Shown here piece after piece: positions 1-64,000 of a DNA stretch of 64,000 bases. The translations under genes were made by a program, and so were the position numbers. The stretch is from Lamellibrachia columna (Eukaryota > Annelida > Polychaeta > Sabellida > Siboglinidae). The notes under the pieces are model-generated. The model saw only the letters and a list, made by a program, of their open reading frames with translations, was not told where the DNA came from and did not search any database. The stretch is taken from assembly GCA_963662155.1 (NCBI GenBank), contig OY759274.1, positions 19,053,060 to 19,117,059 of the forward strand. Reading direction: 5' to 3'. Position 1 is the stretch's first letter. Each line of letters starts with the position of its first letter.

Positions 1-1370
1 GTGCACTTGCCCCGACTGACCTGCATGGTGCACTTGCCCCGACTGACCTGCATGGTGCACTTGCCCCGACTGACCTGCATGGTGCACTTGCCCCGACTGA
101 CCTGCATGGTGCACTAGCCCCGATTGACCTGCATGGTGCACTTGCCCCGACTGACCTGCATGGTGCACTTGCCCCGACTGACCTGCATGGTGCACTAGCC
201 CCGACTGACCTGCATGGTGCACTTGCCCCGACTGACCTGCATGGTGCACTAGCCCCGACTCACCTGCATGGTGCACTTGCCCCGACTGACCTGCATGGTG
301 CACTTGCCCCGACTGACCTGCATGGTGCACTAGCCCCGACTGACCTGCATGGTGCACTTGCCCCGACTGACCTGCATGGTGCACTTGCCCCGACTGACCT
401 GCATGGTGCACTTGCCCTGACTGACCTGCATGGTGGACTTGCCCGGACTGACCTGCATGGTGCACTTGCCCCGACTGACCTGCATGGTGCACTTGCCCCG
501 ACTGACCTGCATGGTACACTTGCCCCGACTGACCTGCATGGTGCACTTGCCCCGACTGACCTGCATGGTGCACTGGCCCCGACTGACCTGCATGGTGCAC
601 TTGCCCCGACTAACCTGCATGGTGCACTAGCCCCGACTGACCTGCATGGTGCACTAGCCCCGACTGACCTGCATGGTGCACTTGCCCCGACTGACCTGCA
701 TGGTGCACTTGCCTCGACTGACCTGCATGGTGCACTTGCCTCGACTGACCTGCATGGTGGACTTGCCCGGACTGACCTGCATGGTGCACTTGCCCCGACT
801 GACCTGCATGGTGCACTTGCCCCGACTGACCTGCATGGTACACTTGCCCCGACTGACCTGCATGGTGGACTTGCCCGGACTGACCTGCATGGTGCACTTG
901 CCCCGACTGACCTGCATGGTGCACTTGCCCCGACTGACCTGCATGGTACACTTGCCCCGACTGACCTGCATGGTGCACTTGCCCCGACTGACCTGCATGG
1001 TGCACTTGCCCCGACTGACCTGCATGGTGCACTTGCCCCGACTAACCTGCATGGTGCACTAGCCCCGACTGACCTGCATGGTGCACTTGCCCCGACTGAC
1101 CTGCATGGTGCACTAGCCCCGACTGACCTGCATGGTGCACTTGCCCCGACTGACCTGCATGGTGCACTTGCCCCGACTGACCTGCATGGTGCACTTGCCC
1201 CGACTGACCTGCATGGTGGACTTGCCCGGACTGACCTGCATGGTGCACTTGCCCCGACTGACCTGCATGGTGCACTTGCCCCGACTGACCTGCATGGTGC
1301 ACTTGCCCCGACTGACCTGCATGGTACACTTGCCCCGACTGACCTGCATGGTGCACTTGCCCCGACTGCC
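1..1370. repeat. 27-bp minisatellite, about 50 copies, continuing past the left edge
   Basis: Near-perfect 27-bp units (gtgcacttgccccgactgac plus ctgcatg) fill the window from base 1 and stop at the last exon seen of the minus-strand gene TBCK. On that strand every unit contains CAG|GTCAGT, a consensus-like 5' splice site. The array starts about five bases inside the intron. Because 27 is a multiple of three, long open frames of 9-residue repeats run on both strands; they are not genes. Unit variants (for example cactag, ggacttgcccgg) recur at intervals, so there is higher-order structure. Confidence 0.97.
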
Positions 1371-1373
1371 CAC

Positions 1374-1479
1374 CACAGCCTTCACCTGCACTTTGTGGGA
1401 GTTGAGAATGTGGACGGAGGGAGAGGGCTGCAACTGTCCGTCAGGGCTGAAGGCATTCTCAAAGGGGATGTTGATGCTG
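1374..1479 (-). CDS. TBCK: TBCK coding exon 24: rhodanese domain, middle
   Basis: Encodes [10 protein letters not shown] and [16 protein letters not shown], matching the rhodanese domain of TBCK proteins just before the active-site loop, which is outside the window. The right-hand boundary is uncertain: an AG at 1480 gives the right phase, but a better-looking cag at 1487 does not. The donor is taken as GTG|GTGGGC, five bases before the 27-bp array. Confidence 0.85.
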
Positions 1480-4400
1480 CTCGGAACTGTGCCGCGCATG
1501 AAGCTGGGAGTGGGTTAAGGACAGTGAGATCAGAAGTCAAATACAACACAAATGTCAGCATTGGTGAAGGATATGTAGGTGGAATATGAGAAAGTTCTCA
1601 ATCTCACAGAGGACGTTAGGTAAATGGAACAATGGAAAAAATTATCTACTGATAATAGTTATCTACTGTAAATAGTCATAGTGTGAACATAATGAGAATA
1701 AAATTTTGAGATATCTGATAAGGGCGAGCTATACACAGATTGGACTCTTATTGGACTCTCGATAAGCAAATGGCTTCCTTGTCCACTTGCCAGCTTTCTA
1801 ATAAAGGTAACTTCTTACATAGCTCATTGTCCAGTCCTTAGGACTGTTCAAAGCACTACACACTTCACATCTGTTCACTCTAATGCCAAGTAGACTTCTC
1901 TGGGAAGCATTCAGCCATGCTGTGTTACTGTGTCCCTCAATGCAATGTGCTGGACAGGGAAATTAGAAAATGAGTGCGCTGAGAGGGAGAGAAAGAGGGG
2001 GAGGGGGCGGGAGGGAGGGAAAAATTAAATTTTTGACTAGTATCAAACAAAATCCATACACATATAGAATGATGTAAGTGTATATAGTCAATGGAGACTC
2101 ACTAAGACAGCATATATATAATAAGTAAGTGATGTGATGTTACCTTGCCTTGGCAATGAAGCCACGCAAATGTATACAAGATATTTGATAAAGAACTAAA
2201 CTCAGTAACCCTGTTCAAACTGATGAGGTTATTTGCAATGGAGTCAAACCATGATACAGCTGTGTGTTGTTTGGTGTTATAGCTGTGTGTTGTTTGGTGT
2301 TAGAGCTGTGTGTTGTTTGGTGTTAGAGCTGTGTGTTGTTTGGTGTTAGAGCTGTGTGTTGTTTGGTGTTAGAGCTGTGTGTTGTTTGGTGTTAGAGCTG
2401 TGTGTTGTTTGGTGGTTAGAGCTGTGTGTTGTTTGGTGTTAGAGCTGTGTTGTTTGGTGTTAGAGCTGTGTGTTTTTTGGTGTTAGAGCTGTGTGTTTTG
2501 GTGTTAGAGATTTGTGTTGTTTGGCGTTAGAGCTGTGTGTTGTTTGGTGTCATAGCTGTGTGTTGTGTGGTTTTATAGCTGTGTTGTTTGGTGTTGCAGC
2601 TGTGTGTTGTTTAGTGTTAGAGCTGTGTGCTGTTTGGTGCTAGAGCTGTGTGTTGTTTGGTGCTAGAGCTGTGTGTTGTTTGGTGCTATAGCTGTGTGTT
2701 GTTTGGTGTTAGAGCTGTGTGTTGTTTGGTGCTAGAGCTGTGTGTTGTTTGGTGTTATAGCTGTGTGTTGTTTGGTGTTAGAGCTGTGTGTTGTTTGGTG
2801 TTAGAGCTGTGTGTTGTTTGGTGTTAGAGCTGTGTGTTGTTTGGTGTTAGAGCTGTGTGTTGTTTGGTGGTTAGAGCTGTGTGTTGTTTGGTGTTAGAGC
2901 TGTGTGTTGTTTGGTGTTAGAGCTGTGTGTTGTTTGGTGTTAGAGCTGTGTGTTGTTTGGTGTTAGAGCTGTGTGTTGTTTGGTGTTAGAGCTGTGTGTT
3001 GTTTGGTGTTAGAGCTGTGTGTTGTTTGGTGGTTAGAGCTGTGTGTTGTTTGGTGTTAGAGCTGTGTTGTTTGGTGTTAGAGCTGTGTGTTTTTTGGTGT
3101 TAGAGCTGTGTGTTTTGGTGTTAGAGATTTGTGTTGTTTGGCGTTAGAGCTGTGTGTTGTTTGGTGTCATAGCTGTGTGTTGTGTGGTTTTATAGCTGTG
3201 TTGTTTGGTGTTGCAGCTGTGTGTTGTTTAGTGTTAGAGCTGTGTGCTGTTTGGTGCTAGAGCTGTGTGTTGTTTGGTGCTAGAGCTGTGTGTTGTTTGG
3301 TGCTATAGCTGTGTGTTGTTTGGTGTTAGAGCTGTGTGTTGTTTGGTGCTAGAGCTGTGTGTTGTTTGGTGTTATAGCTGTGTGTTGTTTGGTGTTAGAG
3401 CTGTGTGTTGTTTGGTGTTAGAGCTGTGTGTTGTTTGGTGTTAGAGCTGTGTGTTGTTTGGTGTTAGAGCTGTGTGTTGTTTGGTGGTTAGAGCTGTGTG
3501 TTGTTTGGTGTTAGAGCTGTGTGTTGTTTGGTGTTAGAGCTGTGTGTTGTTTGGTGTTAGAGCTGTGTGTTGTTTGGTGTTAGAGATGTGTGTTGTTTGG
3601 TATTAGAGCTGTGTTACATGTTCACAACATAACATACTGAATTAAACATCTAGACGTACTTTACTGAACATTTAGTCTTATTCAAGGTAGGAATACAGAT
3701 AACACAGTAATTTACAACATTCAGCATCCACTGAATCACCATCACATCACCATGGCAACTGGCAGTGTCTCCAAGGATACTCATCATAACTGCGCACATC
3801 GACCACAAGTATGCGTGGCTTTGTGTACCGGGTGCGTTTACTTGGGTTCTGACCATTGGTTGCCCCTAGCAACCCACAGAGGTCAAGCAAGTCCTCGGCC
3901 GAGATGTGCGGACAGACTTCGTTCTTGAGCTCCTCCAGGGGGACGGCGTCCATCGACTGCAACATTTACACATTAAATGCGTGATTATTTTATTGTCGTA
4001 GCAACACTCTTTGACATTATAACACAACTTTTATTAACATATCCAACTGTTTAAATGTAGAGACTTTCATCGTCTTTCCAAGAAGGCTTCTTCAGTACAT
4101 TTGATGTCCTGGTAGGATGACGTCATCCTACCAGGATGTACTGAAGAAGCCATCTTGGAAAGACGATGAAAGTCTCTACATCTAAACTGTAGGATATGTT
4201 AATAAAACTGTTATTACGAAAATTAACTGAATGAAAAAACACTCTTTGGCATTGAGCAATTTGTGAATGCAGAATCTGATGCTTTTTTAAATTTGTAACT
4301 GTGTAGGATGAAATTTTTAATTATAAACATATAATGTTCATGTTTATTTTCTCACCAGTTCCGCCTCGCCCAGGTTACTGAGCTGTCGGAGGAAGAGGGT

Positions 4401-7400
4401 ATGTTCACTGCTGATGTTGCTATCCTTTGTCGTCTTCCTCCTAGGTGTTGGTTTTGCATGCTGTCGGTAGGTGGCGCTCTTTGGTGTACCACAGAAAATT
4501 CGGACCGAATCAGAAACACATCGATCGATGGCTATTTCTGCAAAAACAACAATGTAGACCATGTGAGTTGTTGGTGCAAGGAGGTCTTGCAAACACATCA
4601 ATGTAGACCATGTAGTTGTTGATGCAAGGAGTTCTTACAAACACAGCAATGTAGAGTGTGAGTTGTTGGTGCAAGGAGTTCTTGCAAACACAGCAATGTA
4701 GAGTGTGAGTTGTTGGTGCAAGGAGGTCTTGCAAACACATCAATGTAGACCATGTAGTTGTTGATGCAAGGAGGTCTTACAAACACAGCAATGTAGAGTG
4801 TGAGTTGTTGGTGCAAGGAGGTCTTACAAACACAGCAATGTAGAGTGTGAGTTGTTGGTGCAAGGAGGTCTTACAAACACAGCAATGTAGAGTGTGAGTT
4901 GTTGGTGCAAGGAGGTCTTACAAACACATCAATGTAGAGTGTGAGCTGTTGGTGCAAGGAGGTCTTACAAACACAGCAATGTAGAGTGTGAGTTGTTGGT
5001 GCAAGGAGGTCTTACAAACACAGTAATGTAGAGTGTGAGTTGTTGGTGCAAGGAGTTCTTACAAACACAGCAATGTAGAGTGTGAGTTGTTGGTGCAAGG
5101 AGGTCTTACAAACACAGCAATGTAGAGTGTGAGTTGTTGGTGCAATGAGTTCTTACAAACACAGCAATGTAGAGTGTGAGTTGTTGGTGCAAGGAGTTCT
5201 TACAAACACATCAATGTAGACCGTGTAGTTGTTGGTGCAAGGAGGTCTTACAAACACAGTAATGTAGAGTGTGAGTTGTTGGTGCAAGGAGTTCTTACAA
5301 ACACATCAATGTAGATGGTGTAGTTGTTGGTGCAAGGAGTTCTTACAAACACAGCAATGTAGAGTGTGAGTTGTTGGTGCAAGGAGGTCTTACAAACACA
5401 TCAATGTAGAGTGTGAGTTGTTGGAGCAACGAGTTCTTACAAACACATCAATGTAGACGGTGTAGTTGTTGGTGCAAGGAGTTCTTACAAACACAGCAAT
5501 GTAGAGTGTGAGTTGTTGGTGCAAGGAAGTCTTACAAACACAGTAATGTAGAGTGTGAGTTGTTGGTGCAAGGAGTTCTTACAAACACAGCAATGTAGAG
5601 TGTGAGTTGTTGGTGCAAGGAGGTCTTACAAACACAGCAATGTAGTGTGAGTTGTTGGTGCAAGGAGTTCTTACAAACACATCAATGTAGACCGTGTAGT
5701 TGTTGGTGCAAGGAGGTCTTACAAACACAGTAATGTAGAGTGTGAGTTGTTGGTGCAAGGAGTTCTTACAAACACAGCAATGTAGAGTGTGAGTTGTTGG
5801 TGCAAGGAGTTCTTACAAACACATCAATGTAGACCGTGTAGTTGTTGGTGCAAGGAGGTCTTATAAACACATCAATGTAGATGGTGTAATTGTTGGTGCA
5901 AGGAGTTCTTACAAACACAGCAATGTAGAGTGTGAGTTGTTGGTGCAAGGAAGTCTTACAAACACAGTAATGTAGAGTGTGAGTTGTTGGTGCAAGGAGT
6001 TCTTACAAACACAGCAATGTAGAGTGTGAGTTGTTGGTGCAAGGAGGTCTTACAAACACAGCAATGTAGTGTGAGTTGTTGGTGCAACGAGTTCTTACAA
6101 ACACATCAATGTAGACGGTGTAGTTGTTGGTGCAAGGAGTTCTTACAAACACAGCAATGTAGAGTGTGAGTTGTCGGTGCAAGGAGGTCTTACAAACACA
6201 TCAATGTAGAGTGTGAATTGTTGGTGCAAGGAGGTCTTACAAACACATCAATGTATACCATGTAGTTGTTGGTGCAAACTGCTGGAAGTGATACATTATA
6301 CTATAAACTAGAGAAACCAGTGTCTTTGGGATTGAATGTGGAGTGGTCCATTACATTTGGTGCTCTTCCACCTGCCCTGTCACAGTAAAATCAACAACTT
6401 TTACCGATTTCTAAATAGTTTTATGAAAAATTATTCAAAAGTGCAGTATTTTTCAGTCAGAAACAGATGGCCGTTCATTTACAAATATTACAGTAATAAT
6501 AAAGTTTTTTTTCTAAAAATATTACAGTAATAAATCACAAAAAGAAATTCCAGAACACATAATAAAAAAACTGCCTTACCTGGCATATCTGAGAAGAGTA
6601 ATATGCACTCATTGAACCCGTATGAGAGAAGTTGGTCCCGCAGTTGCTGCAGGATGGCGACACCGATGCAGAGTGGGAATGAACTGCCGCCAAGTAACAA
6701 TGTGTCCCAGAGGTGGAAGATCTTGTGTAGAGGGAAGACGTCTGGGAAACAACAAAGTGTAGAGTGAGTGGGAACAAGTCTAGGAGACAACAAGGTATGG
6801 ATTGAGTGGGGACACGTCTGAGAGACAACAAGGTACAGAATGAGTGAGAACACGTCTGATAGACAACAAGGTATGGAATGAGAGGTAACATGTCTGGGAG
6901 ACAACAAGGTACGGAATGAGTGGGAACACGTCTGGGAGACAAGGTACGGAGTGAGTGGGAACACATCTGGGAGATGACAGGGTACAGAGTGAATGGGAAC
7001 ATGTCTGTGAGGCAACAAGGTACAGAGTGAGTTGAAAGTCTTTTATGTTTATTATTTTCTTGCTGCAGCTTTTGTCTTAGTGTCTTTTGTCTTAATGTCT
7101 TTTGCCTTAGTGTCTTTTGTCTTAATGTCTTTTGTCTTAGTGTCTTTTGTCTTAATGTCTTTTGTCTTTTGTCTTAATGTCTTTTGTCTTAATGTCTTTT
7201 GTCTTAATGCTTTAGTACAGCTAAATAGTTTTAATTTATCTGTCGTACATTTTTATGTTTGTGATGTGTTGTCATAACATAAGATCTAACAAATAACATT
7301 CACCAGACAAATGTACACAATGACTCAATGAGGTAGATTATAGCTAACTTAAATGTGTTAAGTTATAGCTAACTTACACAAGTACATCGTGTGTGAAGTC

Positions 7401-10400
7401 ATAGATAGCTTACATAAGTACATAGTGTGTTAAGTCATAGCTAACTTACACAAGTACACTGTGTGTTAAGTCATAGATAGCTTACATAAGTACATAGTGT
7501 GTTAAGTCATACCTAACTTACACAAGTAAATAGTGTGTTAAGTCAGAGCTAACTTACATGAGTACATAGTGTGTTAAGTCATAGCTAACTTACATAAGTA
7601 CATAACTGGTCATGTCATAACTAGTTTACATGAGTACATAGTGTGTTAAGTCTTTGTTAACTTACACAAGTACATTGTGTGTTAAGTCATATATAGCTTA
7701 CATAAGTACATAGTGTGTTAAGTCATAGTTAACTTAAACAAGTACATTGTATATTAAGTCATAGCTAACTTACATAAGTATATAGTGTGTTAAGTTAAAG
7801 ATAGCTTACATAAGTACATAGTGTATTAAGTCATAGCTAGCTTACATAAGTACATAATTGGTCATGTCATAACTAGCATACATAAATACATAGTGTGTTA
7901 AGTCAAAGATAGCTTAAACAAGTACACAGAGGGTTAAGTCATAGCTAACTTACATCAGTACATAGTGTGTTAAGTCATAGCTAACTTACACAAGTACATT
8001 GTGTGTTGTCATAGCTAACTTACATAAGTACATAACTGGTCATTTCATAACTAGCTTACATAAGTACATAGTGTGTTAAGTCACAGATAGCTTACACAAG
8101 TACATAATGTGTTTATGTAGCTGGCTGTTCCTATCTATGCTTGTTTTGAATTGAGTAGTTTCAATAAAAGTTTTTAAAATAAACCAACCATTTCTTCACA
8201 AATTGTAGTTGAAATACTAAATAATACTCTAGATTAATAATTTCATGATTAAATTTTTTTTTGTAGTATATGAAAAAATACCCACAAAATGCCATATAAT
8301 TTGGAGAAAACCCCCAAACAAATAAATGACATACATGTAAGAATGACAGGGTCCCTGATGATCCCACAAGTTATCTTGGTTAACAAGAACGAATTACAGC
8401 AGGGCCAGGACGATTTTAGCAGAAATTTCAATGACAGTCCAAACTCCTAGTGCATGGAAAGTTGCATACATGTAAGACACATTAAATTCACACCCCAAAT
8501 TGTAGCTTTGTAAGACTTATAGTTTTTATAAAATGTTTAATTATGTAATGTTTCCTGGTTGTTAATAAATTTTTTTTTTATAGATATGTGTATCGTGCGT
8601 GAAATGTGACGTTTTTTACTGACGTTTTACGAATTGTTGACAAAACATAACGGCTATTTCAAATATTGACATGTCCCCTTAATTTTACTGCCACAAAAGC
8701 TCTGGAACTTGCATTTGTAACATATTGTTGTCTATCAAGAGCCCAGTATTAGGGCACATGGTCAGTTGTTTACACATGCATAAGATCGTTTGATTTGCCT
8801 GTTATCAGACAAGAGTGACCAGTTCACAGCAACTGGTGGGTTCTGTTCGGCATCAATGACAATTAACTTGATATGATGATATGGTCATAGTGAATGAATT
8901 TGTGCTGGTTCAAAGACGTGTGCACTGACTCGAAAAACGTGGTTGTTATTATGGAAACATTGTCAGCATTTCCAAGAAGTCAGGGGGATTTCCAAAAGGA
9001 CTGTTTTTTAAAGGATGGATTGGTGAAATATGACGTTACTGCCGGGTGATTATTTGTGGTGTCAATGTTCAGTTCCATTATATAACTTCCATATTTCCTA
9101 GCATGCTATGAGGAAAAAATTAAACAATCAACAGACATGTTAGCCGCCCCAGCTGCCTTAAGTCATAGCTAGCTTACATAAATGCATAACGTGTTAAGTC
9201 AGAGTAAACTTAAATGAATAGATAATGAGTCATGTGACAGTAAACTTACGGGCGTACATTGTGAGAAACCAGGGAATGGCATAAAGCTGAAAACAAGAAA
9301 CGAAAAATAATCACGTCACCAACAAAACATATCAGGACATGCGAACATTCCTGAACACATTTTCATCAAATTTGCTAGAAAGGTTTTATCATACTGACAA
9401 ATCCATAATCTGATTTTAATGTATATATGAACAACTATGTTCTTACCTTCGGTGACCGACTACACTGCCATCTAGTGGTCAGTTGTGAAGACATCTTCGG
9501 TTTAATGATGGACACTCATTTAACCATGGACACATACAATGGAAATCTTTAGAGAGTACAGGGGGTGAGGACCAACAGTTTCTACTTTTAATTCAGGATA
9601 GCGTCCTTACTCAACACATGCTAGAATCAACCAGGGGAGATAATGTGCTAGATATAGTTTTGTCTTCACAAAATAAATTAGTGGACAATGTCAAAATACA
9701 TGAACCATTGGGTAACAGTGATCATAATCAAATACATGTTGACATCAAAGAAAGATCACAAAGTAAAAATAAAAAAATACAGGAGAAACTTCCACAAAGG
9801 TAAATATAAAGATTTGAGAAAATACTTAGCAAAGCTGCATTGGAATAACATGCTGAGGAATAAGACAGCTACTGAATGATGGAACATTCTAAAATATGAA
9901 ATTCAGAGTATCATTGAAAGATATTTTCCCTTGAAAAAAGGGAAAAGGGTCTAAAAAGAAACAATTGTCAAAAGAAGCTATTAGAAAAGGATGAAAACTA
10001 CACAAATTACAAAGAGGCCCTTAATGCAGCCACAACTGAAATTAGACAAACGAAAAGAAGGTATGAGCAAAAATGAGCATGTGACATAAAAAAGACAGCA
10101 AGAGTTTTGATGCATATGTCAGGAATAAACAAAGCCTACGAGACAAGGTTAGACCACTAGAAGACATTGCGGGAAATATAATATCACAAGGTTATTAATT
10201 TATTACCAGTTCCAGATGTTAAATTTCAGGGGATGTCACAATCGACTGGATAGAACAATGGCTGACTGACAGAAGACAGCGTGTTGTAGTCGATGCGGAG
10301 GTTTCAAACTGGAAATCAGTTTTGAGTGGGATACCACAAGGATCAGTATAAGGACCTTTATTTTTCTTAATAAATATCAGTATCAGAACAAATAACGTAC

Positions 10401-13400
10401 TGAAATTTGCGGATGACATAAAAGTATTTAGAAAGGTTAACAATGATGGTGATAAACAACATTTACAAAACGATCTAGACAAATTAGTGAGAAATGGCAG
10501 ATGCTATTAAATTTTGGGAAATGTAAAGCCTACATACAGGACACGGGAACTTGGATGGAAGATACTGTCCTAGGTACTACTCTAACAGAAAAGGACATAG
10601 GAGTAACAACAAGTGCTGATATGAAAGTTTCAGAGCAATGTGGTATTGCAGCTTCAAAGGTAATCAAATTCTTGGGTTGATTAGGAGAAATATAACATAC
10701 AAGGAAAATTAACTAATTATACCTGTGCATAAAGCAATAGTTCGGCCTCATTTAGAATACTGCATACAAGCTTGGAGACCATATTGTAAGAAGGATATAG
10801 ATACACTTGAAAGAATACAGAGGAGAGCAACTAAAATTATTCCAGAACTGAGAGACCTTAGTTATGAAGAACATCTAAAAGAATATGGTTTAACAACTCT
10901 GACAAGGAGGTTAAGAGGAGATCAAATTGAAGTTTTTAAGATATTGAATGGGTAAGAAAATATTGATAGAAATATTTTTTTCTCACACAAGAAAGATAGT
11001 AGAACGAGAGGATATGAGGTAACATTAGTAAAGGATCAGTGTGGATTGGATATCAGGAAGTACTCGTTCTCACAGAGGACAATAAATGAATGGAACAAAT
11101 TACCTACAGATTGTGTAACTGCTAGCAGTGTGAATATGTTTAAAAACAAGGATGACACATCTCTATAGGGCGGGTTACACATAGATGAATACATTTTGGA
11201 CTCTAGATAAGCCATCTAGGCCTTTGCCTTGGATAGCAATCTTTTAACAAGATTTAACAAGATGGCCATCCAAACAACAATTTCCAGATGGCAAGTGGAC
11301 AAAGAAGCCATTGGCTTATCGAGAGTTCAACAATTTTATCATCTATGTATAGCCCGCCTTTATCAGATATCTGTCAATTCTATTTTTAAACATATTTACA
11401 CTACTAGCATTACCACAATCATTTGGCAGTTTGTTCCATTCATTTATCACCCTCTGTGAGAAAGAGTACTTTCTCATGTCCAACCTACACTGCTCCTTAA
11501 CTAATGCTGCTTTGTGTCCTCTGGTTCTACTGCCTTCTTTAAGTTTGAAGAACATATTCCTATCAACATCCTCATAACCGTTCACTATTTTAAACACTTC
11601 TATTTGGTCTCCTCTTAGTCTCCTGGTCTCGGGTGTTGTCAAACCACATTGTAATTAGCAGCTTTCATAACTAAGGTCTCTCAACTCTGGAATCACTTTA
11701 GTTGCTCTTCATTGTATTCTTTCTAGTTTGTCTAAGTCCTTCTTACGATACGGCCTCCATGCTTGTATACAATATTCCAACTGTGGTCTAACTATTGTTT
11801 TTTACATGGGTACAATTAGCTGTTTCTCCTTATACATGATAGTTATCCTAATTAGCCCTAGAATTTGATTTCCTTTCGAAGCAGCAATCCCACATTGCTC
11901 TGAAACTTTCATGTCAGCACTAAATGTTAAAAGTCCTTTTCTTGTGTGGTTCTACCTAGTACAGCATCCCCCATTTTATATTCTTTGTCCATGTTTCCAT
12001 GTCCTATGTGTATGCATTTACACTTCCCAAAATTGTATAACATTTGCCATTTTTCCGACCATTTAACTAATTTATCTAGATCATCCTGTAAACTTTGTTT
12101 ATCTGTATCATTAGTAACCCTTCTGAATACTTTTGTGTCATCTGCAAATTTCAGTACTTTGCTGGATATGTCATCTTCCAAATCATTTATATACATTAAA
12201 AACAGTATAGGGCCTAATACTGATCCCTGTGGTACCCTGCTCAAAACATATTTCCAGTTTGAAATCTCACCATCTACTGTTACTCTCTGTCTTCTGTGTG
12301 TAAGCCACTTTTCTATACAGTTGATTACATCATTAACATGGGCTTTTAGTTTGTTTAAGTAACAATCTTTGATGTGGTACTTTATCGAAAGCTTTCTGAA
12401 AATCTAAGTAGACAACATCCACTGGTGACCCGTCATCTACCCACTTTGTAATTTCTTCAAAAAACAAGAGATTGGTTAGACATGACCTACTTTTAGGAAC
12501 CCATGTTGAGATGTATTTATTAATTTATGTTTTACAAGGAATTCCACCATGTGGTCTCTAATTAATGTTTCGAGTAATTTACATACAACTGATATTAAAC
12601 TGACTGGTCTGTAATTTTCTGGTGGTACCCTTCTGTTTGTGAGCAATTTTTCTAATAGCCTCTTTAGACAGGTGTTTCTTCCTGGACCTTTTCCCTTGTT
12701 TTCTTAATGGAACAAATTTCTCAGTAATGCCCCCAATCTCATATTTTAAACAAGTCCAGCATTCTGTTGCTGTCTTGTTCTTCAGCATGTTATTCCAATC
12801 TACACTTGCTAGATATGTTCTCATCTCTTTATATTTGCCTTTGTTGAAGTTCCTCCTCCATTGTTTTTTATATGCAGTCCCCGTTTTTACTTTTATATTA
12901 AAATGGATCTGGTTATGGTCACTTGAACCCAAAGGTTCGTGAACTTTAACATTGTCAACTAATTCAGTTTTAGAAGACAAAATTCAATCTAACACATTCC
13001 CACCTCTGGTTGGTTCCAAGACATGTTGAGTAAGGAAACAATCCTGTGTTAGAAGTAGAAACTGATGGTCGTCACCTCCAGCACTCTCTAATGATTTCCA
13101 TTGTATATGGCCATGGTTAAGATCACCCATTATAACACATTCCCCTTGCTCACCTCCCTTATCGCCTTTTGTAATTTTAAATCTTCCTCTTGTCCTATGT
13201 TAGGACTATGATAAACTACTCCTATTGTAAATGTTGAGTTCCTGGTAACTATGTTACACCAAATTGCTTCTTCACAATCTGCTTCACTTTTCAGTGTTAT
13301 TTCATATGCTTGGATAGATTCTTTAATATATAAAATTACTCCACCTCCCCTTCTTTCTCGTCTATCTTTCCTAAACATTACATAGCCTATCAGTGCTAAC

Positions 13401-16400
13401 TCAGCATCTCCTATATCTTTATTTGCCCATGATTCTGTGATACCTATTACATGAGGGTCAATATCTGCTATCATAATGTCTAATGTCTAATAATGTCTTA
13501 ATATTTGAATATAATATTTTTAACAGACACAAATTTTTAAAAACATGTGTTTCTATAATCCTAAAAGTTAAACAATACTACAAATAATACTGCTGATTTT
13601 TGCAACTATTACTGAGAAACATTTAGAAAATCGTGGCCGTTCATAAAATACATCCACAGTCTCATAAACCTGGTCAACTCTGTACAAAGTACATAATATA
13701 ATATGTATTTCTATCCAGAATACTTGTGTATATAAGTATATAGGTAAGTTGAATTAATGTGTACACCTACTTCAAATTAAATATCTGTGAGAGCATTTAA
13801 TCATTAAACTTCTTGCTAGAAATTATCTGTGCATATTTAAGAGTTACTCACATCAGGAATGAATCCGATCTCGTTCATGTGAACACTCAACTCCGGGTCG
13901 TGAAAAGCGATCAAATGTGAAAATACTGATAAATACTCTGAAACAAATTACCTTTTTTTAACTTTTTTATTTTAAATGCTTGTCTGCAAATAATAACTAA
14001 AGATTTATGTAACGAATAGGGCGGGTTTGGGGGAGGGATGGAGAAGAAGAGCAAGGGATGAGGGAGTGGAGATCAGTGACAGGAGAGTGGAGGTCAGTGA
14101 TGGGAGAGTGGAGATCAGTGATGGGAGAGTGGAGATCAGTGATGGGAGAGTGGAGAACAGTGATGGTAGAGTGGAGATCAGTGATGGGAGAGTGGAGATC
14201 AGTGATGGGAGAGTGGAGATCAGTGATGGTAAAGTGGAGATCAGTGATGGGAGAGTGGAGATCAGTGATGGGAGAGTGGAGAACAGTGATGGGAGAGTGG
14301 AGATCAGTGATGGGAGAGTGGAGATCAGTGATGGGAGAAGGAAAGCAAAAGGATCACTGTCGCTGCCAGCCTCATTCCAGACTTCATGGACAAAGAGGAT
14401 AAGGCAACAACAACAACAATTTATTTAAAGCATATGAATTCTGTTTCCCTGACAACCATCACATACTTTCATAACTGTATGTATATTAATATTATTAAAA
14501 GATGCTGCTACATACAAGAAGCCCTGAAACAAAGTTCCCCAAAACATGTCTTTGCTAATTCTACTGATGCTGTTAATATTTATAAGCACTATTCCCCAAT
14601 GACAATGCGTGATGGTAGGAGCGATCAATAACGAGATGCTCCGCACTGACCTTGAATCACAGCGGAGTTGTCCTTGAGGAAGAACTTGTGAAGATACTTC
14701 GGGATGAAGGCCACGAGGCACGCAAACGCCACAGCTGAAGTGTCACACAAACATACTCTCAAGCTGTCATATGGATGTGGAAAGACTCTACATAATGGCA
14801 TGACTGTATGCACGACAACGACCAGACAGGCAAAGGAACTACATACGTAACGTATGAATAGATGCAGTTAATTTTGGGTTGCCCTAATAGAAACTGAGTA
14901 GCTAAAATACACAGATTTACACAAGTTGGGTCAAATAACGAAACAAAACACTTGTCTTGGCTCACAAGCACATGTCATTCTCTCTTGCGACGTTTCCACA
15001 TGTCATTCTCTCTTGCGACATTTCCACATGTCATTCTTTCTTGTGACGTTTCTACATGCCTATACTTAACTACCTGTACTTTACTATACTCTCCTTAAAT
15101 CTTTCATCTTACCACAGAATTTACTATGTGCAATATGTGAGTCTGCATAGACTGCACAAGCATGTGCATGCATGATGTATCATCACATATGGAAGTAGTA
15201 TTAAGAGTTTGTAGTTTTATGTTTCTCTGATAGAGCAACTCACCTGAAAATATTCAAAATGTGACCTAGAGAATGTGAACAAGATAGTGGAAGTTTGGAA
15301 CTTAAACTGACTTAGTATAATGTATCAGCACGTAACGTAAGAACCATACTTTGTTAGGTTCACACCAAACAAGTATAGATAATTCTGTCTTGAGTCTTGC
15401 TCAGTGGAGCATTCAATTAAGACTCTCATAGTTCAGACTGATGCTGATGAAGGAACCAAGAAGTCTTAAAAGCTCTGCTGAGCTAATACTTAAGACTTCA
15501 AATTGATAACGGTGTTGATAACTATAAAGTATTGATCAGAAGCATGAGCCTATTACCTTCATCATTGAAGTTGAGATAGAGAAAGGGGGCACACAGAGAG
15601 TCGAGGCCCTGCCAGTAGACGTACTGGGGGTGACTCGCCACCCACGCCTTGAGAAGACGCTTCAACTTCGTGTGACCCATCGGGGATGACAGCAACTCAC
15701 AGTACTGGTGACAGCGCGGCACGTCAACTTCTATCTGGCACACACAAGGTCACATAAGGTCATACAAAGTCACACAATGTCACACTTGTTGCCGATCAAC
15801 AGGATGTTCCAAGTTGTTGGAATCATAGAGGGGCACTATGATTACCATGGGTAGAAATAACTTCAAACTCTACCTAGGTAGTTAGCCACACTACAAGGAG
15901 ACAGGGAAATAATCCTTTACATGTCACAGGTTACACTAGTGAATCAAAACAACCCAGTAAGTTGTAATGATAGTCCTGCTGCCAGTGAGAGGTTTAGCTA
16001 CAACATCAGGTTACACTACTTGAGTCTTGATAAGACAGCAGCTGCACTGACTATTGTTTGTTGTTGTTGTTTGTTGAGTCTGTTTCTCCCAATCACAATA
16101 GCTTCACTATCATCATGATTTCTTCTATTATTATTGTTGTTGTAACTTATTTAGTTTTCTTGCTCTGGAGTTGGTGAGTCAATGACAGGTTACATATCTT
16201 CCCCCTGCATGTGATCTTTAACTTCCCCTGGAATAGACACCAGATAGAAGGGACCAACGACTTTTACTGTCTCTTCCAAAAGACACAGGCAAAGTGGGGT
16301 GAACAAAATTACCCAAGTCTCGAAACAGCAGCAGATACTGCGCCACACTAATCATGAACAATGAGACGTGCAGCGGAAGGACTCACCTGTCTGTCTGAAT

Positions 16401-19400
16401 GGAACTCACCTGTCTGTCTGAATGGAACTCACCTGTCTGTCTGAATGGAACTCACCTGTCTGTCTGTGGGTGTGGGTGTCTCTTTATCCACAGCATTATA
16501 TTGGCCATACACATCACCCTGTAAACATTAATACACGTCTGACACTTTCAATGCTTTCTGTGACATCATAAAACACTCTCATCACTTATACATCATGTGC
16601 ATCAAGCACTTCTATCATCAAGTACTTCTATCATCAAGTACTTCTATCATCAAGTATTTCCATCTAAAGCAAAAACAAAACTTTCCATTATTTACTGCAC
16701 ATAAAATGTTGGTGTTGTTAAACTTGTTTCCTAAACACTACTGTTTTCAATATTGACATACTATAATACTTGAGCAAATACCATCTGTAATGCTCTGTAT
16801 TACTTAGCTATATACTCTTAACTTCCAATTTCTGGGATGTAGTCATTATCAGAAATTGTATAAGTTTTGTATAACATAATACTTGGCTATAATACAACTT
16901 ATACATTTCGTGGTTGTATTTATAATCAGAAATATTATAAGTTTTTTATTATATGTAATGTCCAACATCCAAATTTTTTTTTTTTTAGTGAGAGTCCACT
17001 GTGACCTTCATTATGACCTTTAGTCATACCTCCACTTCCAGCAGGGCTGCCCAGACCTGTGCCCTGACCAGGGGCGGGATGTCTACCCTAGCCTCCTTCC
17101 AGATGTGGGCGCGCTTGTAGGGGTATGCCGTGATCAGACGGGCATAGAGGATAAGGCGGTGGAACTGGGCCAGGTCAACAGGTCAATGGTCAATCCAGCA
17201 CTCAATAAGTAAATTTTCGTTAAAAAGTTAACATTGGTGTCACATAACAAGTCACATAACATTGGTGTTACATAACAAGTCACATAACATTGGTGTCACA
17301 TAACAAGTCACATAACATTGGTGTTACATAACAAGTCACATAACATTGGTGTCACATAACAAGTCACATAACATTGGTGTTACATAACAAGTCACATAAC
17401 ATTGGTGTCACATAACAAGTCACATAACATTGGTGTCACATAACAAGTCACATAACATTAGTGTTACATAACAAGTCACATAACATTGGTGTCACATAAC
17501 AAGTCACATAACATTGGTGTCACATAACAAATCACATAATATTGGTGTCACATAACTAGTCACATAACATTGGTGTCACATAACAAGTCACATAACATTG
17601 GTGTCACATAACATTGGTGTCACATAACAAGTCACATAACATTGGTATCACATAAAAAGTCACATAACATTGGTGTCACATAACAAGTCACATAACATTG
17701 GTGTCACATAACAAGTCACATAACATTGGTGTCACATAACAAGTCACATAATATTGGTGTCACATAACAAGTCACATAACATTGGTGTCACATAACAAGT
17801 CACATAATATTGGTGTCACATAACAAGTCACATAACATTGGTGTCACATAACAAATCACATAATATTGGTGTCACATAACAAGTCACATAACATTGGTGT
17901 CACATAACAAGTCACATAATATTGGTGTCACATAACAAGTCACATAACATTGGTGTCACATAACAAGTCACATAACATTGGTGTCACATAACAAGTCACA
18001 TAACATTGGTGTCACATAACAAGTCACATAACATTGGTGTCACATAACATTGGTGTCACATAACAAGTCACATAATATTGGTGTCACATAACAAGTCACA
18101 TAACATTGGTGTCACATAACAAGTCACATAATATTGGTGTCACATAACAAGTCACATAACATTGGTGTCACATAACAAATCACATAATATTGGTGTCACA
18201 TAACAAGTCACATAACATTGGTGTCACATAACAAGTCACATAACATTGGTGTCACATAACAAGTCACATAACATTGGTGTCACATAACATTGGTGTCACA
18301 TAACAAGTCACATAATATTGGTGTCACATAACAAGTCACATAACATTGGTGTCACATAACAAGTCACATAATATTGGTGTCACATAACAAGTCACATAAT
18401 ATTGGTGTCACATAACAAGTCACATAACATTGGTGTCACATAACAAGTCACATAACATTGGTGTCACATAACAAGTCACATAACATTGGTGTCACATAAC
18501 AAGTCACATAATATTGGTGTCACATAACAAGTCACATAACATTGGTGTCACATAACAAGTCACATAATATTGGTGTCACATAACAAGTCACATAATATTG
18601 GTGTCACATAACAAGTCACATAACATTGGTGTCACATAACAAGTCACATAACATTGGTGTCACATAACAAGTCACATAATATTGGTGTCACATAACAAGT
18701 CACATAACATTGGTGTCACATAACAAGTCACATAACATTGGTGTCACATAACAAGTCACATAATATTGGTGTCACATAACAAGTCACATAACATTGGTGT
18801 CACATAACATTGGTGTCACATAACAAGTCACATAATATTGGTGTCACATAACAAGTCACATAACATTGGTGTCACATAACAAGTCACATAATATTGGTGT
18901 CACATAACAAGTCACATAACATTGGTGTCACATAACAAATCACATAATATTGGTGTCACATAACAAGTCACATAACATTGGTGTCACATAACAAGTCACA
19001 TAACATTGGTGTCACATAACAAGTCACATAACATTGGTGTCACATAACATTGGTGTCACATAACAAGTCACATAATATTGGTGTCACATAACAAGTCACA
19101 TAACATTGGTGTCACATAACAAGTCACATAATATTGGTGTCACATAACAAGTCACATAATATTGGTGTCACATAACAAGTCACATAACATTGGTGTCACA
19201 TAACAAGTCACATAACATTGGTGTCACATAACAAGTCACATAACATTGGTGTCACATAACATTGGTGTCACATAACAAGTCACATAATATTGGTGTCACA
19301 TAACAAGTCACATAACATTGGTGTCACATAACATTGGTGTCACATAACAAGTCACATAATATTGGTGTCACATAACAAGTCACATAACATTGGTGTCACA

Positions 19401-22400
19401 TAACAAGTCACATAATATTGGTGTCACATAACAAGTCACATAACATTGGTGTCACATAACAAATCACATAATATTGGTATCACATAACAAGTCATAACAT
19501 TGGTGTCACATAACAAGTCACATAACATTGGTGTCACATAACAAGTCACATAACATTGGTGTCACATAACAATGTCAACAATGTTCATCCATTCCATATG
19601 AAAGGTTGGGGTAAAGTAACATTTGGAGCAACCAAAGTCATTTTTGATGTGTATAAAGTTACAGGCAAAAACCTTGTTCGTTTGACTAACTTAGATTAAC
19701 TGCAGTTCAAGCAAAGGTGCAGGTCAAGTAACTATGTCTAAAGCATTGGATCCCTATGGGGTCAAGGATCCCTATGGGGTCAAGGATTCATATGAGGTCA
19801 ACGTTCAATGTTAAGATGTGTTAACCTCCCCAAAATGTTATTAACAGGTAGATGGTAATCTTGTTCAATCTTGCTAAACTATTCCTGGTAGGCCAACTTT
19901 CTACTTCACACACATTTTTTATTAATTGTTATACACTGTTCGATATACATGTCTATGGTAATTCATCTGTTTATGATGTTACCACCTGATCTTAGTTGCC
20001 TTAACAGAAAATATACAAATTGCCTTAACAAGATCTGCTATGACAGGCATAAAGCATCAATACTGATACATCACTAAAACAAATTCTCTGATCCATTGGT
20101 AACCATCCATACCTGATATTCAACGTCTTTCTCCCTGATTACCAAGGGTAGCTTTGTGGTATCTGACAGGTCAACACTGCTAGGTGAGGTGGGTAATTCC
20201 TTGTTTCCATGGTTACAGTGTCTGGGTAAACAAAAAACATTGTATCACTAAGCAGACTAGACAGTATCAGGGATACACAAACAATGTACGTAACATTTCT
20301 ATAATAAACACCTCAGCTTGCAAAGTACAGTTAAACCTCGCTTTAAGGTCACCTCAGTAAAACAACCACCTCACCATTATGGTCACTGGCCCCATTCCGA
20401 GGGTGGCCTGAATAGTGATGTTCCACAGCATACTGTGTGTCGTTCCAAATGTCAGAATAAAATAAATAGTTATCTTTATAGAATATTACAACTCAAATAA
20501 AGTCCATCTTTGTTTGTGAAAACATTTTATTGACATGTGTACTTGGAGAGTTATGAAAGTTTACATAAAAAGGCAATGTTAGTAGACGGAGAAGGCAATG
20601 TTAGTAGATGGAGAAGGCAATGTTAGTAGATGGAGAAGGCAATGTTAGTAGACGGAGAAGGCAATGTTAGTAGACGGAGAAGGCAATGTTAGTAGATGGA
20701 GAAGGCAATGTTAGTAGACAGAGAAGGCAATGTTAGTAGATGGAGAAGGCAATGTTAGTAGACGGAGAAGGCAATGTTAGTAGACGGAGAAGGCAATGTT
20801 AGTAGACAGAGAAGGCAATGTTAGTAGACGGAGAAGGCAATGTTAGTAGATGGAGAAGGCAATGTTAGTAGACGGAGAAGGCAATGTTAGTAGATGGAGA
20901 AGGCAATGTTAGTAGATGGAGAAGGCAATGTTAGTAGACGGAGAAGGCAATGTTAGTAGACGGAGAAGGCAATGTTAGTAGATGGAGAAGACAATGTTAG
21001 TAGATGGAAAAACCACTGTTAGTAGATACAGAAGCCATTGTTAGTAATATGATAATGATGTTATTGTCTTCACACATGATATGTAGCATATATCAATGAA
21101 GACAATGGAAAGGAAGCAATATAGCTTATAATTCCTTGTTTAAATAATTCATTAATACACAGTGCATTGTGCAGCAGTGCATAACTGTTAGAACAAGTGC
21201 AGTGTAACAACATTGAAGTACACTAGGACATCTCCATATGTATAACATTTGATGATATACATCATTCACAAGTTGACAGTTATACTACTACTAAATAGAG
21301 AAGCCACTGTTAGTAGACAGAGAAGGCAACGTTAGTAGATGGAGAAGGCAATGTTAGTAGATGGAGAAGGCAATGTTAGTAGATGGAGAAAGAAGGCAAT
21401 GTTAGTAGATGGAGAAGGCTATGTTAATAGATGGAGATAAAAGTGGACATACTCATCCTCAAGGAGAATGTAATAGGCTGTCTCATCCAAGTTCTGTAGT
21501 CTCTGGAAAGAACATGAGTGACATTAGAACATACACTCTAAGTACTAATGTATCCAGTCAGCAGGGATGGGTTGACACTTTATCACCAGAAGCAGTGTCA
21601 GTGCAAGGGTGAAAGCTGACTCTGTGCCACATAAGCGAGTCTGCAGAATGTCGAGAGTAGACTAAAGAAAGAGAACGTAAGTAATTTACAACTAGAGAGT
21701 CTTCCATATAGATCATTATCATATTCTAGTTAAAAATCCATAGTGTAAAAACAATATCCACATTTTGGTAATTTCCACAGAAACATGCCAAAGGTATGGA
21801 GGTTACAGACAATTACTCTGACCCAGGAGAGCTAAGTCTTAGTGAAATGAATCCCAATTCTGTAACAACCTCATCCCCCTCCCTCCACCCCCTTCCCTCC
21901 TTCCTCTTCCCCCTTCCTCTCCCCCTCTCTCCTTCCTCCCTCCTTCCTCATAGACCCACCTGTCTGAGACAATCGAGGGACAACGTGACAGTGATGTCAT
22001 CAAGCAGGACAGATCTGTCTCGCTTCTCTCCAAACATCTCTCCTTCTTGGAGTACATAACTAAAACACAAGAACACTTCTCTCTAAACATCTCTTCCTCT
22101 TGGAGCACATAACTAAAACACAAGAACACTTCTCTCCAAACATCTCTCCCTCTTGGAGCACATAACTAAAACACAAGAACACTTCTCTCCAAACATCTCT
22201 CCCTCTTAGAGCACATAACTAAAACACAAGAACACTTCTCTCCAAACATCTCTCCCTCTTGGAGCACATAACTAAAACACAAGAACACTTCTCTCCAAAC
22301 ATCTCTTCCTCTTGGAGCACATAACTGAAACACAAGAACACTTCTCTCCAAACATCTCTCCCTCTTGGAGCACATAATTAAAACACAAGAACACTTCTCT

Positions 22401-25400
22401 CCAAACATCTCTCCCTCTTGGAGCACATAACTGAAACACAAGAACACTTCTCTCCAAACATCTCTCCCTCTTGGAGCACATAATTAAAACACAAGAACAC
22501 TTCTCTCCAAACATCTCTCCCTCTTGGAGCACATAACTGAAACACAAGAACACTTCTCTCCAAACATCTCTCCCTCTTGGAGCACATAATTAAAACACAA
22601 GAACACTTCTCTCTAAACATCTCTTCCTCTTGGAGCACATAACTAAAACACAAGAACACTTCTCTCTAAACATCTCTTCCTCTTGGAGCACATAACTAAA
22701 ACACAAGAACACTTCTCTCTAAACATCTCTTCCTCTTGGAGCACATAACTAAAACACAAGAACACTTCTCTCTAAACATCTCTTCCTCTTGGAGCACATA
22801 ACTAAAACACAAGAACACTTCTCTCCAAACATCTCTCCCTCTTGGAGCACATAACTAAAACACAAGAATACTTCTCTCCAAACATCTCTTCCTCTTGGAG
22901 CACATAACTAAAACACAAGAACACTTCTCTCTAAACATCTCTTCCTCTTGGAGCACATAACTAAAACACAAGAACACTTCTCTCTAAACATCTCTTCCTC
23001 TTGGAGCACATAACTAAAACACAAGAACACTTCTCTCTAAACATCTCTCCCTCTTGGAGCACATAACTAAAACACAAGAACACTTCTCTCCAAACATCTC
23101 TCCCTCTTGGAGCACATAACTAAAACACAAGAATACTTCTCTCCAAACATCTCTCCCTCTTGGAGCACATAACTAAAACACAAGAACACTTCTCTCCAAA
23201 CATCTCTTCCTCTTGGAGCACATAACTAAAACACAAGAACACTTCTCTCCAAACATCTCTCCCTCTTGGAGCACATAACTAAAACACAAGAACACTTCTC
23301 CCCAAACATCTCTCCCTCTTGGAGCACATAACTAAAACAAAACACAAGAACACTTCTCTCCAAACATCTCTCCCTCTTGGTGCACATAACTGAAACACAA
23401 GAACACTTCTCCCCAAACATCTCTCCCTCTTGGAGCACATAACTAAAACACAAGAATACTTCTCTCCAAACATCTCTTCCTCTTGGAGCACATAACTAAA
23501 ACACAAGAACACTTCTCTCCAAACATCTCTCCCTCTTGGAGCACATAACTAAAACACAAGAACACTTCTCTCCAAACATCTCTTCCTCTTGGAGCACATA
23601 ACTAAAACACAAGAACACTTCTCTCCAAACATCTCTCCCTCTTGGAGCACATAACTAAAACACAAGAACACTTCTCTCCAAACATCTCTCCCTCTTGGAG
23701 CACATAACTAAAACACAAGAATACTTCTCTCCAAACATCTCTTCCTCTTGGAGCACATAACTAAAACACAAGAACACTTCTCTCCAAACATCTCTCCCTC
23801 TTGGAGCACATAACTAAAACACAAGAACACTTCTCTCCAAACATCTCTCCCTCTTGGAGCACATAACTAAAACACAAGAACACTTCTCTCCAAACATCTC
23901 TCCCTCTTGGAGCACATAATTAAAACACAAGAACACTTCTCTCCAAACATCTCTCCCTCTTGGAGCACATAACTAAAACACAAGAATACTTCTCTCCAAA
24001 CATCTCTCCCTCTTGGAGCACATAACTAAAACACAAGAATACTTCTCTCCAAACATCTCTTCCTCTTGGAGCACATAACTAAAACACAAGAACACTTCTC
24101 TCCAAACATCTCTCCCTCTTGGAGCACATAACTAAAACACAAGAACACTTCTCCCCAAACATCTCTCCCTCTTGGAGCACATAACTAAAACACAAGAATA
24201 CTTCTCTCCAAACACCTCTTCCTCTTGGAGCACATAACTAAAACACAAGAACACTTCTCTCCAAACATCTCTCCCTCTTGGAGCACATAACTAAAACACA
24301 AGAACACTTCTCTCCAAACATCTCTCCCTCTTGGAGCACATAACTAAAACACAAGAACACTTCTCTCCAAACATCTCTCCCTCTTGGAGCACATAATTAA
24401 AACACAAGAACACTTCTCTCCAAACATCTCTCCCTCTTGGAGCACATAATTAAAACACAAGAACACTTCTCTCCAAACATCTCTCCCTCTTGGAGCACAT
24501 AACTAAAACACAAGAATACTTCTCTCCAAACATCTCTCCCTCTTGGAGCACATAACTAAAACACAAGAATACTTCTCTCCAAACATCTCTTCCTCTTGGA
24601 GCACATAACTAAAACACAAGAACACTTCTCTCCAAACATCTCTCCCTCTTGGAGCACATAACTAAAACACAAGAACACTTCTCTCCAAACATCTCTCCCT
24701 CTTAGAGCACATAACTAAAACACAAGAACACTTCTCTCCAAACATCTCTCCCTCTTGGAGCACATAACTAAAACACAAGAACACTTCTCTCCAAACATCT
24801 CTCCCTCTTGGAGCACATAATTAAAACACAAGAACACTTCTCTCCAAACATCTCTCCCTCTTGGAGCACATAACTAAAACACAAGAACACTTCTCTCCAA
24901 ACATCTCTCCCTCTTGGAGCACATAACTAAAACACAAGAACACTTCTCTCCAAACATCTCTCCCTCTTGGAGCACATAATTAAAACACAAGAACACTTCT
25001 CTCCAAACATCTCTCCCTCTTGGAGCACATAACTAAAACACAAGAATACTTCTCTCCAAACATCTCTCCCTCTTGGAGCACATAACTAAAACACAAGAAT
25101 ACTTCTCTCCAAACATCTCTTCCTCTTGGAGCACATAACTAAAACACAAGAACACTTCTCTCCAAACATCTCTCCCTCTTGGAGCACATAACTAAAACAC
25201 AAGAACACTTCTCCCCAAACATCTCTCCCTCTTGGAGCACATAACTAAAACACAAGAATACTTCTCTCCAAACATCTCTTCCTCTTGGAGCACATAACTA
25301 AAACACAAGAACACTTCTCTCTAAACATCTCTTCCTCTTGGAGCACATAACTAAAACACAAGAACACTTCTCTCTAAACATCTCTTCCTCTTGGAGCACA

Positions 25401-28400
25401 TAACTAAAACACAAGAACACTTCTCTCTAAACATCTCTTCCTCTTGGAGCACATAACTAAAACACAAGAACACTTCTCTCTAAACATCTCTTCCTCTTGG
25501 AGCACATAACTAAAACACAAGAACACTTCTCTCCAAACATCTCTCCCTCTTGGAGCACATAACTAAAACACAAGAATACTTCTCTCCAAACATCTCTTCC
25601 TCTTGGAGCACATAACTAAAACACAAGAACACTTCTCTCTAAACATCTCTTCCTCTTGGAGCACATAACTAAAACACAAGAACACTTCTCTCTAAACATC
25701 TCTTCCTCTTGGAGCACATAACTAAAACACAAGAACACTTCTCTCTAAACATCTCTCCCTCTTGGAGCACATAACTAAAACACAAGAACACTTCTCTCCA
25801 AACATCTCTCCCTCTTGGAGCACATAACTAAAACACAAGAATACTTCTCTCCAAACATCTCTCCCTCTTGGAGCACATAACTAAAACACAAGAACACTTC
25901 TCTCCAAACATCTCTTCCTCTTGGAGCACATAACTAAAACACAAGAACACTTCTCTCCAAACATCTCTCCCTCTTGGAGCACATAACTAAAACACAAGAA
26001 CACTTCTCCCCAAACATCTCTCCCTCTTGGAGCACATAACTAAAACAAAACACAAGAACACTTCTCTCCAAACATCTCTCCCTCTTGGAGCACATAACTG
26101 AAACACAAGAACACTTCTCCCCAAACATCTCTCCCTCTTGGAGCACATAACTAAAACACAAGAATACTTCTCTCCAAACATCTCTTCCTCTTGGAGCACA
26201 TAACTAAAACACAAGAACACTTCTCTCCAAACATCTCTCCCTCTTGGAGCACATAACTAAAACACAAGAACACTTCTCTCCAAACATCTCTTCCTCTTGG
26301 AGCACATAACTAAAACACAAGAACACTTCTCTCCAAACATCTCTCCCTCTTGGAGCACATAACTAAAACACAAGAACACTTCTCTCCAAACATCTCTCCC
26401 TCTTGGAGCACATAACTAAAACACAAGAATACTTCTCTCCAAACATCTCTTCCTCTTGGAGCACATAACTAAAACACAAGAACACTTCTCTCCAAACATC
26501 TCTCCCTCTTGGAGCACATAACTAAAACACAAGAACACTTCTCTCCAAACATCTCTCCCTCTTGGAGCACATAACTAAAACACAAGAACACTTCTCTCCA
26601 AACATCTCTCCCTCTTGGAGCACATAATTAAAACACAAGAACACTTCTCTCCAAACATCTCTCCCTCTTGGAGCACATAACTAAAACACAAGAATACTTC
26701 TCTCCAAACATCTCTCCCTCTTGGAGCACATAACTAAAACACAAGAATACTTCTCTCCAAACATCTCTTCCTCTTGGAGCACATAACTAAAACACAAGAA
26801 CACTTCTCTCCAAACATCTCTCCCTCTTGGAGCACATAACTAAAACACAAGAACACTTCTCCCCAAACATCTCTCCCTCTTGGAGCACATAACTAAAACA
26901 CAAGAATACTTCTCTCCAAACACCTCTTCCTCTTGGAGCACGTAACTAAAACACAAGAACACTTCTCTCCAAACATCTCTCCCTCTTGGAGCACATAACT
27001 AAAACACAAGAACACTTCTCTCCAAACATCTCTCCCTCTTGGAGCACATAACTAAAACACAAGAACACTTCTCTCCAAACATCTCTCCCTCTTGGAGCAC
27101 ATAATTAAAACACAAGAACACTTCTCTCCAAACATCTCTCCCTCTTGGAGCACATAATTAAAACACAAGAACACTTCTCTCCAAACATCTCTCCCTCTTG
27201 GAGCACATAACTAAAACACAAGAATACTTCTCTCCAAACATCTCTCCCTCTTGGAGCACATAACTAAAACACAAGAATACTTCTCTCCAAACATCTCTTC
27301 CTCTTGGAGCACATAACTAAAACACAAGAACACTTCTCTCCAAACATCTCTCCCTCTAGGAGCACATAACTAAAACACAAGAACACTTCTCCCCAAACAT
27401 CTCTCCCTCTTGGAGCACATAACTAAAACACAAGAATACTTCTCCCCAAACATCTCTCCCTCTTGGAGCACATAACTAAAACACAAGAATACTTCTCTCC
27501 AAACATCTCTTCCTCTTGGAGCACATAACTAAAACACAAGAACACTTCTCTCCAAACATCTCTCCCTCTTGGAGCACATAACTAAAACACAAGAACGCTT
27601 CTCCCCAAACATCTCTCCCTCTTGGAGCACATAACTAAAACACAAGAATACTTCTCTCCAAACATCTCTTCCTCTTGGAGCACATAACTAAAACACAAGA
27701 ACACTTCTCTCCAAACATCTCTCCCTCTTGGAGCACATAACTAAAACACAAGAACACTTCTCCCCAAACATCTCTCCCTCTTGGAGCACATAACTAAAAC
27801 ACAAGAATACTTCTCTCCAAACATCTCTTCCTCTTGGAGCACATAACTAAAACACAAGAACACTTCTCTCCAAACATCTCTCCCTCTTGGAGCACATAAC
27901 TAAAACACAAGAATACTTCTCTCCAAACATCTCTCCCTCTTGGAGCACATAACTAAAACACAAGAATACTTCTCTCCAAACATCTCTCCCTCTTGGAGCA
28001 CATAACTAAAACAAAACACAAGAACACTTCTCTCCAAACATCTCTCCCTCTTGGAGCACATAACTAAAACACAAGAACACTTCTCTCCAAACATATCTCC
28101 CTCTTGGAGCACATAACTAAAACACAAGAATACTTCTCTCCAAACATCTCTCCCTCTTGGAGCACATAACTAAAACACAAGAATACTTCTCTCCAAACAT
28201 CTCTCCCTCTTGGAGCACATAACTAAAACACAAGAATACTTCTCTCCAAACATCTCTCCCTCTTGGAGCACATAACTAAAACACAAGAATACTTCTCTCC
28301 AAACATCTCTCCCTCTTGGAGCACATAACTAAAACACAAGAATACTTCTCTCCAAACATCTCTCCCTCTTGGAGCACATAACTAAAACACAAGAATACTT

Positions 28401-31400
28401 CTCTCCAAACATCTCTCCCTCTTGGAGCACATAACTAAAACACAAGAATACTTCTCTCCAAACATCTCTCCCTCTTGGAGCACATAACTAAAACACAAGA
28501 ATACTTCTCTCCAAACATCTCTCCCTCTTGGAGCACATAACTAAAACACAAGAATACTTCTCTCCAAACATCTCTCCCTCTTGGAGCACATAATTAAAAC
28601 ACAAGAACACTTCTCTCCATACATCTCTCCCTCTTGGAGCACATAACTGAAACACGAGAACATTTCTCTACGAACATCTCTCCCTCTTTGAGCACATAAC
28701 TGAAACACAAGAACACTTCAGTGGAAGCTGAACAGGAATAATAAAATATTCATCTTCCTAAATGATGTAAACTGTAACAACATCAGTCCAATGCAGCAGT
28801 TAAACAATCAGTCCAATGCAGCAGTTAAACAATCTGCAAAATGAAATGTTGACTTTTATTAATGCATTCGGAAAATGGCCCTACTGGACAATGGACATAC
28901 CGAACCCTGACATTAAAATATTCTTCATGAATCACGATTTAGCAAGATTGATTTAACAAGATTGACACCCAAACCAAAACACCCAGATGGCAAGTGGACA
29001 AGGAATGCACTGGCTAATTAAGAGTCCAACAATTCTTTATTGACGTGTAACCCACCCCTCTGAGACATTTGTCAATTTTTTTTTAACATATTCACATTGC
29101 TAGCATTTACACAATCAGTGGATAACTTGTTCCAATAAGAGGGTAGCTTTGAACAACCATGTACTATGATAGACAAGTGAGGTTAATACAGGTGTAATGG
29201 GAAGCTTGGAGGGGATGAGAAATGGGTCCTCACTTGGTGAGGTTGGTGATGGGATGGTGGGGATGAGCAATGGGTCCTTACTTTGTGAGGTTGATGATGG
29301 GATAGTGGGGATGAACAATGGGTCCTCACTTGGTAAAGTTGATGATAGGATGGTGGGGATGAGCAATGGGTCTCACCTGGTGAGGTTAATGATGGGATGG
29401 TGGGGATGAGCAATGGGTCTCACCTGGTAAGGTTAATGAAGGGAAGATGAGCAATGGGTCTGACCTAGTGAGGTTAATGATGGGATGGTGGGGATGCACA
29501 ATGGGTCTGACCTGGTGAGGTTAATGATGGTCTGACCTGGTGAGGTTGATGAGTGGATGGTGGGGATGAGCAATGGGTTTCATCGGGTGAGGTTTATGAT
29601 TGGATGGTGACCAATGGGTCTCACCTGGTGAGGTTGATGATGGGATGGTGGGGATGAGCAATGGGTTTCACTAGGTGAGGTTGATGATGGGATGGTGGGG
29701 GTGAGCAATGGGTTTCACCTGGTGAGGTTGATTGTGGGATGGTGGGGATTAGCAATAGGTCTCACTGGGTAAGGTTGATGATGGGATGGTGGGGATGAGC
29801 TAGGGTCTCACCTGGTGAGGTTGATGATGGGATGGTAGAGATGAGCAATGGTTATCACCTGGTGAGATTGATGATGGGAGGTTTGGTGGGGATGAGTCCC
29901 TCCCTCCTGAGGGTTGTCTCCAGGTCTCCTCCGGTCAGCTGCCACAGGTAGTACACCTCATTGATTCCTCTCTCTCCCAACAGATCCACAGGCGTTTCTT
30001 CTGGACAGAAACATAAAAACACCATTTTATGGTATCATAAATACAATATATATTTCCTAAATCCTCAACCTCAGAAGTGCATCACAGAAAACACTGGGAG
30101 CAATCTCAATAGATGATAATAAAAATAATTATATTTTAGCACTGTTGTATTTTAAGCGCCTTTATATTCCTGAAACATAGCGGAGCCACGTCATCGACGT
30201 TTCTGTTGCGACTCATGTGGTTGAGAGATGGAGTCCACAGTAGGTTACACATTTACCCCCGTGTGGGATTTTTTACTTCCCCTGGCATAGACACCAGGTA
30301 GAAGGGCCCTCAAATAAGTCATGCACTCCTACAACTAAGTTAATGAGGCCCGACTAAAGCTGCTAATGACTATGGTTATTATCTTGGTGTGATACCCCTG
30401 CTTTGGCAACTGTGAATGTTTTTGAAAAAAAAAGAACTTAGTTAATTAGACTGACAACTGGCATAAATGCTTAGCATTGTGATGCAGCCCCTTCCCAGAA
30501 TACCTCTGTCATCCCTCACACTCGCCAGTTCAAGGTCAGCACATCGCAGCCTCACAGAGAACATGTCGTAGCCATTGGATGGTGGAATCTGTCAAAAGAA
30601 CAAAAACAGACGTCATCTCCATATTGGAGAAAAAACATTCTAAAAACCTTGTAATAATTTTGTAATAAAATGATAATAAACGATAATTGCACATACCTAA
30701 TGTTGCACTTTATACACAGTCAGGTGTATAATTCATAAATCTTTGTAAAGTTGTGCTGCAAAGATTAGGTTTTAAACTTTTACCTTGCACCTCTTGAAAT
30801 CACTGAATAATGAAGAACTCAGAAGTTCTGTTGGGTTCTTTCTGAAAAAGAAGACGTTTTTGCTGATAAAATAATCTGCCTTAATTGAGTATTTACTCTG
30901 GTCAGACATGATCCCACAACACTAGAGTTATAAAAATTAGTGGTATAAACTCTGCACTGGGAACAACTATTTATGCACTTTTTCTTTTTATAAGGCACAC
31001 AATGTATATGTCTATTAGTTTTGTTATAAAATATTAATGATGTTACATTCATTTTAATGGAAGTTCTCTTGGTCCCCTCCTCTGTGTTAGTGTGAGCTGT
31101 TCTCTGGAGTCACACTTACACTGAGGAAGGGACCGATAGGGTTCCAAAAGATACATTGAGCACTTACTGGACACTCTACGGTGTCACACTATCACTGAGG
31201 AAGGGACCGAGAGTTCCAAAAGATCCGTTGAGCACTTACTGGACACTCTATGGTAGCTACATGTCCCTTAAAATTAATGTAACATCATAAATATTGATTT
31301 ATATATTTTTTATAACACAATTAATAAACATTGTAACAGTATGCCTTATATAATGAACATAAACCCTCTGTAGAGAAAATCACTAACAAAGTTTGTAAAC

Positions 31401-34400
31401 CTCCACGAGGTTGCCAAGAACAGCTGTTCTCTGTAAAACTCACCTTTTGCTAGGAGACAGCAAGAAACATTGGCGAAGAAAACTGACAAACTCTGGAATG
31501 ATTTCCTGTAAAAAATATATTAATATGCATTCACACAAAGTGTACTTTATTGATTCAGCATATTTGTTTTTGGTACACATATTTATATGTTTTGTATGAT
31601 TATATATAAGTTGCAGGCATTGTTATTGTTGGTAACAACGGGTCATTAAATTGAAACGATGTAACAAGTAATCAAAGGGATTACCTGAGGAAATAAATGA
31701 TTTAAAATAAAAAATCTTATTACTACTATTATCATTATCATTATCAAGTAAATCTGGCTGTTTACCTTCATTCTTGCCTCTAAGTTGTGCTCTTTTATAA
31801 TCAAATCCAGAGGATGTGCATCTACAAAGCAATAGCATTTTAATAACAAGATTTAACAAGATTGCCATCCAAGATAAAGGTCCAGTTGGCAAGTGGACAG
31901 GGTGCCATTGGATTATTGAGTCCAACAATAGAGTTCAACAATTCTTTAATATATAAAATAATTCTCCTTCCCCTTCGTCCTATTTGATCTCTCCTAAAGA
32001 ATACATATCCAGTCAGTCCTAACTCAGCACCTGCTATGTCTTTGTTGGCCCAAGATTTGGCTATACCTATTACGTGGGGGTCAATATATCTTATTTACTA
32101 TGAGTGCATTTAAACACACGCACATTTAAAACCAGCTTAACAAATTTTTTCCAGACATTTGTTGCTGGTTTGAGTGTACTAGTGGCTTCTTGTAACTGAA
32201 ATAGCATTAATAAACCAGTTAGGTCAATGAAACTGCAGGTGTATCATAAACTCATTTACATCTGAAAATGACAGTTGTTTGGGAGTTTGGAGACTCAAGA
32301 CAGCAATAAGAATGTCTGAGAAGGATCACTTCTTTATAGCTGCACATGTCATGGGAGCGGTGGTCTAATGGTTAGAGCACCTGCCTGTCGATTGAGAGGA
32401 CGGTGGTTCGATTCCACCTCCGCTGTTTCGAAGCTTGGGTAATTTCATTCACACCACTTTGCCCGTGTCTTTCGGAAGAGACACTAAAAGCCGTTGGTCC
32501 AAACTCCTGCGTTAGCTCAAGATTGGGCTGTTTGGAGTATAACTACTTGAGACTTGAGGAGCTACTAGTGAGGACAACTTTTGGCAGTGGAAGATTGACA
32601 ACATAAATACACAGGCCTCAAGAGAGATCTCCCCAAAATCTATGTAGAACTGTTGCCAAGTGCCTAGTAAGGGTCAAAGGTTGACACTGAATGTGAAAAC
32701 CACTACAAAGTGTACCTGTTTGAATGAAGTTCAATATCCGTCCAATCTGTTGTTGCAGTGACAGTGTGGCCCACAATGGTCTCCCCTGCAAAAAGAGAAA
32801 CATCTGCCAGTGAGCTCACATGAATCAAATCAGCTGCCAGTGAGCTCACATGAATCAAATCAGCTGCCAGTGAGCTCACATGGATCAAATCATCTGCCAG
32901 TGAGCTCACATGGATCAAATCACCTTCACAAATACTGACACACAAAAACAGTATGTCCTGTATAATATCTTAAAGGTGCTTAATCATTTAAATTCTTCCA
33001 CTTGTCTTGTTCACAAATCATTTTGCAAAAAATCAAATGTATCTTGTATCCACTATGACATGCTAGCTATAGTACCCACTATGACATGCTAGCTCTAGTA
33101 TCCACCATGACATGCTAGCTCTAGTATTCACTATGACATGCTACTTCTAGTATCCACTATCACATGCTAGCTCTAGTATAAACAATGACATGCTAGCTTA
33201 TTTGTGCAAATGTTTTATTTAGTTTTAATGAAATTATCAAAGAAACTATTAAATATTTTTTATAGGACTTGGTCCAAATTTGACAAAAAGAGCAACAGTG
33301 ATCCAGTTCCATACACTATAACATAAGGTTATCTCATGTCACTGTTATATAGTTCCATACACTATGACATAAGGTTATCTCATGTCACTGTTATACAGTT
33401 CCATACACTATGACATAAGGTTATCTCATGTCACTGTTATACAGTTCCATACACTATGACATAAGGTTATCTCATGTCACTGTTATATAGCAGCATGTTA
33501 ATTCACAGTTTTTACCGGGTGCTATGATTATTACTATGATTATTACAATCATAGCCCCCCAATTAAAAACAAGGCTGGTGACCTGTCTGATAACAACAAC
33601 TACTGACCCACTGCTCTCGCCACAATTGCTAGTAAATTATTTGAATGTTTGATACAATCCAGGGTTTCCATTTTTTTTAACTACATGTGTAAACCAAAAC
33701 AAAAAGCACTACTGAACTGAAATGCTCATATTTTAATTAAATGAACTTTTTCGACACTACATAGCAAATGGATCATCTATATATGTCACCATGTTGGATG
33801 CCTCTAAAGCCTTTGACAAAGTCAACCATAGTAAACTATTCACTAAACTAATTGACCTGGGCTGTCCTTTTATTGTGAACTCAGAAATTCACTGTCAGAT
33901 GGTGTCGCAGCTTCGCTGAATTTTTTACCATTTCAAACGGTGTTAAACAGGGTGGAATCCTTTTTCCTCATCTTTTTAACATGTACATGGATGACTTAAG
34001 TGTAAATCTGAACAAACTATAAATATGTTGTCTTTATGCAGGCAACATAATGAGCCATATGATATATGCTGATGATCTATGTGTGTTTACCTAGTGTTTC
34101 TGGGCTAAGAAAACTCCCCAATTGTTATGCCAAGTACAACAATATGTTTGATATAACTTACAATGCTAACAAATATTACTGTATGGTTATTGATAACAAA
34201 CCTCAGTACAAGAAAAATATTCACCCTGTTGCTGTCAATAACCATACACTACTTCACACTAAGAAATGTAAATACCTTCTTCATATTATCAACTATAACC
34301 TCACTGACAATGATGATATTGCCAGGCAGAAAAGATGTATTTAAGCTCAGGCAAATGTTTTAGCCAGAAAATTTCACTTATGCAGCAGCACCATTAAAAC

Positions 34401-37400
34401 AACTTTATTTAATTCATACTGTGGTACTGTGTACACCTCAAGTCTTTGGTGTAATTTAAAAAAACAGAGTCTGAAAGGCATTGTTCTTGCATATAACAAC
34501 AGTTTTAGAACTGTATGGGGTGACAAGACTTGTCACCTCATTGTAGTGCAAATTATATGTTTGGTACAAATTATGTAAAATCTTTTAATTAACGTATTCG
34601 CTTGTCAATATTTAGCCTTTCATGCTGTTTAGAAAGGTCTGATAATCTTTTTGTGAATTATTTTCACACTTTTATTAACTACAGAAGTCCAATGATTAAA
34701 TACTGGATTGGTCAATTGTATACTTTTAATACATGACATGCGTGTATATTTAATTTTTTTTATTCTTTCTACATGAACTTTTAATGAACAACATGTGTGT
34801 ATATTTATACATATTTTTACTTGTATGTATATATATATATATATGGACTTTTGTCTAAAAAAAACATTATTATTATAAACTGACTGCGTATAGTATTTAC
34901 GCTATTCACACACAACGCTTTGAAAATTATCAATGGGCTCAATGAGTAGAGGAAGGTAGAGTAAACACACAATAGACACTATCCACACCTGACACTTGGA
35001 GAGTAAACACACCATAGACACTATCCACACCTGACACTTGGAGAGTAAACACACAATAGACACTATCCACACCTGACACTTGGAGAGTAAACACACCATA
35101 GACACTATCCACACCTGACACTTGGAGAGTAAACACACAATAGACACTATCCACACCTGACATTTGGAGAGTAAACACACCATAGACACTATCCACACCT
35201 GACACTTGGAGAGTAAACACACCATAGACACTATCCACATCTGACACTTGGAGAGTAAACACACCATAGACACTATCCACACCTGACACTTGGAGAGTAA
35301 ACACACCATAGACACTATCCACACCTGACACTTGGAGAGTAAACACACAATAGACACTATCCACACCTGACACTTGGAGAGTAAACACACCATAGACACT
35401 ATCCACACCTGACACTTGGAGAGTAAACACAACATAGACACTATCCACACCTGACACTTGGAGAGTAAACACACCATAGACACTATACACACCTGACACT
35501 TGGAGAGTAAACACAACATAGACACTATCCACATCTGACACTTGTAGAGTAAACACACCATAGACACTATACACACCTGACACTTGGAGAGTAAACACAA
35601 CATGGACACTATCCACACCTGACACTTGGAGAGTAAACACACCATCGACACTATCCACACCTGACACTTGGAGAGTAAACACAACATGGACACTATCCAC
35701 ACCTGACACTTGGAGAGTAAACACAACATGGACACTATCCACACCTGACACTTACCAAGATGGCTTCCACCAGAATAATTCCAAGTGACCAAACATCAAC
35801 CTTGGGCCCACAAGGGGGCAGCACCTGTTGGTCTGTCACTGCATTGATGTTCGCTGCATGCCCAGGCGCAAGGGCAAGTACTTCAGGAGCCATGTAGCGG
35901 GGGGAACTACAAACATTACACAGCACATTTGGGGGGCAACTCATATATTTCTGAATGTTCTCTGTTGTCATGGATAGCCCTCACACAAGTTTTAATTACT
36001 TTATAAAATCCCTTCAGTGTCATCTTGCAGCATTTGCAAAATAGGAAATAATTACATTCTTTCTAGAGCTTCTGCCGTCTGCGTTTGTGTGAAACATTAT
36101 TAAATTTGTGGTTACATTTATAATAAAGCACTTTATATCAGTAATAAACAATTCTGTTCAGAGGCGCATCAGTGCAGGACTGATAAAATGTAACAACGAA
36201 CATAATAAAAAAATCTTTTGACTATTGTCATAACCAGACTCGTAAAACATAGGAGACAAATACAAGTGGCGTCTAGCACCACCGACACACACAGCACAGA
36301 GAACGGGGTGGGAATAGATTTTTTCTAAATCTTCAAAAATCTTACAAGACATGTGCCTTCTATTGCCTAATGGTAGTTATGGTACTATACACAGTAAACT
36401 TATTTGATGTAAAATATATATGTATACGTAATAAGTATATATCTATGAGCCCACCCACTTACCCGACTGGGAACGCGACTGTCGTGCCGTGGTCAGTCAT
36501 GTGATACATGCCATACTTGGCCAACTTCACGCTCCCCTGGAGGCAAAACAACACATTAGTTGCTGGTCTTGTGGGAATTAGTCTTGCAGGGATTAATTAA
36601 TCTTGTTGTATGTTTCACAAAGCCAGGTGAATGTCAAAAAACAATAATTTGTTTACATTTCCTTGAACAATGAAGCATTGATATTTAAACAAGTGTTGAT
36701 AATGATAGACTTATTGGAGAGAACCAATTAATAGCAGCATTGATTGACATGTGACAGTTCCTTGTGTTCACAGACATTCTGTATGTCCTACTTAAAAGCA
36801 ACCAGTGTGAATATGTTCAAAAATAAAAATGACAGACATCTGATAAGGTGAGCTACACATAAATTGTGACACAAGGCGTGGGTCATGGGTGACTTGGGTG
36901 TCTTGTTGGCAGGATAACCAAGGATCTAAGATGGTGACATGTTGGCATCTTGAACACGTAATGCGAGGCGTACATTACTAAACTTTTAGTCGCACGTTTG
37001 TGGGACTGGGTCAGTGCACATTACACTACATTTGTTGCAGTGATTCAATTTTCTAGTTGGTTCAGCAAGTGTTGCGCCGGCCAAATCAACACGCGACCCA
37101 GGTTTTGTTGAGTTGCAGACATAGCGCAACTGATCAGTTTTATGTCAAATAAACACACAATTCGCAACACAAGTTTAGCAATGTACACCTGGCAATATGG
37201 AAACAGTAACTGTTGCTGACAAGTTAATGTCTGCACTTAAAGCAAGTGACACCTACAGAGAGACTCTGTGGTGACTGCCAAGTAGTGGTGAACTCACGGC
37301 TGTGTCCAGGAGCACATTATGTGCTGACAGGTTGTGGTGGATGATTCCCTCTTGGTGTAGGTGATCCAGACCTTCAAGGACACCATATGCCAGCCGCCTC

Positions 37401-38399
37401 AACAGGCTGCCATCACTACAAACAAATTAACATTACTATAAATACAGCATTAATGCTTATTTGTCGATATCTTACATTGTAATGGTTCTTACAACTGGCA
37501 TCAACAAATCCCCAAAACAAAATAAGGTTCAAAATAATATGTAAATTCTGCTAACACATTTATGCAGTTATCCAATAATTGCATGATCACAATGCCTCAT
37601 AGTCCACTGATTTGGTGAATAAAAAAAATAAAAAAACATACAACAAATTCCTAATGTACAGGGGTGTATGTCATAAACTTTTAATTACTTAGCAATTACA
37701 AGCTAAATTATAATGTCAATCAGTAGTCAAGAGGTAGTCAATATCAGAGTAGACCAATTTCAAAACCACTCACTCGTCTCTGTATTGGCCCACCCTGATT
37801 GCTGCTGCCACGTTGCCATGGTGATGCTCAGACACAACAATTACTCGTTCTGAAACACAGAACAAACATACTCTGTCAGTACAAAGAAATGCTGTTATGA
37901 AACGAAATTGATTAGAACTGAAAATATAGTGTAAATTGTGACAAAATAAGTATGTACACACAGAGTTACATTTTCAAAAGAAACAAAGTTCCCTTTAAAA
38001 TAGTTGTTTTTAAATATTTATTATTAATATTTTAAAATAAACCATAATTTTGGTAGCCAAAAAGATTTTCTCACAAGCCAATCAAACATAAATAATGTCA
38101 TCATTAGTCTCTAATGTTACAACTGGAATACAAATGGAGGACTTTGACAGACACTGACACCGACAGGCACTGACACTGGCAGACATTGACATAGACAGAC
38201 ACTGACCGTGCTGACATCTGACTAGATCCAGGTACTGACACAGCCTCGCATGGACAATCTTCTTGAGCTTCTGGAAGTTGCCCAAGATCTTGATGGAGTT
38301 TGGGGTGAGGGGTAGGCCATTCGCCCCACACCCGTCATTTGGGTGCTGTGATGCGCAGAATGTGAATGCACCCAGCTGAGCTTTCCCAAGTGGCTTCAT
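1374..38399 (-). CDS. TBCK: TBC domain-containing protein kinase-like (TBCK), 24 coding exons seen, last exon(s) outside the window
   Basis: Family role: TBCK is a cytoplasmic protein with an N-terminal pseudokinase, a TBC Rab-GAP domain and a C-terminal rhodanese domain; it is linked to mTOR signalling and endolysosomal traffic. Coding exons: 38399-38207, 37849-37774, 37415-37298, 36536-36463, 35906-35756, 32785-32716, 31821-31766, 31505-31444, 30841-30784, 30588-30504, 30000-29859, 22059-21960, 21502-21453, 20221-20113, 17164-17030, 16518-16456, 15734-15557, 14734-14651, 13937-13852, 9286-9250, 6741-6580, 4537-4356, 3956-~3751, ~1479-1374. GT-AG junctions and phases agree throughout except at the last junction, where the donor is ambiguous. 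About 860 codons are present; the human protein has about 893. The kinase catalytic residues are lost (HHNLSAHN for HRD, KYG for DFG) while MAPEV and DVWSLG remain. Both TBC finger motifs are intact (IEVDVPR, YWQG). No frameshift or internal stop was found, so the gene looks functional. The final ~50-60 codons of the rhodanese domain are to the left. AIMP1 is the head-to-head neighbour. Confidence 0.95.
1580..1815 (+). mobile_element. CR1-type LINE, 3'-end fragment
   Basis: Resembles the 3' end of the CR1 copies at 9.5-13.5 kb: the end of the reverse-transcriptase frame (ctcacagaggac, then aaatggaacaa), then the shared tail (gatatctgataagggcgagc, then ggactctcgataag and the tail motif for subtracting the insert from host DNA). 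The stretch 1816-2250 is plain intron with a GA-rich run near 1985-2020. Confidence 0.75.
2255..3615. repeat. 23-bp minisatellite in a TBCK intron, about 58 copies, with an internal 617-bp duplication
   Basis: Units of agagctgtgtgttgtttggt plus gtt are repeated with scattered variants (ggtggtt, tgttttttgg, gcgttagag). The same order of variants appears twice, offset by 617 bp (for example 2627 and 3244), so a block of about 27 units was duplicated as a whole. It sits in the intron between TBCK coding exons 23 and 24, 136 bp from the nearer exon. I see no splice-junction homology in its unit. Confidence 0.96.
3751..3956 (-). CDS. TBCK: TBCK coding exon 23: rhodanese domain, start
   Basis: Begins after tgcag and encodes [20 protein letters not shown] and then [15 protein letters not shown], the conserved linker and first strand of the TBCK rhodanese domain. 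The 3' end is ambiguous: donors at 3751 (gtgatg) or 3760 (gttgcc) both give phase 2 but differ by three codons around the conserved His. Confidence 0.88.
4025..4216. mobile_element. Foldback (MITE-like) inverted repeat
   Basis: A near-perfect palindrome centred on ggtaggatgacgtcatccta (4111-4130). The two arms, each about 90 bp, pair with only a few mismatches and small indels; the outer arms read ttattaacatatcc and ggatatgttaata. It sits wholly inside the 399-bp intron between TBCK coding exons 22 and 23. The shape fits a non-autonomous DNA transposon. No target-site duplication could be assigned. Confidence 0.85.
4356..4537 (-). CDS. TBCK: TBCK coding exon 22: end of the TBC domain and linker
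   Basis: Encodes [20 protein letters not shown] followed by [10 protein letters not shown], a highly conserved TBCK block, then a variable linker ending in LGEAEL before gtgaga. The acceptor is tttttgcag|AA; immediately upstream of it lies the 47-bp array. Confidence 0.95.
4540..6290. repeat. 47-bp minisatellite abutting a TBCK acceptor, about 36 copies
   Basis: On the gene strand the units end in gtgtttgcaag or gtgtttgtaag, directly comparable to the real acceptor gttgtttttgcag of coding exon 22. The preceding ctacattg is also shared between the intron end and the units. The array therefore appears to have grown out of the 3' splice-site region. Some units vary at accgtg/gagtgtgag positions and these variants recur in blocks. 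Confidence 0.95.
6580..6741 (-). CDS. TBCK: TBCK coding exon 21: TBC domain
   Basis: Encodes [18 protein letters not shown], then [12 protein letters not shown] and [11 protein letters not shown]. This is one of the best conserved stretches of the TBC domain in TBCK. The acceptor is ttgtttcccag|AC and the donor is CCAG|GTAAGG. Confidence 0.97.
6735..7030. repeat. 38-bp minisatellite copying a TBCK splice acceptor, about 7 copies
   Basis: On the gene strand the units read ttgttgtctcccag|ACGTGT followed by TCCC. This is a close copy of the true junction ttgttgtttcccag|ACGTCT of coding exon 21, including the first 10-15 coding bases. Each unit thus repeats polypyrimidine tract, AG and exon start. 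The copy nearest the exon is the one used by the coding frame. Confidence 0.93.
7060..7212. repeat. 15-18 bp tandem repeat, about 10 copies
   Basis: Alternating tgtcttttgtcttag and tgtcttttgtcttaat blocks lie just beyond the acceptor-copy array in the same intron. No gene is seen here. Confidence 0.9.
7325..8125. repeat. 36-bp minisatellite related to a TBCK splice donor, about 22 copies
   Basis: Units of about 36 bp (agtcatagctaacttacata then agtacatagtgtgtta). Read on the gene strand they carry ATGTAC-n-GTAAGTT and then a TGACT block, matching in order the end of TBCK coding exon 20 and its donor (ATGTACGCCC|GTAAGTT, then TGACTC). Degenerate units at about 9155-9235 connect the array to that exon. 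The interval 8126-9150 holds no gene or repeat that I recognise. Confidence 0.85.
9250..9286 (-). CDS. TBCK: TBCK coding exon 20 (37-bp micro-exon): TBC domain
   Basis: Encodes [12 protein letters not shown] between ttttcag and gtaagt; the conserved IPWFLTM stretch identifies it. At 37 bp it is the smallest coding exon of the gene. Its donor side resembles the 36-bp repeat units nearby. Confidence 0.95.
9500..11250 (+). mobile_element. CR1-clade LINE, degraded copy A
   Basis: A broken ORF2. The end of the endonuclease domain contains [11 protein letters not shown] and [10 protein letters not shown]. Reverse-transcriptase pieces follow: a degraded SGIPQGSV block, a frame with FADD-type spacing, then [16 protein letters not shown] and [14 protein letters not shown]. 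Many stops and an internal deletion make it inactive. Its 3' tail meets the tail of copy B, so the two lie tail to tail inside one TBCK intron. Confidence 0.92.
11230..13500 (-). mobile_element. CR1-clade LINE, longer degraded copy B
   Basis: Read on the minus strand: endonuclease residues ([20 protein letters not shown] at its start), the [18 protein letters not shown] block, then reverse transcriptase with [20 protein letters not shown] and KFADDTKVF, and the C-terminal [20 protein letters not shown]. Frames are interrupted, so it is not autonomous. The 3' end reaches the element tail near 11240. Confidence 0.93.
13852..13937 (-). CDS. TBCK: TBCK coding exon 19: TBC domain
   Basis: Encodes [20 protein letters not shown] followed by MNEIGFIPD, matching the conserved TBCK stretch ending in the IGFIPD motif. 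It is flanked by ttgtttcag and gtgagt. The intron 13500-13851 otherwise holds only AT-rich sequence. Confidence 0.96.
14040..14340. repeat. 21-bp minisatellite, about 14 copies
   Basis: Units of gtggagatcagtgatgggag plus a lie in the intron between TBCK coding exons 18 and 19. The open 7-residue-repeat frames on the plus strand are a by-product of the 21-bp period. No splice-junction homology is visible. Confidence 0.95.
14651..14734 (-). CDS. TBCK: TBCK coding exon 18: TBC domain
   Basis: Encodes [20 protein letters not shown] and KDNSAVIQ, matching the conserved IPKYLYNFFLKDNS region of human TBCK. The acceptor is cttcag and the donor gtcagt. Confidence 0.96.
14735..15556. other. TBCK intron, mostly unremarkable
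   Basis: The only repeat is about three copies of a ~27-bp unit (catgtcattctctcttgcga) near 14970-15055. Otherwise AT-rich intron with no gene seen. Confidence 0.7.
15557..15734 (-). CDS. TBCK: TBCK coding exon 17: TBC domain with both catalytic finger motifs
   Basis: Encodes [18 protein letters not shown], then [20 protein letters not shown] and [11 protein letters not shown]. The arginine finger (IxxDxxR) and glutamine finger (YxQ) of TBC Rab-GAPs are both present. This suggests GAP activity is retained, although the Rab substrate cannot be inferred. Confidence 0.98.
16190..16350 (-). mobile_element. tRNA-derived SINE fragment
   Basis: In reverse complement this matches the body of the SINE at 32353 (gctgtttcga, then cttgggtaatttt, then gtgtcttttggaagagacag). 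It continues into a different tail (ccaggggaagttaaagatca) that is shared with the fragment near 30240. The tRNA-like head is missing. Confidence 0.75.
16381..16466. repeat. 23-bp repeat of a TBCK splice donor, four copies
   Basis: On the gene strand four tandem units each read CAGACAGACAG|gtgagttcc then att. The first unit in transcript order is the true end of coding exon 16 and its donor (16456/16455). The three further copies are identical over exon end and donor, so four equal 5' splice sites stand 23 bp apart. Confidence 0.96.
16456..16518 (-). CDS. TBCK: TBCK coding exon 16: start of the TBC region
   Basis: Exactly 21 codons, [20 protein letters not shown] plus Q, matching the conserved YDAIDKDTP...TDRQ of human TBCK. 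The acceptor is gtttacag and the donor CAG|gtgagt. The donor is the first of four tandem identical copies. Confidence 0.97.
17030..17164 (-). CDS. TBCK: TBCK coding exon 15: linker into the TBC domain
   Basis: Encodes [20 protein letters not shown], then [20 protein letters not shown] and LLEVE. The [11 protein letters not shown] block is diagnostic for TBCK. 135 bp, phase 0 at both ends, between cccag and gtatga. Confidence 0.98.
17215..19575. repeat. 28-bp minisatellite, about 85 copies
   Basis: Units of acataacaagtcacataaca plus ttggtgtc, with a common variant ataatattgg and occasional half-unit deletions (acattggtgtcacataacattggtg). It starts about 50 bp upstream of the acceptor of TBCK coding exon 15. 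Recurring variant orders show several rounds of block duplication. No coding potential. Confidence 0.97.
19576..20112. other. TBCK intron without recognisable features
   Basis: Non-repetitive, AT-rich intron between the 28-bp array and coding exon 14. A 20-bp direct repeat around ggatccctatggggtcaagg occurs near 19745-19785. No gene seen. Confidence 0.7.
20113..20221 (-). CDS. TBCK: TBCK coding exon 14: linker between kinase-like and TBC domains
   Basis: A variable, polar segment ([15 protein letters not shown]) is followed by the conserved [13 protein letters not shown], matching LPLIIREKDTEYQ of human TBCK. Acceptor acccag, donor gtatgg. Confidence 0.96.
20318..20420. mobile_element. Possible DNA-transposon end
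   Basis: The string acagttaaacctcgctttaa followed by ggtcacctc resembles the termini of widespread invertebrate DNA elements, and a similar cagtaaaacct starts the short element at 62442. No matching inverted end was found here, so this is only a possible fragment. Confidence 0.35.
20565..21020. repeat. 22-bp minisatellite carrying a TACTAAC motif, about 20 copies
   Basis: Units of gaaggcaatgttagtagatg plus ga. On the TBCK strand each contains CTACTAACATTGCCTTCTCC, that is, a perfect branch-point consensus TACTAAC followed by pyrimidine-rich sequence. A second block of the same unit lies at 21295-21430, separated by ~270 bp of ordinary intron. Confidence 0.96.
21295..21435. repeat. Second block of the 22-bp TACTAAC repeat, about 6 copies
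   Basis: The same unit as 20565-21020. It ends about 17 bases downstream of the donor of TBCK coding exon 13, so it reaches almost to the exon. Confidence 0.93.
21453..21502 (-). CDS. TBCK: TBCK coding exon 13: linker
   Basis: Encodes [17 protein letters not shown], matching RLKDVGGEAFYPLLEDD of human TBCK, between ctttccag and gtatgt. 50 bp, phase 0 to phase 2. Confidence 0.93.
21960..22059 (-). CDS. TBCK: TBCK coding exon 12: linker; its start is the seed of the 53-bp array
   Basis: Encodes [20 protein letters not shown] followed by [13 protein letters not shown], matching FLFEDGESFG and RDRSSLLDDTTVTLSL of human TBCK. The acceptor tcttgtgttttag|T is the last of about 126 tandem copies of the same acceptor. 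The donor is CAG|gtgggt. A pyrimidine-rich stretch (21875-21955) follows the donor in the intron. Confidence 0.96.
22020..28720. repeat. 53-bp minisatellite copying a TBCK acceptor and exon start, about 126 copies
   Basis: On the gene strand each unit is about 16 bases of intron end (gttcttgtgttttag) followed by 37 bases that match the 5' end of coding exon 12 (encoding [12 protein letters not shown]). Variant units (t/c at ttcctctt, ata for aca, cccc for ctcc, a 5-bp insertion aaaac) recur in the same order about 2708 bp apart (23226 and 25934 regions), showing large block duplications. Because 53 is not a multiple of three, reading from any upstream copy meets a stop within about 35 codons. 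Confidence 0.98.
28950..29170 (-). mobile_element. CR1 LINE 3'-tail fragment
   Basis: Minus-oriented tail matching the end of copy B at 11240-11460: ttaacaagattgac, then cagatggcaagtggacaagg, then agagtccaacaattc and the ttcacattgctagcatttac block. Confidence 0.82.
29190..29880. repeat. 47-48 bp minisatellite copying a TBCK exon end and donor, about 14 copies
   Basis: On the gene strand the units read CCCATCATCAACCTCACCAG|gtgagacccattgctcatcc and then ccacc. The true junction of coding exon 11 is CCCATCATCAATCTCACCAG|gtgataaccattgctcatc. Each unit therefore repeats 20 coding bases plus the donor and 27 intron bases. The copies have CAG|gtgaga, closer to consensus than the real CAG|gtgata. 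Confidence 0.96.
29859..30000 (-). CDS. TBCK: TBCK coding exon 11: end of kinase-like domain and linker
   Basis: Encodes [20 protein letters not shown], then [10 protein letters not shown] and [16 protein letters not shown] and GGDLE are conserved in human TBCK. The exon end is the seed of the neighbouring donor array. Confidence 0.97.
30172..30312 (-). mobile_element. SINE tail fragment
   Basis: Shares gtaggttacac, cttcccctggcatagacacc and agaaggg with the minus-oriented fragment at 16185-16255. Only the 3' part is present. Confidence 0.55.
30504..30588 (-). CDS. TBCK: TBCK coding exon 10: end of kinase-like domain
   Basis: Encodes [20 protein letters not shown] then LASVRDDR, matching SLRCADLTLPEDI of human TBCK. 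Flanked by ttttgacag and gtattc. Confidence 0.95.
30784..30841 (-). CDS. TBCK: TBCK coding exon 9: kinase-like domain C-lobe
   Basis: Encodes [20 protein letters not shown] (the first codon is split), aligning with RPTPDQLMKDKVFSEV of human TBCK. Similarity is weaker than in other exons, but both splice sites (cttttttcag type, gtaaaa) and the phases fit. Confidence 0.85.
31100..31255. repeat. Two tandem copies of a ~78-bp sequence
   Basis: Two copies of a block containing ctgaggaagggaccga, gttccaaaagat and gagcacttactggacactct. Intronic, no coding potential. Confidence 0.8.
31444..31505 (-). CDS. TBCK: TBCK coding exon 8: kinase-like domain C-lobe
   Basis: Encodes [20 protein letters not shown] plus the first bases of R, matching DLLNKCLTFHPSKRP, the usual end-of-kinase-domain signature. 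Donor AG|gtgagt. Confidence 0.95.
31766..31821 (-). CDS. TBCK: TBCK coding exon 7: kinase-like domain C-lobe
   Basis: Encodes [19 protein letters not shown] (the first codon is split), aligning with TLIVLAEEHGCLDIIK. Flanked by ctttgtag and gtaaac. Low-complexity sequence, so identity rests on position, phase and the KEHN/EEHG match. Confidence 0.85.
31840..32095 (-). mobile_element. CR1 LINE fragment, tail joined directly to endonuclease part
   Basis: The element tail (ttaacaagatttaacaagat, then ggcaagtggacagg) runs straight into endonuclease-region sequence (tctttaatatataaaat, then gcccaagatttggctatacc) that in copy B lies about 2 kb away. An internal deletion removed the reverse transcriptase. 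Confidence 0.8.
32353..32600 (+). mobile_element. tRNA-derived SINE
   Basis: The head resembles a tRNA gene, with an A box at about 32361-32371 (tggtctaatgg) and a perfect B box at 32405-32415 (ggttcgattcc). The body (gggtaatttcattcacacca, then gtgtctttcggaagagacac) is shared with the fragment at 16190-16350. It is not a functional tRNA gene: I cannot fold a clean anticodon stem, and it is fused to the SINE body. Confidence 0.85.
32716..32785 (-). CDS. TBCK: TBCK coding exon 6: kinase-like domain C-lobe
   Basis: Encodes [20 protein letters not shown] then IQT, matching VGRKLFQSLDISERLKFLL. Acceptor ctttttgcag, donor gtacac. A 30-bp repeat begins about 20 bases upstream of the acceptor. Confidence 0.94.
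32800..32930. repeat. 30-bp tandem repeat, about 4.5 copies
   Basis: Units of ctgccagtgagctcacatga followed by atcaaatcag lie next to the acceptor of TBCK coding exon 6. The unit does not copy the junction. Confidence 0.92.
33050..33200. repeat. 26-bp tandem repeat, about 6 copies
   Basis: Units of atgacatgctagctctagta then tccact. A related single copy (actgcaacatgctagctcgt) occurs near 56980 in AIMP1, suggesting a dispersed element. Confidence 0.88.
33300..33490. repeat. ~49-bp tandem repeat, about 4 copies
   Basis: Units contain gttccatacactatgacata, then aggttatctcatgtcactgt and tatata. Intronic. Confidence 0.9.
33560..34690 (+). mobile_element. Non-LTR retrotransposon reverse-transcriptase fragment
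   Basis: Broken plus-strand frames show [37 protein letters not shown] and YADDL in the order expected of a reverse transcriptase, then a C-terminal part. Several stops and frameshifts. The family differs from the CR1 copies and matches the fragments at 42881 and 44830. Confidence 0.88.
34950..35755. repeat. 42-bp minisatellite starting at a TBCK donor, about 19 copies
   Basis: On the gene strand the array starts at the donor of coding exon 5: TTG|gtaagtgtcaggtgtgg runs directly into units of the form CTCCAAGTGTCAGGTGTGGA. The unit matches the intron from about donor position +3. The 42-bp period leaves two overlapping minus frames open for about 290 and 270 codons; these are by-products. 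Confidence 0.96.
35756..35906 (-). CDS. TBCK: TBCK coding exon 5: kinase-like domain, activation segment to helix F
   Basis: Encodes [20 protein letters not shown], an insert-like stretch, then [18 protein letters not shown]. The APE motif and the DVWSLG helix-F motif of protein kinases are intact. The upstream intron 35907-36462 holds nothing else that I recognise. Confidence 0.98.
36463..36536 (-). CDS. TBCK: TBCK coding exon 4: kinase-like domain, degenerate DFG region
   Basis: Encodes [20 protein letters not shown] then AFPV. KYG replaces the metal-binding DFG motif (human TBCK has KFG), so the domain is a pseudokinase. Flanked by gcctccag and gtaagt. Confidence 0.97.
36790..36875 (+). 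mobile_element. Short CR1 LINE 3'-end fragment
   Basis: Contains cagtgtgaatatgttcaaaa then gacagacatctgataaggtg and agctacacata, matching the end of CR1 copy A. Confidence 0.65.
37298..37415 (-). CDS. TBCK: TBCK coding exon 3: kinase-like domain, degenerate catalytic loop
   Basis: Encodes [20 protein letters not shown], then [19 protein letters not shown]. The HRD motif reads HHN, so the catalytic Asp is absent. The spacing to the NVLL segment matches human HRALSPHNILL. Confidence 0.98.
37774..37849 (-). CDS. TBCK: TBCK coding exon 2: kinase-like domain N-lobe
   Basis: Encodes [20 protein letters not shown] then GQYRD, matching ERLVVVAEHCERSLEDLL. Flanked by gtgtttcag and gtgagt. Confidence 0.95.
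38100..38206. repeat. Short imperfect repeat starting at the TBCK exon 1 donor
   Basis: On the gene strand the intron opens gtcagtgtctgtctatgtca and continues through about five degenerate ~12-18 bp copies, one of them again cagtgtctgtc. The repeat begins exactly at the donor of coding exon 1. Confidence 0.75.
38207..38399 (-). CDS. TBCK: TBCK coding exon 1: start of protein
   Basis: The ATG at 38399 starts [14 protein letters not shown], followed by [20 protein letters not shown] and [13 protein letters not shown], closely matching the N-terminus of human TBCK ([15 protein letters not shown]). A good acceptor (gttcctacag) ends at 38469, so the coding exon probably begins at 38468 and a non-coding first exon lies further right. 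The donor is CACG|gtcagt. Confidence 0.97.
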
Positions 38400-38469
38400 T
38401 CTCTGAGAACCTTTGACTCTTACTCATGAATATGCAAATACTTCATACACCATTTTGGCTGCTATAACC

Positions 38470-39570
38470 TGTAGGAACAAAACAATGAAATAAAAATTAC
38501 AAAGTTGAATTGTCTGATCATGAATAATAGCAAACAAACACTTATAATAGAGTACTAGAACTCCTAGCTATATATTTATATTCTTTTATGTTTCTTTATA
38601 CTACAATTGATTTTATTTTTGCAATCCTATTTGTATATAATAATATATATTTTACATAGATACCTTTTATGATTAGATTTTTACTTAAACTAATACGTTA
38701 TTCCGGTGTGGTGATTTGGTGGTAAAGATGGAATGACATACAAAAGCCATAAGACAAATGATATGGGATGACTTGGCGGCAAGACTTGGGTTTGAGAAAA
38801 GTTGCATGATGACTTGAAGTTGATGTGGGATGACATAAATATTATGTATTATTCATATGGCAGTGGCAGCGCAACAGGATGGTTTGGAAGACTTGATACT
38901 GGCAGCGAGATCAGACATTAGCTGACCAAGATGGAATGACCTGGCTAGAAAAGGCCCTGGTGGACGGTTGGAAGGAACAAGGCATCTGCACTGCACTGGT
39001 TGCAGTGCCAGTGCCATGGGAATGCTCATTCAGTGGTTCTTGAGAGCTGAGCCTGAGCTGTCAAAATGTGATATTTTATATGAGCACCTGTTTAAGAACT
39101 GTCTCAATGTCAAGTAAGAAACGGGTATACGGCTACGTGCAACTGTATGGATACCTTAAGACAAAATTGGGTGATCATCATAATAGCACCAAAAATGTTA
39201 TAATTTCAAACAATATTCTTCACACAAAACCAGCGATTTTCACGCCTTCTTTGTGTTTGAGCTCTTCTGAGGAGGAAGTAATGCGATACTTCCGTTTTCA
39301 TCTGTCACGTTTCGGCTAACCGGCATCTCCAAATTGTGTATGTACCTGATCTTTTGATAAGTATGACGTTGACTTGTAGCTGGGGCTAGGACTCATGGCA
39401 ATATATAAGACTTCGACATACGCCGTTAATATAAACATTACTTGTAAGAGGATACGGTATATATAACTAGTTCATCATCCGTAATGGGCGATAATAGAGC
39501 ATTAGTCGGGCAATGCAAGCCTAACATGATGCAATGTCAAAGTTAGTTAAGGTTTAAGCAAAGGCCGTGG
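38470..39570. other. Intergenic or first-intron sequence upstream of TBCK
   Basis: AT-rich with no repeat array. Degenerate repeats of gatggaatgac and gatgacttg type occur at 38725-38960. A TBCK non-coding first exon may lie here or beyond, but I cannot locate it. Confidence 0.5.
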
Positions 39571-39627
39571 CTACGCGTACGTGAGCCGTATCTTTAGACC
39601 TCGAGTCTAAAAGTACGGCAGTCATTC

Positions 39628-39718
39628 TGCGCATGCGCATACCTTTGGATTTCCGGTTACGTGAGCCGTATTTTTAGCCTAAATTCTAGAAGTACGGCAG
39701 TCATTGAGCGCATGCGCG
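39628..39718. promoter_or_regulatory. Two NRF-1-like palindromes
   Basis: tgcgcatgcgca at 39628-39639 and agcgcatgcgcg at 39707-39718 fit the NRF-1 binding consensus, which is common in bidirectional housekeeping promoters. They also sit in the terminal-repeat copies of the transposon, so they may be element sequence rather than a TBCK/AIMP1 promoter. Confidence 0.4.
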
Positions 39719-40911
39719 TAATTTCATACGTGAGCCGTATCTTTAGCACTCGGTTCTAAAAGTACGTGAGCCGTATTTTTAGCAAATTTTTCTACAAGTC
39801 CAGCAGGCAGGCACTTTGGTCTTGCATTTTTGGTGAGCTATAATTAAAGATGTGTACATTGGAGGGAGCAGTACTTAATGGCTTCGATACTTAATACCGA
39901 CTTTTTATGTAGACATTTTATGAATTTACTAGTATATGTAATGTGTGTGTGCGTGTGCGTGTGAGCATTTTTAGCCATATTTTTAGTCACTGCTTTCGTT
40001 GTTTCATACGTGAGCCGTACGTGAGCCATATTTTTAGCAAACTTCTAGAAGTACAACAGGCACTCTTTGCTCTTGCATTTTTGAGCTATAATAAAAAACT
40101 GTGTGTGCATGTTACATTGTAGGGAGCAATAAATAATACTGAAAGTGATTATATATATATAGACATTTTATATGTATCTACCGATATATGTAATATATGT
40201 GTGTGTGTGTGTGTTTGAATGAACACAAAGCAACATTGTAGTGAACAACCAAGATAGTTATATTAACCAAGCATAAATACAATTTAGATGGATGGATGCC
40301 TTGAATACATAATACACAATTGAAACCTGGTTACACCAGAACATATTAGGGTTGACTAATAAGGCGGTTTAATAAAAAATGGACTCAATCCATCATCCTC
40401 TGATGCAATATACATGCTAATATGTTGGTAATTGTATACATTCATGTTAAACGTTTAGATTATATGGTGCGCATGGAACATACTTTATAAAAGACGTTTC
40501 TAAATATCTTGCTCTACTAATAACGGAAATCCTGGCACATCATACTAAATTAATTATAAGTCAACACATTTTCTACATGCTAAAACAGAACTCATGCACA
40601 TGGAATTTACCAAAATATGTGTCTAAATACCTTACTATACCAATAGCTGAAATCCTGACCCATCATACTAAATTAATTCTCCAATGACATATTTTCTACA
40701 TGCGAAAACACAAATGACCCTAATGTAAAACATTTCAACAGTGAACATGTTAAACACAGAATACACTAATGTAAAACATTTCTACATAGAACACACTAAT
40801 GTAAACATGTACATGCTGCACTAATTAAAATATTCTCAATATGGCATCTATTACTATAATGTACTAATATACTAACTAATGTGTATGGTGTGTATATGCA
40901 TGTGCATGCAT

Positions 40912-41010
40912 TGTGTTCACGTGCTGTACATGCATGGTAACATCTAAGCACACATGTATAATATACCTGTGTGCTTAGATGTTACCATGCATGTACAGCA
41001 CGTGAACACA
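40912..41010. repeat. Perfect 42-bp inverted repeat with 15-bp loop
   Basis: The arms at 40912-40953 and 40969-41010 are exact reverse complements around the loop atgtataatatacct. Each arm contains cacgtg and acatgcatg. It lies inside the 3.1-kb element, in an otherwise AT-rich stretch. Confidence 0.95.
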
Positions 41011-41544
41011 TTATATGGCAGACACTGAAGTGTTGATGTGTCACTTGAGCTGTCTGGCTGATGCGCTGCAGTTCACCGAACACACGTCAACCTATTAACA
41101 TAAAGTGCAAACACCTGGCAGTAATATGGAAAGGCGATAGTCAGACAGAAAAAGACAACGTGTGTAGATAATTGATGGAACTATTTATCAGAGTGAGATG
41201 CAGCATGGTTGAAACCTTCAAATGCCAGGGTTACTTGTATTTGACCAGTCATGGTATGTGTGTGTGCGTGTGCGTGTTGATTTGTTAGGTATGTGGAAAC
41301 CTTCCATGTCATGCCAATATACCAGAGCCAGTTTCCTTGGTGTATGTGCTTGTTCTTTGACAACACACTGATATTATCACAGAGATGTATGACACCCATT
41401 ACATATCCAGGTTGTTCTTAGGTGTTGTAATGTTGCCCACACATCTGCCATGAAACCAATCAAGGCAAGCATCACACCCTACTGACAAACCACCATCAAC
41501 ATCCCCGTCACATACCTTACATTTCCACACCCCATTCTGTGTGA

Positions 41545-41665
41545 CCTTACCAACCCCATGAAGGGGTGCTTCCCTTGTGGTTGTGTTCCTCGTTTAAACC
41601 AAAACAACAAGCTTCGTGGCATCTTGTGACAGCCGTATCCGCAGACCAACAGGACACTGTTGTTG
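41545..41665 (-). pseudogene. Possible second exon remnant of a MULE-like protein
   Basis: After a tttcag acceptor the minus strand reads ACCFGLNEEHNHKGS. An EEHNH histidine pair is typical of the end of the zinc-finger module in MULE/ZSWIM proteins. Short and followed by a stop; tentative. Confidence 0.35.
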
Positions 41666-42239
41666 GGTAGTACTGAAAACAAAAATAATGTTTACGATGT
41701 GCTATACAAACCAGCCATAGATCGTGCATATATAAACATTAAGGCATATCAATGACCATGCACTAAACAGTATTTGTTGCAGGACTACTTTGATATCAAC
41801 AGTAACCACTGGCGCTATCTAACGAGCTCTGACATACGTGAATTCAGATTGGCATTCGATTCCGAAGTTACATTGTCATTAACCACGTAGCCCAGCAATA
41901 GTTGCCAATATAAGGCAGGATTCACTAACCGCCGTTTTCTATGTTCGATCCCTAACACTAATATAGTGATACTTGTAAAATAGCAACAACTAGGTAGCTA
42001 GATTAACAACACACATGATTAAAATAAACCGATACATAAAATACAAATAAACACAAATGCATAACTGTCTGGGAGGATAACCAACATCAAAGTAGAACGA
42101 ACGAATAACTAACATGAACAATAATGCAGCAATTGCCAGCCCAATGCGATGTAAATTCAGATTTTTTTTAATTGGGTTGTTACCAAACGTTGACGTTGTT
42201 ATGCAGTGAATGTTAAAAAAAATAAACAAAGAATCCATG

Positions 42240-42542
42240 CCTAAAGAATACTTACTGATGAACCTGTCACTGCCTTTTGCTGTTCGATTTGAATGTTTTT
42301 CCACTGCGTATACAACACGTCAACAGTACTGGCTACTGTCAGTAGTTGATCTCAGCAAAAACAAGATCTTTATTTGCCGTTTCTGCAACATTAGGACAGC
42401 GCTTCTTGTGTGACTCTATCGATCCCGAGCTGCGCTTGTACAAGTTGACAAATTTCGATTGTTTGTAATGACTAATTGCCGTTTCTAAATTAGATAAACT
42501 AGAAAAAATCACGCCAACTTGTATTGCTTGATCAAACGCCAT
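42240..42542 (-). pseudogene. Degraded MULE/ZSWIM-type transposase N-terminal zinc-finger frame
   Basis: Starts at ATG 42542 with MAFDQAIQVGVIFSSLSNLE, then KQSKFVNLYKRSSGSIESHK and NKDLVFAEINY. After two in-frame stops it continues in the same frame with CCIRSGKTFKSNSKRQ. The pattern (residues in the order FxxLYKRxSxxIE...CC...G.KFKS) is that of FAR1/ZSWIM-like N-terminal modules. The stops, or a small unrecognised intron, make it non-functional as read. Confidence 0.5.
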
Positions 42543-42880
42543 TAATTTTCGAACTGGATGATTAATGCGCGCGCAGATTTAGAGCAGGAAATGAAAAACG
42601 AAAACTGATGCGCGCGCAGCCTCACGTACGTTTAGACCCCCATGCTAAAGATACGGCTCACGTACGCCTAGACACTTCGTTAAGCAAATTTATTGTATTA
42701 GCACAATGGGGCCTACCAGTACCAAATGAAATGTAGACTCAATCAAAACTATTATGTATGTACAACATCTTTATCCAATGTTGTCATATTCTCGAAAACC
42801 ACTTTAAATCGCTGTTCACTATTGCAATCACCAGCTTATTATAATAGGCATCAAGTCTCAGCATGAGACACACAATATTT

Positions 42881-43460
42881 CTAATCACACACAATAGTTC
42901 TAATCACAGCTTTACTATTGGGTACACGGTTCTCTACAAACATGGTAGAGGCACTGCAATATTTAGACTGCCTTAGTAACAATCGAAAAACATTATTGTA
43001 TGCAACATGGAGCTTATGTATACTTGCTGCTGTGTAATTCCACCGCAGTTGAGCAGTGCAAATTGGTGAGCAGAAAGTTTTAAGTAAAGTCAGCTTCACT
43101 TCTGTAGAACACATATAAAAAATTTTCAATAGCATATTACCCCTAGTATATAGTTGTTGGCATTGCCGCAACATATCCTTGTCATCTCGTAACGTATTAG
43201 ATATAAAGTTTCCCAGATATTTTACATGGTCAACTTCTTTGATTGTTTCACAGTTGATCTTAAATGATGGCACATCAAAATTTTTCATGTATTTGCTTTT
43301 GCACACTAACACAGCGCTTTTCTTAGAGTTATATTTAATATCATGATTCATCCCATAAGATCCACAGACCTGCATCAGTTCAGATAGCCCTGATAGAGAT
43401 GGGGAAAGAATTATGGAGTTGTCAGCATACATAAGGTGATTAATGTTTGCATTATCTATA
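42881..43460 (-). mobile_element. Non-LTR retrotransposon reverse-transcriptase fragment, palm to C-terminus
   Basis: One open minus frame of 183 codons: YADNSIIL (degenerate YADD), VDHVKYLGNFISNTL, MLRQCQQLYTRGNMLLKIFY and NNVFRLLLRQSKYCSASTMF. Same family as 33560-34690. 5'-truncated at the YADD motif. Confidence 0.9.
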
Positions 43461-43604
43461 ATACACCCTGTATTACAGTGTGTCTATTTTGCAGTGAATA
43501 ATAGCCCCCAGCCCAGAGACAGCACATTCATATGTCGGTCATTTCAGCGTATGACCAGTTTTGACCCTGGGCATGTGCCAAAGACAAAGAGAAAGTGAAC
43601 CGTT

Positions 43605-43728
43605 TTCGCTTGCATGGGCTGAACCAAGTGATCGCTGTACTTTTTGCCTCCACAGTGAACTGTGTCAGTGATCGCTGTATTTCTTGCCTCCACAGTGAAT
43701 GTTGTCGGTGATCGTTGTACCTCTTGCC
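43605..43728. repeat. ~40-bp repeat, left part, interrupted by the hAT element
   Basis: About three units of gtgatcgctgtacctcttgc with ctccacagtgaatggtgtca. The same unit resumes at 44528-44720 after the inserted element. Confidence 0.9.
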
Positions 43729-44527
43729 CAGGGTTGAAAAAAATCATGATTTTATAATAAAAAAAAAAATCAGATTTTTTTTTTTAATTGGATTTATTTG
43801 ATTTTTTTTAAATCTGGTATATAGATATTTATATAGATGTTTAAATTTGTAAACTCTTTCAAACATGTTATATCCAAATCGATTTGGGTTCTTGTCTTAA
43901 CAGAGGGTACATGATTTTTGCTTATATAAAGACATTAGACAATGTCCACAAGGCCTCACCCCCTGTAGTTGCATAATCTGTCTTGGAAAGGAAAGCATGC
44001 TGTGTGTCTGTGGCTGTAGCAGTGGTAATTATTGTTTGTCTATAGGATGGATTAGCACCTGTCCAGGGCTCTGTGTACTCTAAGGGTCTCTAACCAAAAT
44101 ACAAACTGGTACAGTATTAAACAAATGAGTCAACATACTGAATTGGTAACAACTAGCACAAGCTATAAGTGGACTTTAACTCAGGGCTTCTGTGTTGAAA
44201 AGATACTTCCTCTGGAAGACAAGTTTGTGTGGCTTCACTGCATTCAGAAAGGGAATAGCTGAAAACTATACACAATGTCATAAAATATTTGACTATCAGG
44301 CTATCTGGTGACAATACAGCTAGCTACACAAGTGTGTGCACTTTGTGCTTTTTATTAAAAACATACAAAACTTTGTTGATCTCGATGCTTGTAAACAATT
44401 ATTTGTGTTAAATTCATATAAATCAGCGATTAAAAAAACCGGAAGTAAAAAAAATCATAAATCAATGATTTTTTTTGAGCGATTTAAATCATGATTTAAA
44501 TCAAATGATTTAAATCAAACAACCCTG
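43729..44527. mobile_element. Non-autonomous hAT-type element, 799 bp
   Basis: The ends are cagggttg and caaccctg, flanked by an 8-bp target-site duplication with one mismatch (ctcttgcc at 43721-43728, ctcttacc at 44528-44535). The right end carries repeated gatttaaatcatgatttaaa motifs and the left end T-rich complements. CAGGG ends and an 8-bp duplication are the hAT hallmarks. No transposase frame. Confidence 0.85.
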
Positions 44528-44720
44528 CTCTTACCTCCACGGTGAATGGTGTTGGTGATCTCTGTACCTCTTGCCTCCATGGTAAATGGTGTCAGTGATC
44601 GCTGTACCTCTTGTCACCATGGTGAATGGTGTCAGTGATCGCTGTACATCTTGCCTCCATGGTAAATGGTGTCAGTGATCGCTGTACCTCTTGTCACCAT
44701 GGTGAATGGTGTCAGTGATC
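44528..44720. repeat. ~40-bp repeat, right part
   Basis: About five units of ggtgaatggtgtcagtgatc followed by gctgtacctcttgtcaccat, continuous with 43605-43728 apart from the insertion. Confidence 0.92.
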
Positions 44721-44829
44721 CCTCTGCTATATATGATCTGTGGAAACAACATTTTCAGTCATTAATGAATTTTGTAACCTCTGAAACTAATAACTAAATA
44801 AGCATGTTGTAAATAATGCTCTCTTGTCT

Positions 44830-45345
44830 GAGTAGGACTGTTGCTGATCCTCATTGGCACTAAGGTCACCATCACCCCACACAATGACATTAACAAACTG
44901 AAGGTCGGCAAAGCGTGTGGTAATGATGGTCTTAGTGCTGAACATTTTAAACATGCCGACCCACGTATAGCTGTTCTACTGTCAATCTTTTATAATAGTG
45001 TGCTTACACATGGCCATCTACCTGGTGACTTGAAAATGGTTATTATACCCTTGGTCAAAAATAACTGGTGATGCTAGCGATGTTAACAACTACAAACTGA
45101 TTGCACTGGTTATAGTAGATCTTTGAAATTATATTGCTTGACCTAATGTCATTTTACCTGGCTATAAGTGACACTCAATTTGGATTCACGAAGTGTCATC
45201 CAGCTGATCATTGTATATACGCATTAAAAAATACTATTTGCTACTATCAAAGCTATAATAGCCCTGTATATACATGGTGTTTAGATGCATCTAAAGCATT
45301 CGTTAATCATTGGACACTTTTCATTGGACACTTTTTCCTCTTGGT
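44830..45345 (+). mobile_element. Non-LTR retrotransposon reverse-transcriptase fragment, fingers to palm
   Basis: Plus-strand pieces NKLKVGKACGNDGLSAEHFK, then THGHLPGDLKMVIIPLVK, a degraded NYxxIALV, QFGFTKCHPADHCIYAL and LDASKAF. These are successive reverse-transcriptase motifs with frameshifts between them. Upstream of, and opposite in strand to, the fragment at 42881. Confidence 0.88.
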
Positions 45346-45912
45346 GGTTGACATCTATACTTTCTGACAGTTTTCCACATAGCAGATAATGTTGCTGCTG
45401 GAAATGTTTGAGAATCAGATGCTGCTGGCAAAGCCGCAACATATCTCGTTTTGAGAACAACATTGTCACCGGGTGATGCTGCTGCATGCATGCTGATGGT
45501 GTCAAATAAAACATTGACCACCATAGCAAATGAACCCATTGGTACATATTTGATTATAGAATTTGGACCCACTATAGAATGTTGACCCCAACTGAAAAAA
45601 GTAACTTGAATGTCATAACCATCATTTCTATGAATTTTTTAATATGAAATATAAAATGGCTGCACAAGGCGTCCACAGGGTGAAGCAAGCAGTCTCAGGC
45701 TGCCGGGAAAATCGAGACCTGATAATATTATAATGTTATATTATGTTAAAAACAGACATATTTCAATAATTTGACTGACTTTCGACTTGCATATTCTAAC
45801 AATTCTTAGGAATCTGTTGACTTAAGAAATCAGAACATCCTGTGTGTGTAAATAAGGAGAAAATGTGCATGTTTTTGTAGAGCCAAGTAGACTGAAAGAC
45901 CATAAGGGGACC

Positions 45913-46015
45913 ATGGCTTCAGTGGTCCTTCAGCGCATCCAACAGCGAGCCACACAGGCGGACCAGGTCCTCAAACAACTCAAGGCTCAACTTTGGACCC
46001 TCAAACAAAATGCCA
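45913..46015 (+). CDS. AIMP1: AIMP1 coding exon 1: N-terminal helix
   Basis: MASVVLQRIQQRATQADQVL then KQLKAQLWTLKQNA. The ATG sits in accATGG, a good Kozak context. Matches the leucine-rich start of human AIMP1 (VLKRLEQKGAEADQII). Donor A|gtatgt. Confidence 0.93.
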
Positions 46016-49000
46016 GTATGTAAACAGTTATTTTGTAATTTAGTTGTTGTTATTGATAATAAAATTTAAATACGCTTTGTTTATTTTTAGTTGTAAGGCC
46101 TTTTATTGTTTTATTAGTTGGTTGACGGGTCCGCTGACCCAATATTTCAGGGTGTTTTTTGAGCAAACGTTTTCTCCCGGGCATTTTCTCAGATAAGATT
46201 GTATGTGTCACCTTCATAATGTATTCTCAAAACTAAAGATTAAACGAATGTATTGGCATAGGAAAAACAAGGTTATTAATGAAACAAAGAAGGGTAGTTT
46301 AATTTATGGGACACAACACCAGGAATCGTTCACATGCATAAAAAGCTTCTCGTGAGCTACACGTGTTACGCAAGTAGTGATTTTAATGGTCAAACAGGTG
46401 CAATCACCTGTTCACGTGACTATTCCTGACCTAGATTTGCAAGGTGAATCATCAGGGCCACTAACTGAGAAAATTGCGGTTTGGTGACGTTTACTTCAGG
46501 TAGAGGCATTAGCAGCTATGGCGACCAACTACATTGGGACACAAACGTGCAAGAGCATTTTAGCAAATTTATTTACTTTGAATAAAGCAGTGTGTATTCC
46601 CATATACGTACGTTGTTACGTATTGATTTGTGACTATGTTGAGCTTATTCTAATAAAACAATTATGAAAAATAAACTTTGTCACGTGTAAACATTTGAGT
46701 AATTATGGTGATGACTGCGGACTGTAGCGATACATAGTAAGCATGTCAATGTTATACATAATGATAAATAATCCAATAGAATGTTGTTGTTCATCATCTA
46801 GTCATGATGAGGACAGGTCACGTAAAAAATTTTCATCATCTAGTCATCATCATGAGGACGGGTCCCATAGAAGTTGTTCATCATCTAGTCATCATGAGGA
46901 CGGGTCACGTAGAAATTGTTCATCATCATGAGGATGGGTCCCGTAGACGTTGTTCATCATCTAGTCATCATGAGGACGGGTCATGTAGAAATTGTTCATC
47001 ATCATGAGGATGGGTCCCGTAGACGTTGTTCATCATCTAGTCATCATGAGGACGGGTCCCGTAGACGTTGTTCATCATCTAGTCATCATGAGGACGGGTC
47101 CCGTAGACGTTGTTCATCATCTAGTCATCATGAGGACGGGTCCCGTAGACGTTCATCATCTAGTCATCATGAGGACGGGTCCCGTAGACGTTGTTCATCA
47201 TCTAGTCATCATGAGGACGGGTCCCGTAGACGTTGTTCATCATCTAGTCATCATGAGGACGGGTCCCGTAGACGTTGTTCATCATCTAGTCATCATGAGG
47301 ACGGGTCCCGTAGACGTTCATCATCTAGTCATCATGAGGACGGGTCCCGTAGACGTTGTTCATCATCTAGTCATCATGAGGACGGGTCACGTAGACGTTG
47401 TTCATCATCTAGTCATCATGAGGACGGGTCCCGTAGACGTTGTTCATCATCTAGGCATCATGAGGACGGGTCACGTAGACGTTGTTCATCATCTAGTCAT
47501 CATGAGGACGGGTCCCGTAGACGTTGTTCATCATCTAGTCATCATGAGGACGGGTCCCGTAGACGTTGTTCATCATCTAGGCATCATGAAGACAGGTCCA
47601 GTAGATGTTGTTCATCATCTAGTCATCATGAGGATGGGTCCCGTAGACGTTGTTCATCATCTAGTCATCATGAGGACGGGTCCCGTAGACGTTGTTCATC
47701 ATCTAGTCATCATGAGGACGGGTCCCGTAGACGTTGTTCATCATCTAGGCATCATGAAGACAGGTCCAGTAGACGTTGTTCATCATCTAGTCATCATGAG
47801 GATGGGTCCCGTAGACGTTGTTCATCATCTAGTCATCATGAGGACGGGTCCCGTAGACGTTGTTCATCATCTAGGCATCATGAGGACGGGTCCCGTAGAC
47901 GTTGTTCATCATCTAGTCATCATGAAGACAGGTCCAGTAGAAGCCTTCTCCACTAGTGTCAGTCCTGCATAACTTTTTCAAGTTCAGTAACTGTTGTCCT
48001 GAATTCAGACGCAACTGTTCAGAACATTTATTTTCTTATAAATACGTAAATATTGACTTAAAGGAAAGGTTTCCTTCCCTCCAGTTGTCAGCCAGTGCAG
48101 GGCAGAAGAGGAGAAACTCACAGCTGAAAATACAAACTTACGGAGAGATGTGAATCAACTGAAAGAGAGGCTGATTCAAGCCGAGATTCAAAACGGAAGT
48201 AAGTTAAGTTTTTAACTGTTGACTGTTGTGTAGAAGAAAGGGAAATGGTGGGTATGTTCTCAGTTTATGTAACTTTTCTTATTTATGAATACCACAATTA
48301 CTAATATAGGGAAAATACAAATACTAATATTATAGGGAAAGTACAAATACTAATATACGGAAAGTACAAATAGTAATATAGGAAAGTACAAATACTAATA
48401 TAGGGAAAGTACAAATACTAATATAGGAAAGTACAAATTAAATCCTTAGCTTTCTTATTTTATAACACTTTCAATTTGTGACTCCACAAATTCCTAGACT
48501 AAAATCTGGAGTGTTTTGTTGTTTTCATTGTTTTCTTTCTCAATACCTTTGAGAAATGTGCCTTGTTACAGAGAGGCAGGTGCCATTGCCTACAGCGGTG
48601 GCTGCTACGGCAGCTGTGCCAAAACAGTCAAGCCAGCCAGACAAACCTGCAGCAAAGTCTGCAGATGAAAATAATCAAACAGCCAAAAAGGCAAAAAAAG
48701 GTATTTTTAAAATGTTACCTCTCTTAATAACAATTGATTTTTTTAACCACATCTATTGAGATTACTTTCAACATTTCAGCTGCCTTCATTGGGAATTCTG
48801 GGAAGGCTGGTTCTTCTTCTGCTCACCTGTTGCTTGGCAAGCAGACCGTCCCATACATGGTTAAGTCGGTATCCCCCCTCATCTCGATTTGTGATTGGAG
48901 TTGTCTTTCTCATCCATATGGCCTCTTTAATCCATCTCATGTTTCTGTTGCTTTCTCTGTTTATCACATTTGCTTCCTCCCAGTCAAATTACACTAGATA

Positions 49001-52000
49001 TGGGTACCTAAGTTGGACCATAAATGAAAGAACAGCAAAGTCAGAAGGGAAAGACCAAGGAAAGGAAGGATAAGAATGCAGAGAAATCCAAAAGTATTGT
49101 CACTCTCCCATAACAGAACCTGTTCAGTATATATTAAAACATCTTGAGATCGTTACAGCTGTGAGACCACATAAACATCTTGAGATCGTTACAGCTGTGA
49201 GACCACATAAACATCTTGAGATCGTTACAGCTGTGAGACCACATAAACATCTTGAGATCGTTACAGCTGTGAGACCACATAAACATCTTGAGATCGTTAC
49301 AGCTGTGAGACCACATAAACATCAGCAGAATACCAGTGCATCCAAAGGACAAAGTTGAAGACAGTAGAAAGACAGACTGTGTCTACGAGATCCCGGTAAA
49401 AGCTGTTGTTGAGTGAAAGTAATCTCAATAATTGTGTATACAAGATCCCGTGTAAGAGCTGTAGTTGAGAGCAAGAGATCCTGCGTAAGAGCTGTAGTTG
49501 AGAGCAAGAGATCCTGCGTAAGAGCTGTAGTTGAGAGCAAGAGATCCCATATTAGAGCTGTAGGTGAGAGCAAGAGATCCCATGTAAGATATGTAGTTGA
49601 ATGCAAGAGATCCCATGTAAGAGCTGTAGTTGAGAGCAAGAGATCCCATATTAGAGCTGTAGGTGAGAGCAAGAGATCCCATGTAAGATATGTAGTTGAA
49701 TGCAAGAGGTCCCATGTAAGATATGTAGTTGAATGCAAGATATCCCATGTAAGAGATGTAGTTGAGACCAAGAGATCCCATGTAAGAGCTGTAGTTGAAT
49801 GCAAGATATCCCATGTAAGAGATGTAGTTGAGACCAAGAGATCCCATGTAAGAGCTGTAGTTGAATGCAAGATATCCCATGTAAGAGATGTAGTTGAATG
49901 CAAGAGGTCCCATGTAAGAGATGTAGTTGAATGCAAGAGATCCCATGCAAGAGATGTAGTTGAATGCAAGAGATCCCATGTAAGATATGTAGTTGAATGC
50001 AAGATATCCCATGTAAGAGATGTAGTTGAATGCAAGAGGTCCCATGTAAGAACTGTAGTTGAATGCAAGAGGTCCCATGTAAGAGATGTAGTTGAGACCA
50101 AGATATCCCATGTAAGAGATGTAGTTGAATGCAAGAGGTCCCATGTAAGAGATGTAGTTGAATGCAAGATATCCCATGTAAGAGATGTAGTTGAATGCAA
50201 GAGGTCCCATGTAAGAGATGTAGTTGAATGCAAGAGGTCCCATGTAAGAGATGTAGTTGAATGCAAGAGGTCCCATGTAAGAGATGTAGTTGAGACCAAG
50301 ATATCCCATGTAAGAGATGTAGTTGAATGCAAGAGGTCCCATGTAAGAGATGTAGTTGAGACCAAGAGATCCCATGTAAGAGATGTAGTTGAATGCAAGA
50401 GGTCCCATGTAAGAGATGTAGTTGAATGCAAGAGGTCCCATGTAAGAGATGTAGTTGAATGCAAGAGGTCCCATGTAAGAGATGTAGTTGAGACCAAGAT
50501 ATCCCATGTAAGAGATGTAGTTGAATGCAAGAGGTCCCATGTAAGAGATGTAGTTGAATGCAAGAGGTCCCATGTAAGAGATGTAGTTGAATGCAAGAGG
50601 TCCCATGTAAGAGATGTAGTTGAGACCAAGATATCCCATGTAAGAGATGTAGTTGAATGCAAGAGGTCCCATGTAAGAGATGTAGTTGAATGCAAGATAT
50701 CCCATGTAAGAGATGTAGTTGAATGCAAGAGGTCCCATGTAAGAGATGTAGTTGAATGCAAGAGGTCCCATGTAAGAGATGTAGTTGAATGCAAGAGGTC
50801 CCATGTAAGAGATGTAGTTGAGACCAAGATATCCCATGTAAGAGATGTAGTTGAATGCAAGAGGTCCCATGTAAGAGATGTAGTTGAGACCAAGAGATCC
50901 CATGTAAGAGATGTAGTTGAATGCAAGAGGTCCCATGTAAGAGATGTAGTTGAATGCAAGAGGTCCCATGTAAGAGATGTAGTTGAATGCAAGAGGTCCC
51001 ATGTAAGAGATGTAGTTGAGACCAAGATATCCCATGTAAGAGATGTAGTTGAATGCAAGAGGTCCCATGTAAGAGATGTAGTTGAATGCAAGATATCCCA
51101 TGTAAGAGATGTAGTTGAATGCAAGAGGTCCCATGTAAGAGATGTAGTTGAATGCAAGAGGTCCCATGTAAGAGATGTAGTTGAATGCAAGAGGTCCCAT
51201 GTAAGAGATGTAGTTGAGACCAAGATATCCCATGTAAGAGATGTAGTTGAATGCAAGAGGTCCCATGTAAGAGATGTAGTTGAGACCAAGAGATCCCATG
51301 TAAGAGATGTAGTTGAATGCAAGAGGTCCCATGTAAGAGATGTAGTTGAATGCAAGAGGTCCCATGTAAGAGATGTAGTTGAATGCAAGAGGTCCCATGT
51401 AAGAGATGTAGTTGAATGCAAGAGGTCCCATGTAAGAGATGTAGTTGAGACCAAGATATCCCATGTAAGAGATGTAGTTGAATGCAAGAGGTCCCATGTA
51501 AGAGATGTAGTTGAGACCAAGAGATCCCATGTAAGAGATGTAGTTGAATACAAGAGGTCCCATGTAAGAGATGTAGTTGAATGCAAGAGGTCCCATGTAA
51601 GAGATGTAGTTGAATGCAAGAGGTCCCATGTAAGAGATGTAGTTGAATGCAAGAGGTCCCATGTAAGAGATGTAGTTGAATGCAAGAGGTCCCATGTAAG
51701 AGATGTAGTTGAGACCAAGATATCCCATGTAAGAGATGTAGTTGAATGCAAGAGATCCCATGTAAGAGATGTAGTTGAGACCAAGAGATCCCATGTAAGA
51801 GATGTAGTTGAATGCAAGAGGTCCCATGTAAGAGATGTAGTTGAATGCAAGAGGTCCCATGTAAGAGATGTAGTTGAATGCAAGAGGTCCCATGTAAGAG
51901 ATGTAGTTGAGACCAAGATATCCCATGTAAGAGATGTAGTTGAATGCAAGAGGTCCCATGTAAGAACTGTAGTTGAATGCAAGAGGTCCCATGTAAGAGA

Positions 52001-55000
52001 TGTAGTTGAGACCAAGATATCCCATGTAAGAGATGTAGTTGAATGCAAGAGGTCCCATGTAAGAGATGTAGTTGAATGCAAGAGGTCCCATGTAAGAGAT
52101 GTAGTTGAGACCAAGAGATCCCATGTAAGAGATGTAGTTGAATGCAAGAGGTCTCATGTAAGAGATGTAGTTGAATGCAAGAGGTCCCATGTAAGAGATG
52201 TAGTTGAATGCAAGAGATCCCATGTAAGAGATGTAGTTGAATGCAAGAGGTCCCATGTAAGAGATGTAGTTGAATGCAAGAGGTCCCATGTAAGAGATGT
52301 AGTTGAATGCAAGAGATCCCATGCAAGAGATGTAGTTGAATGCAAGAGGTCCCATGTAAGAGATGTAGTTGAATGCAAGAGATCCCATGTAAGAGATGTA
52401 GTTGAATGCAAGAGATCCCATGTAAGAGATGTAGTTGAATGCAAGAGGTCCCATGTAAGAGATGTAGTTGAATGCAAGAGGTCCCATGTAAGAGATGTAG
52501 TTGAATGCAAGAGATCCCATGCAAGAGATGTAGTTGAATGCAAGAGGTCCCATGTAAGAGCTGTAGTTGAATGCAAGATGTCCCATGTAAGAGATGTAGT
52601 TGAATGCAAGAGGTCCCATGTAAGAGATGTAGTTGAGAACAAGAGGTCCCATGTAAGAGATGTAGTTGAGACCAAGATATCCCATGTAAGAGCTGTAGTT
52701 GAATGCAAGATATCCCATGTAAGAGATGTAGTTGTATGCAAGAGGTCCCATGGAAGATAAGTAGTTGAGAGCAAGAGGTCCCATGGAAGAGAAGTAGTTG
52801 AGAGCAAGAGGTCCCATGGAAGAGATGTAGTTGAGAGCAAGAGGTCCCATGGAAGAGATGTAGTTGAGAGCAAGAGGTCCCATGTAAGAGATGTAGTTGA
52901 GAACAAGAGGTCCCATGGAAGAGATGTAGTTGAGAGCAAGAGGTCCCATGTAAGAGATGTAGTTGAGACCAAGATATCCCATGTAAGAGCTGTAGTTAAA
53001 TGCAAGATATCCCATGTAAGAGATGTAGTTGTATGCAAGAGGTCCCATGGAAGATAAGTAGTTGAGAGCAAGAGGTCCCATGGAAGAGAAGTAGTTGAGA
53101 GCAAGAGGTCCCATGTAAGAGATGTAGTTGAATGCAAGAGGTCCCATGGAAGAGAAGTAGTTGAGAGCAAGAGGTCCCATGGAAGAGATGTAGTTGAATG
53201 CAAGAGGTCCCATGGAAGAGATGTAGTTGAGAGCAAGAGGTCCCATGTAAGAGATGTAGTTGAGAACAAGAGGTCCCATGGAAGAGATGTAGTTGAGAGC
53301 AAGAGGTCCCATGGAAGAGATGTAGTTGAGAGCAAGAGGTCCCATGGAAGAGATGTAGTTGAGAGCAAGAGGTCCCATGGAAGAGATGTAGTTGAGAGCA
53401 AGAGGTCCCATGGAAGAGATGTAGTTGAGAGCAAGAGGTCCCATGTAAGAGATGTAGTTGAGAGCAAGAGGTCCCATGGAAGAGATGTAGTTGAGAGCAA
53501 GAGGTCCCATGGAAGAGATGTAGTTGAGAGCAAGAGGTCCCATGGAAGAGATGTAGTTGAGAGCAAGAGGTCCCATGGAAGAGATGTAGTTGAGAGCAAG
53601 AGGTCCCATGGAAGAGATGTAGTTGAGAGCAAGAGGTCCCATGGAAGAGATGTAGTTGAGACCAAGAGGTCCCATGGAAGAGATGTAGTTGAGACCAAGA
53701 GGTCCCATGGAAGAGATGTAGTTGAGTAATCTCAATAATTGTTGTTACAAGAAAATCGTTATTAAAATATTTTTACCAACTTGATGAACATCAATGTTTC
53801 TCTGTTTAAGTAACACACAGAGCACCTAAAATATAATGCATGATGGGTGTACCTGAAAGTATATGATGGGTGTACCTGAAAGTACATTATGGGTGTACCT
53901 GAAAGTACATGATGGATGTACCTGAAAGTACATGATGGGTGTACCTGAAAGTACATGATGGGTGTACCTGAAAGTGCATGATGGGTGTACCTGAAAGTAT
54001 ATGATGGGTGTACCTGAAAGTACATTATGGGTGTACCTGAAAGTACATGATGGATGTACCTGAAAGTACATGATGGGTGTACTTGAAAGTACATGATGGG
54101 TGTACCTGAAAGTACATGATGGGTGTACCTGAAAGTGCATGATGGGTGTACCTGAAAGTGTTTTGAGCAGTCCCAAGGACTGGATACCGCGCAATATAAG
54201 AACATACCTTTACCTCATCAACTGTATCCGGGCTATGTAAAATGCCTCATGTGTTTGCTCAATGAGTTGTAGTTGTTCACACAGAAATCAGAGCTTTGTA
54301 CTTACCTATTTCAGAGGCCAAGCCCAAGAAGGAGCCCCAGAAGCCGGCTGTTGAGGGTGTAATAGATGTGTCGCGACTCGACATGCGAGTTGGGTGCATC
54401 ATCAATGCGAAGAAGCACCCTGATGCAGACAGTCTCTACGTCGAAGACGTGGACCTGGGAGAGGGAAAGATCCGCACCGTTATCAGTGGGCTTGTGAAGC
54501 ACGTCCCACTGGATGGGGTGAGGCTGGGACTTTTAGTGTACACTGATCACTAGATAACTATATACACAGAGCAAATTTTACTTATTCTTGAATAGCCTAA
54601 TGGTGTCCTAACATGTTATTTGAAAGAGGAAATACTGAAGAATCCCGCCGGAAACATGACATGCACCCCCGTTTAAGAGGCTATGTATATAATAAAAACA
54701 TTCCAATAATCCAACAAATTGGACCCCACCAACCAACCCACCTAGGCAAAAACTAAAACTAGAGGAACTGTTGCTAGTGGAGTCAATGGAAATCTGATTT
54801 TTGCAAGATTTCAACTGGGAATAAAATACCTTTCGAATTTTTTATGATAATCCAAGTGGACCCACCCACATCAAAATATTTTTTTATTATTTTTTATATT
54901 TACAAAGCCGCTAACCCCGGTATGCATTACGTGATTGTTGTGCAGATGGTGAACAGGCGTGCTGTCTTCCTGTGTAACCTGAAGCCAGCCAAGATGCGTG

Positions 55001-58000
55001 GCATTCTGTCCGAGGGTATGATCATGTGTGCCAGTACGCCAGACAAGGTCGAGATCATCACTCCACCAGAGGGCAGTGCCATTGGTGACAGGATCATCGT
55101 TGATGGCTATGCAGGTAAACAGAACATCTGATGTGATTTAACAACATTTATTTAACATGGTTGTCATCCGAGGCAACAAAGAAGCTATTGGCTTATTGAG
55201 AGTCCAACAATTCTTCATCTATATATAACCCTCCCTTCTGAGATATTTGTAAATTTTGTCTTTAGACATATTCACACTACTAGCATTTACACAATCTCTT
55301 ATCTGTAGATAATTTGTTCCATTCATTTATTGTGCTCTGAGAATTAGTACTTTCTTATATCTAATCTACACTGTTCCTTAACTAACGTGGCTTTGTGTCC
55401 TCTAGTTCTACTATGTTTCTTAAGTGAGAAAAAAATATTTCTATCAATATTTTCATACCCATTCAATATCTTAAAAACTTGTTGATCTCAATTTGATCTC
55501 CTCTTAACCTCCTTGTCTCTAGGGTTGTTAAACCACATTCTTTTAGGCGCCTTTCAGTGGAAGACTTCAATAAAGATAGCAACAACTGGTTTTTGTAGTA
55601 GAATTGATATAACAAGTGTATGCTTTTAATGATTTGTGATTTAGAAAACAGGAAATTGCTGCCCTCGATTTCAAGATAGTGAAATAGATCTATCATAACA
55701 CATAGACGATATTTACTGAAAGGATTCTTTCCTGCACAATTTCCCCTTAAGGGGTCCTTGCCCCACCCTACCCTACATAACTTTGTTGAGACATAAGTAA
55801 AGAACTTTTCTTGGTGATGTATTCGTCTAAGCTAGACATTAAATAAATAAAAATCAGTTTTTTGAGTGATTTAAATCCTGATTTAAAGGTTCCTCCTTAA
55901 TTATCTTAAAGGTTCCCCCTTAATTCTCTTAAAGATTCCTTCTCAATTATCTTAAAGGTTCCTCCTCAACTTTCTTAAAGGTTCCTCCTCAATTCTCTTA
56001 AAGGTTCCTCCTCAATTCTCTTAAAGGTTCCTCCTCAATTCTCTTAAAGGTTCCTCCTCAATTCTCTTAAAGGTTCCTCCTCAATTCTCTTAAAGGTTCC
56101 TCCTCAATTCTCTTAAAGGTTCCTCCTCAACTTTCTTAAAGGTTCCTCCTCAATTCTCTTAAAGGTTCCTCCTCAACTCTCTTAGAGGTTCCTCCTCAAC
56201 TTTCTTAAAGGTTCCTCCTCAATTCTCTTAAAGGTCCTTCCTCAATTCTCTTAAAGGTTCCTCCTCAATTCTCTTAAAGGTTCCTCCTCAATTCTCTTAA
56301 AGGTTCCTCCTCAATTCTCTTAAAGGTTCCTCCTCAATTCTCTTAAAGGTTCCTCCTCAATTCTCTTAAAGGTTCCTCCTCAACTCTCTTAAAGGTTCCT
56401 CCTCAACTCTCTTAAAGGTTCCTCCTCAATTCTCTTAAAGGTTCCTCCTCAATTCTCTTAAAGGTTCCTCCTCAATTCTCTTAAAGGTTCCTCCTCAATT
56501 CTCTTAAAGGTTCCTCCTCAATTCTCTTAAAGGTTCCTCCTCAATTCTCTTAAAGGTTCCTCCTCAGTTCTCTTAAAGGTTCCTCCTCAATTCTCTTAAA
56601 GGTTCCTCCTCAATTCTCTTAAAGGTTCCTCCTCAATTCTCTTAAAGGTTCCTCCTCAATTCTCTTAAAGGTTCCTCCTCAGTTCTCTTAAAGGTTCCTC
56701 CTCAGTTCTCTTAAAGGTTCCTCCTCAATTCTCTTAAAGGTTCCTCCTCAATTCTCTTAAAGGTCCCTCCTCAATTCTCTTAAAGGTCCCTCCTCAATTC
56801 TCTTAAAGGTTCCTCCTCAATTCTCTTAAAGGTCCCTCCTCAATTCTCTTAAAGGTTCCTCCTCAATTCTCTTAAAGGTTCCTCCTCAATTCTCTTAAAG
56901 GTTCCATCCTCAATTCGATTTTTTGGTAGTCTCATTTGAAATTCATTTTGTGAAAAATTAAACCTACCTAGTATCCACTGCAACATGCTAGCTCGTTTGT
57001 GCAACTTTTGTATGTAGTTTTTGTGAAATCACCAGAAAAACTATTAAATTACTTAATGTTTGGTGAGTGAAAATAGAAAATAGACTTGGTGAGTGAAAAT
57101 AGAAAATAGACTTTCACCTGTGGTGAAATTTTTTCACTGTCATGTGATCAGCAAGAGGACGCAAATCACGCCCATGATCGGCATTGACCCTCACAGTGTT
57201 TACCATTTTGGATATCCAATATTTTGAGTATTGCCAGATCTACCTAAAGTAAAATCTTTCAATGATTTAAAAAAAAATAAGCATATTTTTATTGAATCGA
57301 CTGTGGATGTTACGTAAACTATTAACACGCTATATATTTGGACACCAATGAACCAGATTTGCGATAGGCTAAATCAGTTGAGAATGGAGTTTTATATCAA
57401 ATAATTTATATCAAACAACTCTGCTAATGACAACAACTGGGGCATGTTTTGAGAGAAATATCTGAGTTCTTCACAATACATAGAACATTAAATCATTGGG
57501 GGTTTGCCCATAACGGATGGATTTTACCCAGCTATTTACTCAGATGTTTACTGAACTGACCTATGTAACATGAGATTAATTGTCAATAAAACATTGTCAG
57601 TTTCTCAGATAAAATTAACTTGGGCTTTCTCAGTTATGGAACCAACTCTATAGAATTCACTAACAAGGAGTTAGTTTTAGGCCAGTAGAAAACTACAATT
57701 TCACCATCATTAATCCAGCTAGAGTAGGTGTGTTATCTTACTCCTTTCAGGGTTTCACCTATGACCCCAAAAAACTACTATTGTTTTCAAAATTCTCCCC
57801 ACTGTTACCAGGTACCTTTCAACAATCGAATTACCCGTTGTACTTATCACGTACAGTTGTTCGTATCGCCATGCGAATGCAAAATGGTTTGCATTGTTTT
57901 TTCTTCGATTGTTCAAATTTACGTAATACAAGGGCAAGACTATATGGGTATTTTTGTTAGTCTTTGTAACTGTGGGGGAGGGGGTGGGGGTGCAAAACTG

Positions 58001-58250
58001 TGGGGGTGGGGGTGCAAAACGTTGCGATCATTTCAACCAGTTCAGTCAGTGAAAAATGTATATTGTATATCCGTCCACAGGTACACCCGATCCCCAGCTG
58101 AATCCCAAGAAGAAAATCTGGGAGGCAATTAAGCCTGGGCTGCAGATAAATGGAGCAGGAGAGGCGACGTACAAGGGTGCCGTCTGGAGGGTGGAAGGGA
58201 AGGACGAGCCATGTAAAGCACCCTCTATGACTAACTCACCTATCAGCTAG
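45913..58250 (+). CDS. AIMP1: Aminoacyl-tRNA synthetase complex-interacting multifunctional protein 1 (AIMP1/p43), complete
   Basis: Family role: AIMP1 is a scaffold of the cytosolic multi-tRNA-synthetase complex that binds arginyl-tRNA synthetase through an N-terminal helix and tRNA through its C-terminal EMAPII domain. Coding exons 45913-46015, 48085-48198, 48572-48700, 54315-54517, 54946-55114 and 58081-58250 join with consistent phases into 295 residues; the human protein has 312. Residues ~1-73 form a coiled-coil region rich in E, K, Q and L. Residues ~74-130 are an Ala/Pro/Lys-rich linker. From VIDVSRLDMRVGCI the OB-fold EMAPII domain continues through HPDADSLYVEDVDLGE, LCNLKPAKMRGILSEGMIMC and LNPKKKIWEAIKPGL to SMTNSPIS and a TAG stop. 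An acceptor-like tttttgtag at 45880 suggests a non-coding first exon. Head to head with TBCK. Confidence 0.97.
46016..46780. other. AIMP1 intron, left part
   Basis: Unique AT-rich sequence with E-box-like tcacgtga sites near 46410 and 46680. Nothing else recognised before the 42-bp array. Confidence 0.5.
46790..47950. repeat. 42-bp minisatellite in an AIMP1 intron, about 28 copies
   Basis: Units of catctagtcatcatgaggac then gggtcccgtagacgttgttcat, with 39-bp variants lacking ttg and point variants grouped in recurring blocks. The period keeps two plus frames open for about 330-346 codons of pure repeat (HHEDGSRRRCSSSS type). There is no start context, no splice link to AIMP1 and no non-repetitive coding part, so I do not call a gene. 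Confidence 0.96.
48085..48198 (+). CDS. AIMP1: AIMP1 coding exon 2: coiled coil
   Basis: IVSQCRAEEEKLTAENTNLR then RDVNQLKERLIQAEIQNG, matching LRVENAKLKKEIEELKQELI and QAEIQNG of human AIMP1. Flanked by ccctccag and gtaagt. Confidence 0.97.
48290..48440. repeat. ~22-bp tandem repeat, about 6 copies
   Basis: Units of gtacaaatactaatataggg plus aaa, degenerate, in the intron between AIMP1 coding exons 2 and 3. Confidence 0.88.
48572..48700 (+). CDS. AIMP1: AIMP1 coding exon 3: linker
   Basis: RQVPLPTAVAATAAVPKQSS, then QPDKPAAKSADENNQTAKKA and KK: an Ala/Pro/Lys linker as expected between coiled coil and EMAPII domain, poorly conserved in sequence. Acceptor cttgttacag, donor G|gtattt. The phase joins directly to the exon at 54315. 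Confidence 0.88.
49135..49325. repeat. 36-bp minisatellite, 5 copies
   Basis: Near-identical units of acatcttgagatcgttacag then ctgtgagaccacataa. Confidence 0.96.
49435..53735. repeat. 33-bp minisatellite in an AIMP1 intron, about 130 copies
   Basis: Units of gagatgtagttgaatgcaag then aggtcccatgtaa, with class variants (gagaccaag, gatatccc, and catggaa in the last third). Classes recur in a fixed order, giving higher-order repeats. Because 33 is a multiple of three, one plus frame and several minus frames stay open for 500-1436 codons; none has unique sequence or start signals. On the AIMP1 strand most units contain gtaaga and gatgtag, a loose donor-like and acceptor-like pair. Confidence 0.98.
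53840..54160. repeat. 23-bp minisatellite, about 14 copies
   Basis: Units of gtacctgaaagtacatgatg plus ggt. A seven-unit block is duplicated: the same order of variants recurs about 161 bp later. Ends about 155 bp before AIMP1 coding exon 4. Confidence 0.95.
54315..54517 (+). CDS. AIMP1: AIMP1 coding exon 4: start of EMAPII domain
   Basis: A Lys/Pro-rich start (AKPKKEPQKP) leads into VIDVSRLDMRVGCIINAKKH, PDADSLYVEDVDLGEG and RTVISGLVKHVPLDG. These are the hallmark OB-fold motifs shared with AIMP1 and bacterial Trbp111-type tRNA-binding domains. Acceptor tatttcag, donor GGG|gtgagg. Confidence 0.98.
54946..55114 (+). CDS. AIMP1: AIMP1 coding exon 5: EMAPII domain
   Basis: MVNRRAVFLCNLKPAKMRGI, LSEGMIMCASTPDKVEIITP and PEGSAIGDRIIVDGYA match NRMVILLCNLKPAKMRGVLS of human AIMP1. 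Acceptor ttgtgcag, donor G|gtaaac. Confidence 0.98.
55140..55560 (-). mobile_element. CR1 LINE 3'-end fragment
   Basis: Minus-oriented tail (agagtccaacaattcttcat) followed by the end of the reverse-transcriptase frame, including [20 protein letters not shown] and QIE. Matches copy B at 11240-11660. Confidence 0.88.
55840..55890. mobile_element. Short hAT-element end fragment
   Basis: agttttttgagtgatttaaa followed by tcctgatttaaa matches the right-end motif of the hAT element at 43729-44527. It directly precedes, and may have seeded, the 23-bp array beginning aaaggttcc. Confidence 0.55.
55883..56910. repeat. 23-bp minisatellite, about 45 copies
   Basis: Very homogeneous units of aaaggttcctcctcaattct plus ctt in the intron between AIMP1 coding exons 5 and 6. 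Pyrimidine-rich on the gene strand. The rest of the intron (56911-58080) shows no gene; a G-rich run (gggggtgggggtgcaaaa type) lies at 57973-58018. Confidence 0.97.
58081..58250 (+). CDS. AIMP1: AIMP1 coding exon 6: C-terminus and stop
   Basis: TPDPQLNPKKKIWEAIKPGL, QINGAGEATYKGAVWRVEGK and CKAPSMTNSPIS end at TAG. Matches KELNPKKKIWEQIQPDL and TMSNSGIK at the end of human AIMP1. Acceptor ccgtccacag. Confidence 0.97.
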
Positions 58251-58322
58251 CTATGGAACTACTTGTGTCTTCAACGAGTGTCTTGAGAAAATGGCGCATT
58301 TAAAAAGTTGTTGTGTATGAAC

Positions 58323-58328
58323 ATTAAA
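58323..58328 (+). terminator. Candidate AIMP1 polyadenylation signal (attaaa)
   Basis: The first attaaa variant lies 73 bases after the AIMP1 stop, just before the repeat that starts at 58380. No AATAAA is closer. Position only; not proven. Confidence 0.4.
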
Positions 58329-58379
58329 GTGGATCCTGTTGTAGAAATGTACACTTGGTGTAGTATATTTGAAAAGAAT

Positions 58380-58740
58380 ATCAAACAGAGGACTCTCGCA
58401 ATATCAAACACAGAGGACTCTCACAATATCAAACACAGAGGACTCGCACAATATCAAAAACAGAGGACTATCGCAATATCAAACACAGACTCTCGCAATA
58501 TCAAATACAGAGGCTCTTACAATATCAAACACAGAGGACTCTCACAATATCAAACAGAGGACTCTCACAATATCAAACACAGAGGACTCTCACAATATCA
58601 AACAGAGGACTCTCACAATATCAAACACAGAGGACTCTCGCAATATCAAACACAGAGGACTCTCGCAATATCAAACACAGAGGACTCTCACAATATCAAA
58701 CACAGAGGACTCTCGCAATATCAAACAGACGACTCGCAAT
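58380..58740. repeat. ~24-bp minisatellite downstream of AIMP1, about 15 copies
   Basis: Units of cagaggactctcacaatatc then aaaca, with length variants lacking aca. May be transcribed as part of a longer AIMP1 3' UTR. Confidence 0.94.
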
Positions 58741-58804
58741 TTGGAACAATTTTTGTAACTTGGCAAGACTGTTCCATATATCCAATGTTCTTTATATCCT
58801 TAGG

Positions 58805-61375
58805 TATGAGGGAGGGTGACCACTAGGGCAGGGTAGGACGAGAGAGAGGGTGACCACTAGGGCAGGGCAGGACGAGAGTGCGACCACTACGGCAAGGCAG
58901 GACGAGAGAGAGGGTGACCACTAGGGCAGGGCAGGACAAGAGAGAGGGTGACCACTAGGGCAGGGTAGGACGAGAGGGTGACCACTAGGGCAGGGTAGGA
59001 CGAGAGAGAGGGTGACCACTAGGGCAGGGTAGGACAAGAGAGTGCGACCACTACGGCAGGGCAAGACGAGAGAGAGGGTGACCACTAGGGCAGGGCAGGA
59101 CGAGAGAGAGGGTGACCACTAGGGCAGGGCAGGACGAGAGAGAGAGTGCGACCACTAGGGCAGGGTAGGACGAGAGAGAGGGTGATCACTAGGACAGGGC
59201 AGGACGAGAGAGAGGGTGACCACTAGGGCAGGGCAGGACGAGAGAGGGTGACCACTAGGGTAGGGCAGGACGAGAGAGGGTGACCACTAGGGCAGGACGA
59301 GAGAGAGGGTGACCACTAGGGCAGGGCAGGGCAGGACGAGAGAGGGTGACCACTAGGGCAGGGCAGGACAAGAGGGTGACCACTAGGGCAGGGTAGGACG
59401 AGAGGGTGACCACTAGGGCAGGGTAGGACGAGAGGGTGACCACTAGGGCAGCGTAGGACGAGAGAGTGCGACCACTACGGCAGGGCAGGATGAGAGAGTG
59501 AGGGTGACCACTAGGGCAGGGCAGGGCAGGACGAGAGAGAGGGTGACCACTAGGGCAGGGTAGGACGAGAGAGAGGGTGACCACTAGGGCAGGGTAGGAC
59601 GAGAGAGAGGGTAACCACTAGGGCAGGGCAGGACAAGAGAGAGGGTGACCACTAGGGCAGAGCAGGACGAAAGAGAGGGTGACCACTAGGGCAGGGTAGG
59701 ACGAGAGGGTGACCACTAGGGCAGGGTAGGATGAGAGAGAGGGTGACCACTAGGGCAGGGCAAGACAAAAGAGAGGGTGACCACTAGGGCAGGGCAGGAC
59801 AAGAGAGAGGGTGACCACTAGGGCAGGGCAGGATGAAAGAGAGGGTGACCACTAGGGCAGGGCAGGACGAGAGAGAGGGTGACCACTAGGGCAGGGCAGG
59901 ACGAGAGAGAGTGCGACCACTAGGGCAGGGTAGGACGAGAGAGAGGGTGATCACTAGGACAGGGCAGGACGAGAGAGAGGGTGACCACTAGGGCAGGGCA
60001 GGACGAGAGAGGGTGACCACTAGGGTAGGGCAGGACGAGAGAGGGTGACCACTAGGGCAGGACGAGAGAGAGGGTGACCACTAGGGCAGGGCAGGGCAGG
60101 ACGAGAGAGGGTGACCACTAGGGCAGGGCAGGACAAGAGGGTGACCACTAGGGCAGGGTAGGACGAGAGGGTGACCACTAGGGCAGGGTAGGACGAGAGG
60201 GTGACCACTAGGGCAGGGTAGGACGAGAGAGTGCGACCACTACGGCAGGGCAGGATGAGAGAGTGAGGGTGACCACTAGGGCAGGGCAGGACGAGAGAGA
60301 GGGTGACCACTAGGGCAGGGTAGGACGAGAGAGAGGGTGACCACTAGGGCAGGGTAGGACGAGAGAGAGGGTAACCACTAGGGCAGGGCAGGACAAGAGA
60401 GAGGGTGACCACTAGGGCAGAGCAGGACGAAAGAGAGGGTGACCACTAGGGCAGGGTAGGACGAGAGGGTGACCACTAGGGCAGGGTAGGATGAGAGAGA
60501 GGGTGACCACTAGGGCAGGGCAAGACAAAAGAGAGGGTGACCACTAGGGCAGGGCAGGACAAGAGAGAGGGTGACCACTAGGGCAGGGCAGGATGAAAGA
60601 GAGGGTGACCACTAGGGCAGGGCAGGACGAGAGAGAGGGTGACCACTAGGGCAGGGCAGGACGAGAGAGAGTGCGACCACTAGGGCAGGGTAGGACGAGA
60701 GAGAGGGTGATCACTAGGACAGGGCAGGACGAGAGAGAGGGTGACCACTAGGGCAGGGCAGGACGAGAGAGGGTGACCACTAGGGTAGGGCAGGACGAGA
60801 GAGGGTGACCACTAGGGCAGGACGAGAGAGAGGGTGACCACTAGGGCAGGGCAGGGCAGGACGAGAGAGGGTGACCACTAGGGCAGGGCAGGACAAGAGG
60901 GTGACCACTAGGGCAGGGTAGGACGAGAGGGTGACCACTAGGGCAGGGTAGGACGAGAGGGTGACCACTAGGGCAGGGTAGGACGAGAGAGTGCGACCAC
61001 TACGGCAGGGCAGGATGAGAGAGTGAGGGTGACCACTAGGGCAGGGCAGGACGAGAGAGAGGGTGACCACTAGGGCAGGGTAGGACGAGAGAGAGGGTGA
61101 CCACTAGGGCAGGGTAGGACGAGAGAGAGGGTAACCACTAGGGCAGGGCAGGACAAGAGAGAGGGTGACCACTAGGGCAGAGCAGGACGAAAGAGAGGGT
61201 GACCACTAGGGCAGGGTAGGACGAGAGGGTGACCACTAGGGCAGGGTAGGATGAGAGAGAGGGTGACCACTAGGGCAGGGCAAGACAAAAGAGAGGGTGA
61301 CCACTAGGGCAGGGCAGGACAAGAGAGAGGGTGACCACCAGGGCAGAACGAGTGAGGGTGACCACCAGTATATTT
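58805..61375. repeat. ~34-bp minisatellite with ~760-bp higher-order repeats
   Basis: Units of gaccactagggcagggcagg then acgagagagagggt, 27-36 bp. A fixed order of about 22 unit variants is repeated nearly identically around 59255-59584, 60020-60310 and 60780-61070, an offset of about 760 bp. Open frames here are repeat by-products. Confidence 0.97.
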
Positions 61376-62040
61376 TAATATATTTGAATTTCTGGGGGGC
61401 TTTGACATATCCTGCCTATAGCGGAGCGTATCGTAATAATAATTAATAATAGTAAATACACATATAATGACTAAATTGAAATATGATAATATTAAAGTCA
61501 AATTAAATTTAACTTTAAAAGGCACCTCTCCTCCATCTCCAACGAATCATACGATATGGTGGCGGAGTACCACCAAAATGACTTCAAAAACAAAAATAAA
61601 TTAACACCAGATAGGTGCTTGGTGTATATTATTTACAGAAAAAAAAGAACATGACTTGCAGTGAGACAGTTGTTTTATCCAAAATTATTATGTTTTGAGC
61701 TTTACAAGAAAAAACGAAACACAGCTCACGTTATACCTTTCACTTGAATGTATGTACGTGTATGTATGTGTGTATGTACGTGTATGTATGTTAGCAAATT
61801 TTCAGCAATGTATGCATACAGGAAAATTAGTGTACATTAAAATTACAAGTGAACTAGGACTAATTATTAATTAACCATCACATTTGCGAGGCATGGCCTT
61901 GCACACCAACAAGGGTGCCTTGTGCACCAAATGGGGTGCCTTGTGCACCTACTGGGGTGTCTTGTGCACCTACTGGGGTGAGAAGAGGCCAAGTAAGCAC
62001 ATTTGCTCATGAAAAATCACCAGAAGGTTAATTACACTGT
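61376..62040. other. Intergenic sequence with two small repeats
   Basis: A tatgtacgtgtatgtatgtg run at 61745-61790, and about five 18-bp copies of ggggtgccttgtgcacct at 61890-61980. No gene is supported. Confidence 0.7.
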
Positions 62041-62050
62041 AATTGACAAT

Positions 62051-62119
62051 TTAATGTTTAATTACATTTGACAGGGTCATCACAGGCACGTTCCTGACAA
62101 TCCTGTTCACAAGGTCAAC
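62051..62119 (-). CDS. Possible terminal exon of an unknown minus-strand gene
   Basis: After an acceptor-like gactggtccag the minus strand reads VDLVNRIVRNVPVMTLSNVI then KH and a TAA stop, which looks protein-like. I do not recognise the family, and no partner exon is certain in the remaining 1.9 kb. It could be a chance frame. Confidence 0.25.
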   Translation of the reverse strand, partial: VDLVNRIVRNVPVMTLSNVIKH

Positions 62120-62441
62120 TCCTGGACCAGTCACATGAAAGACATTATTACAAAGAATCGCGCATAAAAGGTGATCATAGTTGAACAAAATTAATCTAAC
62201 CAAACAAAATAACATAATTTTAACTGACCAGTTGTGATTGCAATACATTTTTTACCTCTAATTGACCACACCAATGGCATTTACAACATATAAAGTAAAT
62301 TTGCCTAAAATATCACCTCAAAATATTTCCTATTAGTAATTAGTAGTAATAATGATAACATTGCTGTGGTAGCAGTGATAGTAGTAGTGGTCAGTCATAC
62401 AACTGTAGTAGATGTGGTGATGATGACTAGGTCTAACACTG

Positions 62442-62591
62442 CACAGTAAAACCTGCTGTAGCAAACATGCAGTGTGCAATTCACACTTAAACTTAGTTCC
62501 AACTAAACTTGATTAGGTTTACAAGTTTAACAGCCCCTCTATACTGCACACAATTCTCCAACACTGTTTACTGTACAGAGGTTTCACTGTG
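62442..62591. mobile_element. 150-bp inverted-repeat element (MITE-like)
   Basis: The left end cacagtaaaacctgctgtag and the reverse complement of the right end (cacagtgaaacctctgtaca) match over about 25 bp. No coding sequence, and no clear target-site duplication. Confidence 0.7.
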
Positions 62592-62599
62592 TTTAATAC

Positions 62600-64000
62600 C
62601 TGCCTGTGGAGTACACAGCTCCCTCCTGTCTGGCTACACAGTGTACATGAGAGAGCATGGCTGGTTATTCTACATTACAAAGGCATTGCTTAAACTAATG
62701 GGAAATGGAAGAAGCTTGAATAGTTTTACACATACATATACTCATTGTATAAGTATACTTGTATAAGCATGTGTACCATTGTCCATACACTTTGTGCATT
62801 CTACTAATTATGCAATATGAAATACCTTTTTAAAATAGACCTAATGTAGGCATATTATATTTACATTACAACACACAAACATATATTTACATTACAACGC
62901 ACAAACAAAGTAACAAAACACTAACTGATATTTACACAACAGATAAAAGACATGGGACACGCAGTGTCAATGTCACCCCACTCTGTCCAACAGTCAAGTT
63001 CACAACCATTCAAGGTCAACAGGTAGAATCATCGTCACCACAGCTGTGCAGGGGTCAAGGTCACTGAGACAGAGATCAAATGGGACAAAACATTTATCAC
63101 CAGGAGTTTATACCCAGCAAGCACCGCGATGGGTAAGTAAAGACATCTTAATAGAGACCTCCGCCTGCTGCACCATTACAACGCCTGACACATGAACAGA
63201 ACAAACAGTTTGATTTATCACACACAATATAGCAGACCATCATGTTGTATCACACAGCACTTCATATCAACATGCATGTCACCACACATGCACATAACCC
63301 CGCCCGCACGTGCATGTCACCCCGCCCATACGTGCATACAACCCCATACGTGCAAGTCACCCCACCCATGTCACCTCACGAATCTTGCTGTACATGCATG
63401 TCACCCCATGCCCGTAATGGCCCCACACATATACGTGCATGTCACCCCGGCCATACATACATGTCACCCCATGCCTGTAATGGCCCTGCCCTAAACCCCT
63501 AACAAAGTTTGACACAGATGCAAGTGAGATTACCCACTGCAAGTGAAGAGCACCACCGTTAGTGAGCTCCACGTACACAGAAAATATTTACATATTTCTT
63601 AGCCTGCCTTCTAGAAGGAACGGTGAAGCCACACTGAACACCATGATGCAGTTATCTGAAGGAACTGTAGCTGGTGAAACCTGAACTAGAGAATCTGGAG
63701 TTACATAAAGAGTGATAAGAAATGTTTCATGCACTCCTAGAAATAGTTACCTTCTCTGTCACTAACGCATTCCACTGTCAATGAGAGGTAATGCATAGAA
63801 ACTTCCCTGGCAGGAACTATACAAATGAGGTACAAGTTTTAGAATGATATTGGATCAATTCCAGACTAGTTTACACTAAGCCACTGTGTGCAGTGAAAGG
63901 ACACACACATTTGTGTCTTCAAGAGAAGCGATCTTCACCTTTTCTCTTTCAGGGTCAACCGCACAACCTGGTTCCATCAGCACAGTTTATGTTGCCGCCT
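62600..64000. other. Right-end sequence without an assigned gene
   Basis: Contains a degenerate cacgtgcatgtcaccccgcc-type repeat at 63260-63480. A good acceptor-like tttctctttcag ends at 63952 on the plus strand. On the minus strand a short frame from about 63977 (MEPGCAVDPEREK) precedes gtgaag. Either could belong to a neighbouring gene that continues beyond the edge. Confidence 0.3.

Follow-up and report, generated by a model that had tools for sequence, protein, structure and literature searches.

Minisatellites that overlap exon-intron boundaries have been described in amphioxus under the name mirages, first in Adh3 and later in the globin genes BflGb6 and BflGb9, in troponin C and in PGBD5; the available passages of these reports also cite the retinol dehydrogenase and presenilin loci as having similar structures (PMC3087553, PMC3902484). 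According to the same passages, mirages in the globin and PGBD5 genes apparently leave splicing undisturbed, and the authors of the globin report suggest that intron gain draws on them (PMC3087553, PMC3902484). The boundary-overlapping amphioxus minisatellites to which a preliminary description of the present locus referred are real and identical with mirages. In the tubeworm genome studied here, arrays whose unit combines exon, splice site and intron of the adjoining authentic boundary were found at five junctions of TBCK and at nine junctions of other genes.

The window, a stretch of 64,000 nucleotides (C14:19053060-19117059), belongs to a genome of which we searched 879,693,805 bases in 30 contigs. 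Exons of TBCK were located by tblastn with a human TBCK sequence as guide. The resulting model comprises 24 exons in the window, from E1 (38399-38207) to E24 (1503-1344), with 23 complete introns, every one of them GT-AG, and a single open reading frame of 869 amino acids (855 before E24 was extended). Since the Lamellibrachia satsuma protein continues past the earlier end of E24, this end was set at 1344; the final exon, E25, lies just beyond the window edge (L009:6432-6325). Pfam detected kinase and TBC domains in the model. A protein search returned L. satsuma TBCK as the best listed match (96% identity, 89% query coverage), with 11 mismatches and two gaps over residues 1-757, and Capitella TBCK (60%) as the second-best listed match. 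AIMP1, on the plus strand of the window, is nearest to that of Ridgeia piscesae (78%), which like L. satsuma is a vestimentiferan tubeworm, that is, an annelid. The window therefore comes from a vestimentiferan closely related to L. satsuma, and not from amphioxus. A scan of prokaryote genomes with TBCK gave no relative. By eye, two stretches within TBCK introns (9489-13486 and 31843-34575) contain open reading frames resembling the reverse transcriptase/endonuclease of non-LTR retrotransposons. The parts of the gene that matter below are:

1344-38399, minus strand: TBCK, exons E1 to E24 in the window (tblastn-guided model and protein comparison)
38207-38399, minus strand: exon 1 (gene model)
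35756-35906, minus strand: exon 5 (gene model)
29859-30000, minus strand: exon 11 (gene model)
21960-22059, minus strand: exon 12 (gene model)
16456-16518, minus strand: exon 16 (gene model)
6580-6741, minus strand: exon 21 (gene model)
4356-4537, minus strand: exon 22, its donor side single-copy in the window (gene model)
1344-1503, minus strand: exon 24 (gene model and L. satsuma protein)

TRF yielded 75 rows for the window, and those within TBCK were merged into 29 arrays. Five of the 29 copy exon codons together with the splice site, at the donors of E11, E16 and E24 and at the acceptors of E12 and E21:

22023-28719, minus strand: E12 acceptor array, 53-bp unit of 17 nt from the 3' end of the intron and 36 nt of exon, 126 copies
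1-1368, minus strand: E24 donor array, 27-bp unit (25 exonic nt and GT), present about 50 times within the window
29207-29879, minus strand: E11 donor array, unit of 47-48 bp with the exon end ...CACCAG followed by GTGAGA
16381-16466, minus strand: E16 donor array, 23-bp unit with CAGACAGACAG followed by GTGAGT, 3.7 copies
6732-7032, minus strand: E21 acceptor array, 38-bp unit with CCCAG and 10 nt of exon, 8 copies

Written out, the E12 unit reads GTGTTCTTGTGTTTTAG followed by the 36 exonic nucleotides. The E24 unit is GTCAGTCGGGGCAAGTGCACCATGCAG, of which the exon supplies 25 of the 27 nt, GT alone being the share of the intron; this array extends past the window (in L009 from 6800) to a total of about 1.6 kb. 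The E16 repeat reads ...CAGACAGACAG GTGAGTTCCATT in tandem, and for the E11 unit the match to the exon continues outside the array. The TRF intervals overlap the exons by 37 bp (E12 acceptor), 25 bp (E24 donor), 21 bp (E11 donor), 11 bp (E16 donor) and 10 bp (E21 acceptor). Repetition of exon codons plus splice site had been proposed for the arrays at 22020, 29190, 16381 and 6735, and all four bore this out with overlaps of 37, 21, 11 and 10 bp, respectively. The array at position 1, noted earlier as being near a donor, proved a stronger case than claimed, given the E24 end at 1344.

Another three TBCK arrays stop no more than 3 bp short of a junction, namely at the E1 donor (0 bp), the E5 donor (2 bp) and the E22 acceptor (3 bp):

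38146-38206, minus strand: array flush with the E1 donor, 16-bp unit GTCAGTGTCTGTC..., 3.8 copies; the unit also resembles the exon end
34958-35753, minus strand: array next to the E5 donor, beginning 2 bp into the intron, 19 copies of a 42-bp unit
4541-6277, minus strand: array stopping 3 bp short of the E22 acceptor, 36.8 copies of a 47-bp unit; an exon copy is unsupported

The next gaps are 6 bp (E17 acceptor), 10 bp (E12 donor, a low-complexity tract), 15 bp (E13 donor) and 18 bp (E6 acceptor), and the remaining 17 arrays lie at least 64 bp from the nearest junction. The preliminary description had placed arrays at 34950 and 38100 at or near a donor, in agreement with the distances at E5 and E1. 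It had also seen a looser likeness to the junction in the arrays at 4540 and 7325, and this was not supported: the unit of the former (4541) matched no junction better than chance (P = 0.985, arrays masked), and the latter (7354) lies 612 bp from the nearest junction with a non-significant resemblance to the E20 donor (P = 0.11). These values come from a comparison of units with junctions that covered 26 of the 29 arrays, with arrays masked and a control resampled from 400 windows. For 17 of the 18 tested arrays more than 3 bp from a junction, no junction likeness beyond chance was observed (P of 0.11 or more); the exception was the array at 15741-15785 with its 10-bp unit. Five units reached P = 0.000, three of which (15741, 16381 and 34958) best matched a foreign junction. 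The alignment of units to junctions that had been suggested as a check picked out the own junction for E11 and E1 and not for the others; given this poor discrimination and the matches to wrong junctions, unit-to-junction similarity was not relied on as a general test.

At the copied codons L. satsuma TBCK is identical, and partial agreement extends to TBCK of Capitella, Owenia and amphioxus. When two E12 units were searched against the genome, 59 of 59 matches among the best-scoring candidates fell inside the E12 array; this genome-wide search of the E12 unit gave no sign of the many unrelated loci expected of a dispersed satellite. Since the codons are conserved and the E12 unit is confined to its own array among the matches found, the array derives from the exon and not the reverse, as had been proposed. 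L. satsuma itself supplied a related case. Its predicted TBCK is 1181 amino acids long, the sole one above 960 among the best 120 listed, because one peptide is repeated 16 times, in 15 of the 16 copies followed by V-R/I-K. In the window this peptide forms the end of E22 and is present in one copy, and VRK corresponds to the start of the E22 donor GTGAGAAAA. The simplest reading is that the peptide repeat represents a 57-bp E22-donor array annotated as coding sequence. The E22 donor thus appears repeated in the predicted L. satsuma protein and single in the window, a species difference deduced from the protein. The L. satsuma annotation also places the E5 donor 12 nt downstream, inserting VSVR, at a CAGGTG that recurs in the window array 34958-35753; possibly, this shift is another annotation error caused by an array.

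To compare the placement of arrays with a random one, the unit of each TBCK array was placed randomly, with arrays collapsed, under four versions of a null that assumes uniform seeding. Overlaps of at least 10 bp were seen for 5 of 29 arrays, compared with 1.26 expected over the whole gene (P = 0.006) and 1.98 over introns (P = 0.028); after removal of TE-like stretches, which were chosen by eye, the expectations were 1.94 (P = 0.037) and, in the strictest version, 2.27 (P = 0.053). Eight of the 29 lay over a junction or within 3 bp of it, where the four nulls predicted 2.19, 3.33, 3.31 and 3.77 (P = 0.0009, 0.0058, 0.012 and 0.016). With the array list tightened in two ways, to 19 arrays each time, 7 and 8 stood at junctions (P = 0.0001-0.008). 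All of these P values are after the fact, TBCK being the discovery set that was picked for its pattern. The seven arrays of AIMP1 indeed stay away from junctions (0 of 7, the nearest at 95 bp), as had been noted. Their use as a contrast failed, since only 0.46 were expected within 3 bp, and we regard AIMP1 as uninformative as a negative control. Long arrays are also present in the AIMP1 introns and in the DNA 3' of the gene (46786-61346), none of them at a junction, for example one at 49446-53725 with a 33-bp unit and 130 copies.

Independent genes were sampled blind to repeats. Nineteen regions of 10 kb were fetched around exons matching the TBC domain, and PF00118 was used to find six CCT/HSP60 genes and part of a seventh. 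From 35 TBC matches 31 were used, two being TBCK itself and two (C4 and C8) being left out. Minisatellites are abundant in the TBC regions (L010-L028), where 121 arrays occupy 62,160 of 190,000 bp, or a third. A restriction of the pattern to TBCK was not supported, as nine more cases came to light in CCT3, CCT6, CCT7 (two), HSPD1 and four genes with a TBC domain:

L011: donor array, 39-bp unit, about 25 copies
L016: acceptor array, TRF period of 146 bp, about 14 copies
L023: acceptor array, 49 bp, about 22 copies, with codons for GYCQAMNT after GCAG
L025:6086-10000 and L026:1-3937: acceptor array before a TBC exon, 48 bp, about 163 copies, 7.85 kb, the largest junction array found
CCT3: acceptor array, 55 bp, 13.8 copies
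CCT6: acceptor array, 55 bp, 5.8 copies
CCT7: acceptor array, 96 bp, 2 copies
CCT7: donor array, 25 bp, 5.8 copies
HSPD1: acceptor array, 56 bp, 2 copies

The four TBC arrays overlap the TBC-coding exons by 32-60 bp and were checked by eye. No junction arrays were found in the covered exons of CCT4, CCT5 and CCT8. A second occurrence of the HSPD1 acceptor unit, flanked by the identical 16 bp, lies some 3 kb upstream within the gene (L031 around 3418 and 6424), which suggests an additional, larger duplication.

In the CCT set, 4 of 15 arrays were at junctions compared with 0.74 expected (P = 0.007), and in the TBC set 4 of 121 compared with 1.17 (P = 0.03). Pooled, the two sets gave 8 versus 1.91 (P = 0.0008) or, including CCT6, 9 versus 2.11 (P = 0.0003). 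Base composition was considered as a source of the excess (in TBCK, GC amounts to 0.517 in exons versus 0.350 in introns) and rejected, as GC weighting shifted the expectation by a factor of just 1.08, to 2.27 (P = 0.0006). With TBCK included, for which an expectation of 1.6 was entered by hand, 14 cases stood against 3.7-4.0 expected (P = 3e-5 to 7e-5). The claim that arrays favour junctions over random positions thus holds statistically both in TBCK and in the independently sampled genes. About 229 edges were sampled (47 + 62 + 107 + 13); the TBC edges are ends of Pfam hits and therefore inexact as exon ends, the 107 include two doubtful junction pairs (the first of CCT4 and the first of CCT5), and the 13 edges of L037 were entered by hand. 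L013:3673-3735, which covers 43 bp of a Pfam hit and stops short of the acceptor, was not counted, and L031:51-107, located in coding sequence, was kept and merely inflates the expectation. Five of the 14 cases are donors and nine are acceptors; in three the exon overlap amounts to no more than 10-11 bp, and two consist of just 2 copies.

Many array copies carry usable-looking splice sites. Scored with a small matrix built from the sites of TBCK itself, the E24 array contains within the window 46 donors equal in strength to the true donor, and in the E12 array 77 acceptors match or surpass the true one. Copies with an intact splice dinucleotide number at least 114 of about 125 for E12, 50 of 50 for E24 and at least 160 of about 163 for L025/L026. 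Over seven arrays no selection on the decoy dinucleotides was seen (mean rank of 0.46 versus other column pairs, P = 0.36); AG was mutated more than other columns at E12 (0.048 vs 0.019) and less at L026 (0.006 vs 0.053). Since conservation of the dinucleotides does not differ in either direction from that of other column pairs, the copies look neutral, as far as their sequence can tell. Joining the exon-proximal TBCK sites results in one open frame of 869 amino acids, which is consistent with undisturbed splicing, though short of proof.

Each of the five TBCK and nine other arrays sits at its own junction and runs into the intron, and the exon edge encodes conserved protein. We thus consider it very probable that all of them are boundary-spanning minisatellites of the mirage kind, grown from junction duplications that were tolerated in splicing. 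Such an array would start with a tandem duplication of about 20-150 bp across a junction through an error of repair or replication. The duplicate may be tolerated because one intact site beside the exon, presumably the one chosen in splicing, would keep the mRNA normal. The growth of minisatellites by unequal exchange or slippage is established in general, and by these routes the array could expand up to about 160 copies, selection preserving the exon edges and the array copies drifting. Flanking homology measures 1 bp at the CCT7 acceptor and, by eye, about 1 bp at HSPD1 (the script gave 2 at an earlier copy); at E12 the consensus unit has GAAG in common with the distal flank, and the actual distal copy has 0. 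A homology of about 1 bp in the two 2-copy cases, few as they are, is more in keeping with end-joining of staggered breaks, or a short duplication of that sort, than with slippage between repeats already present. Replication slippage, R-loops or repair at splice-junction sequence had been suggested as what seeds arrays at junctions and may be regarded as candidates; with 5 cases at donors and 9 at acceptors, the data do not speak for a cause specific to one type of splice site.

The junction excess itself could reflect a mutational bias or a longer survival of exon-anchored arrays. We put forward tentatively that vestimentiferan splice junctions are hot spots of tandem duplication. A junction-linked process would then seed arrays at donors and acceptors alike, at about 6% of junctions (14 of about 229); thousands of genes might carry dozens of intact decoys ignored by the spliceosome, and arrays might turn over between close species. 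Anchoring would explain the excess as survivorship: arrays are born anywhere, and those attached to an exon outlast the others, since large deletions would hit the exon. This accounts for the presence at donors and acceptors alike and also for the arrays at E1, E5 and E22, which stop 0-3 bp away from the junction and contain no exon codons; alone, it does not put exon codons into the unit, and we find it somewhat doubtful. Chance combined with purifying selection appears unlikely. Here duplications would be uniform, exonic ones would be lost and those at junctions would survive by position, with no junction preference. Given the very common arrays (121 over 62,160 of 190,000 bp), some hits are indeed expected (1.3-2.3 in TBCK and 2.1 in the other genes), and AIMP1, CCT4, CCT5 and CCT8 have none; nevertheless, 9 cases against an expected 2.1 in independent genes (P = 0.0003), or 14 against 3.7-4.0 including TBCK, exceed what it predicts.

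The other alternatives concern the nature of the arrays. Had the array come first and the exon edge later shifted into it, so that the exon was made from the repeat, the usable-looking splice sites of the copies would be accounted for; the copied codons, however, match conserved TBCK positions, in whole or in part, in L. satsuma, Capitella, Owenia and amphioxus, and this order of events is very improbable. A dispersed satellite or mobile repeat inserted next to exons might be suspected in a window with as many arrays as this one (75 TRF rows), yet every unit is built from its own exon edge and the E12 unit gave 59 of 59 matches in its own array among the best-scoring candidates, making this origin extremely improbable. 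Long arrays are hard to assemble and their copy numbers are unverified, so that an assembly error multiplying reads at junctions deserves mention; the copies, however, differ among themselves, many genes show the pattern, and a second species has it in the form of a repeated peptide, all of which leaves such an error scarcely credible.

The choice of the spliceosome among identical neighbouring sites is usually studied with few competing sites. Natural tests are on offer where a single exon is flanked by about 50 identical donors, as at E24, or by 126-163 acceptors that are nearly identical, as at E12 and in the TBC gene, and whether splicing follows a "nearest to exon" or a "first reached" rule could be read from long RNA of junction-array genes. 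Junction arrays also provide raw material for intron-gain models. They carry a warning as well: when in frame, they may be annotated as protein repeats, as which the 16-copy peptide of L. satsuma TBCK is best read.

Compared with the related phenomena in the available parts of the literature, the tubeworm arrays stand closest to mirages. In intron gain by tandem genomic duplication (Rogers model; potato RdRp, PMC4974935), the likeness lies in a tandem duplication over AGGT or splice-site sequence. The tubeworm junctions differ in belonging to existing exons that code for conserved protein: exon edges match the conserved protein of homologues, and no new intron was seen in the TBCK model. The intronic minisatellites of earthworm metallothionein (PMC12783039) are likewise tandem arrays in an annelid intron; the passages at hand describe monomers of about 180 bp in intron 1 and no junction copies, unlike the tubeworm arrays. 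Among titles, abstracts and passages, drawn largely from papers outside subscription, we recognised no report of the mirage kind outside lancelets. As far as the amphioxus reports could be consulted, the tubeworm arrays, known here from sequence alone, differ from mirages in occurring in an annelid, in numbering five in a single gene, TBCK, and in having their placement excess measured. Copy numbers reach about 126-163, as opposed to the 3 or 6 units given in those passages for amphioxus globin BflGb6. Junction arrays thus take mirages from lancelets to annelids, and the measured excess calls for a cause. The kind is known; the phylum, the scale and the measured junction excess are new.
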